From a virus, in the IMG/VR virus record IMGVR_UViG_3300048536_000332, positions 1 to 40,882 of that record: 40,882 nucleotides of DNA. One strand, 5' to 3'. Numbering within the stretch: position 1 is the first letter of the stretch; the number at the start of each line of letters is the position of its first letter. The notes under the pieces were generated by a model, which saw only the letters and a list, made by a program, of their open reading frames with translations, did not search any database and was not told the origin of the DNA. The position numbers and the translations under genes are program-made. Shown piece after piece: positions 1 to 40,882 of this stretch.

Positions 1-178
1 CAATCAAGTTTCCGTGCAACTCAACGTCGATCGTGTGCAGATAGCCAGCAGTGCCACGAATGCCAGTTACTCGGTCAATCACCTCAGTGTTGCCTGACTT
101 CCAGCTGGCCTTACAGGTCTTCCTGCCGTCAGCGAATGTCTGAACGGCAGCAATCATCAGAGCTTCAATCTTTCTCAT
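1..178 (-). CDS. Hypothetical protein, N-terminal part (truncated copy of the gene at 40423-40878)
   Basis: This is the 5' part of a leftward gene whose 3' end runs off the left edge. It begins at the ATG complementary to 176-178 and encodes MRKIEALMIAAVQTFADG and onward, identical in meaning to the N-terminus of the complete 151-residue gene at the right end. The two base differences between the copies do not break the frame. It is the same gene seen through the terminal overlap and should not be counted twice. Function unknown. The CA-rich leader is visible just upstream at 179-213, whereas in the right copy it is cut off by the window edge. Confidence 0.85.
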   Translation of the reverse strand, partial: MRKIEALMIAAVQTFADGRKTCKASWKSGNTEVIDRVTGIRGTAGYLHTIDVELHGNLI

Positions 179-182
179 GGTT
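1..182. repeat. Terminal direct repeat, left copy (matches 40701-40882)
   Basis: The first 182 bases recur at the right end of the window. The copies differ at two positions: G128 versus A40828 and G134 versus A40834. This is either the closure overlap of a circular or circularly permuted assembly, or a true T7-style terminal redundancy. It cuts through the start of a leftward gene, which is complete only at the right end. Confidence 0.95.
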
Positions 183-213
183 TCAAGTGGTGGTGGTGTG
201 TGGTGTGTTGGTA
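179..213 (-). promoter_or_regulatory. CA-rich leader before the 178 start
   Basis: On the minus strand, CAACACACCACACACCACC is followed by ACCACTTGAAACC, directly abutting the ATG at 178. There is no Shine-Dalgarno. This is the longest instance of the leader shared by most leftward genes, and it fills almost the whole gap to the preceding gene's stop at 218. Confidence 0.7.
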
Positions 214-217
214 GTGA

Positions 218-445
218 TCAGCAGCTGACGGGATACGCAATGTCTTCAATCGCGCTGGCGTAATACTGATCAGCTAGGTCAGCAGTCCAGTCCGCGTGAT
301 TGATCATGCGATAAGCCCATTTGCTGGTTTCATCGCAGGCCTTGTAATGAGCTGCCCTGTCGTATTGGCCTGAATGCTTACGGCCTAGCTCAAGGTCCGC
401 ATCCCTGGCGTTCAAGTACTCGTTGATCACTTGATCGATAGTCAT
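218..445 (-). CDS. Hypothetical small protein (75 aa)
   Basis: A 75-residue acidic, helical-looking protein with no signal peptide or membrane segment (starts MTIDQVINEYLNARDADLEL). I do not recognise a family. The start at 445 is supported by the CA-rich leader ending one base upstream. It sits in a leftward cluster of short genes separated by 25-40 bp gaps that consist almost entirely of that leader. Its position resembles the small host-takeover proteins of T7-like early regions, but that is inference from place and size only. Confidence 0.7.
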   Translation of the reverse strand: MTIDQVINEYLNARDADLELGRKHSGQYDRAAHYKACDETSKWAYRMINHADWTADLADQYYASAIEDIAYPVSC

Positions 446-472
446 GGTTCCAAGTGGTGGTGGTGTGTGTGG
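446..472 (-). promoter_or_regulatory. CA-rich leader before the 445 start
   Basis: On the minus strand, ACCACACACACCACCACCAC then TTGGAACC abut the ATG at 445. It differs from the 179-213 copy by one base in the TTGAAACC part. It decides the start of the 75-residue gene. Confidence 0.7.
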
Positions 473-607
473 TTACCAGTCTTTGACGTAAGCGTCAGCA
501 GCAGTTTTCGCTTCAGCGCGAGTCTTGAAAGCGCCATGGCGGATAGCTAGCGATGTGCGGCACTGGAAGTAATAGAGCCCTTTGATTTGGAAGATTCGGT
601 AAGTCAT
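473..607 (-). CDS. Hypothetical small protein (44 aa)
   Basis: A 44-codon frame from the ATG at 605-607 to TAA at 473-475. It encodes MTYRIFQIKGLYYFQC followed by an Arg/Ala/Lys-rich helix ending AYVKDW. The start lies directly after a copy of the CA-rich leader, which is the main reason to call such a short frame. The beta-then-helix pattern is plausible for a tiny folded protein. No family is recognised. A 19-base homopolymer lies upstream of the leader. Confidence 0.6.
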   Translation of the reverse strand: MTYRIFQIKGLYYFQCRTSLAIRHGAFKTRAEAKTAADAYVKDW

Positions 608-636
608 TTTGAAGGTGGTGGTGGTGTGTGGTGTTC
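608..636 (-). promoter_or_regulatory. CA-rich leader before the 607 start
   Basis: On the minus strand, AACACCACACACCACCACC then ACCTTCAAA run into the ATG at 607. The element is the same as at the neighbouring genes but with a degenerate 3' part (TTCAAA for TTGAAACC). Confidence 0.6.
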
Positions 637-638
637 TA

Positions 639-657
639 TTTTTTTTTTTTTTTTTTT
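639..657. repeat. T19 homopolymer (A19 on the leftward transcript)
   Basis: A run of 19 T on the plus strand, just upstream of the CA-rich leader of the 473-607 gene. On the leftward transcript it would be an A-rich 5' tract. The length may be inexact because homopolymers are error-prone in sequencing. Confidence 0.9.
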
Positions 658-718
658 GGATGCCAGATAGATAAGTGAGAACTGATGGGAATCAGTCTCA
701 ACTCAGCTATCAGAGCTA

Positions 719-931
719 TCAGCCATCCATACGGCTTGCAGCGTGCAACGGGATAACACCAACGGCAGGTGCAATCAGTGCAGCTAACGCCAGCAGACTG
801 ATCTGTTCTGAATTCAGACCTGGACGGTTGTTCACAAGTGATCGGTCAACGTCATGCATCAACACTGCAAAACAGCTGATACCAGCCATTGCACAGCTAA
901 CAGACGTGCCAATCAATAAAGACTTCAACAT
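719..931 (-). CDS. Small membrane protein (70 aa), unknown function
   Basis: The ATG complementary to 929-931 begins MLKSLLIGTSVSCAMAG, and the frame ends at 719. Residues about 4-22 form a hydrophobic segment (signal anchor or first TM), and residues about 45-62 a second one (ISLLALAALIAPAVGVI), with a polar loop between them. The start is fixed by a CA-rich leader at 932-954; the longer in-frame start further upstream would place the leader inside the gene. It is the first gene of the leftward arm after the gene-free divergent region. A small membrane protein here could act on the host envelope, but nothing in the sequence proves it. Confidence 0.6.
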   Translation of the reverse strand: MLKSLLIGTSVSCAMAGISCFAVLMHDVDRSLVNNRPGLNSEQISLLALAALIAPAVGVIPLHAASRMDG

Positions 932-954
932 GGTTTCAAAGGTGGTGGTGTGTT
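932..954 (-). promoter_or_regulatory. CA-rich leader before the 931 start
   Basis: On the minus strand, AACACACCACCACC then TTTGAAACC abut the ATG at 931. It supports the 70-residue frame over the longer upstream start. Confidence 0.7.
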
Positions 955-992
955 GCCAGTGCAGTGCACCAGTGAACAAAACCTAGCAACTT

Positions 993-1010
993 ATTTGCTG
1001 ATCTGCAAAT
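993..1010. promoter_or_regulatory. 18-bp imperfect palindrome, candidate operator
   Basis: ATTTGC and GCAAAT flank T-GATC-T; only the T/T pair flanking GATC breaks perfect symmetry. It lies about 60 bp upstream of the first leftward gene. A related TGCAAA..TTTGCA dyad occurs at 8525-8541 before the SSB gene. Confidence 0.35.
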
Positions 1011-1268
1011 GGTTCGGTGCGGTGGTGGTGATGGCATGCCTCTCTCTTGCACCCCCTCACACCCTCTCAGCCCCCTCTCACGTCCCCTGCAGCAGGCCTC
1101 TCACCCCTGCCTGCTGACGTTGTGAACCCTCACCAACTCACCCGCCTTCCTGCCCCTTACAGCTGTCAGTTCTCCCCTATTGCCTGGCCTAAGCAAAGGA
1201 TTTCAAGCCATACCAGCAGGTCTCAGCCATAGGTCTGCCGAATTCCTGCCGATCAGAAAAGAAAGGAA

Positions 1269-1313
1269 GACCCCCCTCCCCCCCCCTCCTCATTTCGACG
1301 ACCCCCCTCCCCC
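1269..1313. repeat. 14-bp C-rich direct repeat
   Basis: GACCCCCCTCCCCC occurs at 1269-1282 and again at 1300-1313, the first copy running on into further C. It belongs to a strongly strand-asymmetric C tract. Confidence 0.7.
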
Positions 1314-1340
1314 TCAGAAAAAAAGGAAGGACTCAAGATC

Positions 1341-1382
1341 TTTGAAGGCCCCCTCTGGGGGTCAAAGCGTCCCGCGCCGGGA
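1341..1382. other. Two adjacent hairpins
   Basis: Hairpin 1 (1341-1366) has TTTGA/TCAAA outer and CCCCC/GGGGG inner stems with a TCT loop and an AGG bulge. Hairpin 2 (1370-1382) has TCCCG/CGGGA with a CGC loop. There is no T-run after either, so they are more likely origin or RNA-processing structures than terminators. Confidence 0.45.
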
Positions 1383-1528
1383 AATAAACCCATCACATCG
1401 CACGACCCCAAAAATGGGAAACGAGCTGTTGCCCGGAGGGCTAACCCAACCTTTGCAATGGCTTCACGGCTCTATTCGCTGCAGAGGCTGTTCAGGCTGT
1501 TGGCTGCTGTGTGCCATTGATACCGGAG

Positions 1529-1556
1529 TTGACAGGCCTGCATCGAGAGTTGGATG
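1529..1556 (+). promoter_or_regulatory. Weak candidate sigma70-type promoter
   Basis: A perfect TTGACA lies at 1529-1534, but the best -10 at the right distance (TGGATG or similar near 1551-1556) is poor. It is upstream of the RepL-like gene. Only the -35 match supports it. Confidence 0.2.
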
Positions 1557-1621
1557 ACACCCCACTGTTATCTCCGGCTGAATGGGTCCACTGTCGTAAG
1601 ACTTAAGAGAGGTGTACGGAA

Positions 1622-2266
1622 ATGCAGTGGCAGAAACTCGTTACCTGTGCAAAAGTAATTGGGGCTATCGATTTCGCTATGAGTGAACGCAGACGACGAC
1701 TGGATTCTTTTGCAGAGAAGGTTAGAGTTAGGCCATCTGATCTCTTTATCAAGGTCCATATGGAAAGGATCACGGGGGCGATGTTGATGAGAGATCCAGA
1801 CCTCATGCCTCGTGATGTAGCGATCCTGCTGTGCCTGATTGGTGAAATGGACCCTGGAACGGGAAGGATCAATCTCTGTGCATCTGAATTGGCAAGGAAG
1901 TGCGACACAAGACAATCAACCGTTGCTATGTCTTTGAGCCGACTGAAGAAGAAGCTGTTGGTGGTTCCTCGCCAGGACAAAGCGAGCAAGGCTTATTACA
2001 TGCTGGTCAATCCTGATTTCGCTTCTGTTGGTGGAGATAGAAGCAGGGCAATTGCAGCAAAGCAATTCAAGACTGAGTGGATTGCTGCATTGATGGAAGA
2101 GACCGGTGGAGATAGAGAGCGAGCCCTGGCGTCATGGGAGTCATTGATTGATGCCGGTAACGCCGTAGACGAAAGACAAGTTGAGATTGAAAAGGAACAG
2201 GACATTGCTCGCCAGGAAGCTGATGTCGCGTTGCAGAAATATCTTGCTACTGTTGGTGCAAGCTGA
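1622..2266 (+). CDS. Winged-helix DNA-binding protein, RepL-like (possible replication initiator)
   Basis: A 214-residue basic protein. Residues about 62-133 look like a winged helix: a helix (MPRDVAILLCLIG), then an ASELARKCDTRQSTVAMSLSRL helix-turn-helix at about 86-108, then a wing ending in YYMLVNPDF (125-133). A recognition helix followed by a wing that ends in a Y-M-x-NP motif is typical of RepL plasmid initiators and related DNA-binding proteins. The C-terminal third is charged and helical. An SD-like GAGAGG lies about 8 bases before the ATG. It is the first rightward gene, next to a C-rich hairpin region. In a phage with no visible DNA polymerase, primase or helicase it is the best candidate initiator. 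It could equally be a transcription regulator. Confidence 0.6.
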   Translation: MQWQKLVTCAKVIGAIDFAMSERRRRLDSFAEKVRVRPSDLFIKVHMERITGAMLMRDPDLMPRDVAILLCLIGEMDPGTGRINLCASELARKCDTRQSTVAMSLSRLKKKLLVVPRQDKASKAYYMLVNPDFASVGGDRSRAIAAKQFKTEWIAALMEETGGDRERALASWESLIDAGNAVDERQVEIEKEQDIARQEADVALQKYLATVGAS

Positions 2267-2421
2267 TTGGACGAGCGGGTTTCCCATGACGTCTATCAGG
2301 GTCGACGCCAATTAGCCCAGAGGGATGAACGGTTCGGTACCACCGCAAAGCCCATTCCTCGCACCCCAATTGCCCAGTAGGATGGCTAGGTCATCCAGGG
2401 TGGTTCCTGTTTGATACACAT

Positions 2422-2445
2422 TGGTTTCATCCAGTGTGGTGTGTG
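2422..2445 (-). promoter_or_regulatory. Orphan CA-rich leader-like motif
   Basis: On the minus strand, TTGCACACACCACAC then TGGATGAAACCA lead to an ATG at 2421, but the frame stops after 11 codons (14 from the ATG inside the motif). It is a relic, a leader-peptide site, or evidence that the motif has a role other than starting translation. Confidence 0.45.
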
Positions 2446-2449
2446 CAAG

Positions 2450-2481
2450 AGCCCGGTTGTCCTTGTGATGATCGGGCTTTT
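2450..2481 (+). terminator. Probable rho-independent terminator after the RepL-like gene
   Basis: AGCCCG (2450-2455) and CGGGCT (2473-2478) form a 6-bp GC-rich stem with a 17-base loop, followed by a short T-run to 2481. The loop is long and the tail short, so it is moderate in strength. Confidence 0.5.
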
Positions 2482-2622
2482 GTCTGAAACTCTTTACCCC
2501 ATCCGCCTTGTTGAACAAATAGCTGTAATGCTGCGGGACGATATTTAATACCGCGATAACAAAGCCATAAATTTGCTGGGTAAACTCTAGGGCTAGCATT
2601 TAAGAGCATCTATGTTCCATCA

Positions 2623-2964
2623 ATGAAAAGAGCATTGCTTTTAGCTGCATTGACCCTAATGGCAGCCCCTGCTGTAGGTCAGTCAGTAACGAAAGAGATC
2701 AGTCGTGGTGATGCCACCAACATCCGTTCCTGTCAATCGGAGTTCGGTGGGAAATTCGATGACGTCTGTTACAACAGGGTCACGAGTGCATTGTTCTGGT
2801 TGGGTCCATTGCCAACACCTGTTTCTGTGACAAAGGAACGAGTGACGCAATTGAACTGTGATCGCCGTGTGGATTACAAGGCTGGGACTGATCGCGGGGA
2901 CATTGCTCGTGAGTTCTGTCCAAAGGTGGGTGTATTGCCCAACATCTTGACGATGGCCCGTTAG
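2623..2964 (+). CDS. Secreted cysteine-containing protein with signal peptide (113 aa)
   Basis: The N-terminus MKRALLLAALTLMAAPAVGQ is a classic Sec signal peptide, with a basic n-region, a leucine/alanine core and a cleavage region near residues 17-20. The mature part is about 94 residues, polar, with several cysteines (C-Q-S-E-F, V-C-Y-N, N-C-D-R and F-C-P contexts), suggesting a small disulfide-bonded domain in the periplasm. No SD is seen before the ATG. No family is recognised. The gene stands alone between the terminator at 2481 and the frameshift gene. A role in lysis, superinfection exclusion or lysogenic conversion is possible but unsupported. Confidence 0.75.
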   Translation: MKRALLLAALTLMAAPAVGQSVTKEISRGDATNIRSCQSEFGGKFDDVCYNRVTSALFWLGPLPTPVSVTKERVTQLNCDRRVDYKAGTDRGDIAREFCPKVGVLPNILTMAR

Positions 2965-2990
2965 AGCAGAAGAGGCTTAACCTGTCTCTA

Positions 2991-3006
2991 TTGCACTACT
3001 GCACTG
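2991..3006 (+). promoter_or_regulatory. Candidate phage promoter element
   Basis: TTGCACTACTGCACTG lies just before the ATG at 3010. A near copy, GCACTACTACACTG, occurs before the fibre gene (about 30877-30890), and a related CTGCACCACTGCAAC lies before the capsid gene (15932-15946). It is proposed as a phage RNA polymerase site by recurrence only. Confidence 0.3.
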
Positions 3007-3009
3007 CGC

Positions 3010-3216
3010 ATGGCACACACAACAACGGGAAGCGTCTATTTACCCAATGGTTATCGGCTTGCTTTCAATTGCGATTCTGTTGTGCCAGCGAGTGTGGCGA
3101 CAAAGAAAGCGCAGGCGTATGCCGAACGTACAGGGAAGACAATTTACGTTCCTGGGCTAGGTACTTTTTCATCTACACCACCAGCACCACCAGCTGATCC
3201 CATAAAAAAGGTTTAG
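3010..3216 (+). CDS. Short product of a frameshift gene (68 aa)
   Basis: The zero-frame product is 68 residues: a compact N-terminal part (MAHTTTGSVYLPNGYRLAFN), then a Pro-rich linker (TPPAPPADPIKK), then V-stop at 3214-3216. The last sense codons ATA AAA AAG contain the canonical -1 slippery heptamer A-AAA-AAG (3204-3210). Slippage fuses this product to the Ig-like extension in the -1 frame. It lies directly upstream of the large terminase gene. No family is recognised for the N-terminal part. Short phage structural proteins extended by Ig-like domains through frameshifting are a known theme, so a minor decoration or tail protein is a fair guess. No SD precedes the ATG. Confidence 0.7.
   Translation: MAHTTTGSVYLPNGYRLAFNCDSVVPASVATKKAQAYAERTGKTIYVPGLGTFSSTPPAPPADPIKKV
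3204..3210 (+). promoter_or_regulatory. Programmed -1 frameshift slippery site A-AAA-AAG
   Basis: The heptamer is correctly phased to the 3010 frame (ATA-AAA-AAG). After slipping, reading resumes at GGT (3210), giving K-K-G-L-A-P-T-L-T-G-S-A-V-V-G, which is exactly the usual entry into an Ig-like strand. A modest CCAAC/GTTGG stem (from 3219) lies downstream. A lost A in this homopolymer would produce the same picture and cannot be excluded. Confidence 0.65.
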
Positions 3217-3812
3217 CCCCAACGTTGACTGGTTCAGCTGTTGTTGGTGAAACACTTACAGCGACAGCTGGCACCTTTAGCGGTGGGGAAGGAGCACTCA
3301 CGGTCACAACGACCATCAAGAAGTCGGATACGGGTTCTGGTGGCTGGTCAAATGCCACATCGAACCTGACTTATGAGTTACAGGCAGGTGATGACAGCAA
3401 GTATTTCCGTGTCGCCAGTAACGCCAAGGATGATGCTGGCCAATCGCTGAACAGCAATTCAGCTGTCGTTGGTCCTGTCATTACTCCAACAGAGATCAAG
3501 TTCGTCTCTATCACTGTTGATGGAGTGCTGACTACTTATGGAGAACCAATTTATTGCAAGGTTAACGATGCGTTAGCGGTTGAAGCTGCAATTACTGGTG
3601 ATGCAAGCCCGTCATACAAATGGGAAGCTCGCGGTAATTACCCCATGGTGGTTTCAGAGCAAGCTGCGATTACAACGCTCACCTTCCCTCAAGAAGGCAG
3701 TGCCACTGTCACTTTGACGGTGACTGATCGAACCGCGACAGATTCACCCATTACTTATGGGATGACTTTCTACATCGCTTCTCAAGCGGAATGGGACGCT
3801 CTGCATCCATGA
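3210..3812 (+). CDS. Ig-like extension, made by -1 frameshifting from the 3010 gene (fusion about 267 aa)
   Basis: About 200 residues in the -1 frame. The first Ig/cadherin-like repeat has the hallmark PTLTGSAVVGETLTATAGTFSGG (split here as PTLTGSAVVG + ETLTATAGTFSGG). A second domain follows at about 110-195, ending with alternating strands (SATVTLTVTDRTATDSPI). Phage Ig-like domains sit on virion surfaces and may bind host glycans. An independent start would need TTG at 3225, poorly placed behind AAGG at 3208, and would remove the first strand (GLAP). This favours frameshift synthesis over separate initiation. The stop TGA at 3810-3812 overlaps the terminase ATG at 3809 (ATGA), so the two genes are translationally coupled. 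Confidence 0.65.
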   Translation, partial: GLAPTLTGSAVVGETLTATAGTFSGGEGALTVTTTIKKSDTGSGGWSNATSNLTYELQAGDDSKYFRVASNAKDDAGQSLNSNSAVVGPVITPTEIKFVSITVDGVLTTYGEPIYCKVNDALAVEAAITGDASPSYKWEARGNYPMVVSEQAAITTLTFPQEGSATVTLTVTDRTATDSPITYGMTFYIASQAEWDALHP

Positions 3813-5587
3813 GTTGGCAGCCATTGCCAGAAGAACTGGAACCACTGGCACATTTCACGACATACATCCTGCGTGAGCTGTCTTTAGCTGATACACCAAC
3901 TAAACAACAGCTAGGGATTCTTAACTATTTAGAGCACGGACCTGATAGACAGATTGTCACTGCATATCGGGGATGCGGAAAAAGTTTCCTTACTTCTGTC
4001 TACGCCTTATGGCGTTTAATGCAGGATCCGTTCCGTGAAAAGATCCTGTTGGTGGGAGCGACGGCAGATAAGGCCATTGAAATATCCACGTTCATGTTGC
4101 GGTTGGTGCGGGACGTTGACATCCTCGAATCACTGCAGCCGCTGCCTGATGGCCGTGGATCCGTTAATGCATGGGATGTCGGCCCATCAGTTGTTGATCA
4201 AAGTCCGTCAGTCCGCGCAGTTGGATTGTTAAGCCCAAGCTTGACCGGAAAGCGTTGTACGGCAGCGGTCATCGACGATTGCGAAACATTATCCAACTCA
4301 ATCACGGTTCTGAAGCAGGAACGATTAGCTGCTGCAATTACAGAGATTGAGGCGATCAGAAAGCCGTCAGTGAAAGGGGAGTTACCACGAAAGACAATCT
4401 TTCTTGGTACGCCGCACCTTGAATCAAGTTTGTATTTGAGGCTGAGACGAGAAAGGAATTATCGAGCAAGATTCTGGCCGGCACGTTTTCCTGATCCTGC
4501 TTCTGAAGCTTGGGATTCCTATGAAGGATGTTTGGATCCAGCTATTGCAGCAGAAGTAGAAGATGATCCATCGCTGGTAGGTGAACCAACCGATCCTGAA
4601 CGTTTTGGTCATGACGAGTTATTGGCACGGGAGATGTCAATGACACGCGCAAGTGTCCAACTCCAGTATCAACTCGATTGCCGGTTATCAACGCTTGAGC
4701 GTTATCCAATACGTCTTGGTGATCTGATCGTTATGGATCTCGATGGCAAGGCATTGCCTGAGGTTGTGAGTTGGGCATCAGGACCAGAGCAGGTGATTCA
4801 AGATCTGGTTTGTATTGGTCTTGGCGCTGATCGGCACTATCACCGTCCGATGGTTGTGCAGGGCTGGGTGTCAGCAAAGGAGACGTGGCGCTGCGTTCTT
4901 TCGATCGATCCCTCAGGCCGAGGTCGCGATGAAATGGCTTGGACAATTCTCGCTGAATACTCGGGAAATTTCTTTGTGCTGGAGTCCGGTGGCACTACCC
5001 AGGGTTATTCCGAGGAAGTGCTGAAGATGCTGGCGATGAGGGCCAAGCGTTGGAACGTGACGCAGATCGTTGTGGAATCCAACTTTGGCGATGGCCTCTT
5101 TGCTGCTTTGCTGCAGCCGGTGATGAATAAGGTTCACCCTTGTGGCATTGAAGAGATCAGGGTCAACCAGCAGAAGGAACGCCGTATCTGTGACCAGCTG
5201 GCACCGCTCACCCAGCAGCACAGGCTGATCGTTAGCAGCGATGTGATCCGTAAGGATTATCAAGACGCTGAACGCAATAACGATCGCGGCTATGAACGCT
5301 CACTGCTGTTCCAGATGAGCCGCATAACGATGGACAGAAATTCGCTCTCAGCAGATGACCGAATCGATAGTTTGGCTTTGGCCTGTCAATTCTTCACTGA
5401 AGCAGCAGCGCAAGATCAGAACCGTGTTGCCGCAAATCGTGAATACGAGATGTTCATGAACCAGATCGAAATGGCTGCTGATGAGACAGGAGCCAGTATC
5501 GATGCACTGGCTCTTGGTCTACCAACCAAATCCATTGGACGGTCGTATGGAGGCTCTAGGCGTGGCGTTCCTGGTCGGCACCTTTAA
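3809..5587 (+). CDS. terL: Terminase large subunit, T7 gp19-like
   Basis: A 592-residue DNA packaging motor and headful/terminus nuclease (T7 gp19 is about 586). The ATPase domain has Walker A TAYRGCGKS at residues 51-59 and Walker B AAVIDDCE near 152-158. The C-terminal RNase H-fold nuclease has its acidic residues in LSIDPSGRGRDE (about 366), VVESNFGDG (about 422) and DDRIDSLAL (about 516). I chose ATG 3809, which overlaps the preceding stop (ATGA), rather than the in-frame ATG at 3791. The small-subunit candidate lies on the opposite strand and overlaps its 3' end by 32 bases, unlike T7, where gp18 is upstream on the same strand. Confidence 0.95.
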   Translation: MSWQPLPEELEPLAHFTTYILRELSLADTPTKQQLGILNYLEHGPDRQIVTAYRGCGKSFLTSVYALWRLMQDPFREKILLVGATADKAIEISTFMLRLVRDVDILESLQPLPDGRGSVNAWDVGPSVVDQSPSVRAVGLLSPSLTGKRCTAAVIDDCETLSNSITVLKQERLAAAITEIEAIRKPSVKGELPRKTIFLGTPHLESSLYLRLRRERNYRARFWPARFPDPASEAWDSYEGCLDPAIAAEVEDDPSLVGEPTDPERFGHDELLAREMSMTRASVQLQYQLDCRLSTLERYPIRLGDLIVMDLDGKALPEVVSWASGPEQVIQDLVCIGLGADRHYHRPMVVQGWVSAKETWRCVLSIDPSGRGRDEMAWTILAEYSGNFFVLESGGTTQGYSEEVLKMLAMRAKRWNVTQIVVESNFGDGLFAALLQPVMNKVHPCGIEEIRVNQQKERRICDQLAPLTQQHRLIVSSDVIRKDYQDAERNNDRGYERSLLFQMSRITMDRNSLSADDRIDSLALACQFFTEAAAQDQNRVAANREYEMFMNQIEMAADETGASIDALALGLPTKSIGRSYGGSRRGVPGRHL

Positions 5588-5816
5588 GCGGCACAACCTT
5601 TCCTTGTAATGCAGAAAAGTCAAGTTTCTTTGCCATCTGACTTTTCAGTTGCTCAGACGTGTCCTTGTCGAGTTGCGCTGTGATGGCGTTCTGTTTGAGC
5701 AGCTGAAGAGCCGTGCGGATGTCGTCATTGGTCTGCTCTCCGTTGTCAATGCGATCTCGAACAGCACGGACAACAGATGCATGAAGTTCTTCCAGCTCGA
5801 CATTTAGATCAGGCAC
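5556..5816 (-). CDS. Terminase small subunit / DNA maturase A-like (T7 gp18-like), opposite strand
   Basis: 86 residues. The core ELHASVVRAVRDRI..DDIRTALQLLKQNAITA resembles the helix-turn-helix-like region of T7-group DNA maturase A proteins, which recognise viral DNA for packaging with the large subunit. The polar C-terminal tail would reach the large subunit. The start is GTG at 5816, because an in-frame TAA lies two codons upstream and no closer ATG exists. There is no SD and no CA-rich leader. It is convergent with terL, overlapping by 32 bases, and divergent from the RNA polymerase gene. Assignment rests on this short motif and position, so it is moderately sure. Confidence 0.6.
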   Translation of the reverse strand: MPDLNVELEELHASVVRAVRDRIDNGEQTNDDIRTALQLLKQNAITAQLDKDTSEQLKSQMAKKLDFSALQGKVVPLKGADQERHA

Positions 5817-6177
5817 TTGTTACTGGTGCAGAGTTCTTTGACCAGTATGTCTGCCAAGTCATGGCTGAGGGCATTGGTGGTTTGACTCTGTAAATCCTTT
5901 GCTCAGCAGGGCAATTTATTTTTGCCATCAGATTTGGTCTGCATTTTGGGTCTGCCAAAACAGCAGAAAAGCAGACCAGTGGGTTTTAGATCTCAGTTGT
6001 GCAAAGGTTTTTCAGCAGGCATTTGCTGTGGCCGGCCATGGGATTGGGTATGCATAGGTGCAGAACAGGCAATAACACTGGTGTTTAAGCAAGCTCACAG
6101 ATAGGTTTCGCGAACTCTGCACCGGTGCTTTGCTCAGGATGCGTTTTCAAGCCTGATTTCAGGCGAATGCAGACAAA
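5817..6177. promoter_or_regulatory. Divergent control region upstream of the RNA polymerase gene
   Basis: 361 bp with dense symmetry: GGCAA/TTGCC (5910-5926); an outer inverted repeat TGGTCTGC (5935-5942) / GCAGACCA (5971-5978) enclosing TTTTGG-GTCTG-CCAAAA (5944-5960); and the palindrome GCACCGGTGC (6119-6128). The 12-mer GAACTCTGCACC appears twice, facing outward towards each divergent gene: plus strand 6112-6123 and minus strand 5825-5836. The CTCTGCACC core recurs before the capsid gene at 15930. These look like promoter/operator elements. A 60-codon plus frame inside is not convincing. Confidence 0.45.
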
Positions 6178-8478
6178 ATGCAGACTGAGCAAGATCTCCA
6201 ACAGGAACAGCGCCACCGCCAACTTCGTGAAGCTAGGAGGGCGGAAGAGCGTTCGCAAAATCAGCACGTCTCGCTGAAATCTCTAGGCAGGGAAAGCAAA
6301 ACGAGCTATGGCCATGCGTTGTTCCAGAACTATGGCGAGCTGTATAGCCAGGGCATCAACCTATTTCTGGCGAAAAAGCTGATCGACCCCTATACCGCTG
6401 GTCGGCACCACCAGGCGTGGGAGTTTCTGCTGCATTTCGCTAGCCATGGGCCGCGTCCAATTGCGGTGATAGTTCTCACCTGTGTGATTGACCGTATCTC
6501 CACAACCAGTGAGAAGAAGAAGCTCGGCAAGACAATCGGCAAAGCATTGCAGGACGAATTAAACGGCACTGTCTTGCATGAAGAGAAGGGAACTGTGCTG
6601 TTAGGCCTGGTCCGCAAAAAATATGGGCGGAAGGCGGTAAGCACTGAAGTGATGAAAAAGCTTCGAGTGGCACCGTCGAAATGGACGAATGAAGAAAAGA
6701 CTGAGTTGGGTTGTCTTTGCCTGGACATCTTGATCTCCAGTACGCAGTTAGTCGATGAACGGATTAGCGGCAAGAAACTATTGATCCAGCCAACAGAAGA
6801 CGTCAAGGAATTGATTCGGAATGAGCCTCCACGGGCGCTGCCGATTCGTCACCTGCCGTCGCTAATTCCACTGGAACCGTGGACTGATGTGAAACGTGGG
6901 AACAAGCCGTTGGTATCCAGCCGGAAGCCGATGGATCTCACTCATATCGATGCGGGTTCTGTTGGCCTGCAGATCCAGCTGGTGAATGGTCTTGAGCGTC
7001 AGGCGATGTTGGTTGACCCGTGGATGGCAGAAGTGCAGCGGGAGGCATGGGACAGCAACATGCCGCTGTTTCCTGTCAAGCGTGACCCAGATCCAAAGGA
7101 GCCTGAGCTATTTAGCTCGATGCGAAAGCGAGCACGGATTGAGGAGTCACTGAGCCAGGCAGAGCAGGTGGCCGGTCGTGCGATCTGGCTGGATATGGAT
7201 TTGGACTTTCGTGGTCGCATGTATGTATCCAGCCGCTTGGTGGGCCACCAGGGGCCAGATCACGTCAAGGGATTGGTCGAGTTCGGTGTTGGCAGCCGCT
7301 GTGATCAGGAGGGCCTGGAACAGATGCTGATAGCGGCTGCTGGCCATTACGGCCTAGGGAAAAGCACTTGGGCGGATCGCTTGGAATGGGGCAAGGCCAA
7401 CCTGCATCTGATGAGTGCTGTTGCGCAGCATCCATTGGATCGGGCGGATCTATGGAAGGACGCATCTGATCCGTGGCAGTTCCTGCAGATCTCCAAGGCT
7501 GTGAACGACTGGTTGTTGGATCCGCGCAGTGAAATGCACGTCCCGATCAGGTACGACCAGACGTGCAGTGGGATGGGGATCATCGCCTGTCTGACGAGAG
7601 ACAGGGAGTTAGCCCGTCTTACCAATTGCATTGGTGATTGTCGAGCGGATGTTTATACCCAAGTGGCGTCAGATCTGTCAGATGAGTTGATGCGCGATCG
7701 GGATGGATTTGATTTTGGCTCTGCTCGGCTGGCTGAAATCTGGTTGAAGCACGGAATCACGCGAGACGTGACAAAAGGCCCGTGCATGACGTCGATCTAT
7801 GGCGCACGGTATTTCGGGATTGTTGATCAGCTGATGGATTGGCTGATGGAAAAGAACCCATGCCTCGATCTGGAGGAGTGGGACCGGGAGTATGTGATGC
7901 CGGCGCAGTATTTGACGAGGAAGCTGAATCTTGCGATCGGCCACAGGCTGAAGAGCTGCGTACAGGTGGAGACATGGCTGAGAAGCGTCAGCAAGGTCTG
8001 TATGAAGCGACAGCAGCGAATCCGATTCACGACACCAATGGGCTTTCCGGTGGCCCTTGGAGTGGAACAGGAGGCCAGACAGAAGGTCAGAACCGAGATC
8101 AATGGCAGCAAGCGGTGGGCAACCAAGGAAGCTTGCGTCATTCCGGGTGAATTAAGTGCTCGGGCTACTAACCGGGGGATCACAGCCAACGTCATCCACG
8201 CCTTCGATGCGTCTTTCTGTCATGCAGTAGTGCAGACGATGCAGAGGTCTGGCTTGCCTGTCATCACGAACCACGACTGTTTCGCAACGCTGCCGTCTGC
8301 TTCTGCTCAATTGCACCGGAACTTGTTGTTTGAATTGCGCGAGCACTACAAGCCTGACTGGTTGACCGAGATCAAAGAGGAGATCGAGGAAAACACTGGT
8401 ATCACTCTGCCGGTGCCACCATTTGTTGGCGACTTATGCGAGGGAGAAATAGGCAACAACCCTTACGTGTTCTCGTAA
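6178..8478 (+). CDS. T7-type single-subunit DNA-directed RNA polymerase
   Basis: 766 residues (T7 gp1 is 883), transcribing the phage's own genes from phage promoters. The catalytic landmarks are intact. The first metal-binding Asp is D460 in RYDQTCSGMG (T7 D537). K533 in TRDVTKGPCM and Y541 in TSIYGARYFG have the same eight-residue spacing as T7 K631/Y639. The second Asp is D700 in TNHDCFATLP (T7 D812). The template-contact segment LDMDLDFRGRMYVSS matches T7 MDFRGRVYAV. The shortening is mainly in the N-terminal domain, which in T7 binds the promoter and lysozyme; no T7-type lysozyme is encoded here. The start is ATG 6178 without an SD. A 361-bp structured region precedes it. Confidence 0.96.
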   Translation: MQTEQDLQQEQRHRQLREARRAEERSQNQHVSLKSLGRESKTSYGHALFQNYGELYSQGINLFLAKKLIDPYTAGRHHQAWEFLLHFASHGPRPIAVIVLTCVIDRISTTSEKKKLGKTIGKALQDELNGTVLHEEKGTVLLGLVRKKYGRKAVSTEVMKKLRVAPSKWTNEEKTELGCLCLDILISSTQLVDERISGKKLLIQPTEDVKELIRNEPPRALPIRHLPSLIPLEPWTDVKRGNKPLVSSRKPMDLTHIDAGSVGLQIQLVNGLERQAMLVDPWMAEVQREAWDSNMPLFPVKRDPDPKEPELFSSMRKRARIEESLSQAEQVAGRAIWLDMDLDFRGRMYVSSRLVGHQGPDHVKGLVEFGVGSRCDQEGLEQMLIAAAGHYGLGKSTWADRLEWGKANLHLMSAVAQHPLDRADLWKDASDPWQFLQISKAVNDWLLDPRSEMHVPIRYDQTCSGMGIIACLTRDRELARLTNCIGDCRADVYTQVASDLSDELMRDRDGFDFGSARLAEIWLKHGITRDVTKGPCMTSIYGARYFGIVDQLMDWLMEKNPCLDLEEWDREYVMPAQYLTRKLNLAIGHRLKSCVQVETWLRSVSKVCMKRQQRIRFTTPMGFPVALGVEQEARQKVRTEINGSKRWATKEACVIPGELSARATNRGITANVIHAFDASFCHAVVQTMQRSGLPVITNHDCFATLPSASAQLHRNLLFELREHYKPDWLTEIKEEIEENTGITLPVPPFVGDLCEGEIGNNPYVFS

Positions 8479-8562
8479 GTTGAAAAACTTCATGCGATCC
8501 CCCTTGACGGATCGCACCTAGACCTGCAAACTTTATTTGCACACCACATGTGACGAGCATTC
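8479..8562. promoter_or_regulatory. Two hairpins and a palindrome between RNA polymerase and SSB genes
   Basis: TGCGATCC (8493-8500) and GGATCGCA (8509-8516) form a perfect 8-bp stem with an 8-base loop. TGCAAA (8525-8530) and TTTGCA (8536-8541) form a 6-bp stem. CACATGTG (8545-8552) is a palindrome. There is no T-run, so RNA processing or a promoter/operator is more likely than termination. Confidence 0.4.
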
Positions 8563-9270
8563 ATGGCTTACTGGCAATCACCAGTCATCTACACCGAACC
8601 ATTCATTTGCGAATACGCGAAGGTCTTGGGCGAGGCGCGAGGCATTGGCGCTGACGCCCCTGACAAGGACAAGGCATGGTCAGTGAACCTTCTCGGTTCA
8701 GCTGAAGACAAGCAGATCGTTGCTTTGCGCGAACAGATCATGACCTTCATGAAGGAGGCGCATGGCGAAGGCGTTGGTTTTGCCAAAAGCTCAAAGCCAA
8801 AGATCTCAGCCAATGGGATGCCCCTCAAGGCAGAAACAATCAAGAACGAGGAAACCGGCGAGCCTGAGCTGACAGGCCGAATGAAGTTTGTGGTCAAGCG
8901 CAAGCTGGTTCAAAAAGGCGGCGCTTATAACGAAGGGCCACTGGTTATTGATTCTCAAGGCAATGAATGGCCGCAAAATGTCCTGATTGGAAACAATTCA
9001 ATCCTTCGAGTCAAGTTTCATTTTTATGGTTGGGAGTATGAAGGCGTTGGCCTGAGCACAGAGATGCATGCTGTGCAGGTCGTTGAGCACATTCCTTATG
9101 GCGGTGCTGAAGAGCTAAGTGCTGATGGCTTTGGCGTTGTCAAAGGCGGGGCAATCGCACCCAAAGAAGAGGAAGCTGCTCCTGCAGTGGACGAATGCAG
9201 CCTTGATTTCGGCAAAAAGCTAGCGGCAGCCGCTGCTGAAGTCGAAGCCATGGACGATCAACCTTTCTGA
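8563..9270 (+). CDS. Single-stranded DNA-binding protein, T7 gp2.5-like
   Basis: 235 residues (T7 gp2.5 is 232). The body has the lysine/aromatic-rich beta pattern of the gp2.5 OB-fold (FVVKRKLVQKGG; ILRVKFHFYGWEYEGVGLS). It ends with a low-complexity acidic linker and the tip AMDDQPF. The acidic tail with terminal aromatic is the docking site that SSBs use for polymerases and nucleases. Here the tail looks like a bacterial-type DDxPF tip, suggestive for a phage that must recruit host replication enzymes. It is the first gene of the replication/recombination block. Its stop overlaps the RusA ATG by one base (TGATG). Confidence 0.88.
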   Translation: MAYWQSPVIYTEPFICEYAKVLGEARGIGADAPDKDKAWSVNLLGSAEDKQIVALREQIMTFMKEAHGEGVGFAKSSKPKISANGMPLKAETIKNEETGEPELTGRMKFVVKRKLVQKGGAYNEGPLVIDSQGNEWPQNVLIGNNSILRVKFHFYGWEYEGVGLSTEMHAVQVVEHIPYGGAEELSADGFGVVKGGAIAPKEEEAAPAVDECSLDFGKKLAAAAAEVEAMDDQPF

Positions 9271-9641
9271 TGAAAAAGATGCGACGAGTGCGCATCACTT
9301 TGCACGTTCCTCTCATGAGTAAGGCGCGGCCCAGATCCTTTTCTGGGCAAAAAGTTCCTTACATGCCTGCCAAATATAAAAAGTGGAAGGCAGAGGTTCG
9401 TGCTCAGTTGGCCGAGTGGTGGACTGATCCGCCACTAGATCGAGTTGAGATGGTCATCCTCAAATTCAGAGGTCCAGCAAGAGCTGATCTCGACAATTTG
9501 ATGGGCGCAATTCTTGATTCGGGCAATCAGCTGATTTGGAAAGACGATCGCGTTTCCGTCATCTCAAGGCTGTATGGACAGTTTGAAAAAACAAAAGAAG
9601 CTGACTCCCAAATTGAACTCACGCTCAGGTATTTCTCATGA
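9270..9641 (+). CDS. rusA: RusA-family Holliday junction resolvase
   Basis: 123 residues, the normal size for RusA. It dimerises and cleaves four-way DNA junctions, so it would debranch replicating DNA before packaging. Conserved acidic residues are visible: D73, D75 and N76 in [11 protein letters not shown]83 in ILDSG, and D92/D93 in IWKDDRV. These match the catalytic aspartates of E. coli RusA. It takes the place that endonuclease I (gp3) has in T7. It is translationally coupled on both sides: TGATG with SSB and ATGA with the next gene. Confidence 0.9.
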
Positions 9642-10198
9642 ATTGTCCACATTGCGGCACTGACAAGAGCCGTATTCTCGAAACAAGGGGGGATCGTAGG
9701 GTCCGCCAGTGTTCCAATTGCCTCAAAGATTTTGCGACCTATGAAGTCCTGGCTGCTTACGCCGGTCGCGACAGGGGATGGATCCATGAAGGCCCACCAC
9801 AGGAAGAGGCAGCCGAAAAGCCCAAGCTGTTGCCGAAGCCTGAAAAGAAGAAGCCTGCGCGATTTCATCCTGTTCAGCTGGAAGACGAACTTTTAACTGC
9901 CGACAGGGAACTCGCTGCATTGCTGGTGGCTTGGTGGGATGAATCTCGCTGGTCTAAGCATCAAAGTTCAGCGTCCTGGACTCGTGCTGCATGGCTATCA
10001 AATGCCAATCGAGTAATCGGGATGCCTCATTCCAAGGCATTGGCACTGGCCAAACGTGGAGTGGAGATGGGATGGCAAAGCCTCCAAGAGGAATACGTCA
10101 ATGACGTTTCGTCTTCTACGGATCAAGGGCAAATGGCTCCCCGAAACAGCGCCATGCAAAAAGCAATTGAGCAGATTGAGCAATGGCAAACCAGTTAG
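9638..10198 (+). CDS. Zinc-ribbon protein of unknown function in the replication block
   Basis: 186 residues. Residues 3-33 form a zinc ribbon with C-P-H-C and C-S-N-C knuckles (positions 3/6 and 25/28). A Lys/Pro-rich linker follows (about 60-80), then a helical domain with [16 protein letters not shown] (about 90-105) and a helical end. The C-terminal half is reminiscent of the helical C-domains found in phage replication organisers, but that is a loose resemblance. Its start overlaps the RusA stop (ATGA), and its 3' end overlaps the next gene by 16 bases. It might load replication proteins or bind RNA or DNA; function is not established. Confidence 0.6.
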
Positions 10199-10716
10199 AC
10201 GCTGAAACTTTTCTTTCTGGGGTCGAAATGATCCAGCAGCAACTGCGCATCAAACGCGATGACCAATGGTCAACCAACGTTTGCAAGCTGAAGTACGCAA
10301 GCTTTATGGCTGAATTCCCTGAAGTCAGCAGTGTCCAGTTTTTCTGGGCCTGTGAGCAATGGATTCAGATGTTCTCCGCCAAAGACTTCGCCACATTCCC
10401 AACGTGGCAGGAGTTGATGATTCCGCTCTACGCGGTGGAGAACGGCAGAGCTAATCGCAGCTGGGGTTTCAAGCGAGATCTTCCCGCATTTATTGCGCCA
10501 ACTCCAAGCCAAAAAGCTCAATTGCCAGAAAGGCCCCGCTCAATTGCAGGTGCTGCAGATCCTTTGAATCGTGACGCCTATGAAGTCGTGATTACTCCAA
10601 GGGAAGAGCCACAGCATTTGTTGCCGGAATCAGGTCTGACCGAGAACGGTTTAACCGCTGAGCAGTGGGCCAGCTATTTACGAGAGCTGGAGGCTGAGAT
10701 TGGAACTTCTGATTAG
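10183..10716 (+). CDS. Hypothetical protein in the replication block (177 aa)
   Basis: Residues 1-95 are helical with many aromatics ([27 protein letters not shown]). The region after about 105 is Pro-rich and probably disordered, ending with a short acidic helix. The helical half followed by a disordered tail, and the overlap with a Zn-ribbon gene upstream, resemble small helicase-loader or replisome-organiser proteins in general layout; no signature motif is seen. Start ATG 10183 lies 16 bases inside the previous gene. I do not recognise a family. Confidence 0.6.
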
Positions 10717-10933
10717 CAAGGGCTCTCTTCAACAAATTTTGGAGAGAGGCTTGGTGACCGGAAAGTGGTCAATCGCTCAGTTCAACCGCCGTGATTACAG
10801 GTCTGAAACCAAAGTTCAGCTTGAGCTGATCCTGCCGAGAAGCGGCTTTTTACAAGAACACCCCCAATTCCTTGACCGAAACTTCCGTGACTTATCCGCC
10901 TACGAGAGAGCAAACCATCGTGGAGCTTTCTGA
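10700..10933 (+). CDS. Hypothetical small protein (77 aa), TTG start
   Basis: The frame opens with TTG at 10700 behind an excellent SD (GGAGG at 10689-10693, six bases away) that lies inside the end of the previous gene. The protein (starts [17 protein letters not shown]) has an N-terminal helix-turn-helix-sized segment (SLQQILERGLVTGKWSIAQF) and a basic middle. It overlaps the previous gene by 17 bases. No family is recognised. Confidence 0.55.
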   Translation: MELLISKGSLQQILERGLVTGKWSIAQFNRRDYRSETKVQLELILPRSGFLQEHPQFLDRNFRDLSAYERANHRGAF

Positions 10934-11105
10934 GTTCAAGACCAAGGGGTCAGCTGACATCGACCTTTCAACTCTTCATGCCTATGCCCATTACGCCAGT
11001 GAGGAATACGACAAGAGTTTCCACGCTGACAATGCCCACGATCAAGCCTGGTGGGACGGTGCTCTTGCCATGGCCCGTTGGATCATTGAGGCCGAGGGGC
11101 AATGA
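10920..11105 (+). CDS. Hypothetical small acidic protein (61 aa)
   Basis: An acidic helical protein (HAYAHYASEEYDKSFHAD, WWDGALAMARWIIEAEGQ). I chose GTG 10920, which has a GAGAGAG SD at 10904-10910 and overlaps the previous gene by only 14 bases. An alternative TTG at 10872 would add 16 residues but has no SD. The stop overlaps the exonuclease ATG (ATGA), implying coupling. The acidity and tryptophan-rich end could suit a DNA mimic or protein-binding partner of the exonuclease; this is speculation. Confidence 0.55.
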   Translation: MELSEFKTKGSADIDLSTLHAYAHYASEEYDKSFHADNAHDQAWWDGALAMARWIIEAEGQ

Positions 11106-11854
11106 ACTACATCCTTTATGACCTGGAGTTTTATGCCTATCGTTTTGCAGCCGGCAATTCTGAAGATGTTGAGTTCCCTGGCAGTTGGTGGATTCATACT
11201 TGCAATCACAAAGACGCTTTACTCGACTTCATCGAGCACGCCGAAGGGTTGCTTGCGAAATTCCCAGGACATGATCTGTTCCTCGCTCGCGGCGACAAGC
11301 GGAATTTCCGGCATGACATCTGGCCGGAATACAAGGCAAACCGAAAAGATCGCCGTCGTCCTCCGGGCTATGGCCCATTCCTCCAAGGTGTAAGCGATTA
11401 CGCCAAGAAAAGGAATTGGTTCACGGGTGGATTTAAGGGGGTCGAGGGCGATGACGTCCTTGGCATCCTGAATGAACCAGGCAGCGTCATTGTTTCTGGT
11501 GACAAGGACATGCTTACCCTGCCGGGGCAGCATTACAGGGATGGCGAGCTGATTGAAGTCACCAAAAGCCAGGCTGACGCTGCGTTTTACAAGCAAGCGT
11601 TGACCGGCGATAGCTCTGACAATTATCCCGGTTGCGTCGGGATTGGCGATAAAAACAAGCTTTTCCGCAGTAAGGAATGGCTTACGGCTGATTCAGATGC
11701 GGAGTATTGGGCGCAAGTCCTACATCAATACGAACGCGCTGGATTTGATGAGTCGTATGCAATTAGCCAGGCTCGCTGTGCTCGCATACTCCGGGTCGGA
11801 GAATTCGACTTAGCAGCCGGTACTCCTCACATGTGGAATCCACCAGTAATCTGA
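11102..11854 (+). CDS. 5'-3' exonuclease, T7 gp6 / FEN family
   Basis: 250 residues. It would degrade host DNA, remove RNA primers and make 3' tails for recombination. FEN landmarks are in order: D7 in YDLE; the arch-type basic segment FRHDIWPEYKANRK (about 69-82); the metal cluster EGDDV (E115, D117, D118); SGDKDM (D134, D136); TGDSSDN (D170, D173); and the helix-hairpin motif PGCVGIGDK (176-184). SD GAGGGG lies just before the ATG. It closes the replication block. No DNA polymerase gene accompanies it. Confidence 0.92.
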   Translation: MNYILYDLEFYAYRFAAGNSEDVEFPGSWWIHTCNHKDALLDFIEHAEGLLAKFPGHDLFLARGDKRNFRHDIWPEYKANRKDRRRPPGYGPFLQGVSDYAKKRNWFTGGFKGVEGDDVLGILNEPGSVIVSGDKDMLTLPGQHYRDGELIEVTKSQADAAFYKQALTGDSSDNYPGCVGIGDKNKLFRSKEWLTADSDAEYWAQVLHQYERAGFDESYAISQARCARILRVGEFDLAAGTPHMWNPPVI

Positions 11855-11872
11855 TAGCAGTTCTTCAATTGC

Positions 11873-12058
11873 ATGGATTACTTTCCGCCGATCGATGAGC
11901 GCCTTGTGGCTGCATTAGGGGCAAGATTCCCTGATCAGTCACCGACGCTTGAGATGACCGAGAAAGAAGTCTGGTTTGCGGCTGGGAATGCACATGTGAT
12001 CAAGTGGCTGGCTTTGAAACTTGAAGAGCAGAACCAGCAAAACCTGGAGGGACTCTGA
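11873..12058 (+). CDS. Hypothetical small protein (61 aa)
   Basis: A 61-residue helical protein (DYFPPIDERLVAALGARFPD; AAGNAHVIKWLALKLEEQNQ) between the exonuclease and the head-associated proteins. Its final A of TGA is also the A of the next ATG (TGATG), so translation is coupled into the virion block. Size and position resemble small proteins just upstream of the portal in other marine podoviruses. No function is recognised. Confidence 0.65.
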   Translation: MDYFPPIDERLVAALGARFPDQSPTLEMTEKEVWFAAGNAHVIKWLALKLEEQNQQNLEGL

Positions 12059-12468
12059 TGTGTAGTGGCGGCGGTGGCGGCGGTGGTGTCATCACGATGC
12101 CTGATACCGGTGCTTACGACCGGATGTATGACCGGCAAGCGCAGATGATGCAGATGGCCCAGTCAACAGAGTTGACGGGTTACCAGTCCAGGCTGGATTC
12201 TGCGGTCATGGCACAGCAAGACCTGATTGCTGATCTCAGGGATTTGCGAGAAGAAAGAGCTGAAGACGTTGCTTCTGTTGAAGCTGAGGCGAGAAGGATG
12301 TCAAACATCATTGGGGCACCGCCACCAGAAGAAAGCGCAAAAGCACCTGTTATTGGGAATGCTCGTTATGGGGGCAAACCTAAGCGGCAGTCAGGCAAGC
12401 GCGGTTTGCGCATTGTCCGGCCAACAGCAACCGGTTCAGGCAAGGCTGTTGGCCTCAACATCACTTAA
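12058..12468 (+). CDS. Small virion-associated-type protein 1 of 3 sharing a C-terminal signature
   Basis: 136 residues. It starts MCSGGGGGGGV, has a Gln/Met-rich coiled-coil centre (DRMYDRQAQMMQMAQ; LRDLREERAEDVASVE), and ends with basic residues and the signature GLRIVRPTATGSG..GLNIT. The SD GGAGG lies six bases before ATG. The following two genes end with close variants of the same signature, and all three precede the portal. Short MCxG proteins ending in NI-type tails are familiar in marine podoviruses at this position, where they are likely head- or portal-associated. That is recollection of the general type and not a search result. Confidence 0.7.
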   Translation: MCSGGGGGGGVITMPDTGAYDRMYDRQAQMMQMAQSTELTGYQSRLDSAVMAQQDLIADLRDLREERAEDVASVEAEARRMSNIIGAPPPEESAKAPVIGNARYGGKPKRQSGKRGLRIVRPTATGSGKAVGLNIT

Positions 12469-12479
12469 GGAGTTTCATC

Positions 12480-12914
12480 ATGTGCATTGGTAACAGTCAG
12501 CCATCCGCTCCAAAAGTTCAATACGTCGGGCCTTCTGAAGCTGACATCAGGCGTAATGAGGAATCGCTTCAAGTCTTTCAAGCGCAAATACAGCAGCAAC
12601 AGCAAGCATCAGCTGCTGAAATGCAGCGACAGATTGCGGCTGCAAATGAGCGGACTGCTGAAATCCAATCACAATTTGATGAAGAAGTGGCAGCTGCAGA
12701 ATCTGCTGCAGCAGAAGCGGCGGACGCAGCGGCAGCAGCGGCAGGCGCGAGTTACACCCCAGTCGGCGCTTATGGCGTAACAGCTTCTGAATCTGAAGCT
12801 CCAACTGCTCAAACTACTGAGCCAATCAAAGCAAAGAAAAAGCCTAAGACGACGCTCAAGATTTCACCCACTGCAACGGCTCAGGCCGGTAGTGGTCTCA
12901 ATATCGGAGTCTGA
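12480..12914 (+). CDS. Small virion-associated-type protein 2 of 3
   Basis: 144 residues starting MCIGNSQPSAPK. A long Gln/Ala-rich helical region (about 30-95) should form a coiled coil, followed by an acidic/threonine linker and a KKK-rich end with TLKISPTATAQAGSGLNIG. This matches protein 1 at its first three residues (MC-x-G) and in the terminal signature. SD AAGGAG lies eight bases from ATG. Probably a paralogue or a partner recognised by the same assembly factor. Confidence 0.7.
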   Translation: MCIGNSQPSAPKVQYVGPSEADIRRNEESLQVFQAQIQQQQQASAAEMQRQIAAANERTAEIQSQFDEEVAAAESAAAEAADAAAAAAGASYTPVGAYGVTASESEAPTAQTTEPIKAKKKPKTTLKISPTATAQAGSGLNIGV

Positions 12915-12916
12915 TC

Positions 12917-13423
12917 ATGAGCTATTACGGCGCTGATGCGGCTTACGCCGAACTTGAGCGGATGGCGAAGGAGAAGCGGAAGGAGCAGCAGAGAGAGCGA
13001 GAGCAGCAGGCGAGAGAACAGCAGGCAAGACTTGACGCGATTGCTAGACAGCGCACTGCTTTAGCTAAACAGCAGCAAGCTCGTTCGCGTGAGTTGCAAG
13101 TGCTGCAGTCTCAGCAAATAGCTACGCAACGCGCTGAAGCTACTCGATTGCAAGGACTGCAGGTTGACAGGCTTGCGCGGATTGAAGCTCAGGCAGCAGC
13201 TAGCACTGCTGCAGCAGAGAAAAGTAGGGCCGAAAGTATGGCAGCTGGCAACGCTGTCGCCTCTTCTCTTGGAGTCCTGTCTCAAGCAGGTGCAAAACAG
13301 GGCAGGACGGCAAGCGTTTCTAAAAAAGCTAAGAGGCGCACGGGTGCTCGTCAGACAGAATCGTCACTGCGCATTGGCGCGACCAGCACTGGGTCGGGCA
13401 CAGGTTCCAACCTCAGTATCTAG
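12917..13423 (+). CDS. Small coiled-coil protein 3 of 3 with the same C-terminal signature
   Basis: 168 residues. Residues 10-120 are one long Glu/Arg/Gln/Ala helix typical of a coiled coil. The C-terminal region is basic (KKAKRRTGARQ) and ends SSLRIGATSTGSG..SNLSI, the third variant of the signature. Unlike its two neighbours, the N-terminus is MSYYGADAAY. SD GGAG lies before ATG. The portal gene starts two bases after its stop. Likely a virion or assembly protein. Confidence 0.7.
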   Translation: MSYYGADAAYAELERMAKEKRKEQQREREQQAREQQARLDAIARQRTALAKQQQARSRELQVLQSQQIATQRAEATRLQGLQVDRLARIEAQAAASTAAAEKSRAESMAAGNAVASSLGVLSQAGAKQGRTASVSKKAKRRTGARQTESSLRIGATSTGSGTGSNLSI

Positions 13424-13425
13424 TC

Positions 13426-15054
13426 ATGAAATCAGCTCAATCCATCTACGACAGCCTTTCGACTGAAAGGAACCAATGGCTTGATCGAGGTCGCCGTTCA
13501 GCGGCTTTGACCATTCCTTATCTGATTCCAAGGGCCAACACTCCTATCCAGGAGAACATTGATGCCTTCAATTTGCCGTGGAATGGGATTGGGCAGCGTG
13601 GCGTCAACAACCTGAGCGCAAAGCTGTTGATGCAGATCTTGCCCCCAACAGAAGCGTTTTTTCGTTTCACGTTGGATCCAGTGGAGATGGAAAAGCAGGA
13701 GGCGCAACTGCTGGAGGGTGGTGCTTCTCCTGAAGAAGTGGCTGACGTTAAGTCAGAGATTGAGCTGTCTTTGAACAAGCTTGAGCTGTCAATCTTGCGC
13801 AGCATCGAGACCAGTAACGACCGGGTGATGGTGCATGAAGCACTGATGCATTTGATCGTGGCTGGAAACGTCCTGCTGCACATCGCGGAAGACGGTCTGC
13901 GTCTTTATCCGTTGAATCGTTATGTGCTGTTGCGTGACCCATCGGGTGAGCCGTTGCTTGCAGTGGTGTGCGAAACGATGGCAGTTGACCAGCTTCCAGC
14001 GAGTATTCGTAATGAGTTGGGTAAGGACAGCGATGAATATAAAGACGTCATTGAAGAGGCCAACCCACTGCCAAACGTGGGACAAGATGCCAAGACGGTT
14101 GACATCTATACCTGTGTGAAATGGACGGATACCGGAGTCGAATGGTTTCAAGAGATCAATAAGAAAGAGATCGAAGGGACCAGGGGCACTTCGGATAAAA
14201 CGTCTTCCCCGTGGCTGCCATTGCGGATGAGTTCGTATCAAGCCAGCAGCTATGGCCCTGGCTATGTGGAGTCAGCTTGCATTGCTGATCTGCAAACTGC
14301 TGAAGCGTTGTCTCAAGCTGTTAGCGAATGCGCTTTGGTCAGTGCGCAAACAAAGCATTTAGTTCGCCCTAGTGGGGTCACAAATGCCAAGCAGCTTGCG
14401 GACGCACCGAATGGTGCCTATCTGCCCGGAAATCCAGATGATGTGTTTACTGTCAGGACTGACAAAGGATCGGATATCAACGTTGCTTTTACGGCACTTC
14501 AGCGTATTGAACAGCGTTTAGCGGCAAGCTTTATGTTGTCTGAAATGCGTGATGCTGAGCGCGTTACAGCCGAAGAGGTCAGAATTCAAACATTGCAAAC
14601 GGAATCTTCACTTGGGTCGGTATACGCCATATTGACTAGCGAATTCCAAGCGCCATACATTAGACGTCGGTTGGCTTTGTATATGAAAAAGGGCGGAATG
14701 CAGAAGCTTCCCGAAGGATTAGTTCAGCCAATGGTTAGCGTTGGCTTGGCAGGTGTTGGTCGTGGCAATGACCTGGAGAAGACTGCACGATTCATGAGTA
14801 TTTTGCAGCAATCAATTGGTCCTGAAGGCATACAGAAGTATGTGAACAACACTGAGCTAATCAAGAGATTGAGCAGCTCAATGGGAATTTCGCCGTTGGG
14901 CTTGGTGAAGAGTGAACAACAGCTTGCTGCAGAACAGCAGCAGGCACAGCAGCAGGCAATGCAACAGCAGCTTGCTGCTAACCCACAAGGCCTTGCATCG
15001 GCTGCCCAGACGGTGCAGGAAATGAACACACCATCAGAGGAACCAAATGGCTGA
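13426..15054 (+). CDS. Portal (head-tail connector), T7 gp8-like
   Basis: 542 residues (T7 gp8 is 536). The dodecameric ring at the capsid vertex through which DNA is packaged. The N-terminus is typical of the family: SIYDSLSTERNQWLDRGRR, then PWNGIGQRGVNNLSAKLLM (about 49-68) and the aromatic PPTEAFFRF. The mid-region has the conserved LRLYPLNRYVLLRDPSGEP. The C-terminus is Gln-rich (about 500-530), as in many T7-group portals. It is followed by scaffold with an 8-base overlap, the standard T7 order. Confidence 0.94.
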   Translation: MKSAQSIYDSLSTERNQWLDRGRRSAALTIPYLIPRANTPIQENIDAFNLPWNGIGQRGVNNLSAKLLMQILPPTEAFFRFTLDPVEMEKQEAQLLEGGASPEEVADVKSEIELSLNKLELSILRSIETSNDRVMVHEALMHLIVAGNVLLHIAEDGLRLYPLNRYVLLRDPSGEPLLAVVCETMAVDQLPASIRNELGKDSDEYKDVIEEANPLPNVGQDAKTVDIYTCVKWTDTGVEWFQEINKKEIEGTRGTSDKTSSPWLPLRMSSYQASSYGPGYVESACIADLQTAEALSQAVSECALVSAQTKHLVRPSGVTNAKQLADAPNGAYLPGNPDDVFTVRTDKGSDINVAFTALQRIEQRLAASFMLSEMRDAERVTAEEVRIQTLQTESSLGSVYAILTSEFQAPYIRRRLALYMKKGGMQKLPEGLVQPMVSVGLAGVGRGNDLEKTARFMSILQQSIGPEGIQKYVNNTELIKRLSSSMGISPLGLVKSEQQLAAEQQQAQQQAMQQQLAANPQGLASAAQTVQEMNTPSEEPNG

Positions 15055-15913
15055 CATCATGCCGAGTCAAACCGTCCCCGTAGGGTTTGACCCACAATTT
15101 GCAGATGCTGAGGGCCTGATCGCCCCAGGTCAGGAAGAGCTTGCTCAGCAATTAATGGGGGGCGAGCCACAGCCTGAATCGCAAGGTGAGCCACAAAGCG
15201 ATTTAATCGGCGGCAAGTTCAACACTCAAGAGGATCTGCTCAAGGCGTATCAAGAGCTTGAAAGAAAGCAGAGCCAGTCTTCCCCGGCTGACTCCGGTAA
15301 CCAGCAGTCTGACGGTTACACAGCGGAACAGGCAACAGAGATCTATGGCGATGAAATCGTCAACTCTGTCAGTGAAGCCGGCTTGAGCATGGCTGACTTG
15401 ATGTGGCAAGCCGATAACGGTGGAGACATCAGCGAGCATTACGACGCACTAGCTGCAGCTGTCGGCGTACCCCGTCAGGTGGTGGAGAACTACGTTGCCA
15501 AAGCCCAGGCTGGTGGTGGCGAGTCTGCCGGGATGTCTGAGGCTGAAGAGGCTCAGATCATGGATGAAGTTGGCGGCCAGGATGCATTCCAAGAGTTGTC
15601 TGGTTGGGCCAAAAGCAATCTCGATCCTGCTGAATTGTCTGACTACAACGGGATCGTTGATAGCGGCAATAAGCAAGCGATTCGCTGGGCATTAAAAGCA
15701 ATGCAGGCTCGATCAACTTCTGGTGCGCCATCAGAGCCAAAGCTCATTCGTGGTCAGGCTCCCGCGACTCAGGTCCGTAAGTTCAACTCTCAATCAGAAG
15801 TGTTGGAAGCAATGAACAAGCGCGACAGCCGTGGTCGGAAGCTTTACGAAACAGACACTGAATATCAACGCAAGTTTGCTGAACTGCTTAGCAATAGCGA
15901 CGTTTTCAGTTAA
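15047..15913 (+). CDS. Capsid assembly scaffold, T7 gp9-like
   Basis: 288 residues (T7 gp9 is 307). Very acidic and Gln/Glu/Ser-rich with no globular hydrophobic pattern in the first 100 residues; the C-terminal part is helical (FNSQSEVLEAMNKRDSRGRK, then LYETDTEYQRKFAELLSNSD). The recurring E-x-L-K-A-Y-Q-E-L-E element near residue 65 is common in cyanophage scaffolds. SD AGAGGAA precedes ATG 15047, inside the end of the portal gene. It lies between portal and capsid as expected. Confidence 0.88.
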   Translation: MADIMPSQTVPVGFDPQFADAEGLIAPGQEELAQQLMGGEPQPESQGEPQSDLIGGKFNTQEDLLKAYQELERKQSQSSPADSGNQQSDGYTAEQATEIYGDEIVNSVSEAGLSMADLMWQADNGGDISEHYDALAAAVGVPRQVVENYVAKAQAGGGESAGMSEAEEAQIMDEVGGQDAFQELSGWAKSNLDPAELSDYNGIVDSGNKQAIRWALKAMQARSTSGAPSEPKLIRGQAPATQVRKFNSQSEVLEAMNKRDSRGRKLYETDTEYQRKFAELLSNSDVFS

Positions 15914-16021
15914 GTTGTCGGCAGGGATGCTCTGCACCACTGCAACTGATCGGCCCCTGCGGGGATAACCGAAAGGATTGAGAGGCCGCGAATCCTACGC
16001 AAACTTCAATTCTTTTCAATC
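15914..16021 (+). promoter_or_regulatory. Capsid gene upstream region: promoter-like motif and two hairpins
   Basis: CTCTGCACCACTGCAAC (15930-15946) shares CTCTGCACC with the region before the RNA polymerase gene and CTGCACC-x-x-TGCAAC with 30895-30909 before the fibre gene. Downstream are CCCC-TGC-GGGG (15954-15964) and AGGATT/AATCCT (15974-15996). T7 has its strongest late promoter here, so a phage promoter with 5' RNA stabilising hairpins is plausible. Confidence 0.4.
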
Positions 16022-17056
16022 ATGGCTGACGCTGATCTCAAAAGAGTAGGTCAAATTAAAGGCACCGGTGGCTCATGGGCTGCTGGTGCTACTGCTCAAG
16101 ACGGTTATCGTGCTCTGTTCCTTAAGCTTGGAAGCGCAGAAGTGCTTTCAGCATTTGAGGAGTATTGCGTCTTCAAAGGTAAAACTAAGGAGCGTAATAT
16201 CAGGGGAGGCAAATCAATGGCCTTTCCGATTACGGGCAAACAAATTGCCTCTTATCATCAGCCGGGCACTGAGATCACAGGAGGAACTAATGATCCTTCC
16301 GATCTCAATGAGCGCATCTTAACGTTAGATAGCCTCATGATTGCCGACGCAGCAATCGCTGAAGTTGATGAGCTTATGGCTTATTGGCCGGCACGCCAAG
16401 AAATCACCCGCGAATTAGGCCGCGCCCTGGCTTATGAATATGACAAAAGGGTTGCCAGGATCATTTTTTCAGCCGCTAACAACAGCACTGAGCCACTTGC
16501 TAAGGCCATTAACGCTGGTCGCACAGGTTCAACAGTGACTCTTGGCACTGACTACACCGACGCTGCTGCGACTCGTCAGGAGAAAGGTGACGCTCTTGTG
16601 TCCGCCATTTTCGATGCACGCATCGCGATGGAACAGAAGGACGTTCCTACCGACAACCTTTATGCAGTTTTCGGCCCTGATGACTATTACGCCATCACAA
16701 TGTCGTCTCGCGCTATTAACACCGACTTCAATTCAGGCGGTGGAAATGGCACAATTGCAGACGGCAAAACCCTGATGGTGGCTGGGATTCCTCTTTATTC
16801 CAGCAATCACGTTGTCCAGCCTGCCTACACCCTGGTCGCTGGAGATTGCAACGCAGAGTATGCACAAGACCTGAGTTCAAACAAAGGCCTTGTATTCCAT
16901 AAAGACTGCGCTGGCGTCTTGACCATGTTGAGCCCTGCTCTTCAGGTCACGTCAGGTGACTGGAACGTTTCTCACCAATCCACTTTGATGGTCGCCCGTC
17001 AAAACATTGGTATGGGCGTTCTGCGTGCCGAGTGTGCTGTCTCTATCGGCGTCTAG
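16022..17056 (+). CDS. Major capsid protein, T7 gp10-like
   Basis: 344 residues, essentially the length of T7 gp10A (345). It forms the icosahedral shell. Recognisable segments: the N-arm and E-loop region GGSWAAGATAQDGYRALFLK, then SAFEEYCVFKGKTKERNIRGGKSMAFPITGK (split at about residue 60), and the conserved LDSLMIADAAIAEVDELMAYW and DVPTDNLYAVFGPDDYYAI. The C-terminus is GMGVLRAECAVSIGV. No SD precedes the ATG. A strong terminator follows at 17088-17120, the same arrangement as T7 gene 10. Confidence 0.95.
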   Translation: MADADLKRVGQIKGTGGSWAAGATAQDGYRALFLKLGSAEVLSAFEEYCVFKGKTKERNIRGGKSMAFPITGKQIASYHQPGTEITGGTNDPSDLNERILTLDSLMIADAAIAEVDELMAYWPARQEITRELGRALAYEYDKRVARIIFSAANNSTEPLAKAINAGRTGSTVTLGTDYTDAAATRQEKGDALVSAIFDARIAMEQKDVPTDNLYAVFGPDDYYAITMSSRAINTDFNSGGGNGTIADGKTLMVAGIPLYSSNHVVQPAYTLVAGDCNAEYAQDLSSNKGLVFHKDCAGVLTMLSPALQVTSGDWNVSHQSTLMVARQNIGMGVLRAECAVSIGV

Positions 17057-17087
17057 GTCTAGGCTTAGATTGCGTGGAGAGTAGGGG

Positions 17088-17120
17088 GTGGCTGGGTCTT
17101 CGGACCTGGCCCCTTTTTTT
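17088..17120 (+). terminator. Strong rho-independent terminator after the capsid gene
   Basis: A nine-base-pair stem (17090-17098 with 17103-17111, including two G-U pairs) is capped by a UUCG tetraloop at 17099-17102. It extends past a mismatch with one more pair and is followed by seven T at 17114-17120. It is equivalent in position to the T7 terminator after gene 10, limiting read-through into tail genes. Confidence 0.9.
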
Positions 17121-17160
17121 ATGGGCTTTAGCATGTAGTCATTACTTGTGCATGTGACCG

Positions 17161-17817
17161 ATGGGTAGTATCCGGCAGGCGACGATTCCAGGGCGGACGT
17201 CGCTTCTGGGTGCCGTGAATGTGCTGCTAACCAACATCGGAGAGATGCCGGTTGACAGCCTGGAAAACCAGCAGATTCAAGACGCACGAATGGCTGAGCA
17301 AACCCTGTTGGAGTTTGCGAAAGAAGGCCAACTGCGGGGCTGGTCATGGAACAGAGAAGAGGGTTACCCCTTCGATCTAGACACCAACACTGGGGAGATC
17401 GAGGTTCCAGCTGCAGCAGTTAGTTGGCTTGTAGACCCTTATCGATACGACGGTCGCTATGTCCTTCGGGGGACGAGGGTTTATGACAAGAAAAACCGAA
17501 CGTTCAAAATTGCGGCAGAAGATGCCCCGATCAAGGCTGACGTGATTTGGATGTTGTCTTGGGATGAAAGCCCGGAAGCATTTAACCGATGGACAACGAT
17601 TCGTTCAGCGCGTGTGTTCTCGACGCGAATGTTGGGATCTGACTCAGTGACGAACTACACAGCTGTCGATGAGCAGGCAGCACTAACTGAGCTGATGAGA
17701 GTGGAGATGACCCAATCGCAGCCCAACTCCATCACGGGTGGGATTGGTCCGATGCCTACTTACAGATCCGGCGACGGAATCACGCGTGGAATTTACGGAG
17801 GTGTTCGCATTGGCTAA
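17161..17817 (+). CDS. Tail tubular protein A, T7 gp11-like (gatekeeper/adaptor)
   Basis: 218 residues (T7 gp11 is 196). It forms the ring joining portal to nozzle. Family features: LLGAVNVLLTNIGEMPVDSL near the N-terminus, AEQTLLEFAKEGQLRGWSWN, then the strand-rich part with DPYRYDGRYVLRG and LYDKKNRTF-like VYDKKNRTFKI. It starts 40 bp after the terminator at ATG 17161. Its last eight bases overlap the start of tail tube B, and the end of this gene contains that gene's SD. Confidence 0.92.
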   Translation: MGSIRQATIPGRTSLLGAVNVLLTNIGEMPVDSLENQQIQDARMAEQTLLEFAKEGQLRGWSWNREEGYPFDLDTNTGEIEVPAAAVSWLVDPYRYDGRYVLRGTRVYDKKNRTFKIAAEDAPIKADVIWMLSWDESPEAFNRWTTIRSARVFSTRMLGSDSVTNYTAVDEQAALTELMRVEMTQSQPNSITGGIGPMPTYRSGDGITRGIYGGVRIG

Positions 17818-20383
17818 TCTCGTCAGCTATGCCATTCCCAATCTCGTCCAGGGAATAAGCCAGCAACCGGACGCGCAAAGAGACCCAAGCCAAGGGGCTA
17901 TTCAGGTCAATGGCGTTTCGTCTATTGCTGAAGGCCTTCGCAAGCGTGATTACACCGAGACGCTGGCCAAGGTTTCAACAACTCCTTTTGGCGATGCTTT
18001 CATCCATTCCATCCTTCGCGATCAAAGCGAAGAGTATTTAGCTGTCATTACAAGCACTGGCATTCAGGTCTTTGACCTAGATGGCAATGAGATTCCTGTT
18101 ACGCAGGACGCAAGTTCGTATGACTATCTGAATAGCGTTACCGACGCCAGGCGGCAATTGAGAGCTGTCACGGTTGCAGATTTCACGTTTATCTGCAATC
18201 TCAATACAGCCACAGCAATGAAGGCTGATTTGGCTCCAGCTCAACCCAGGCCTTTCCCTCACGAGTGCTTGATTTGGGTTCGTGCTGCGAATTATGGCCA
18301 GACCTATACGGTCAACGTCAATGGCAAAAAAGTTGAGGTTGAGACTCCTGTTGCACCTGTTGTCAGCAGTGGCAGCACTGTCACGGAGAACAGGATCAGT
18401 TCAGAAGAGATTGCGCAGGCAATCATCACGGGATTGGGTTCTGCTGGCCTGACTGGTTACACCCTGTCGGCCCAAGGTTCAGTGATCTGGATTCGTGGTG
18501 CAAACCCGATTTCGGTTGAAGTTTCTGACGCTCGCTCTAACGCTGACATCACGGCCATCCTGAATTCAGTGCAGGCATTTTCGGACCTGCCAACAATCGC
18601 CCCAATTGGCTATCAGGTCACCATTGAGGGAGATCCGGGGAATTCGTTTGACGGATTCTTCGTTGAATTCCTGCCACGCGGTGCGGATATTGAGGCCCCG
18701 AATGGTGAGTTTAACGAGGGTTCTTGGCTGGAAACAGTAAGCCCAGGAGTCGAGTATCTGTTTGATGCGGACACAATGCCGCACGTCCTAATCAGGACGA
18801 ATGCAACACCAGCTGCTTTCTGGTTTGGTGCTGCCAATGGTCAGACAGTTGCAACCATTCCGGGGGATGTTCCCTCTTGGGGCAAGAGAACTTGCGGAGA
18901 TTACGAGACAGCCCCAGACCCAAGCTTTGTTGGTTATGCAATCAATGATGTTTTTATCTATAAGAACCGATTGGGATTCTTGGCCGATGAGAATGTAATC
19001 CTGAGCCAGACGAGAGAGTTCTTCAAGTTTTTCCCGTCCACCGTGACGACGGTTCTAGACACGGACCCGATTGATCTGGTCGCTAGCAATAACAGGGTTT
19101 CGATCCTGAAGTACGCGGTGCCGTATCAGGACGAGTTAATTCTGTTCTCTGCTCAGTATCAGTTCAGGTTCAATGCAGCAGAGACAGTCTTGACGCCAAA
19201 GACAGCACAGCTGACTGTGCTGACGCAGTTTGAGGTTGACGTCAACATCAGGCCTCAGCAGGCAGGTGGCGGAATCATCTTTGCTCAGCAGAACGGTGAT
19301 TGGTCACAGATGCGTGAGTTCAGCGTTAGGGGCGCTGGCACGGCATTGACAGCTGACGCGGCTGATCTGACGGGTTATGTGAGCAGCTATATCCCGTCTG
19401 GTCTTTTCAAGATGACGGTCAATGACACTGGCAACTCACTGTTTGCCATTAGTGGCAAGGGTCCGATAGGCCCCAATGGCAAGGACTACCGCAACAGGAT
19501 TTACGTCTATAAGTATTTTTACCGTAACCAGGGACAGGGCGCAGAGCGAGCGCAATCCAGCTGGAGTCATTGGGAGTTAAACGGCGCTGATGAAATCCTT
19601 CAGGTGCTGTGCGTTGAAGAGACCCTTTATGTATTGGTGCGATATGGCGATGAAGTTTATCTGGAGAAGATGCAGGTAAAAGATCGTCAGGGGGAGGGCG
19701 CTTCTTTTGCCCCTTACGCGATTTTGCTTGACCGTCGTGTCACGAACACCGCTGATACTCCAGCCAGTGTGCGGATGGCTGGTGCCACGTATGACATCCA
19801 AACAAATACCAGCACCTTCATCGTTCCCTATGAGATGAAGGCAAGGACTCAAGTCTGGTCAATGTGGGATATGGACGACCCTGCATCAACTGGGTCAGTG
19901 CTAGTCGGGGAAGCGAGCAGTGGCACAACCATCACGGCTCGCGGGGATTGGTCATCAAAAGATTGCGTTTGTGGTGAGCCGTATGAGTTCCGCTATCGAT
20001 TTACCAAGTTCAAAATGATTAAAGAGATTGGCGGTGGCAAGGCTGCGGTCAATACGATGCGGACTCAAATTCGTACAGCCAAGATCCGTTATCACGAAAC
20101 CGGATACTTCGAGGTCAGGGTTTTGCCCGAGTATCGAGAAGAAGGTGTGTATGTGTATGACGGAACGATTTCAGCTGTAAGGAACGCTGCAATCGGCAAA
20201 CCGCCGCTGACAGCTATGGATGAAGACAGCGTTCGCTTTTTTGAAGGTGTTTTCAGCGTTCCAATTTATGGGCAAGGTGAGCAGATCTTTGTTGAAATTA
20301 GGTCTGATAAACCTATGCCATGCAAATTCTCGACGTGCGAATGGGTTGCACTAGTGACATCAAGAGCAAGAGCCTTGCAATGA
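17810..20383 (+). CDS. Tail tubular protein B, T7 gp12-like (nozzle); TTG start
   Basis: 857 residues (T7 gp12 is 794). It forms the tail nozzle that guides DNA out. I place the start at TTG 17810, giving MANLVSYAIPNLVQGISQQP, the exact usual N-terminus of the family, with SD GGAGG at 17797-17801 eight bases upstream. The longer frame from ATG 17738 would overlap gp11 by 80 bases and add residues foreign to the family. Other family landmarks: NGVSSIAEGLRKRD, the LGFLADENVILSQTREFFKFFPS segment (split at about residue 390) and the late strand-rich region. Its stop overlaps the next ATG (ATGA). Confidence 0.9.
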   Translation: MANLVSYAIPNLVQGISQQPDAQRDPSQGAIQVNGVSSIAEGLRKRDYTETLAKVSTTPFGDAFIHSILRDQSEEYLAVITSTGIQVFDLDGNEIPVTQDASSYDYLNSVTDARRQLRAVTVADFTFICNLNTATAMKADLAPAQPRPFPHECLIWVRAANYGQTYTVNVNGKKVEVETPVAPVVSSGSTVTENRISSEEIAQAIITGLGSAGLTGYTLSAQGSVIWIRGANPISVEVSDARSNADITAILNSVQAFSDLPTIAPIGYQVTIEGDPGNSFDGFFVEFLPRGADIEAPNGEFNEGSWLETVSPGVEYLFDADTMPHVLIRTNATPAAFWFGAANGQTVATIPGDVPSWGKRTCGDYETAPDPSFVGYAINDVFIYKNRLGFLADENVILSQTREFFKFFPSTVTTVLDTDPIDLVASNNRVSILKYAVPYQDELILFSAQYQFRFNAAETVLTPKTAQLTVLTQFEVDVNIRPQQAGGGIIFAQQNGDWSQMREFSVRGAGTALTADAADLTGYVSSYIPSGLFKMTVNDTGNSLFAISGKGPIGPNGKDYRNRIYVYKYFYRNQGQGAERAQSSWSHWELNGADEILQVLCVEETLYVLVRYGDEVYLEKMQVKDRQGEGASFAPYAILLDRRVTNTADTPASVRMAGATYDIQTNTSTFIVPYEMKARTQVWSMWDMDDPASTGSVLVGEASSGTTITARGDWSSKDCVCGEPYEFRYRFTKFKMIKEIGGGKAAVNTMRTQIRTAKIRYHETGYFEVRVLPEYREEGVYVYDGTISAVRNAAIGKPPLTAMDEDSVRFFEGVFSVPIYGQGEQIFVEIRSDKPMPCKFSTCEWVALVTSRARALQ

Positions 20384-20826
20384 GATGGGCTGAAGCGACT
20401 CCAGAGCGAGCCCTGGAGATCGCTCAGAACCTCCGGGAAGAAGACAGAACAGAGGTTTGGCTTAGCCATCGAGCTACGCCAGAAGAAGCTGTGAGTGACA
20501 GTTTGGAGGGGGCAGACATCTGTAGATGCATCGAGACGGCTGACGGCAGGCCCGTGGGAATAACAGGATTGAACGGGAACCGTATTTGGATGCTGGGAAC
20601 GCCAGAATTGACCGCAACAAGGGTCGGACGTTTGCAACTGTGCAAAGAAGGGCGACAATGGGTAGAGCACTGTTTATCTGTTGCTGGCATGGCCATTGGA
20701 AATGATGTTTATTCAAAGAACACGGACAGCATCCGATGGCTGAAGCACCTTGGTTTTCAGGTCGCTAAGCCACGACCAATGGGGCATAGCGGTGCTTTGT
20801 TCTGTGAGTTCTGGAGGGCTGCCTAA
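20380..20826 (+). CDS. Internal virion protein, T7 gp13-like with GNAT-like fold
   Basis: 148 residues (T7 gp13 is 138). In T7 this small protein is needed for internal core assembly. The pattern EIAQNLREEDRTEVWLSH, then a PVGITGLN strand, a GRIWMLGT-like NRIWMLGTPEL, and the end SIRWLKHLGF is the GNAT-like gp13 family signature. I chose ATG 20380, which overlaps the gp12 stop (ATGA), over an in-frame ATG 60 bases upstream inside gp12. There is no obvious acetyl-CoA loop that would predict enzyme activity, so a structural role is more likely. Confidence 0.82.
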   Translation: MRWAEATPERALEIAQNLREEDRTEVWLSHRATPEEAVSDSLEGADICRCIETADGRPVGITGLNGNRIWMLGTPELTATRVGRLQLCKEGRQWVEHCLSVAGMAIGNDVYSKNTDSIRWLKHLGFQVAKPRPMGHSGALFCEFWRAA

Positions 20827-21719
20827 TGGAACCGTTGACTATGGCGCTGGTCAGTGGAGGCATTAACGCCGCCACTGGGGTGTTCGGGGCTTTTGGGCAG
20901 CAAGCAGCTGCAAGGCAGAAATATGCAGATGATCTTGCTTTCCAAGATGCCAACAACAGATTTTCTGTTTGGCAGGCTGGATTCAATGCAAAGGTTCAGG
21001 ACGAAAACAATCGTTATCAGTTCTGGCAGCAGACCTTTAATTACAACCAAGAAAAGATCTTTGCTAATTCGCAGAGAAACGTCGAGTTCATGCAGGCAGC
21101 TGAACAGGCTCGCGTGGTGATGGAGACACGGGTCAATGCTGGTGTTGCTTATGCAGATGATTCAGCAGCGATCTCTGATGCATATCGCGAGGCAGAGATG
21201 CAGTCAGCTGTTGCTCAGCAGCAGTACCAGTGGAGAGCCTTAGAGGCTCGCGCATCAGTGCAGGCTTTGAACCAGGAGGGCAATTCTGTTGACCGCATCG
21301 TCAATAACTATGCGGCTCAGCTTGGTGATCAGATGACACTTGAGGCGATCAATGGAGACATCCGAGATCGGCAATACACCCGAACGCAAGCCGCCCAGGT
21401 TTCGCAGTATCTGAATAGATGGAACTCTCAGACTTTCTATAACGAGACGCCATTCTTTGATCCGATCGCGCCGTTCGCGCCGTTGCCAACAATGATCACG
21501 CCGCCACCACCGAGCATGACCGGTGCGCCACCAAGCAACGCTGCTTTTGCGATGAACGTTGGCACTGGTTTGTTGGGTGGTGTCTCGGCTGGCTTCAACA
21601 CTTACAGGTCGATGAATGCATTGAAGACGCCTAGCTCAAGCAGAGGGTCAGGCATACCTGGAGGCGGAAGCGGTGCCGCTTCTTTGCTTAACCAGATCAA
21701 CCAATACGCAACTTCTTAA
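20826..21719 (+). CDS. Internal virion protein, T7 gp14-like
   Basis: 297 residues (T7 gp14 is 196). In T7, gp14 is ejected into the outer membrane and starts the DNA channel. The N-terminus is hydrophobic and Ala/Gly-rich (ALVSGGINAATGVFGAFGQQ), followed by long Gln/Ala/Asn-rich helices to about 210, then a Pro-rich linker (MITPPPPSMTGAPPS), and finally a second Gly-rich hydrophobic piece (NVGTGLLGGVSAGF) and a low-complexity tail. SD GGAGGG precedes ATG. The next gene begins immediately after the stop (TAAATG). Confidence 0.8.
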   Translation: MEPLTMALVSGGINAATGVFGAFGQQAAARQKYADDLAFQDANNRFSVWQAGFNAKVQDENNRYQFWQQTFNYNQEKIFANSQRNVEFMQAAEQARVVMETRVNAGVAYADDSAAISDAYREAEMQSAVAQQQYQWRALEARASVQALNQEGNSVDRIVNNYAAQLGDQMTLEAINGDIRDRQYTRTQAAQVSQYLNRWNSQTFYNETPFFDPIAPFAPLPTMITPPPPSMTGAPPSNAAFAMNVGTGLLGGVSAGFNTYRSMNALKTPSSSRGSGIPGGGSGAASLLNQINQYATS

Positions 21720-24440
21720 ATGGCTGAACGTTTATTCCAAGGCCAGATCCGGTCAGCAGCTCAACCTCTTGGGGCGTTCATTACCCCTAGTCAGAACAAC
21801 ATCGCGGGTGCAGCTAGGCCATCCCAGATGCCAGCAGCATCGAGGATCGCAACGCTTCAGCAGGCCGGCACAAGTTCGGTTGCTGGGTTCAATCAGTTTG
21901 AGCAACTGGCGTCATCGTTGGCGCCTTTTAGCAAGCAGGTGTCTTCGCTTGTTAATAAAGGATTTCGCCAGTACGCAACCAGCAACATTGAAGCGGGTTA
22001 CTACGACGAGTTAAGGAATAATCAGGCGCTGGGCATGGCGAACCTGCAAGTGAATCAAGAGGCTGGTGCTGCTGATGCAGCATCAACAATCAATTCGCTG
22101 GCAAAAACTGATCCGGTTGGTGCAACGTTGTTGCGTGAGGCCAACCCTTGGAAGGCTATTGGCCGTCGAAGGGCATTGGCGCAGCTTGCGGCTGGCAACA
22201 TATCTTCTGAGCTGGAAAGCGAGCTTGCGACAAACGCAGGGGTCTTGGCTGGTCTGAAGCCAGGTAGCGGTCAGCTGATGGAAGTCAAACAACAGCTGAC
22301 GCAAGGGGTGCTTAGCAAATTCCAGCTCAATGGCAGCGAGCCTGAGTCTGCTTACTACATCACACCGGCATTAAATAAGGCATGGGATAAGTTTACTGAA
22401 AAGCAGTCAAAGCTTTATACCGATGAGATATACCAAAGCACGATTGAGACAACAAATCTTGCGGTAAATTCAACGCTGCAAACAATGTCCCTGGATGGCA
22501 TTGTGTTGTCTGATGGCAGAACGCTAAGGCCAGGTGATGAGAACTTCGGACTAGCTGCGGGTTTGAAGCTGACGCAGCAGATTGACAATGGCTTGGCAAT
22601 GCTTGGCGGCGAAGATCGCGTCAACGCAATGAAAAAGATTAAAGAGAGTTTGGGCGCTGTCTATGGAATGAATATCCCTGGCATCCGTGACGCCATCGGG
22701 CAAATTCGTCTTGGCAGCAGGACTGTTGAGATGAAAGACCGCCCTAGGTGGATTGATGCCAATCCATTTGAGCTGATGGATTACACCAACAGTGGGATGA
22801 AGATGGTCAAAGAAGGCGATGAGCTTCAACAGGCAGAAGGTGAGCGATACATCAGGGACTTAATGCTTGACCCTGAGCTAGGAATAGCAGGGTTGCCTGA
22901 TGGCCCAGAAAGGCAGGCGCGTGTGGCAGAGCTGCGACAAAGGGGAATCAATCGTGGAGTTAGAGACATAGATAAAGTTATTAGCGACGGGTTGGCAGAA
23001 GCCAACCAAGTCAATGAAGAGCAGTATGCAATTCCGTTTGAGAGGAAAGCGGAAATAATTGCAGGTTTTGACACCCTCTCGCCAAATGATGTCAGCCCTG
23101 AGAATTGGCCAGCCTTAGTCAAGAGCGCAAGAGAGCTTGCATCGCTTGAGCCAACGAGGGCTGACCGAGAGAAAAAGTTTGCTGAATATCTGGGCAAGAT
23201 GACCAAAGCCCGTGAAGACTTTGCCACGCTGCCAACAGGCGCGGCACTGCAATCAAACCTTTCTCGTTATGTCAAAGAAGACTTAAACGATCCAGATATC
23301 GCAAAGTTAAAAGGCAAAGGCACGATGAGTTTTGTCCAGGGATTAGGTCTGCAATATCAAGGCGCTTCTATCGATGCAAAATCTCAGCGGTATGTGGAAT
23401 ATGCCAATGAAGTTCGGTCTATGTATGAGCAACAGATTTGGTATGAATTTACTAAGTATCGGAACAAGAACCCTGGCGTAAAAGACATTCCTTTAAATGA
23501 GCAAGCCAGGCTGAGGGAAGAGGCAATTAAGACTGTCCGTGAAACAGAGTTTTGGGCTGCCGCCAAAGCAAGAGCATTGAAAGCCGCACCACCACCAGCG
23601 GGTAGTGATGGAATGCCGAAGAATGCTCCGGTCAGCCCGGAAGCCAAGGCCGTTCCATTGGACGCTGCGAAGACGATTTCTGATGAAAAAGCAAAACAGT
23701 ACAGAACGGAAAAAGTGATGAGCCCTTACTGGGTTCAAACTGAAATGACAAATCTTTCCACTGGCAAACCGGTTAGCCGTGAGCTTTACGACCTGGCCAG
23801 TAAAGCTGGCACCAGCACTGACCGTTATTTGCTTGAGCAGCTAACGCACTACGCCCAAAAGCTAGATCCAGAAGGCAAATTTCGTGGAGTGTTGCAGAAG
23901 CGAGTCGAACGGGCACGTCAAGCAAATACACCAGCGGCTTCCAATTTCGAGGCAGCTACAGACCCAATGGGCAACCAGTCCTATTCAGGCCGGAGTCCTG
24001 GTTCATGGCTGATGAGCATGTTTGAGCGGCCAGCTGCTGCAGCGACATTGCCGCCAAGTCTGCGAGTGCCAAGCCTGAGCACTCCTGCTGTTAATGGCAA
24101 TTGGATCACGCCATCTGGCTACGAAATCGTTCAGTACGTCACGGGTGATGTGACTGCACCGCATGACGGAGATGCAGTGATTGTTGATTCAGCTGGCCAC
24201 GGTGGCGATCACTATCACAACCACTACGAGTTTGCGACGGTGGCTGCACGTAAGCGTGCCGCCGCTGCATTTAGGGCAGCAGGGTTCAGGGTCACATCTG
24301 AAGTGAGGCCAGGCGATCCCGGTTCTCACGGTGTTGGCCGTGGGCTGGATGTGGCACCGCCCTTAAACCTCCCTCGCACCGTTGAAGCGGAGGCCAGATG
24401 GTCTCGTGCTGCCAACGCCATTCTCGGTTTTACCCCCTAG
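21720..24440 (+). CDS. Internal virion protein, T7 gp15-like, with C-terminal M15-type peptidase-like domain
   Basis: 906 residues (T7 gp15 is 747). The helical bulk matches an ejected internal core protein. The last 130 residues differ: after a Pro/Ser linker comes a compact domain with HGGDHYHNHYEF (about 826-838) and VRPGDPGSHGVGRGLDVAPP (about 860-880). The S-H-x-x-G-x-x-x-D-V pattern is the core of M15/VanY-type D-Ala-D-Ala peptidases that bind zinc. If active, it would open peptidoglycan during DNA entry, a task gp16 transglycosylase performs in T7. I see no clear third zinc ligand motif, so activity is inferred. Confidence 0.8.
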   Translation: MAERLFQGQIRSAAQPLGAFITPSQNNIAGAARPSQMPAASRIATLQQAGTSSVAGFNQFEQLASSLAPFSKQVSSLVNKGFRQYATSNIEAGYYDELRNNQALGMANLQVNQEAGAADAASTINSLAKTDPVGATLLREANPWKAIGRRRALAQLAAGNISSELESELATNAGVLAGLKPGSGQLMEVKQQLTQGVLSKFQLNGSEPESAYYITPALNKAWDKFTEKQSKLYTDEIYQSTIETTNLAVNSTLQTMSLDGIVLSDGRTLRPGDENFGLAAGLKLTQQIDNGLAMLGGEDRVNAMKKIKESLGAVYGMNIPGIRDAIGQIRLGSRTVEMKDRPRWIDANPFELMDYTNSGMKMVKEGDELQQAEGERYIRDLMLDPELGIAGLPDGPERQARVAELRQRGINRGVRDIDKVISDGLAEANQVNEEQYAIPFERKAEIIAGFDTLSPNDVSPENWPALVKSARELASLEPTRADREKKFAEYLGKMTKAREDFATLPTGAALQSNLSRYVKEDLNDPDIAKLKGKGTMSFVQGLGLQYQGASIDAKSQRYVEYANEVRSMYEQQIWYEFTKYRNKNPGVKDIPLNEQARLREEAIKTVRETEFWAAAKARALKAAPPPAGSDGMPKNAPVSPEAKAVPLDAAKTISDEKAKQYRTEKVMSPYWVQTEMTNLSTGKPVSRELYDLASKAGTSTDRYLLEQLTHYAQKLDPEGKFRGVLQKRVERARQANTPAASNFEAATDPMGNQSYSGRSPGSWLMSMFERPAAAATLPPSLRVPSLSTPAVNGNWITPSGYEIVQYVTGDVTAPHDGDAVIVDSAGHGGDHYHNHYEFATVAARKRAAAAFRAAGFRVTSEVRPGDPGSHGVGRGLDVAPPLNLPRTVEAEARWSRAANAILGFTP

Positions 24441-24447
24441 GACACTC

Positions 24448-27400
24448 ATGAACGACTTTGAAGGATTTGAAATTCCTGAGGTGTCCGATGAGGACATGAT
24501 GGAGATGATGAATGCGCCGACCAATCTGAGAGAAGCGCAAGCCGAAAACCCTGGCCTAGTGAAAGGTCCGTTTAACCAATATGTCCCTGCGGACAAGATG
24601 GTTGGCGGCGTTACTGCTCGTGAGTATTACGGCGGCAACCAAAGCAGCAGGCGGCAAACGCAAGCTGAAGTTGATGAAGAGCGGATGGGTGTGTTGAAAC
24701 CCATCAGCCAATTCATGAACTCGATCATGTCTCCTGGCTTTGGCGAAGGGATAGTGACGGGGCCAATCAATGCAGTCAGCAACCTGACCAATGCGATTGG
24801 CGATGTGGTTCAGGGGAAAGAAGTAGACGTCAGTGATGCGTGGCAGATAAAGCCAGAAGTTGCAGCTGCTGCCAACCCCATTCGAGCTATTGGCGGTGAC
24901 ACGGACATCACACCGCAAGACGTTGGCGGTAGGGCATGGGGCGAAGTTTTTGCAGGTGAGTTGGCTGGTGTCGCCACTGGCACGACGGTCCTGAACAAGC
25001 TGGGCAAGATTCCAGCCCTGGTGCGTTTAGGCCAAACAGCCTTAAAAACTCGCACCGCTCAAAAGATTGCGGTCAAGGCTGCCACTGACAGAAGGGTCAG
25101 AGGTGCTGTGAACTTTGGCCGATGGGGCGGAGAGGGCTTAGTTGATACGGCATTCAGCACGTTGTATCAAGATCCCCGTGGGAATATCGCCAATCTTGGT
25201 GACGCTGTTGGGCTTGAACTGCCTGGCAGATATGACGAGGAAACAGATAACTACCTAGACGCATTTGGCAAATCGTTGGTGATGGACGGTGTAGCCGCAC
25301 CATTGAGCCTGATCGGGGCTGGCGCTGCTGTCCCAATTACTAGAAGGCTTGCAACCAATGGCGACCTGCCGCGTTTTATGCAGGAAGTGGCTGACATTGA
25401 GCTGGCTCCTTATAACGCCAGTGTCAGTCAAGCCGCTGCAGTTCAGGCACCTGGCCGAATGATGGATGTTCCTGGTGCTCGACCAGAGCCAGGCATTCCA
25501 GCACCAGTACCTACAGGCAATCGTTCACTGCCACCGGCTGCTGCTGCAGATCTAGTTGATACAGGTGCCCGATCACTTCCACCCGTTGGCCGGACAAGTT
25601 TTGATTACGGGCAGTTTGAGGCTGGGCCTGGATCTGTTGCAGGCACTTTCGATTCAGCAATTAGCCGGACGACTTCTGACCAACGTTTAATTCAGCAGGT
25701 CGAAGCACAGCGAACTCGCCTTGAAGGGATGGGCCTACAGGTCCGGCAAGGGACTGGCCAATATGAGCTGAGCTTCCCTGGCAGTGTTGACCCTGAGGTA
25801 AAGCTTCAGGTCAGGGCGCAGCAAGTTGAGCGCGGCAAGCTTCTCAAGATGGCAGAAGAAGGGCAAGACGTTTCTGAACAGCTAGCTCAAATCGATCAGT
25901 CGATCACCAACTTGATCAGTGGTGGCACCGAAGCAGAGATTCCACCATTGCAGGTTGAGCTTCCTTTTCAAGATGCAATTGACCCACGGCCTGAGCTGAG
26001 CACATTCCTCGCTGAACTCGATGAGCTTGATGACGCACAGCTGAGGCAAATCCTGCCCAACGTTGACAAGAATGAAAAGTTAGCGGCAAGGCAGCTTGAG
26101 CTTGATGAAACCCAAGCTCGAATGCTTGAGGTTCAGCGGCAGATAGATGAAATCAACCAACGGTTACAGCTGGAAGATGGTGCCAAGAAAAAGCTTTCAG
26201 CGACAGGGGCCAAGCGAAAGCTCAATCCACTGACAAGGCAGCTGCAGGAGTTGCAAGAGAGCGCGACACGTTTACAGCAAGAGCCTGCTCAGCCATTTCT
26301 GGTTGGCGATCAATTGAACTTGGCGATGGATCAGCAGAAGGTGCTCGAACTCTTCCCCAGTGCAGAGATCGAAATGCCTCCTTTCTTTGATATGGAGTGG
26401 GACGAGGTAGCTGGCATGTATCGCACGTCTAAATCGCCACAGGGATACGCATCAGTTGACGCTTACCGCGAAGCGTTGCAGAAGTTTCCGCGTGATCTAC
26501 TGCGCAAGATGAATGCACCGCAAGAGGTTAGTGGAGATGGACGGATTGCAGCAATCTTGAAAGCACGTACAGGCCGGAGGGTCTGGTCAGCAAAGAAGGA
26601 AGACATTATCGATTCGATGATTGAGTTTGCCCAGAAGCAAGGCAAGTTCCTTGAACCAGTTGGTGAGCAGTTGGAGTTTGAGATGCAGCAGTCGTTGCCG
26701 TTCAACAGCTTGCGCCAGACAGTTGATGTTGATGGCGAAACTATTGTCGATCTCGTTCCGCCCGAGTTCCCTGGTGGACGTGGGCTTGATGCCGCACAAC
26801 GTGAAGACTTCAAGCAACGGATCCTGCAGGCTGCAATTGATAACGGTGAAGTTCAGGCAGACGTTACGCCAATTCCAGCCAAGGTTCCTCAGCCTGAGTT
26901 CAACCAAACCGAGCTAATCGATTCGTTATTTGCAGATGAAACCGGTCAGCTGCCATTGATGTTTGCTACCGACATGATCCCGGCTTACAAGGCTGGTGGC
27001 AAATCAGCCGAGACAATGCTTGAGGAGATCCGCTTGCGTTACGACTGGGCTGAGTTGGATAACGCCAGTAAGCAGGCATCAAAAGAAGCGTTGATGAAGA
27101 AGGAAGGTTGGGACACGATGACGTGGGAAGAGCAGAAGCAGATGGGGTTGATGGATCCCTCCCTATATGCAGTGCCTACTCGTGAGCGGACTTATATCGG
27201 ACAGCTTGAAGCAGTCACACCACGCGGTGAGCGGACATACGTCGGGCAGCTTGAACCGATCTCTCTTGGTGATGAGTTGTCAGAGGAAGTGTTGGTTGAA
27301 GCTGTGGCCCCTGAGCCTGTAGCCAAGCCAAAGGCACGAACCAAAGCGAAGCGAAAGTCGAAACCGAAACCAGATCTCACACCTGAAGAGCAAGAGCTAA

Positions 27401-27504
27401 AGCGGCTGAAGGACGCAAGCGCCAAGGTTAAAAAGCAATTGAGCGAGGATGAGCAAGAGCTTGCCAGAATGCTCAAACAGCAGGAGATTAATTGCAATGC
27501 CTGA
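24448..27504 (+). CDS. Large internal virion (core) protein, first of two in the gp16 position
   Basis: 1018 residues. I start at ATG 24448 behind AGGA, just after the previous stop, not at the earlier in-frame ATG inside that gene. The N-terminal 330 residues contain Gly/Ala-rich hydrophobic stretches (AGELAGVATGTTVLNKLG; PLSLIGAGAAVPITRR) suited to membrane insertion. The middle has a long coiled coil (about 520-620), and the end is Lys/Pro-rich. A 17-residue-spaced duplication RTYIGQLE / RTYVGQLE lies near the C-terminus. It overlaps the next gene by 8 bases. Together with that gene it seems to replace the single T7 gp16. No lytic transglycosylase motif was found. Confidence 0.75.
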   Translation: MNDFEGFEIPEVSDEDMMEMMNAPTNLREAQAENPGLVKGPFNQYVPADKMVGGVTAREYYGGNQSSRRQTQAEVDEERMGVLKPISQFMNSIMSPGFGEGIVTGPINAVSNLTNAIGDVVQGKEVDVSDAWQIKPEVAAAANPIRAIGGDTDITPQDVGGRAWGEVFAGELAGVATGTTVLNKLGKIPALVRLGQTALKTRTAQKIAVKAATDRRVRGAVNFGRWGGEGLVDTAFSTLYQDPRGNIANLGDAVGLELPGRYDEETDNYLDAFGKSLVMDGVAAPLSLIGAGAAVPITRRLATNGDLPRFMQEVADIELAPYNASVSQAAAVQAPGRMMDVPGARPEPGIPAPVPTGNRSLPPAAAADLVDTGARSLPPVGRTSFDYGQFEAGPGSVAGTFDSAISRTTSDQRLIQQVEAQRTRLEGMGLQVRQGTGQYELSFPGSVDPEVKLQVRAQQVERGKLLKMAEEGQDVSEQLAQIDQSITNLISGGTEAEIPPLQVELPFQDAIDPRPELSTFLAELDELDDAQLRQILPNVDKNEKLAARQLELDETQARMLEVQRQIDEINQRLQLEDGAKKKLSATGAKRKLNPLTRQLQELQESATRLQQEPAQPFLVGDQLNLAMDQQKVLELFPSAEIEMPPFFDMEWDEVAGMYRTSKSPQGYASVDAYREALQKFPRDLLRKMNAPQEVSGDGRIAAILKARTGRRVWSAKKEDIIDSMIEFAQKQGKFLEPVGEQLEFEMQQSLPFNSLRQTVDVDGETIVDLVPPEFPGGRGLDAAQREDFKQRILQAAIDNGEVQADVTPIPAKVPQPEFNQTELIDSLFADETGQLPLMFATDMIPAYKAGGKSAETMLEEIRLRYDWAELDNASKQASKEALMKKEGWDTMTWEEQKQMGLMDPSLYAVPTRERTYIGQLEAVTPRGERTYVGQLEPISLGDELSEEVLVEAVAPEPVAKPKARTKAKRKSKPKPDLTPEEQELKRLKDASAKVKKQLSEDEQELARMLKQQEINCNA

Positions 27505-30500
27505 ATGCCCTGATCTCGCCGCAAAAATTGCGGCAATGCAAGAAAAGATTGCAAAGCAAAAGAAGGTTGATCGTGCTCTTGATGCAACGCTGAAATCAGA
27601 GCCAGAGGCAGGCACACCAAAGGAAAAGAAGCCGCGTGCCAAGTTCAAGATGATGGATGGCACAACGTCTTACGCAGACCCAGAAGTCTTTGCGAAAGAT
27701 CTTGACAGCATGACTGCCAGGCTGGGGGAGGATGAACTAAGGAAAACAGTTCAATCGATCTTTGATAACAAGGTCACGCCAAAAGGAGATGTCGCTGGTA
27801 ATGGCTTAAACATCAATTACAAATTTTTTGATTTTAACGAGGAGAACTTAAATCAAGTTCTCGTGATGATGGGGGCAAGACGGGCAGCGACAAAGGGCGG
27901 CCAAGACTTAATGATGCAATTCACTTCTGAAGTTGCAACAGAAGAGTTTATGGCTCAGCTGACTTTGCAAGGCGGGAACCCAGAAGACATGCTGGCTAGT
28001 CTTTCAAGAGATGCAAAGAAAGTTGCAGGCCTACCATTGGCAATGGTTCAGTCAAAGCGATTGAAGATGGATTCTTCAAGGAAGCTGACTGATGAGCTGA
28101 CGCAATACGCCAAGCAAATTAAAGAAGGAGGTATTGGGGTTACTGATAAAGAGAAGGCAGAACTTCTCAACATGACTAGGTTTGCAATTGCATTTGAAGA
28201 GCTTGATGCAACCCTTTCTCGGAAAGTGGGACAAGCACTGCGAGCACGACAATTCACTAATGCAGAAATAGATGTTGACTCACTGCTTGGCAAAGTCACG
28301 TATGACGGCAATGAATCTTTCGCGGCATTGCAAGAGGGGAGTCTTGCTACGCAGATTTTAAAAGCAATTGAAACTGGTGATGCCCCAGCTTTGGACCGAG
28401 TGGCAAGAGCAAAGCGTCTTGGTGCTGATGTAGGTGCAAGCCTGAACGAAGCAAACTTCTTTACTCAGTTGCGTTTGCTCAATAACTATAGAAAAGCAAA
28501 TCTGTTCTCTTCACCTGCAACTTTCATCCAACGCAATGTGGTGTCAGGTGCTTTAGTTAATGCCAGCTACATGATGGAAGATGTGTATGAAGGCGTTTTT
28601 CGCGCTGGCGTAGGTGATGGATTTAAGGCTGCGCAGTATGCAGCTGCTCAAACGTATCAAGGGTTCAGCACTGCATGGTCAAATGCAATGGCAAGTCTGA
28701 CAAGGGGCGAGGCCACTTTCACAAGAGCGGAATTAAAAGAAGGTGTCGATATTGAATCACTTGCAAAACGTAAAGAGGTTGAAGGTGACAGGTTCAACCT
28801 TTTGTGGGACAAGGTTATTGGCACTGGTCGTGGCGTAGCCCCTGGCAATGTTGTCGCAACAATGAGCCTTCTTAATTCAGGCGCTCGTATCGCAATAGGG
28901 AACCTTGTCGAACAGGCAACCAAAAGAATTCCAGGCACTGGAGGCGCTGCAAAATCAACAGCTGGTTACTCGCCTTCTTTTTCGCTGCTCGCCGCAGGTG
29001 ATGAGATCAATCGCACGATGGCGTTTCATTGGAAGTCCAGCCATGAGTCATACCTTCAAGCCGTAGAAGAATGGGATGAACTTGCCGACACTGCAGGTCG
29101 TTCAAAGTCTGATTGGGTTTCTGCGCGAACCAATGAGCTAGTTGATAAAGCGGTCTTCAAGGGAGCAATGACTGATGACGAGTTGGCGAAAATTCGGCGG
29201 ACAATTGGTGCAAAGCAGTTCTCCGACATGAGCAATGAGACCATGCGTCTCAAGCTCATGAATGATCAGAACGGAATGCCAAACCCAATGAGTCCTGCAG
29301 GGAAGGCAGGCCTTGACCGTGGTGCGGATGTGACGTTCACCCAGAAGCTGAGGGATCCAGTGCTGGGTGGTGTGCAACAGATGCGGCAAAACCCAATTGT
29401 TGGCTGGATGGTTCCTGTCTTTCAAACTCCAATCAACGGATTGAAGTGGACTGTTAGTCGCGACCTGATATTCAACATTGCCGATAGCTTGAGGCGAGAA
29501 AGCCTGCAAGGTATTGCAAGGGTCAAGGGCAAAGAGGTGCCTTATACCGGCAAGCAAATGGCGAAAGACAGAGCCCGTGCATTAAACGCTGCCTTTATTG
29601 CATCAGCAACACAAGCTTTATGGCAAGCCGGACTGTTCACTGATGGTGGTCCGTTTAATCCTGAGAACCGCAAGCTGACAAATAGCAAGATCCCTCCTTA
29701 TTCATTCAGCTTGGGCGGGACAGCTGCTCTTGGAATGTCGAAGATTCTTTTCCCTGGTGCATCAATTGATTTAGTTGATCTGATGGGGCTGCAGGCTGAT
29801 GTGATGCGAGCCTGGAGTGAAGGTGTGATGACTGAAGGCGACCAGAACAGATTGATGAATGGAATTACACAGGCTTACGCAAGAGCTGTTGAAAACAAAA
29901 ACTCTCTTGGCTCGGTGTTGGATATCCTTTCGGCGTTAGGTGGATTGGCACAGGGCAGGGAGGTGCAGTGGGGCCGGATCATGCGCAGCAACATGAACGG
30001 CATTCTTCCTTTGTCCGGTCTGCTGACATCAGGATCGCGTGGCTTCACTGATGCAGATCTGATTGCCACTGACCGCAGGCAGATGACGCCAACTGAATTG
30101 GAGGCCATTGGCAAAGATCCAAACTATGCACTGTTTGATGACTTTGCTCAAACCATTGCTCGCGGGTATCCGTTGCTTGGATTGCCTGGCGCAAAGCTGC
30201 GTCATTACGACTGGATGGGACGTGAAAGGGAGAAGCCTTTTGGCCTGCCTTGGGATGCAACTTCCCCATTTGCCCCAATCATTGTCAAGGACACACCATT
30301 TGATCAATGGCTTGTGAAGCATGGTTTCGGTAGTAAGCCGAACCCAGACGGCAAGCTTGGGGCTGGAGAATTAGGCAAAGGCAATTTCGCGCAGATGTCT
30401 ATTGACGAAGAAAATGACTATCGGGAAAACATGTGGTCATCCAAGGGTGAGATACCAGCCGAGATGATCCTTGGCCAGTCCAATACCTTTATTGATACAG

Positions 30501-30874
30501 GCCTTTATCAGTACGACGTCAACCGTTTCGTGCAAGGCCGAACGCTAAGAGAAGCCTTGACAGCACTGAGTGTTGACCCGTCTTATAACGCTGATCTGAA
30601 TACACCGAATAGTCCATCTTTGACACAGAACATGGGTGACCCGATAAGCGAACGATCGCTATCGCAACGCAAGCTGGGAAAAAAGGGCAACGATCCCCGT
30701 CAGGTTTACAAGGTCTACAACGCGATCGTTAATTACTACAGCTGGTACGGTGCGCAACGGATGACGCAGCTGCACCCTGACTTTGTGAAAAAAGCGTTGG
30801 CCAACCAGCAAATAAAACAGAATGCAGGGATGGAAGATTTAATGGCCACCCCACTGGGTTTGTCTCGGCAGTAA
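27497..30874 (+). CDS. Large internal virion (core) protein, second of two in the gp16 position
   Basis: 1125 residues. Start ATG 27497 has AGGAG at 27483-27487 and overlaps the previous stop by 8 bases, implying 1:1 coupled synthesis. After a charged N-terminus come helices with FSSPATFIQRNVVSGALVNA (about 335-355), a region of LLNSGARIAIGNLVEQAT type, and QNPIVGWMVPVFQTPINGLK (about 630-650). The last motif resembles the N-P-hydrophobic-P-F-x-x-T-P-x-N pattern in large ejected or polyvalent phage proteins. Probably forms the periplasmic DNA tunnel. It ends 44 bp before the fibre gene. Confidence 0.75.
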   Translation: MPECPDLAAKIAAMQEKIAKQKKVDRALDATLKSEPEAGTPKEKKPRAKFKMMDGTTSYADPEVFAKDLDSMTARLGEDELRKTVQSIFDNKVTPKGDVAGNGLNINYKFFDFNEENLNQVLVMMGARRAATKGGQDLMMQFTSEVATEEFMAQLTLQGGNPEDMLASLSRDAKKVAGLPLAMVQSKRLKMDSSRKLTDELTQYAKQIKEGGIGVTDKEKAELLNMTRFAIAFEELDATLSRKVGQALRARQFTNAEIDVDSLLGKVTYDGNESFAALQEGSLATQILKAIETGDAPALDRVARAKRLGADVGASLNEANFFTQLRLLNNYRKANLFSSPATFIQRNVVSGALVNASYMMEDVYEGVFRAGVGDGFKAAQYAAAQTYQGFSTAWSNAMASLTRGEATFTRAELKEGVDIESLAKRKEVEGDRFNLLWDKVIGTGRGVAPGNVVATMSLLNSGARIAIGNLVEQATKRIPGTGGAAKSTAGYSPSFSLLAAGDEINRTMAFHWKSSHESYLQAVEEWDELADTAGRSKSDWVSARTNELVDKAVFKGAMTDDELAKIRRTIGAKQFSDMSNETMRLKLMNDQNGMPNPMSPAGKAGLDRGADVTFTQKLRDPVLGGVQQMRQNPIVGWMVPVFQTPINGLKWTVSRDLIFNIADSLRRESLQGIARVKGKEVPYTGKQMAKDRARALNAAFIASATQALWQAGLFTDGGPFNPENRKLTNSKIPPYSFSLGGTAALGMSKILFPGASIDLVDLMGLQADVMRAWSEGVMTEGDQNRLMNGITQAYARAVENKNSLGSVLDILSALGGLAQGREVQWGRIMRSNMNGILPLSGLLTSGSRGFTDADLIATDRRQMTPTELEAIGKDPNYALFDDFAQTIARGYPLLGLPGAKLRHYDWMGREREKPFGLPWDATSPFAPIIVKDTPFDQWLVKHGFGSKPNPDGKLGAGELGKGNFAQMSIDEENDYRENMWSSKGEIPAEMILGQSNTFIDTGLYQYDVNRFVQGRTLREALTALSVDPSYNADLNTPNSPSLTQNMGDPISERSLSQRKLGKKGNDPRQVYKVYNAIVNYYSWYGAQRMTQLHPDFVKKALANQQIKQNAGMEDLMATPLGLSRQ

Positions 30875-30876
30875 AA

Positions 30877-30909
30877 GCACTACTACACTGAGGGCTGCAC
30901 CTGTGCAAC
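30877..30909 (+). promoter_or_regulatory. Candidate phage promoter elements before the fibre gene
   Basis: GCACTACTACACTG (30877-30890) nearly repeats 2993-3006, and CTGCACCTGTGCAAC (30895-30909) nearly repeats 15932-15946 before the capsid gene. They fill the 44-bp gap ahead of the fibre gene. T7 has a promoter in the same place. Confidence 0.35.
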
Positions 30910-30918
30910 CCTCTAGGC

Positions 30919-33900
30919 ATGACAACTTACGCAACCGATGTTTATAGCGGCACTGGTTCGCAGGTTGAGTTTGCCGTCACGTTTGATTTTATCCAGCGTG
31001 ATCACGTCAAGGTGTTTCGCGTTGACAAGGCTGATGGTGCTGAAGTTGAGCTGACCCAAACCGATACCAACCCAACGGGTGACGAGTACCAGTGGCAGTC
31101 AAACATCTTGATCGAGGTGGGCACTGCGCCTACGACTGAGCAGACGCTGAAGATACAGCGCGACACCCCAGAAGACCAGCAGATAATTCAATGGAATGAT
31201 GGCAGCTACATCGTTGCCGATGATCTCAACACCAGTGATCTGCAATGGCTGTATGGGTTGCAGGAACTAGAGGATAAGTTTGGGCTGCTTTCAACTACAG
31301 CAATTAAATATCTGGGTGCCATTGATCTGACGGTTGACGATGCACCAGCGAGTCCAGCCGGTGGTGACTTCTATATCAATACAGGCACCGGCTCAGTGCT
31401 GGCTAGTTGGACCGGCATCGGTGGCGATGCTGTCGTTGGCTCAGAGCAGGTGATTTACAACTCAGTCAGCTCAGAGTGGCAGATCTTTGCTGTGCCATCG
31501 AGTCAGCAAGGTGTGCTGCAAGTCACTGGCACTAGCCCAATTGAAGTTGATAACACTAATACTCAGCGGCCTGAAGTCTCGATCACGCCAGCGACAACGA
31601 CAGCAGCTGGTTCGATGTCTGCTGCTGATAAGACCAAGCTTGATGGTGTTGAAGCTGGGGCTGAAGCCAACGTCAACGCTGACTGGAACGCAACAACTGG
31701 CGACGCAGAGATTCTGAATAAACCTGCAATTCCAGCTGCTCAGGTGAACTCTGACTGGGATGCAACATCTGGCGTTGCAGAAATACTGAACAAACCAGCG
31801 ATTATTCCTGAGGCTCCATCTGATGGTAAGACCTATGGACGCAAGGATGCTGCATGGTCAGAAGTAGAGCCTGGAGGTGTCACCCAGATTGTTGCTGGCG
31901 ATAACGTAACCATCTCGCCATCCGGTGGTACTGGTGTCGTCACTGTTAATTCAACAGGTGGCGGTGGTGGCGGTGTCCCTGAAGCACCAATTGATGGCAA
32001 TCAATATGCAAGGCAAGATGCAGGCTGGAGTGTCGTAACAGGCGGCGGCGGTGGTGGTGGTGGCACAACTAAAGCTGACATCTACGGCACAGCTAAGGCT
32101 TGGGGCAAGGTTGCTAGGGACGGCTCTTTAACCGCCGGACTAAATATTGCGTCGTCCGGTCCTAATGGTACTGGTAAATATGACGTGGTGTTTACTACAC
32201 CTATGCCGAACGCTAATTATGCAATTACGTTCGGTTTTGATGAGACAAGCGGTAACGGCGTTGCTATAAAAGCAACCAACCAAACTGCTAATGGTTTCTC
32301 GGTAACCATCTTGGACAATCCAGCAGGCGGTTCAGTAGTTAATAGTGCTTTTAACTTTGCTCTCTACGACAACGAACCAGCAGAGATCATCGTCGGTTCA
32401 GGCACAGTAACTAACACCAACCTGTACGGCACAGCTAAAGCTTGGGCTGATGTTGAGGCTGATGGGACTCTTAATAACGGAATGAATATAGCTTCAGTTT
32501 CTGTAAATTCAGCAAATTTATTCGTATATGACGTGGTGTTCATTACGCCTATGCCTGACAATGCATATGCTGTAAATGTAACTGTAAATGATTCTAATGG
32601 AGGGTTCGCTTACACTCGAAATCTCACACCTACTGGCTTTCAATACGTTACCAGGGATAATAATGGTACTGGTGCTGCAAGGGACGCAGACTTTAGCGTC
32701 TTCGACCAAGAACCAGCAGAGGTTGCACTAACAACTTTCGGTGATGTCATTAACTATGGCGGTGCTAGTGCTTGGGGGTATGTAACCAGCGCTTCGGGTT
32801 TAGTCAATGGATTAAATATTGCTTCAGTAACACCTATAAGTACTGGTGTTTATGACGTGGTGTTTACCACGCCAATGCCGAACGCTGATTATGCAATTAC
32901 TGGGGCTTCCACCACCTCAGCGGGCGCGTTTAGGGTTGTTAGTTTTGGATTTCGAACCGCTAATGGGTTCCGTGCAAATGTTTTTAACTCCAACAACGCT
33001 GCATCCGGGGAGGCGTTTAGCTTCGCCGTCCACAGCTCGAACGCACTCCCTCCCAAGGGCGGCACGGGGACAGATAGCTGGGCAACTTGCCAAGCTGATG
33101 GAACGATTGATGCCAGCTTTAATGTTGCTTCAGTAACTAGCACTTCAACAGGAGTTTATGACGTTCTCTTTACCACTCCCATGCCTTCTGGTTCGTATGC
33201 CATTACGGGTAGTGTGACCAGAGACCCTGGTGAAAACTCATCCCGATCTTTTAATATCATCACTCAGTCCGCAAGTGGGTTCACATGTCAGATTAAAGCC
33301 AATACCTCTGTTGTAGAAAACCCATTCTCCTTCACCGTCAACGCCACCAACGCCCAGTTACCTAACACGGTGACCCAGGAGCAGATTGAGTCTGCTATTA
33401 ATAACCCTGGTGCTAGTGCTTGGGGTGATGTTACCGAGGAGGGAACACTTACCAGTGGTTTGAACATAGCGAGTGTCGTTAGAAATCCACCAACTGGGGC
33501 TAGTTATGAGGTTACATTTTCCACTCCGATGCCTGATGTTAATTACAGCATTGTTGGTACGGCTCTAGATCTAGCCGGTCAAGGACGGGAATTCAATTAC
33601 CTGGATAAGACTGCAACAGGATTTACTGTCACACTACGCAGACCTTCTAGTGGTGGTGGTTCTCCTGGTGATTTCTCCTTCACCGTCCACGCTACCAACG
33701 CCCTACCACCAAAGGGTGGTACAGGTACAGATAGCTGGGCAAGTGTTCAAGCTGATGGCACGATTGATGCAAGCTTTAATGTTGCGTCGGTAACTAGAAC
33801 AGGAACAGGTCAATACAACGTAGTATTTACTACGCCGATGCCTACGGCAAATTATTCAGTTATTGCCATCCCTGACGTAAGGACAACCGGAGTTATAAGA

Positions 33901-34962
33901 CCAGTTAATAAGACAACAACTGGTTTTACTGTTGACTCGGTTTATAGCGGTGGTAGTGGCTATATCTATCAGGACACTACTTTCAACTTCGCCGTCAACG
34001 CCACCAACGCAACTCTCCCAAACACGGTAACCCAGGAGCAGATTGAAGCTGCTATTAATAACCCTGGTGCTAGTGCTTGGGGCAATGTATTAAGTAATGG
34101 GACGCTTGCAAATGGGTTAAATATAGCTTCAGTAACTAAAACTGAAACAGGCAAGTATGACGTGGTGTTTGCTTCACCGCTTCCTGATCAAAATTATTCA
34201 GTTGTAGCCAGTAATAATGGTGGTGAGGCGGTTTATGTCAATGCTTATACTCTCACTACTCAGGGGTTTTCTATTGCCTGCTACACCTATGCACCAACCT
34301 TAAAGGACATAGATTTCTCCTTCACCGTCTTCGCAACCAATGCACTCCCACCAAAGGGTGGTACGGGAACAGACGCCTGGGCAAGTGTAGCTGCAGATGG
34401 AACTCTTGGGTCTTCATTCAACATCGCATCAATTGAGAAAACAGGCACTGGTGGTTATAAGGCAACTTTCACAACACCAATGCCAACTGCTGATTACGCT
34501 GTTACAGGGTCAACCATTGTTCCTTCAGCTGGACAGGTTTTTACTTTTGTTGCGTATAACAAAACCACTACTAGCTTTCAATGGGTTACTAACCAAGATA
34601 CCGGCAGTACGAATCCCTATGCAGATTGTGCTGCTTCCTTCCAGGTCAACGCCACCAACGCAACGCTGCCTGCAACTCTGACGCAGGACATGCTGGTGAT
34701 GAAGGCTACGCCTGAACTGACTGGTACGCTTACATCTACAAGTGGTGCTGAGTTTGCTGGCGACATCTCAGCCGACAACGTTATCTTCACACTTGATCCT
34801 GAGCATCCTGAGAAAGTATTAGACATCAAAGCTCGCTTGCAAAATACACAAGCAGTCCTGCTCCGTATTAAGGCAGCTCTTATTCAACCTGATGCAACAG
34901 CTAACGAGTTGCGCAACAGGTTATTGGAAGCACTAGACATCCTTGTTGATGATGACGAGTAA
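30919..34962 (+). CDS. Tail fibre / host-recognition protein with eight tandem repeats
   Basis: 1347 residues (T7 gp17 is 553). Residues 1-125 are the gp17 virion-attachment domain (TDVYSGTGSQVEFAVTF; IQRDTPEDQQIIQWNDGSYI; NTSDLQWLYGLQEL). A collagen-free spacer follows with the common fibre motif KTKLDGVEAGAEANVNADWN and E-I-L-N-K-P-A-I twice, then two poly-Gly hinges (about 350 and 380). Residues about 390-1255 hold eight repeats of 102-114 residues. The C-terminal about 90 residues contain a helical, trimerisation-type end (LDIKARLQNTQAVLLRIKAA). The repeats are the likely receptor-binding shaft. A small membrane protein follows. Confidence 0.92.
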   Translation: MTTYATDVYSGTGSQVEFAVTFDFIQRDHVKVFRVDKADGAEVELTQTDTNPTGDEYQWQSNILIEVGTAPTTEQTLKIQRDTPEDQQIIQWNDGSYIVADDLNTSDLQWLYGLQELEDKFGLLSTTAIKYLGAIDLTVDDAPASPAGGDFYINTGTGSVLASWTGIGGDAVVGSEQVIYNSVSSEWQIFAVPSSQQGVLQVTGTSPIEVDNTNTQRPEVSITPATTTAAGSMSAADKTKLDGVEAGAEANVNADWNATTGDAEILNKPAIPAAQVNSDWDATSGVAEILNKPAIIPEAPSDGKTYGRKDAAWSEVEPGGVTQIVAGDNVTISPSGGTGVVTVNSTGGGGGGVPEAPIDGNQYARQDAGWSVVTGGGGGGGGTTKADIYGTAKAWGKVARDGSLTAGLNIASSGPNGTGKYDVVFTTPMPNANYAITFGFDETSGNGVAIKATNQTANGFSVTILDNPAGGSVVNSAFNFALYDNEPAEIIVGSGTVTNTNLYGTAKAWADVEADGTLNNGMNIASVSVNSANLFVYDVVFITPMPDNAYAVNVTVNDSNGGFAYTRNLTPTGFQYVTRDNNGTGAARDADFSVFDQEPAEVALTTFGDVINYGGASAWGYVTSASGLVNGLNIASVTPISTGVYDVVFTTPMPNADYAITGASTTSAGAFRVVSFGFRTANGFRANVFNSNNAASGEAFSFAVHSSNALPPKGGTGTDSWATCQADGTIDASFNVASVTSTSTGVYDVLFTTPMPSGSYAITGSVTRDPGENSSRSFNIITQSASGFTCQIKANTSVVENPFSFTVNATNAQLPNTVTQEQIESAINNPGASAWGDVTEEGTLTSGLNIASVVRNPPTGASYEVTFSTPMPDVNYSIVGTALDLAGQGREFNYLDKTATGFTVTLRRPSSGGGSPGDFSFTVHATNALPPKGGTGTDSWASVQADGTIDASFNVASVTRTGTGQYNVVFTTPMPTANYSVIAIPDVRTTGVIRPVNKTTTGFTVDSVYSGGSGYIYQDTTFNFAVNATNATLPNTVTQEQIEAAINNPGASAWGNVLSNGTLANGLNIASVTKTETGKYDVVFASPLPDQNYSVVASNNGGEAVYVNAYTLTTQGFSIACYTYAPTLKDIDFSFTVFATNALPPKGGTGTDAWASVAADGTLGSSFNIASIEKTGTGGYKATFTTPMPTADYAVTGSTIVPSAGQVFTFVAYNKTTTSFQWVTNQDTGSTNPYADCAASFQVNATNATLPATLTQDMLVMKATPELTGTLTSTSGAEFAGDISADNVIFTLDPEHPEKVLDIKARLQNTQAVLLRIKAALIQPDATANELRNRLLEALDILVDDDE
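32086..34680 (+). repeat. Eight in-gene tandem repeats in the fibre, arranged as alternating types
   Basis: Repeat starts: about 32086, 32428, 32761, 33073, 33409, 33730, 34066 and 34372 (spacing 306-342). Shared core: W-x-x-V, G-L/F-N-I/V-A-S, Y-D-V-V-F-T-T-P-M-P, Y-A-I-T. From the third repeat on they alternate: odd ones start GASAWG and end NALPPKGGTGT, even ones start D-S/A-W-A and (except the last) end LPNTVTQEQIE, giving a super-repeat of about 650 bases. Confidence 0.9.
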
Positions 34963-34966
34963 TTAG

Positions 34967-35179
34967 TTGAAGAAGCCTGCCCTGATGTTGGTCGCTGGAG
35001 TCATTGGATTCCAGCTGCTAATCATCAGCGGCACGTTGATCGGTTGCTTCTACATCTATCCAAAGATTCAAGACAGAGACCCAGGCAATGAGCGATGCTC
35101 AGGCAACCAAGTCTCTGAACTAATGGCGCAGATCACAGCCTCAGCTTTTGCACTGTATGCAGCCGAAGCTGGTCGCTAG
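34967..35179 (+). CDS. Small single-span membrane protein, candidate holin/lysis protein
   Basis: 70 residues from TTG 34967 (an internal ATG at 34985 would remove six). One strong membrane segment at about residues 6-31 (LMLVAGVIGFQLLIISGTLIGCF) is followed by a polar tail with a short amphipathic helix. Its location right after the fibre gene is where T7 places the class II holin gp17.5, and its size fits. There is no clear SD. Alternative: a small virion or superinfection-exclusion membrane protein. The endolysin gene is nearby but on the opposite strand, an unusual separation of holin and lysin transcripts. Confidence 0.55.
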   Translation: MKKPALMLVAGVIGFQLLIISGTLIGCFYIYPKIQDRDPGNERCSGNQVSELMAQITASAFALYAAEAGR

Positions 35180-35270
35180 AATGACAAAGCCATCTCATAA
35201 GAATGGTTTCCTCCGCTGCCCGAAGCATCAGCGGTGAGCCCTGACCCCCGAGAAGGCAGGGCAATGCTTC
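35180..35270. terminator. Nested hairpin between convergent arms (35222-35270), probable bidirectional terminator or structured RNA
   Basis: GAAGCAT (35222-35228) pairs with ATGCTTC (35264-35270), and inside it GCCCTG (35238-35243) pairs with CAGGGC (35257-35262). It lies exactly where the rightward and leftward arms meet and ends at the stop of the leftward gene. No T-run on either strand, so termination is inferred from position. Confidence 0.45.
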
Positions 35271-35708
35271 TCATAAATCAACCATTCGACGTGGTGTTTT
35301 GATATTTGAAAACACAACGCCGTTGGCAATCTTCTGAATAGAAAGCGTATCCACCCCGTACTGCATAGCTGTATAGGCTTGCGTTTGCACGTTGTTCTTC
35401 AATAGATATTTGATCTCAGCAATCTCTCGATTTGATAGTGAGTTTGCCTGACACATGGAAGCTCTACGTTTTGCCTGCTTAGCTCGTAGATCAGCGAGAT
35501 ACCTGCCTTGTTCCTTTGGCGTCATCACAGGAACAACCTTCTCTCCTGCAGGGAGATCATCTAGCTGTTGAATTGTCTTGATCTTGGTCAGACATTTAGA
35601 GCATTTCCGATACCTGATCTTGATTCCATACCTTCTGGTTGAACAATAGGTATGAGTCTGGTGTCCACAATTAGGGCACAAGACAACAGATGCTGTTGAT
35701 GCAGTCAT
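35271..35708 (-). CDS. Zinc-ribbon plus helix-turn-helix protein
   Basis: 145 residues. Residues 10-36 form a zinc ribbon: C-P-N-C-G, C-S-T-R-R, then C-S-K-C. This resembles the NrdR-type ribbon, but no ATP-cone follows. The C-terminal 45 residues (SNREIAEIKYLLKNNVQTQA..YGVDTLSIQKIANGVVFSNI) look like a helix-turn-helix of the kind appended to phage homing enzymes and regulators. No HNH motif is present. The start at 35708 is preceded by a CA-rich leader variant. It is the last gene of the leftward arm. A DNA-binding regulator is the simplest reading. Confidence 0.65.
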   Translation of the reverse strand: MTASTASVVLCPNCGHQTHTYCSTRRYGIKIRYRKCSKCLTKIKTIQQLDDLPAGEKVVPVMTPKEQGRYLADLRAKQAKRRASMCQANSLSNREIAEIKYLLKNNVQTQAYTAMQYGVDTLSIQKIANGVVFSNIKTPRRMVDL

Positions 35709-35730
35709 GAAATGGTGTGGTGTGGTGTGT
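35709..35730 (-). promoter_or_regulatory. CA-rich leader before the 35708 start
   Basis: On the minus strand, AACACACCACACCACACCATTTC abuts the ATG (read as AACACACCACACC + ACACCATTTC). Here the ACC repeat is present but the TTGAAACC part is replaced. Confidence 0.6.
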
Positions 35731-35765
35731 TTAGTTATTGAATTGGTGTGCGGCCATACCCTGGA

Positions 35766-36404
35766 CTATTGATTCCAAAGTTCGATCTCGGCTTCGCGTC
35801 GTCTACGCAGTCCGGCTTCAGTAGAAGTTCCAGGGTTGACGTAGAGCCTGAGGGCTGCCGGTACGTCGGTCCATCGCTTATCCCTGAGGCATCCCGTGAT
35901 GGTATTGAAGCCACCGCTGCCGTAAAAATTAGCGCCGACGTTGAAGCTGAAACTAAGAAGACAACCGCGTTGGCCATCAGACATCTCATTCCAGAACGGG
36001 ATAGTGGACTCTTGTGTTCCGTAGAAATATTCCAAATGGAATTTGAGTAACTCTTCACCCCTTGCTTGAGTGATTGGCTGATCTGAATACTGAACTTTTA
36101 CGCCGTTCTCATAGAACGTGGCCCCGTATCCGATCGTTGGAATGCCAACCCCATCGTTGTAAGGGGCAGACCTGAACCCTTCAAACTCTTTGATCAGATC
36201 AACTGCATCTTGTGGGATACCGCTGTCTGTCTTGGGTGGTGATTCCCTGTAGCGCACAACCCAATTCGCTGTCTCCTCCAGGAGGCTGGCAGGCATGGCT
36301 TCATACAGCAGGGCAACAGCATCGGACTGCTGGGCCTGCCCTTCCTCTGACCCTTTGAAGTATTTGAAGAAGTTCTCGAAGCCTGATGGCGTGAGCTTGG
36401 TCAT
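35766..36404 (-). CDS. Endolysin, GH24 phage lysozyme
   Basis: 212 residues. It cleaves the glycan strands of peptidoglycan to release progeny. The GH24 domain starts near residue 62 with the catalytic set E75, D84 and T90 in EGFRSAPYNDGVGIPTIGYG; the spacing (9 and 6) matches T4 lysozyme E11/D20/T26. Later motifs: G-Q-R-G-C-L-L-S-F-S-F-N-V-G-A and RRRREAEIELW at the end. The first 60 residues are a non-lysozyme helical extension without a signal peptide, so release needs a holin. It lies on the leftward strand with integrase and regulators, unlike the T7 amidase. A shortened CA-rich leader precedes it. Confidence 0.92.
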   Translation of the reverse strand: MTKLTPSGFENFFKYFKGSEEGQAQQSDAVALLYEAMPASLLEETANWVVRYRESPPKTDSGIPQDAVDLIKEFEGFRSAPYNDGVGIPTIGYGATFYENGVKVQYSDQPITQARGEELLKFHLEYFYGTQESTIPFWNEMSDGQRGCLLSFSFNVGANFYGSGGFNTITGCLRDKRWTDVPAALRLYVNPGTSTEAGLRRRREAEIELWNQ

Positions 36405-36417
36405 TCATGTGGTGTGA
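36405..36417 (-). promoter_or_regulatory. Short CA-rich leader before the endolysin
   Basis: On the minus strand, CTCACACCACATGA abuts the ATG at 36404. It keeps ACACCAC only. No SD is present. Confidence 0.45.
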
Positions 36418-36432
36418 GTCCATGCCATTTTG

Positions 36433-36446
36433 ATGCACAGGTGCAT
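36433..36446. promoter_or_regulatory. Dyad ATGCAC-AG-GTGCAT, candidate operator
   Basis: A perfect inverted repeat with a 2-base spacer upstream of the endolysin. The same half-site pair recurs at 36936-36958 with wider spacing, and a single GTGCAT lies by the candidate promoter at 38464. Confidence 0.4.
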
Positions 36447-36454
36447 GATTGCGA

Positions 36455-36607
36455 GTGAATTGGACTGCGATTCTGAAAAACGGCAACATCCCTGAACCAA
36501 TAGGCAGGCCAGAGGTGATCGAGGCCATAAAAAAATCCCCCTACATCAAGCGCAAGGGGAAGGCAAAGGCGAAGCCAACTAAGCGTCGGTCATCTGGTCA
36601 AAAATGA
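36455..36607 (+). CDS. Hypothetical basic small protein (50 aa), rightward within the leftward arm
   Basis: GTG 36455 opens MNWTAILKNGNIPEPIGRP and continues to a Lys/Arg-rich tail (KRKGKAKAKPTKRRSSGQK) and TGA at 36605-36607. TTG 36449 is an alternative with AGGTG six bases upstream. The N-P-x-P-G-R type N-terminus and the basic tail look like a genuine small phage protein and not random sequence. It converges with the neighbouring leftward regulator, overlapping its 3' end by 29 bases. No family is recognised. It may be a nucleic-acid-binding peptide. Confidence 0.45.
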   Translation: MNWTAILKNGNIPEPIGRPEVIEAIKKSPYIKRKGKAKAKPTKRRSSGQK

Positions 36608-36890
36608 GCAGCCCTTTCTTGCTAAGCCTGACTCTCAACCTCCTGCCTTCAGCGGGGTCCGGGTAGCACTCAACTAATCCCATTCCTTCCTTGCGGTGGG
36701 TTGGGTCCACTCCCATAGAAGTCAAAGATCTGGAAGCTGACGCATTGCTGAGATGAAAGAAGTTTTCGATGTCCTTGTAAGTGCAATTACGTGCTTCAGC
36801 AATGAACAGAAAAATCTGCAGGTGATGCAGGTACTGCTTGCCTGGCATCAGGTCACTGAAGATCGCTAGCTGACGTTGAAGGGTGATCAT
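36579..36890 (-). CDS. MarR-like winged-helix regulator (first of three related proteins)
   Basis: 103 residues from ATG 36890. This start is chosen over the upstream ATG at 36917 because a CA-rich leader (ACACCACCAAACCA) abuts it. The sequence reads as a winged helix: QIFLFIAEARNCTYKDIENFF, then HLSNASASRSLTSMG as recognition helix, and a wing with D-P-A-E-G-R-R-L-R-V-R-L-S-K-K-G. The protein at 37992-38309 has the same plan with matching D-P-K-E-G-R-R-L wing. It probably binds operators in the leftward arm and may govern integrase or lysis genes. Confidence 0.75.
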   Translation of the reverse strand: MITLQRQLAIFSDLMPGKQYLHHLQIFLFIAEARNCTYKDIENFFHLSNASASRSLTSMGVDPTHRKEGMGLVECYPDPAEGRRLRVRLSKKGLLIFDQMTDA

Positions 36891-36906
36891 TGGTTTGGTG
36901 GTGTGC
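36891..36906 (-). promoter_or_regulatory. CA-rich leader deciding the 36890 start
   Basis: On the minus strand, AGCACACCACCAAACCA abuts the ATG at 36890. By analogy with the other leftward genes it moves the start nine codons inside the longest frame. Confidence 0.55.
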
Positions 36907-36935
36907 TTGACCAACATATTTTACGGAAGCGGAGA

Positions 36936-36958
36936 GTGCATTGGATAACCCTATGCAC
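36936..36958. promoter_or_regulatory. Split dyad GTGCAT..ATGCAC
   Basis: GTGCAT (36936-36941) and ATGCAC (36953-36958) flank 11 bases in the gap between integrase and the regulator. The half-sites are the same as at 36433-36446. Candidate binding site of one of the winged-helix regulators. Confidence 0.3.
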
Positions 36959-36970
36959 TATCCACAGATG

Positions 36971-37975
36971 TCAGCTCTCCAACACCTCAGTGCAAGCAGC
37001 CAATGCGTGAGTGTTCACATGGAGGTAGCGGACACACGAACGGGCTGACGTCCATCCTCCGTAGGTCATGATCATCGCCAAAGAGATGTTCCCTTCAGCC
37101 AGACGTGTTGCGCAGGTGTGCCGTGTGCAGTGCGTTGTCAGCCTTGGGTCAGCAATGCCAACCAGCTGCTTGCCTTCATTGAACCAGTCCTTGAACGTGT
37201 CGTATTTCACGTTGAACATCCTGCTACCACTGCCCCGGTGCTGATACTTCTTAGCGATTGCCAAGGCCCTACGAGTCAGCGGCACTGAACCAAGATTGTT
37301 GGCCTTGCGATCCTCGAACGTCACCTTCTTCAGTGTGAAGTCCACATCCCAGATCTTCAGCTTTTCAATCTCACCCCATCGAGCACAGGTATCAAGCAGA
37401 AAGCAGAAGATGTCTGCCCCTTCCTCCCGGCCAGCCTTCTGGAAATATTCAATGAATGCGGCTTCCTCCTGCTTGCTAAACACCCTGTCCTTCAATGCTC
37501 TGGTTGCAATCTTCTTTGGAAACTTGGGGACATCAGAAATCAGCTTGTCGTCCAGTGCATCAGTAAAGATCGAGCGCAGGATGGCCAGCTTTTTATTGAC
37601 GGTTCCACCTGCATTCCCGGTGTTCACATAGTGCTGCTGCATTCCCACTAGGTCCATGCGATCGATCGCAGCCAGTGGTGTGTCACGGCCTAAAAAGTCC
37701 AGTACCTGATTGAGATAGCTGGTCACTGAATCTAGGGACTTAACGTTCGCCCAGCGATCAGCTAACGATCGCTTAGCAGCATCACCAAGCGTGATCGTGC
37801 TGTTCGTGCGAATCACATGTGCAGGTGACTCGGCACAAAAAAGCTCAGACAGCAGTTCACGTTGACGCTGCAATGCTGCTGCCTTGGTCTTGCAGAGTGC
37901 TGTCCGTCTAACGCCATTGCGTGAGACGGAAACGGTCCAGCCCTTGCGGGTCTGTGAGATGCCTTTGGTTTTCAT
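36971..37975 (-). CDS. int: Tyrosine recombinase (phage integrase)
   Basis: 334 residues. It would recombine attP with the host attB for lysogeny. The catalytic tetrad positions are present: R199 in TCARWGE, H282-x-x-R285 in THCTRHTCAT, W308 in GGWTSARS (W in place of the second His, as in many integrases), and the nucleophile Y317 in VRYLHV. The N-terminal 60 residues are an arm-binding type domain (ISQTRKGWTVSVSRNGVRRT) and 60-150 the core-binding SAM-like domain. A CA-rich leader precedes it. It sits between two winged-helix regulators. The candidate att site is 2.4 kb away near 40369. Confidence 0.94.
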   Translation of the reverse strand: MKTKGISQTRKGWTVSVSRNGVRRTALCKTKAAALQRQRELLSELFCAESPAHVIRTNSTITLGDAAKRSLADRWANVKSLDSVTSYLNQVLDFLGRDTPLAAIDRMDLVGMQQHYVNTGNAGGTVNKKLAILRSIFTDALDDKLISDVPKFPKKIATRALKDRVFSKQEEAAFIEYFQKAGREEGADIFCFLLDTCARWGEIEKLKIWDVDFTLKKVTFEDRKANNLGSVPLTRRALAIAKKYQHRGSGSRMFNVKYDTFKDWFNEGKQLVGIADPRLTTHCTRHTCATRLAEGNISLAMIMTYGGWTSARSCVRYLHVNTHALAACTEVLES

Positions 37976-37991
37976 TGTGGTGGTGTGTGTT
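37976..37991 (-). promoter_or_regulatory. CA-rich leader before the integrase
   Basis: On the minus strand, AACACACACCACCACA abuts the ATG at 37975 and nearly touches the stop of the preceding gene at 37992. Confidence 0.6.
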
Positions 37992-38309
37992 TTAGATGCT
38001 GAGCAGTTGTCGATAGAGGGCTTTCCCTTTTGGGGTGAGCATGATGATCAGCCGCCGGCCTTCTTTTGGATCCTTCTCGACATACATCAGGTCAAAGCCT
38101 GGTGTGCCCTTACGACTGGTCTGGCCTAAGGCCATGACCGTGCGGCTCACCGCTGAGTTCGTCAGATCCAAGGCTTCCATGACCTTTTGAAAAGTGCATG
38201 GCTCGTTCTGAGCCACCACCAGAAAAATCTGCGCGAAATGAAGCGGAAAGTGAGTTGGCTCAAGCACCGCAAAAGCGGCAAGAGCTGATTCCAGTCGATC
38301 GTGATCCAT
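37992..38309 (-). CDS. MarR-like winged-helix regulator (second of three)
   Basis: 105 residues. QIFLVVAQNEPCTFQKVMEAL, then DLTNSAVSRTVMALG as recognition helix and a wing D-P-K-E-G-R-R-L-I-I-M-L-T-P-K-G-K. It is similar in length and pattern to the 36579 gene, so probably a paralogue. Unlike its neighbours it lacks the CA-rich leader and has AGGA (CCTAGGA) about ten bases before ATG 38309. A candidate sigma70-type promoter at 38475-38503 points into it. The distinct start signal and its own promoter suggest that it is expressed separately, perhaps as the lysogeny repressor, and reads on into integrase. Confidence 0.75.
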   Translation of the reverse strand: MDHDRLESALAAFAVLEPTHFPLHFAQIFLVVAQNEPCTFQKVMEALDLTNSAVSRTVMALGQTSRKGTPGFDLMYVEKDPKEGRRLIIMLTPKGKALYRQLLSI

Positions 38310-38474
38310 GACCCATTCCTAGGACAAAAACCATCTAGATGATACGCAATTATCTCCGGTTTCCCTAGGGTCTCGATCACCTGGAAGGCAATCAGACCAG
38401 AGGGTCTGCGGATGTCAACTGCAAGCAAGATGCGAGCAGGGCTGTTCATGAAGCGTCACACCTGTGCATTAAAA

Positions 38475-38503
38475 AACATAGAGGCACGTCCTGCATTTGT
38501 AAA
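38475..38503 (-). promoter_or_regulatory. Candidate host-type promoter for the regulator/integrase genes
   Basis: On the minus strand, TTTACA (38503-38498), a 17-base spacer, then TATGTT (38480-38475). GTGCAT/ATGCAC half-site lies at the start point (38464-38469). A frame starting at 38449 and overlapping the regulator out of frame may be a leader or chance. The 206-bp gap 38310-38515 holds nothing else I can name. Confidence 0.4.
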
Positions 38504-38515
38504 CAGTAACGAGAA

Positions 38516-38848
38516 TCATTTGTTACCAGTTAATGCGCCAATCTCCTGCAGCAATTCAGTTCCCATCCCAGTCAGCGCAAGCTGTTTGCCCTGTTGGTGT
38601 GGGTGTGGCCTGCTCGCAACCAGTGCCACATGACCTTCAGAGAACCCCTTCCCTTTGACGTACTGACATGCACCAGTGAGCACGAGCAAGCGCCGGTAAA
38701 CAGTGTGTTGAGCAATGCCAGAAACCCTGACTAGCTCTGGGCCGTTATCAATTCCACGCCCAATCAGCGTCAATAAAAAAACGTCGTTCAGCTGCAGAAA
38801 GCCAAACGACGCAAGATCGATTCGTGAATCTTGCACTTTTGGGATCAT
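38516..38848 (-). CDS. Divergent winged-helix regulator (third of three)
   Basis: 110 residues. QLNDVFLLTLIGRGIDNGPELVR then VSGIAQHTVYRRLLVLTG as recognition helix, and a long loop or wing with HPHQQGKQLALTGMGTELL. Same overall layout as the other two regulators but diverged, with a longer wing. Start ATG 38848 overlaps the stop of the 42-residue gene (ATGA) and is also preceded by the CA-rich leader at 38849-38882, which here is part of that small gene's coding sequence. Confidence 0.65.
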   Translation of the reverse strand: MIPKVQDSRIDLASFGFLQLNDVFLLTLIGRGIDNGPELVRVSGIAQHTVYRRLLVLTGACQYVKGKGFSEGHVALVASRPHPHQQGKQLALTGMGTELLQEIGALTGNK

Positions 38849-38973
38849 CTCGGTTTCTTCCTGGTGGTGGTCTGTGGTGTGTTCTGTTCAGCGATCACCC
38901 TCAACAGGGCGATCACTTCATCAAGCTGGCCTTTGATCGCCTGTAGGTCGCGATCAGCGTTGGTGTTGTGCAT
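38845..38973 (-). CDS. Hypothetical small protein (42 aa)
   Basis: ATG at 38971-38973 opens MHNTNADRDLQAIKGQLDEV, a regular heptad-like helix (IKGQLDEVIALLRVIAEQ) ending with a basic T-T-T-R-K-K-P-R tail, stopping at 38845 inside the next ATG. The helix looks like a short coiled coil. The T-P-Q-T-T-T residues are simply the CA-rich leader translated, so the frame may be partly a by-product of that element. No SD; no family recognised. Confidence 0.45.
   Translation of the reverse strand: MHNTNADRDLQAIKGQLDEVIALLRVIAEQNTPQTTTRKKPR
38849..38882 (-). promoter_or_regulatory. CA-rich leader before the 38848 start, inside coding sequence
   Basis: On the minus strand, AACACACCACAGACCACCACC then AGGAAGAAACCGAG precede the ATG (first part read as AACACACCACAG + ACCACCACC). 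An AGGA is also present here. Confidence 0.5.
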
Positions 38974-39008
38974 TGGTTGAATTAGCGCGGTTCATTGTTT
39001 GGTGTCAC

Positions 39009-39377
39009 CTAGTCAAAATCACCCCGTTCCCATTGCTCTACAAATCGTTCCAATTCAGCTCGCCTGTAATCAGCACAATCACGCTTTGCAACGTCCCTTT
39101 GACGTGCAGCCTCTGCAGCCATTCCATCCCCTGGCCTCCAGCCATTGGCCTTCGCCCTAGTCGTCCAACGCCATTCACCCCTCTTGCGCCGGTATCTGAT
39201 CGCACCTGGCAGCTTCCAAAGCGAGAAAGCAATCGCTGAAATCACAATCGCTGGCCCAATCACGATCGATACCAGCCAACAGAAAAGCGAGGCTGCCACC
39301 ACTAACGACGGCACCCCCACAAGCAAAACACCAAGGCCTTTCACAACAAAGAAAGACCCTTTCAACGTTTTGTTCAT
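39009..39377 (-). CDS. Membrane protein with two N-terminal TM segments
   Basis: 122 residues. Residues about 8-30 (FFVVKGLGVLLVGVPSLVVA) and about 32-55 (CWLVSIVIGPAIVISAIAF) are two closely spaced membrane segments. The remaining about 65 residues are a basic/acidic cytoplasmic tail with many Arg, Trp and Glu. ATG 39377 overlaps the stop of the ArdC-like gene (ATGA), so the two are made together. No family recognised. The pairing suggests a joint host-takeover or exclusion role, which is inference from gene order. Confidence 0.65.
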   Translation of the reverse strand: MNKTLKGSFFVVKGLGVLLVGVPSLVVAASLFCWLVSIVIGPAIVISAIAFSLWKLPGAIRYRRKRGEWRWTTRAKANGWRPGDGMAAEAARQRDVAKRDCADYRRAELERFVEQWERGDFD

Positions 39378-40324
39378 GCCTCTTCAACCTCCTTGCCAAG
39401 AATCAAATTGCTCGCCTTGGTGGCATCACTGAGCACCTTAAAAAGCACCTTTGGACCTTCCTTAAGCACCTCTGCCCAGTTGCTTAGATAGGCCGCATGA
39501 TTCTGGGCATCACTGCTGATCTGCAGCCTGTTACACATCAAAAACGCACCTAGTTCAGCGACCAGTTCTTCCCTGGCATAGTCCTTTGAACCAAACCGCC
39601 CATATTTGCGGTTGAGTCGCTTCTCTGCCCCTGTTGAGTGGATGCACTCGTGGCACCAAGTCGCATATAGACCTGGCTGCGATAACCACAGCTGACGCTC
39701 GGGCATGGTGATTGTGTCACCGCCTATCGAATAGAAAGCGCGATCACCTGACCATTTCGTGTCAACTTCCCATTTGCCTAGGGCCTCTTCTGCAGCTGCG
39801 TGTCTCTCCATTTCAGGCGCAACAATCGCCGAGCCAGTAGCCGCCAAGATCGCAGAATCAAGCTTCGCTTGGCTCTCTTCATCCTTGCCCTTTAGATCGG
39901 CAACGTTAAAAACAGCTGTTGGCTTGTAGCTCATCCACTGGCGAGTAACTGATTCAGGCTCGCCACCGCCTACAGGTTCAACCTCATCGGTGTACTTGTT
40001 GAGTTGAGGCCTGACGATATAGGCAGCTTTTGAACCTTTGATTGGCCACCATCCCTTTTGCTTGGCTTGGCCAGCACCACACCACAATCCGAGCGGGTGT
40101 CCTTTGATTGATTGATACATCTCCAACAGAATTGGATTTGATCCCCTGTAAGCGTTGCCAGTGATCAGATTGCGGTGGCCACCCTGGCCTCCTGCCTTCC
40201 ATTCTTTGCGCCATGGATTCTTGCCTGCTTCCATTAGCTCAACAAGTGCTTGGCAGATCTTCTCCTCTGCTGTTGGTCCTTCGTACTTCTTGCGTGCCTT
40301 CTTAGGCCGTGATGTTGTAGTCAT
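39374..40324 (-). CDS. ArdC-like antirestriction protein (ssDNA-binding plus zincin metallopeptidase)
   Basis: 316 residues. Residues 14-140 match the ArdC N-terminal ssDNA-binding domain (KNPWRKEW; GGHRNLITGNAYRGSNPILL; KGSKAAYIVRP). Residues about 195-310 form the zincin-like domain: HECIH (225-229, zinc ligands H225/H229 and catalytic E226), then the downstream glutamate helix REELVAELGA with E257. The tail A-Y-L-S-N-W-A-E-V-L is typical of the family. ArdC proteins protect incoming plasmid or phage DNA from host restriction. It is preceded by a CA-rich leader and coupled to a membrane protein. Confidence 0.9.
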   Translation of the reverse strand: MTTTSRPKKARKKYEGPTAEEKICQALVELMEAGKNPWRKEWKAGGQGGHRNLITGNAYRGSNPILLEMYQSIKGHPLGLWCGAGQAKQKGWWPIKGSKAAYIVRPQLNKYTDEVEPVGGGEPESVTRQWMSYKPTAVFNVADLKGKDEESQAKLDSAILAATGSAIVAPEMERHAAAEEALGKWEVDTKWSGDRAFYSIGGDTITMPERQLWLSQPGLYATWCHECIHSTGAEKRLNRKYGRFGSKDYAREELVAELGAFLMCNRLQISSDAQNHAAYLSNWAEVLKEGPKVLFKVLSDATKASNLILGKEVEEA

Positions 40325-40347
40325 GGTTTCAAGTGGTGGTGTGTTGA
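40325..40347 (-). promoter_or_regulatory. CA-rich leader before the ArdC-like gene
   Basis: On the minus strand, CAACACACCACCAC then TTGAAACC abut the ATG at 40324. The TTGAAACC part is identical to that at 179-213. Confidence 0.7.
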
Positions 40348-40348
40348 A

Positions 40349-40367
40349 TGCCCTTACAAGAAGGGCA
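40349..40367. other. Seven-bp hairpin next to the candidate att site
   Basis: TGCCCTT (40349-40355) and AAGGGCA (40361-40367) with a 5-base loop. No T-run. It could be a terminator remnant carried with a tRNA 3' end or a recombination-associated structure. Confidence 0.5.
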
Positions 40368-40368
40368 A

Positions 40369-40409
40369 GACCTGGCCAGGGAATCGAACCCTGGCATTAA
40401 CCGTTCAGG
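40369..40409 (-). other. tRNA 3'-end-like sequence, candidate attP core
   Basis: On the minus strand the segment contains a textbook T-arm: stem CAGGG / CCCTG around TTCGATT, followed by an acceptor-like GCCAGGT and preceded by a short variable-loop-like stretch. No 5' half of a tRNA is present upstream, so this is not a tRNA gene. A half-tRNA in an integrase-encoding phage is the usual form of attP, and a 42-bp example is known in a T7-like cyanophage. I cannot name the amino acid. It is 2.4 kb from int. Confidence 0.6.
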
Positions 40410-40422
40410 TGGTGATCAGTGG

Positions 40423-40878
40423 TCAGGCAATAGCAGGGCAGGCCTTCTCAGCAATCGTCCGGGCCGTTTGCATTTGCCACCGGTTCCAATCAATGGTGAA
40501 AGGCACTGATGCCATGCCGCACCACTTTTCAGTCGGTGTGCCATCTTTCAGGCCGTCAATCATCCACTGACCCTTAACGGAATAAACACCGCTACAGGCA
40601 GTGAAAGCACGGCACAACGCATTAAGCCGTGACTTAGTGGTAACCGTCTCCCATCCAGCATCCATCAAATACATGTTGCAGCTACTGGGATAGATGGTTG
40701 CAATCAAGTTTCCGTGCAACTCAACGTCGATCGTGTGCAGATAGCCAGCAGTGCCACGAATGCCAGTTACTCGGTCAATCACCTCAGTGTTGCCTGACTT
40801 CCAGCTGGCCTTACAGGTCTTCCTGCCATCAGCAAATGTCTGAACGGCAGCAATCATCAGAGCTTCAATCTTTCTCAT
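40423..40878 (-). CDS. Hypothetical protein (151 aa), complete copy
   Basis: 151 residues starting MRKIEALMIAAVQTFADGRK. The first half is strand-rich with several Thr/Gly (YLHTIDVELHGNLIATIYPS), the second half helical, and about six cysteines are scattered. No signal peptide or membrane segment. No family recognised. The start lies beside the right window edge; its CA-rich leader is seen in the left copy at 179-213. It ends just before the candidate att core. The 5' 178 bases are duplicated at the left end of the window. Confidence 0.75.
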   Translation of the reverse strand: MRKIEALMIAAVQTFADGRKTCKASWKSGNTEVIDRVTGIRGTAGYLHTIDVELHGNLIATIYPSSCNMYLMDAGWETVTTKSRLNALCRAFTACSGVYSVKGQWMIDGLKDGTPTEKWCGMASVPFTIDWNRWQMQTARTIAEKACPAIA

Positions 40879-40882
40879 GGTT
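40701..40882. repeat. Terminal direct repeat, right copy (matches 1-182)
   Basis: Same 182 bases as the left end with A at 40828 and 40834 where the left copy has G. Joining the two ends gives a circle of about 40,700 bp. Confidence 0.95.

Follow-up and report, generated by a model that had tools for sequence, protein, structure and literature searches.

By what signal are genes translated when an A/C-only leader stands before their start codons and a Shine-Dalgarno (SD) site is missing? This question is raised by a temperate T7-like cyanophage (IMGVR_UViG_3300048536_000332), whose sequence of 40,882 nucleotides was analysed over its whole length and is referred to here as the window. SD-independent initiation is common in cyanobacteria, and the cis signals known for it are just weak statistical biases: genes lacking an SD carry C and A signals around -15 (PMC5397173), and the initiation regions of SD-independent genes are weakly structured (PMC6847405). 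In addition, ACA motifs raise translation and an ACAA repeat supports initiation without an SD (PMC3879156). Both CA/ACA-type translation enhancers (PMC3879156) and repeated start-associated sequences in phages (PMC3203893) have already been described.

An initial annotation of the window had listed nine leftward starts with a CA-rich leader and a weaker one at 36404, and had found none on rightward genes. When the leader is defined as a run of 11 nt or more that consists of A and C alone and lies within 38 nt upstream of the ATG, all nine starts carry it (178, 445, 607, 931, 35708, 36890, 37975, 38848 and 40324, the first being the same start as 40878 through the 182-bp terminal repeat), and 36404 has a run of 9 nt. 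Tracts of 11-26 nt thereby precede 9 of 12 leftward starts and none of 23 rightward ones (Fisher P=3.1e-6). Over all window positions, a qualifying run in the 38 nt upstream is found at just 0.9% (plus strand) and 1.9% (minus strand); the motif is thus not equally frequent elsewhere, nor is it absent from relatives, two of the outcomes that the annotation had named as speaking against it. The tracts, the structures beside them and the genes concerned are as follows.

187..212, minus strand: 26-nt A/C tract before ATG 178 of a Kyano_Gp96-like protein, whose gene is gene 40423-40878 across the terminal repeat
454..474, minus strand: 21-nt A/C tract before ATG 445, spanning the gap from the upstream stop TAA to the ATG except for the tail TTGGAACC
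614..635, minus strand: 22-nt A/C tract before ATG 607 of a 44-aa ORF
941..955, minus strand: 15-nt A/C tract before ATG 931, with a short hairpin (within CTGGTGCACTGCACTGG) directly 5'
35713..35732, minus strand: 20-nt A/C tract before ATG 35708
36408..36416, minus strand: weak 9-nt A/C tract before ATG 36404 of a lysozyme
36890..36905, minus strand: 16-nt A/C tract before ATG 36890 of a MarR-like regulator
36971..37975, minus strand: tyrosine integrase gene, with A/C leader
37975..37993, minus strand: 19-nt A/C tract before the integrase ATG 37975, after the stop TAA of a MarR-like gene
37992..38309, minus strand: MarR-like regulator gene, without A/C leader in any of eight genomes and with a conserved palindrome CCTAGG 5' in nearly all
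38862..38883, minus strand: interrupted A/C tract ACACACCACAGACCACCACC before ATG 38848, followed by AGGA
39009..39377, minus strand: gene without A/C leader and with the SD AAGGAGG, an internal contrast
39374..40324, minus strand: ArdC-like antirestriction gene, with A/C leader
40333..40346, minus strand: 14-nt A/C tract before ATG 40324 of the ArdC-like protein
40349..40395, minus strand: hairpins CCAGGGTTCGATTCCCTGG (resembling a tRNA T arm) and TGCCCTT-CTTGT-AAGGGCA, both 5' of the ardC tract

As a trait of leftward genes, the leader stands for nine of the twelve and fails at 39377, with its perfect AAGGAGG, and at 38309, where CCTAGG takes its place. Direction itself could not be upheld as the defining trait: in relatives the leader tracks the early/lysogeny gene class, and the S-SRP02 genes of this class share the orientation of the structural genes. 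The position relative to the ATG, described as constant, varies from 0 to 14 nt, and a tail TTGAAACC as the usual ending was too strong a statement, being exact at three starts only (178, 931 and 40324), with TTGGAACC at 445. The tail is simply part of the window phage's own dialect. The core ACACCACCACC occurs 15 times with at most one mismatch, against 0.8 expected from shuffled sequence, and TTGAAACCATG at two mismatches is at chance level.

The family carrying these leaders consists of integrase-bearing T7-like cyanophages infecting Synechococcus and Cyanobium, in which most early and dormancy-related genes have an A/C leader in place of an SD. Across 36 genomes, leaders stand before 127 ORFs that belong to 66 protein families, which agrees with the earlier view that a leader common to unrelated genes must be kept or copied. 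The tract is replaceable, as shown by an ArdC gene of 96% identity (genome G007) that has lost it; the MarR-like regulator of the 37992..38309 type has it in none of eight genomes.

A/C leaders take the place of SD sites, with hardly any overlap between the two. None of the nine A/C-led window genes has GGAG, AGGAG, GGAGG, AAGGA or GAGGT at -18..-5, so that the claim that the leader is not an SD holds, with the qualification that 38848 also has AGGA. In three sets, SD sites were found in 0/9 A/C-led versus 6/26 other genes, 1/5 versus 18/42 and 0/4 versus 16/40, and one SRP02 leader retains GGAG. The initiation regions of A/C-led genes are predicted to be more open, with a median folding energy in the window of -2.8 versus -7.3 kcal/mol for the others (P=7e-5) and a predicted unpaired probability of 0.70-0.74 versus 0.43-0.49. 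The A/C bias extends past the ATG into codons 2-8 (0.64 versus 0.53, P=1.6e-7), and the N-termini of leader genes are rich in threonine (22% versus 7%). Furthermore, several tracts occupy the entire gap from stop codon to ATG and thus leave little space for a separate promoter, an observation that also bears on leaderless mRNAs, whose transcripts start at or beside the AUG.

On this basis the A/C tract is likely an SD-independent initiation leader of early/lysogeny genes that is kept open and unstructured. RNA composed solely of A and C is incapable of internal pairing, which would leave 20-40 nt around the ATG single-stranded; the 30S subunit would load on this open strip, probably via ribosomal protein S1, whose role is carried over from other bacteria, and would reach the ATG without SD pairing. 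Selection would then act on A/C-only composition and position and not on the letters, which are homogenised within a genome, either by copying from leader to leader or by adaptation to a factor. Of the options first offered, an SD-independent translation enhancer fits best, but not as an exact sequence element, as relatives keep just the A/C-only composition and the position.

The letters of the leaders differ between phages, and every phage has its own A/C dialect, common to unrelated genes of its genome. Leader similarity is 15.44 between unrelated genes of one genome, as against 12.19 +/- 0.20 when labels are permuted and 13.37 when one gene is compared across genomes. The string CCCAACAACCACCACC reaches six copies in one contig, and such sharing within a genome exceeds the needs of openness alone. 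An exact search for CACCACCACYTGAAACCATG gave one match, in an unrelated contig without an array of such leaders, and the full string is thus private to the window phage; ACACACCACCACC-N-ATG alone matched at least 120 stretches in IMG/VR, nearly all of them single matches, and was rejected as a diagnostic signature. The dialects also bear on a different, rather unlikely explanation, in which a trans-acting factor binds the tract and so switches the whole early/lysogeny set. The factor would be an RNA-binding protein of phage or host, or else a GU-rich, GcvB-type sRNA, each dialect being the recognition code of that phage's factor. Homogeneity beyond A/C composition and the non-simple 16-mers recurring between leaders of one genome would suit such a factor, as does the use by GcvB of a GU-rich region on CA-rich enhancers (PMC3879156). 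However, the repeat units vary by dialect (ACC, AACC, CAA) while position and composition hold, an Rfam scan of the window gave no RNA, and copying between leaders accounts equally for the shared strings. A trans-acting factor and an SD-independent leader are compatible, and a regulatory protein or sRNA, or a mobile cassette, as the initial annotation had also proposed, may yet lie behind the leaders.

In many relatives, which make up the larger group, the tract forms the final part of an intercistronic RNA module that runs from a stop codon through a covarying and then a competing hairpin to the A/C tract and the start codon. An upstream stop codon opens 59 of 66 modules, and UGA is paired at the base of the long hairpin. 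This hairpin has 17 pairs, of which 10 are changed on both sides, with 93.6% paired cells and a covariation of 0.433, whereas slid versions reach 0.176 at most. Its 3' strand can alternatively pair with a downstream strand to give a short hairpin adjoining the tract (96.1% paired; covariation 0.408 versus at most 0.140), and in RNA begun at the 3' strand the short hairpin is predicted in 63 of 63 cases. A test by the strongest stem anywhere gave little signal; the offset-resolved test used instead peaks at -2..+1 of the tract start. The module was detected in phage sequence only. The window has simpler hairpins and not the full module, and a covariance model of the stop-hairpin-A/C module (R1) had no match in the window or in genome G003 at E up to 0.5. 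Rfam matches at gathering score in seven relatives were tRNAs only, none on modules, and nothing was matched in the window up to E=1; the module is, within these scans, a previously uncatalogued RNA structure. As to known identities, intrinsic terminators were dismissed for want of a following U-run, and Rho-type sites on the ground that Rho is missing from cyanobacteria (PMC13289151); an attC-type integron consensus was not seen by eye.

Modules, which are direct plus inverted repeats, occur many times per genome, and the leaders lie at the borders of variable genes of small size and resemble one another even where those genes are unrelated, as might be expected of a DNA-level element, either an operator or promoter part or a linker of cassette recombination with the modules as recombination sites. 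This explanation is less probable still, since the tract always lies on the coding strand directly before the ATG and the bias continues into codons, while UNCG-type loops and compensatory pair changes indicate RNA, and the stop position stays paired (AGA:UCU in L064) even where the stop codon lies elsewhere. Recombinational exchange at leaders could be a by-product.

T7-like phages have intercistronic RNase III processing hairpins of about 20 bp that are imperfect and contain an internal loop. The relatives' hairpins have this shape, with cleavage being putative. In the preferred reading of the module, a cut in the internal loop would release the 3' strand, which would refold as a 5'-terminal hairpin before the A/C site (process-and-cap). 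Tract and module together might represent intercistronic phage RNA of a new class. Its core would be a stop-anchored hairpin with two mutually exclusive covarying pairings which, via cleavage or ribosome passage, would give each downstream cistron a 5' hairpin and an SD-less A/C loading strip; tract and module would have spread jointly along the early operon by copying, in the dialect of the genome concerned. We put this forward tentatively, as somewhat doubtful.

The distribution outside the family bears on the most ordinary explanation. Of 33 non-redundant relatives, whose GC contents span 37-68%, 30 have such a leader before the integrase ATG, and at 80 integrase loci 165 A/C runs of at least 12 nt precede ORF starts (1712 ORFs), compared with no more than 9 for any other two-letter alphabet. 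Five ordinary cyanopodoviruses, LUZ100 and HTVC019P have A/C leaders at background only, and the single non-cyanobacterial relative, in Zooshikella, has AAAGGAGG instead. In host chromosomes, about 1% of roughly called ORFs have a leader, at most 3.2% counting any internal start (background); this upper bound was used because start-context composition from naive ORFs was flat, spurious GC-rich ORFs dominating. The A/C leader is thus not the ordinary host signal. Functionless simple-repeat slippage or host-typical 5'UTR composition, to which the simple sequence of A/C repeats and the mild C/A bias of cyanobacterial non-SD genes (PMC5397173) would lend themselves, is disfavoured as very improbable by these backgrounds, by the lack of enrichment of other two-letter runs, by the integrase leader kept across GC contents and by the split between leftward and rightward starts inside one genome.

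With one standard kind of A/C-only leader on dozens of unrelated genes, the phage family offers a clean natural signal set, with host chromosomes, ordinary cyanopodoviruses and the Zooshikella relative as contrasts. The leaders would serve as ready-made expression leaders for Synechococcus and Cyanobium, aid the recognition of small early genes in cyanophage genomes, and point to an unnamed structured RNA.

Among known systems, T7-like RNase III hairpins share the imperfect two-storey hairpin between genes, whereas the relatives' module has the upstream stop codon within its base, conserves a competing hairpin and is followed by an A/C leader. The cyanophage RNAs manA, wcaG and PhotoRC-II (PMC2864571) are likewise structured RNAs in 5'UTRs of cyanophage genes; the modules differ in lacking a match to any Rfam family, those three included, in the seven relatives scanned and in occurring many per genome with an A/C tract. 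The SAS/ESAS of cluster K mycobacteriophages (PMC3203893) are short repeats a few nt before many non-structural starts, on one strand and at unrelated genes; upstream of some lies an additional inverted repeat. A/C leaders similarly lie 0-14 nt before unrelated starts, but SAS is a fixed 13-mer, GGGATAGGAGCCC, with the SD core AGGAG, whereas the leaders have no SD and no such 13-mer, composition alone being conserved between phages. SD-independent cyanobacterial initiation (PMC5397173; PMC6847405) shares the lack of an SD, the weak start structure and the upstream C/A, although the host bias is weak and statistical and the phage leader near-absolute and limited to one gene class. The ACA/CA-rich enhancers of yifK, dppA and gltI, which are GcvB targets (PMC3879156), have an A/C-rich single-stranded stretch 5' of the start with lax spacing, and ACAA works without an SD; window-type leaders, by predicted folding, are such stretches near the start codon. 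Those enhancers assist an SD in single host genes, whereas the phage leaders act, in our reading, without one, before the majority of the genes in a phage arm, with a version peculiar to each phage and with A/C only over 11-37 nt. The A/C leader is best read as akin to the ACA/CA translation enhancers already known.

Stretches of A and C alone, 11 nt or longer, stand directly before the start codon at 9 of 12 leftward starts in the window, as against 0 of 23 rightward ones (Fisher P=3.1e-6), and the core ACACCACCACC occurs 15 times where 0.8 occurrences are expected. The leader reported in the initial annotation is therefore real, and its extent is wider than could be seen there; the tail TTGAAACC, said to be usual at leader ends, is present, but exact at three starts only. 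Two leftward starts carry other elements in place of the leader: AAGGAGG at 39377, and at the MarR-like gene 38309 a CCTAGG palindrome, which lies upstream of nearly all orthologues (8 genomes compared) and is a candidate operator of the MarR-like regulator. CCTAGGA repeats also precede a divergent gene in two relatives' integrase loci (L067, upstream of 3379-; L097, upstream of 3292-).

Window 1-182 and 40701-40882: terminal direct repeat, 182 bp, 99% identical (not 100%)
Window 38310-38345, with orthologous sites in seven relatives: palindrome centred on CCTAGG, upstream of the MarR-like gene

The 40.9-kb IMG/VR window encodes T7-type terminase, RNA polymerase, portal and capsid genes, and its leftward arm carries lysozyme, MarR-like regulators, a tyrosine integrase, ArdC and a Kyano_Gp96-family protein. 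Starts 178 and 40878 belong to one gene because of the direct repeat at the window ends; the window is a complete circularly permuted or terminally redundant genome, for which IMG/VR lists no exact end repeats. A tRNA T-arm-like GGCCAGGGAATCGAACCCTGGC (+ strand, 40374-40395), possibly an attP piece, lies just before ardC; tRNA genes stand directly behind the integrase in loci L067, L097 and L064, and in S31C1 a tRNA overlaps the integrase end. About 19 T in a row (A when the leftward strand is read) lie just upstream of the 607 leader, within 640-660, and the non-coding stretch between the divergent arms (1010-1330), unusual in being C/T-rich, contains GGTGGTGGTGATGG, partly complementary to the leaders.

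The closest annotated relatives are Stopalavirus S38C3 and the freshwater-lake Synechococcus phage S-SRP02, and a search with the integrase family retrieved Cyanobium bins. At integrase and ArdC genes, ACACACCACCACCAC-GAGAAACC-ATG is found in G003 (a relative with RNA polymerase 70% identical to the window's), AACCAACCAACCAAC-GGACTCAAACCA-ATG in S38C3, CCCAACAACCACCACC-..-ATG in S-SRP02 and AACAACAACCACCAACC-..-ATG in three more distant phages. The integrase ATG follows an A/C run of 11 nt or more in 30 of 33 integrase loci (mutual identity <85%; genome GC 37-68%). Of the 1712 ORFs in 80 viral integrase loci, 165 start behind an A/C run of 12 nt or more; for no other two-letter alphabet does the count exceed 9. 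Called host ORFs carry such a run in 1/322 and 3/168 cases (at most 3.2% when any internal start may count), so that by these counts the signal is not host-wide; ordinary cyanopodoviruses, LUZ100 and HTVC019P show the leader only at background, and a Zooshikella relative has a canonical AAAGGAGG. The leader is therefore a mark of a cyanophage gene class, not of the integrase as such or of the host chromosome; of the two outcomes that the initial annotation named as refuting, absence from relatives and equal frequency away from leftward starts, neither is seen.

Leader wording is specific to the genome. Among 127 leader-bearing ORFs (66 protein families, 36 genomes; a few ORFs probably spurious), leaders of unrelated genes within one genome score 15.44 in similarity, versus 12.19 +/- 0.20 with permuted genome labels (maximum 13.20), a difference whose exact significance is uncertain, loci being thinned only at 85% integrase identity, and whose direction can be seen by eye. 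Between genomes, leaders of the same gene score 13.37, below unrelated genes within a genome, and one specific 16-mer precedes ATG in up to six copies in a single contig. The likeness within genomes and the recurring 16-mer suggest that leaders spread or are corrected within genomes. They also appear to turn over faster than genes: in G007 (locus L026, 2070-2125), an ArdC 96% identical to the window's has its A/C tract replaced, with the upstream TTGCCC..GGGCAA hairpin kept, with changes.

In many relatives, tracts of non-integrase genes follow a hairpin ending at most 2 nt away, which is part of a larger intercistronic module lying mostly 42-60 nt before the tract.

L067, at 4810, 5727 and 6256: module
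L097, at 4669, 5331 and 6244: module
L017 (S-SRP02), at 11605 and 12019: module
L018 (S38C3), at 15700-15773: module

The module opens with the upstream gene's stop codon in 59 of 66 elements and closes in the next gene's A/C tract, an ORF following in 65 of 66. Strand A follows the UGA and forms a helix with strand B around a GC stem whose loop is often of UNCG type; alternatively, B pairs with strand C, which adjoins the tract. The collecting pattern fixed parts of B and the first bases, leaving the rest of A, and C, free, and counts are inflated by shared descent; read with this in mind, helix A:B is 92.6% paired (covariation 0.280, at most 0.078 when slid), B:C 96.1% (0.408, at most 0.140), and the whole hairpin has 17 pairs, 10 of them changed on both sides (0.433, at most 0.176). 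In L064 the stop codon lies elsewhere, yet AGA:UCU preserves the base pair. A covariance model gives 136 matches in 80 viral loci (a few being reverse images of the palindrome) and also matches S-SRP02, S38C3 and S31C1; it finds none in the window or G003, none in ordinary cyanopodoviruses and none in some 600 kb of host sequence. In the host genus (42 genomes), the phage-bearing contig of G013 alone is matched. Modules from seven relatives match no Rfam family, and the module may deserve its own name.

RNA from strand B onward is predicted to fold with C in 63 of 63 cases, leaving tract and AUG open (0.89 unpaired), as they are in the intact module (0.87). Processing in the internal loop, after which a 5' hairpin forms, would fit these folds, as would a switch that ribosomes bring about by terminating at the UGA. 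Intrinsic terminators are unlikely because no U-run follows, as are Rho sites because cyanobacteria lack Rho (PMC13289151).

The initial annotation's view that the leader is not a Shine-Dalgarno (SD) sequence is borne out. SD and tract are rarely found together. Around the start little structure is predicted (window median -2.8 vs -7.3 kcal/mol), the predicted unpaired probability is high (0.70-0.74 vs 0.43-0.49), the A/C bias extends beyond the ATG through codons 2-8 and makes the N-termini rich in Thr, and several tracts occupy the whole gap from stop codon to ATG. The tract thus probably offers 30S subunits a single-stranded site for loading; composition is conserved and sequence is not, as would be explained by the inability of RNA of A and C alone to fold on itself.

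Among known systems, the proposed internal-loop processing resembles that at the RNase III sites of T7, where a 5' hairpin likewise forms. RNase III is present in cyanobacteria (PMC10989914). The cluster-K SAS includes an SD (PMC3203893), which the A/C leader lacks, and identity with it is rejected. ACA motifs strongly enhance translation, and SD-less initiation is promoted by an ACAA repeat (PMC3879156); cyanobacterial non-SD genes show C/A signals near -15, and the authors connect non-SD initiation in such phyla with ribosomal protein S1, leaderless mRNA or both (PMC5397173), and weak structure compensates in SD-independent cyanobacterial genes (PMC6847405). The leader appears to be a novel version of these SD-independent, CA-rich translation enhancers.

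Follow-up and report, generated by a model that had tools for sequence, protein, structure and literature searches.

Programmed -1 frameshifting is an established way of appending Ig-like domains to phage structural proteins, the capsid gene of phage T3 and Lactobacillus phage A2 being the reviewed examples (PMC5009743), and an earlier note on the DNA studied here was right to invoke it as a known strategy. In T3 and A2, ribosomes slipping by -1 shortly before the gene ends give a share of the product an Ig-like domain, and relatives carry in-frame versions, as at the present locus. The frequency of this arrangement has been suggested to reflect chance out-of-frame landing of the domain followed by selection (PMC5009743). 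Kuravirus-like phages provide a second parallel, as they are podoviruses in which a slippery heptamer before the stop leads into an Ig-like extension, and their heptamer, GGGAAAG (PMC9965538), is also found at one of our loci (L176). The signal itself is of the kind found in Escherichia coli dnaX and IS3/IS911-type elements, where A_AAA_AAG is followed by a stem-loop 5-8 nt on, and A_AAA_AAG, G_GGA_AAG and C_CCA_AAG are all strongly prone to shifting in E. coli (PMC5009743, PMC4066793). The present locus departs from these systems in several respects. The examples that the review names are proteins of the coat or the tail (PMC5009743) and the Kuravirus-like base is the major capsid protein (PMC9965538), whereas here the base is a small protein, termed the N-domain protein, encoded beside the terminase large subunit gene (terL), or a metalloprotease-like protein. 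Unlike in T3 and A2, the slip site, a predicted hairpin and the first Ig-like domain (Ig1) appear to have been exchanged as a unit, and module exchange is not reported in the accessible text on the Kuravirus-like phages. Compared with dnaX, IS3 and IS911, the product is different and inspection by eye revealed no consistently present upstream Shine-Dalgarno stimulator.

The window (the whole stretch of DNA analysed, a 40,882-base IMG/VR virus record) derives from an uncultured T7-like phage, and the locus of interest is a short protein gene beside the DNA-packaging gene. T7-type RNA polymerase, portal and capsid were detected, together with lysozyme, integrase and an ArdC-like protein, and the window is bounded by a direct terminal repeat of 182 nt with 99% identity (1-182 and 40701-40882). 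The terL gene (3812-5587, + strand; its start is approximate, since an ORF begins at 3791 in this frame) lies directly downstream of the extension and matches Pfam Terminase-T7_RNaseH-like (E 3e-36) and phrog_38 (E 6e-78). Using the terminase of the related contig L002 as query, the nearest described relatives are uncultured Mediterranean phages and Synechococcus phage S-SRP02 (PMC8790148). Elsewhere in the window, RusA, an NrdR-like zinc ribbon and a 5'-3' exonuclease were found at 8563-11851, with no DNA polymerase domain among the selected ORFs scanned, and a long tail-fibre-like gene (30919-34962) contains repeated units of about 300-340 nt at 32161-34505. A small protein with a signal-peptide-like start is encoded at 2623-2964; it gave no significant family match and has a close counterpart at the corresponding position of L001 (2347-2718).

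The short product is a 68-residue protein read from the ATG at 3010 (3010-3216, + strand), consisting of the N-domain (motif VYLPNGYRLAF...YVPGLG) and a Pro-rich linker. Its last codons, ATA AAA AAG GTT TAG, place the heptamer A_AAA_AAG (3204-3210, six A at 3204-3209 followed by G at 3210) in phase for tandem -1 slippage. The earlier note had identified this in-phase heptamer and a nearby stop, although it put the stop two codons away; a single sense codon (GTT) intervenes before the TAG at 3214-3216. The -1 frame past the heptamer (3210-3812, + strand) reads K-K-G-L-A-P-T-L-T-G-S and continues KKGLAPTLTGSAVVGETLTATAGTFSGG..., giving 200 open residues up to the stop at 3810-3812, in agreement with the length of about 200 proposed before. 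Upstream, the -1 frame is closed until 3198, so that a switch is possible only within the approximately 18 nt of frame overlap that hold the heptamer. We scanned both strands of the 40.9 kb window for X_XXY_YYZ heptamers in a 0-frame of at least 60 codons with a stop at most 10 codons away and a -1 extension of at least 150 codons, and the heptamer at 3204-3210 was the single site recovered. In 60 dinucleotide shuffles no A_AAA_AAG site of this kind arose, and all X_XXY_YYZ heptamers together gave two. The arrangement is thus not due to chance.

We then searched for relatives by scans with the read-through protein, by terL, N-domain and Ig1 alignments, and with two DNA patterns. The same junction was found ahead of terL in five other uncultured phage contigs (L002, L008, L105, L177 and L176), with the heptamer in identical phase in each and the 0-frame stop 1-6 codons past it across the six loci. 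Four of the five carry A_AAA_AAG, namely L002 (ATA AAA AAG TCC AAA GCC CGA CGC TGA), L008 (TTA AAA AAG AAG TAA), L105 (CTA AAA AAG AAA TAG) and L177 (CTA AAA AAG AAC TAG). At the homologous place L176 has TTG GGA AAG, i.e., G_GGA_AAG, so the heptamer class is kept despite changed bases; this contig begins within the linker, leaving any N-domain off the contig. A pattern made of the heptamer and 'PTLTG' DNA matched 26 stretches, with the slip-to-Ig architecture only in L002 (L087) and L008 (L157). The last pattern asked for no more than AAAG together with a Gly-Thr-Phe-Ser-Gly-Gly motif at a distance. All five loci were recovered with it, and XXX preceded AAAG in every one of them and in none of the unrelated matches. 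Neither the DNA nor the read-through product matched any of the annotated phages searched, and scanning genome contigs with Ig1 returned two distant matches only, both in bacterial MAG contigs. Separately, an AAAAAAG ends a holin-like gene in L102 (2239-2245) and L103 (3796-3802), with a 72-residue -1 extension; as it has no counterpart in the L002 and L091 homologues, this site is possibly a chance occurrence.

The extension consists of Ig1 (about 3210-3488) and a PKD-like domain (to 3812). Its assignment as Ig-like is based on the sequence pattern PTLTGxxVVGETLT..GTFSGG; the Pfam matches of the window extension, PKD (E 0.0018) and IG_AIR9 (E 0.09), are both below the curated cut-off, as is the whole range of IG_AIR9 matches obtained (E 0.004-0.09). 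The -1 frame extension is under purifying selection. Between the window and L002, Ig1 in the -1 frame gave a dN of 0.12 and a dS of 1.32, while the other two frames contain stops and show no purifying selection; other locus pairs agree on selection in the -1 frame, L008 being the weakest (pN/pS 0.68). The earlier proposal of a programmed -1 frameshift into Ig-like domains is supported by the conservation of the heptamer and of both frames in relatives.

A predicted RNA hairpin, the likely stimulator of the -1 shift, spans 3217-3288 (+ strand) and begins 6 nt past the heptamer, with the 0-frame stop inside the spacer. Its predicted energy is -39.9 kcal/mol, or about 0.55 kcal/mol/nt, compared to an average of 0.452 kcal/mol/nt for 271 IS3-family hairpins (PMC4066793). 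A strong hairpin is predicted at all six loci, starting about 5-7 nt past the heptamer, within the spacing of 5-8 nt reported for known cases (PMC4066793). Fold z-scores were -5.0 for the window, -5.4 for L002, -5.0 for L008, -2.9 for L105, -3.3 for L177 and -3.0 for L176, and none of 200 shuffles folded as well as the native sequence at any of the loci. When synonymous codons of the -1 frame were shuffled, the native energy was rarely matched at five of the six loci (window 2, L002 1, L008 0, L177 12 and L176 5 of 500), while the L105 hairpin was unexceptional in this test at 80 nt (35 of 500). In L105 and L177 the pairing partner lies a few bases further on, with predicted energies of -42.9 and -53.9 over 107 nt, respectively, and all five pairs that vary between these two hairpins remain paired. 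The basal stem, for which four sequences align in one register, is 98% paired, and in two of its pairs both partners have changed; control pair shuffles did as well in 53-64 of 500 cases, and covariation drawn from this small a set of sequences supports the hairpin rather than proving it. The initial 27 codons of Ig1 contain the predicted hairpin, so the stimulator would be encoded inside the Ig domain.

The N-domain gene stands directly 5' of terL in most terL loci examined, mostly without an extension. It has no convincing relative among the PHROGs and PDB profiles; the base protein reaches phrog_21641 ('virion structural protein') at no better than E 0.032, and its 45-member family has no common match. 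It is thus at most a putative virion protein. In eight loci (L001, L007, L013, L088, L089, L093, L099 and L100) the N-domain continues in frame into a single PKD/Ig-like domain. Ig1, a strong hairpin and an in-phase heptamer near the junction are absent from all eight, the best 80-nt folds at the junctions range from -25 to -33, and L099 and L100 share a GGGAAAC that is out of place. Fused homologues without a slippery site, which the earlier note had named as evidence against its reading, thus do exist, but as they lack Ig1, the in-phase heptamer and the strong hairpin, they serve as controls. The phages nearest by terL likewise have N-domain genes before terL, and no slip site was found at these loci. 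In S-SRP02 the gene encodes the N-domain alone and is unannotated (L085:4665-4886), whereas in the uncultured phage MedDCM-OCT-S31-C1 (AP013547.1, L086) one N-domain-like protein carries in-frame Ig arrays and a second, like that of L111, a metalloprotease-like domain with the motif HEMGH. Metalloprotease-like proteins (HEMGH or HELLH motif) are encoded directly 5' of terL in L086 (2884-3999), L111 (3429-4505) and L177 (3-725), and this part has no Pfam family match in any of the three. It is fused to the N-domain in L086 and L111; in L177 it forms the protein 5' of the slip site (27% identity over 147 aa, E 1e-12, to the L086 protein), and the contig ends before the start of the gene, so any N-domain lies off the contig. 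Tandem N-domain proteins precede terL in L005 (511-1196), L010 (1390-2012) and L011 (1081-1703), the first of each pair having a different C-terminal domain (GxGYTDxSxNGVELRDTG...). The in-frame Ig arrays and the PKD/Ig and metalloprotease fusions suggest that frameshifting is one of several routes by which the N-domain gene has acquired modules.

Altogether, the sequence, its conservation, the predicted structure and the selection on the extension make it very probable that one gene gives rise to two proteins through programmed -1 ribosomal frameshifting with an exchangeable module, the slip itself and the share of ribosomes that undergo it being inferred. The majority of ribosomes would read A_AAA_AAG in frame and terminate, producing the 68-residue N-domain protein. 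Some would be paused by the hairpin 6 nt downstream, allowing the two Lys-tRNAs to re-pair on AAA AAA, and after the -1 slip translation would continue through the Ig-like and PKD-like domains to give a protein of about 267 residues. Attachment of the protein to the virion is most likely the task of the N-domain. The Ig/PKD domains, carried by a minority of copies, may decorate the virion surface and probably aid adsorption, a role we propose because Ig-like extensions are known in phage structural proteins (PMC5009743, PMC9965538) and because the C-terminal domains are exchangeable.

The slip site, hairpin and Ig1 look like one unit exchanged between phages, which would bring its own expression signal and is joined to different upstream proteins in this phage group. 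The window resembles L008 in terL (82% identity) and N-domain (83%) and has only 37% identity to it in Ig1, whereas it shares just 53% of terL and 37% of the N-domain with L002 but 81% of Ig1; the terL and N-domain trees are accordingly at odds with Ig1. In nearly all pairs, DNA identity is at or near chance 5' of the heptamer and higher 3' of it, the clear exception being L002 and L176, which have the upstream part in common. Exchange is the simplest reading of the discordance that these comparisons show, its route being inferred. We lean, with some reserve, towards a self-contained module, with heptamer, stimulator hairpin and Ig domain passing jointly from one phage protein to another, unrelated one. 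The main rival accepts the frameshifting and holds that a single ancestral frameshift fusion was inherited while its surroundings were replaced or diverged. This would fit the shared genomic place of the six loci, directly 5' of terL, but we consider it distinctly less probable, given that the window groups with L008 by terL and N-domain and with L002 by Ig1, that L002 and L176 share 95% of terL and only 72% of Ig1, less than the window and L002 do, and that L007 and L013, close to the window in backbone, have no slip site.

The remaining alternatives dispense with ribosomal slippage. Transcriptional slippage, by which the A run would gain one A and normal translation would give the long protein, leads to the same frame and has a six-A run available at five of the six loci, yet it is improbable in the extreme: in the well-known examples from bacteria about nine A or T are required (PMC5009743), the run here is at most six A long and is followed by G at every locus, the GGGAAAG of L176 contains no long run, and the phase and the downstream hairpin match ribosomal slippage. 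An assembly error or recent mutation, with a missing base disguising a single frame or a decaying pseudogene, might seem to gain from the in-frame N-domain-PKD/Ig fusions of relatives, but these lack the in-phase heptamer and the strong hairpin, and other relatives have no extension at all, which makes a lost base very unlikely. Moreover, the slippery heptamer, stop and open -1 frame occur at the same junction in six separate assemblies, which answers the earlier note's own concern about a missing A, and the extension is under strong purifying selection with the hairpin conserved. Re-initiation past the 0-frame stop, making the Ig part a separate protein, could use a TTG at 3225 in the -1 frame shortly past the stop, but it can be given just as little credence, because a start there would remove the first Ig strand, the first ATG, GTG or TTG of that frame past the heptamer in L002 is a TTG at 704 inside Ig1, and the conserved heptamer phase would be left unexplained.

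Programmed ribosomal frameshifting, as read in the earlier note, is thus supported. To that account the analysis adds a predicted hairpin past the heptamer, counterparts fused in frame, and the apparent exchange of slip site and Ig1 between different upstream proteins. Frameshifted Ig extensions are already known; what is new is the N-domain family beside terL, a signal built into the Ig domain and evidence for their joint exchange. A literature search that covered few subscription papers yielded no description of the terL-adjacent family or of an exchanged frameshift-Ig module. If the module is indeed mobile, its landing near the 3' end of a gene would create a low-dose Ig-tagged protein while the untagged form is retained. 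A signal travelling with its domain makes it testable whether phages receive a ready-made module or depend on chance landing, and related phages in which the protein encoded at one genomic position is unextended, extended in frame or extended by a frameshift form a natural comparison set. The small terL-adjacent proteins of aquatic T7-like phages seem to be a platform for the display of Ig, PKD and metalloprotease-like modules.
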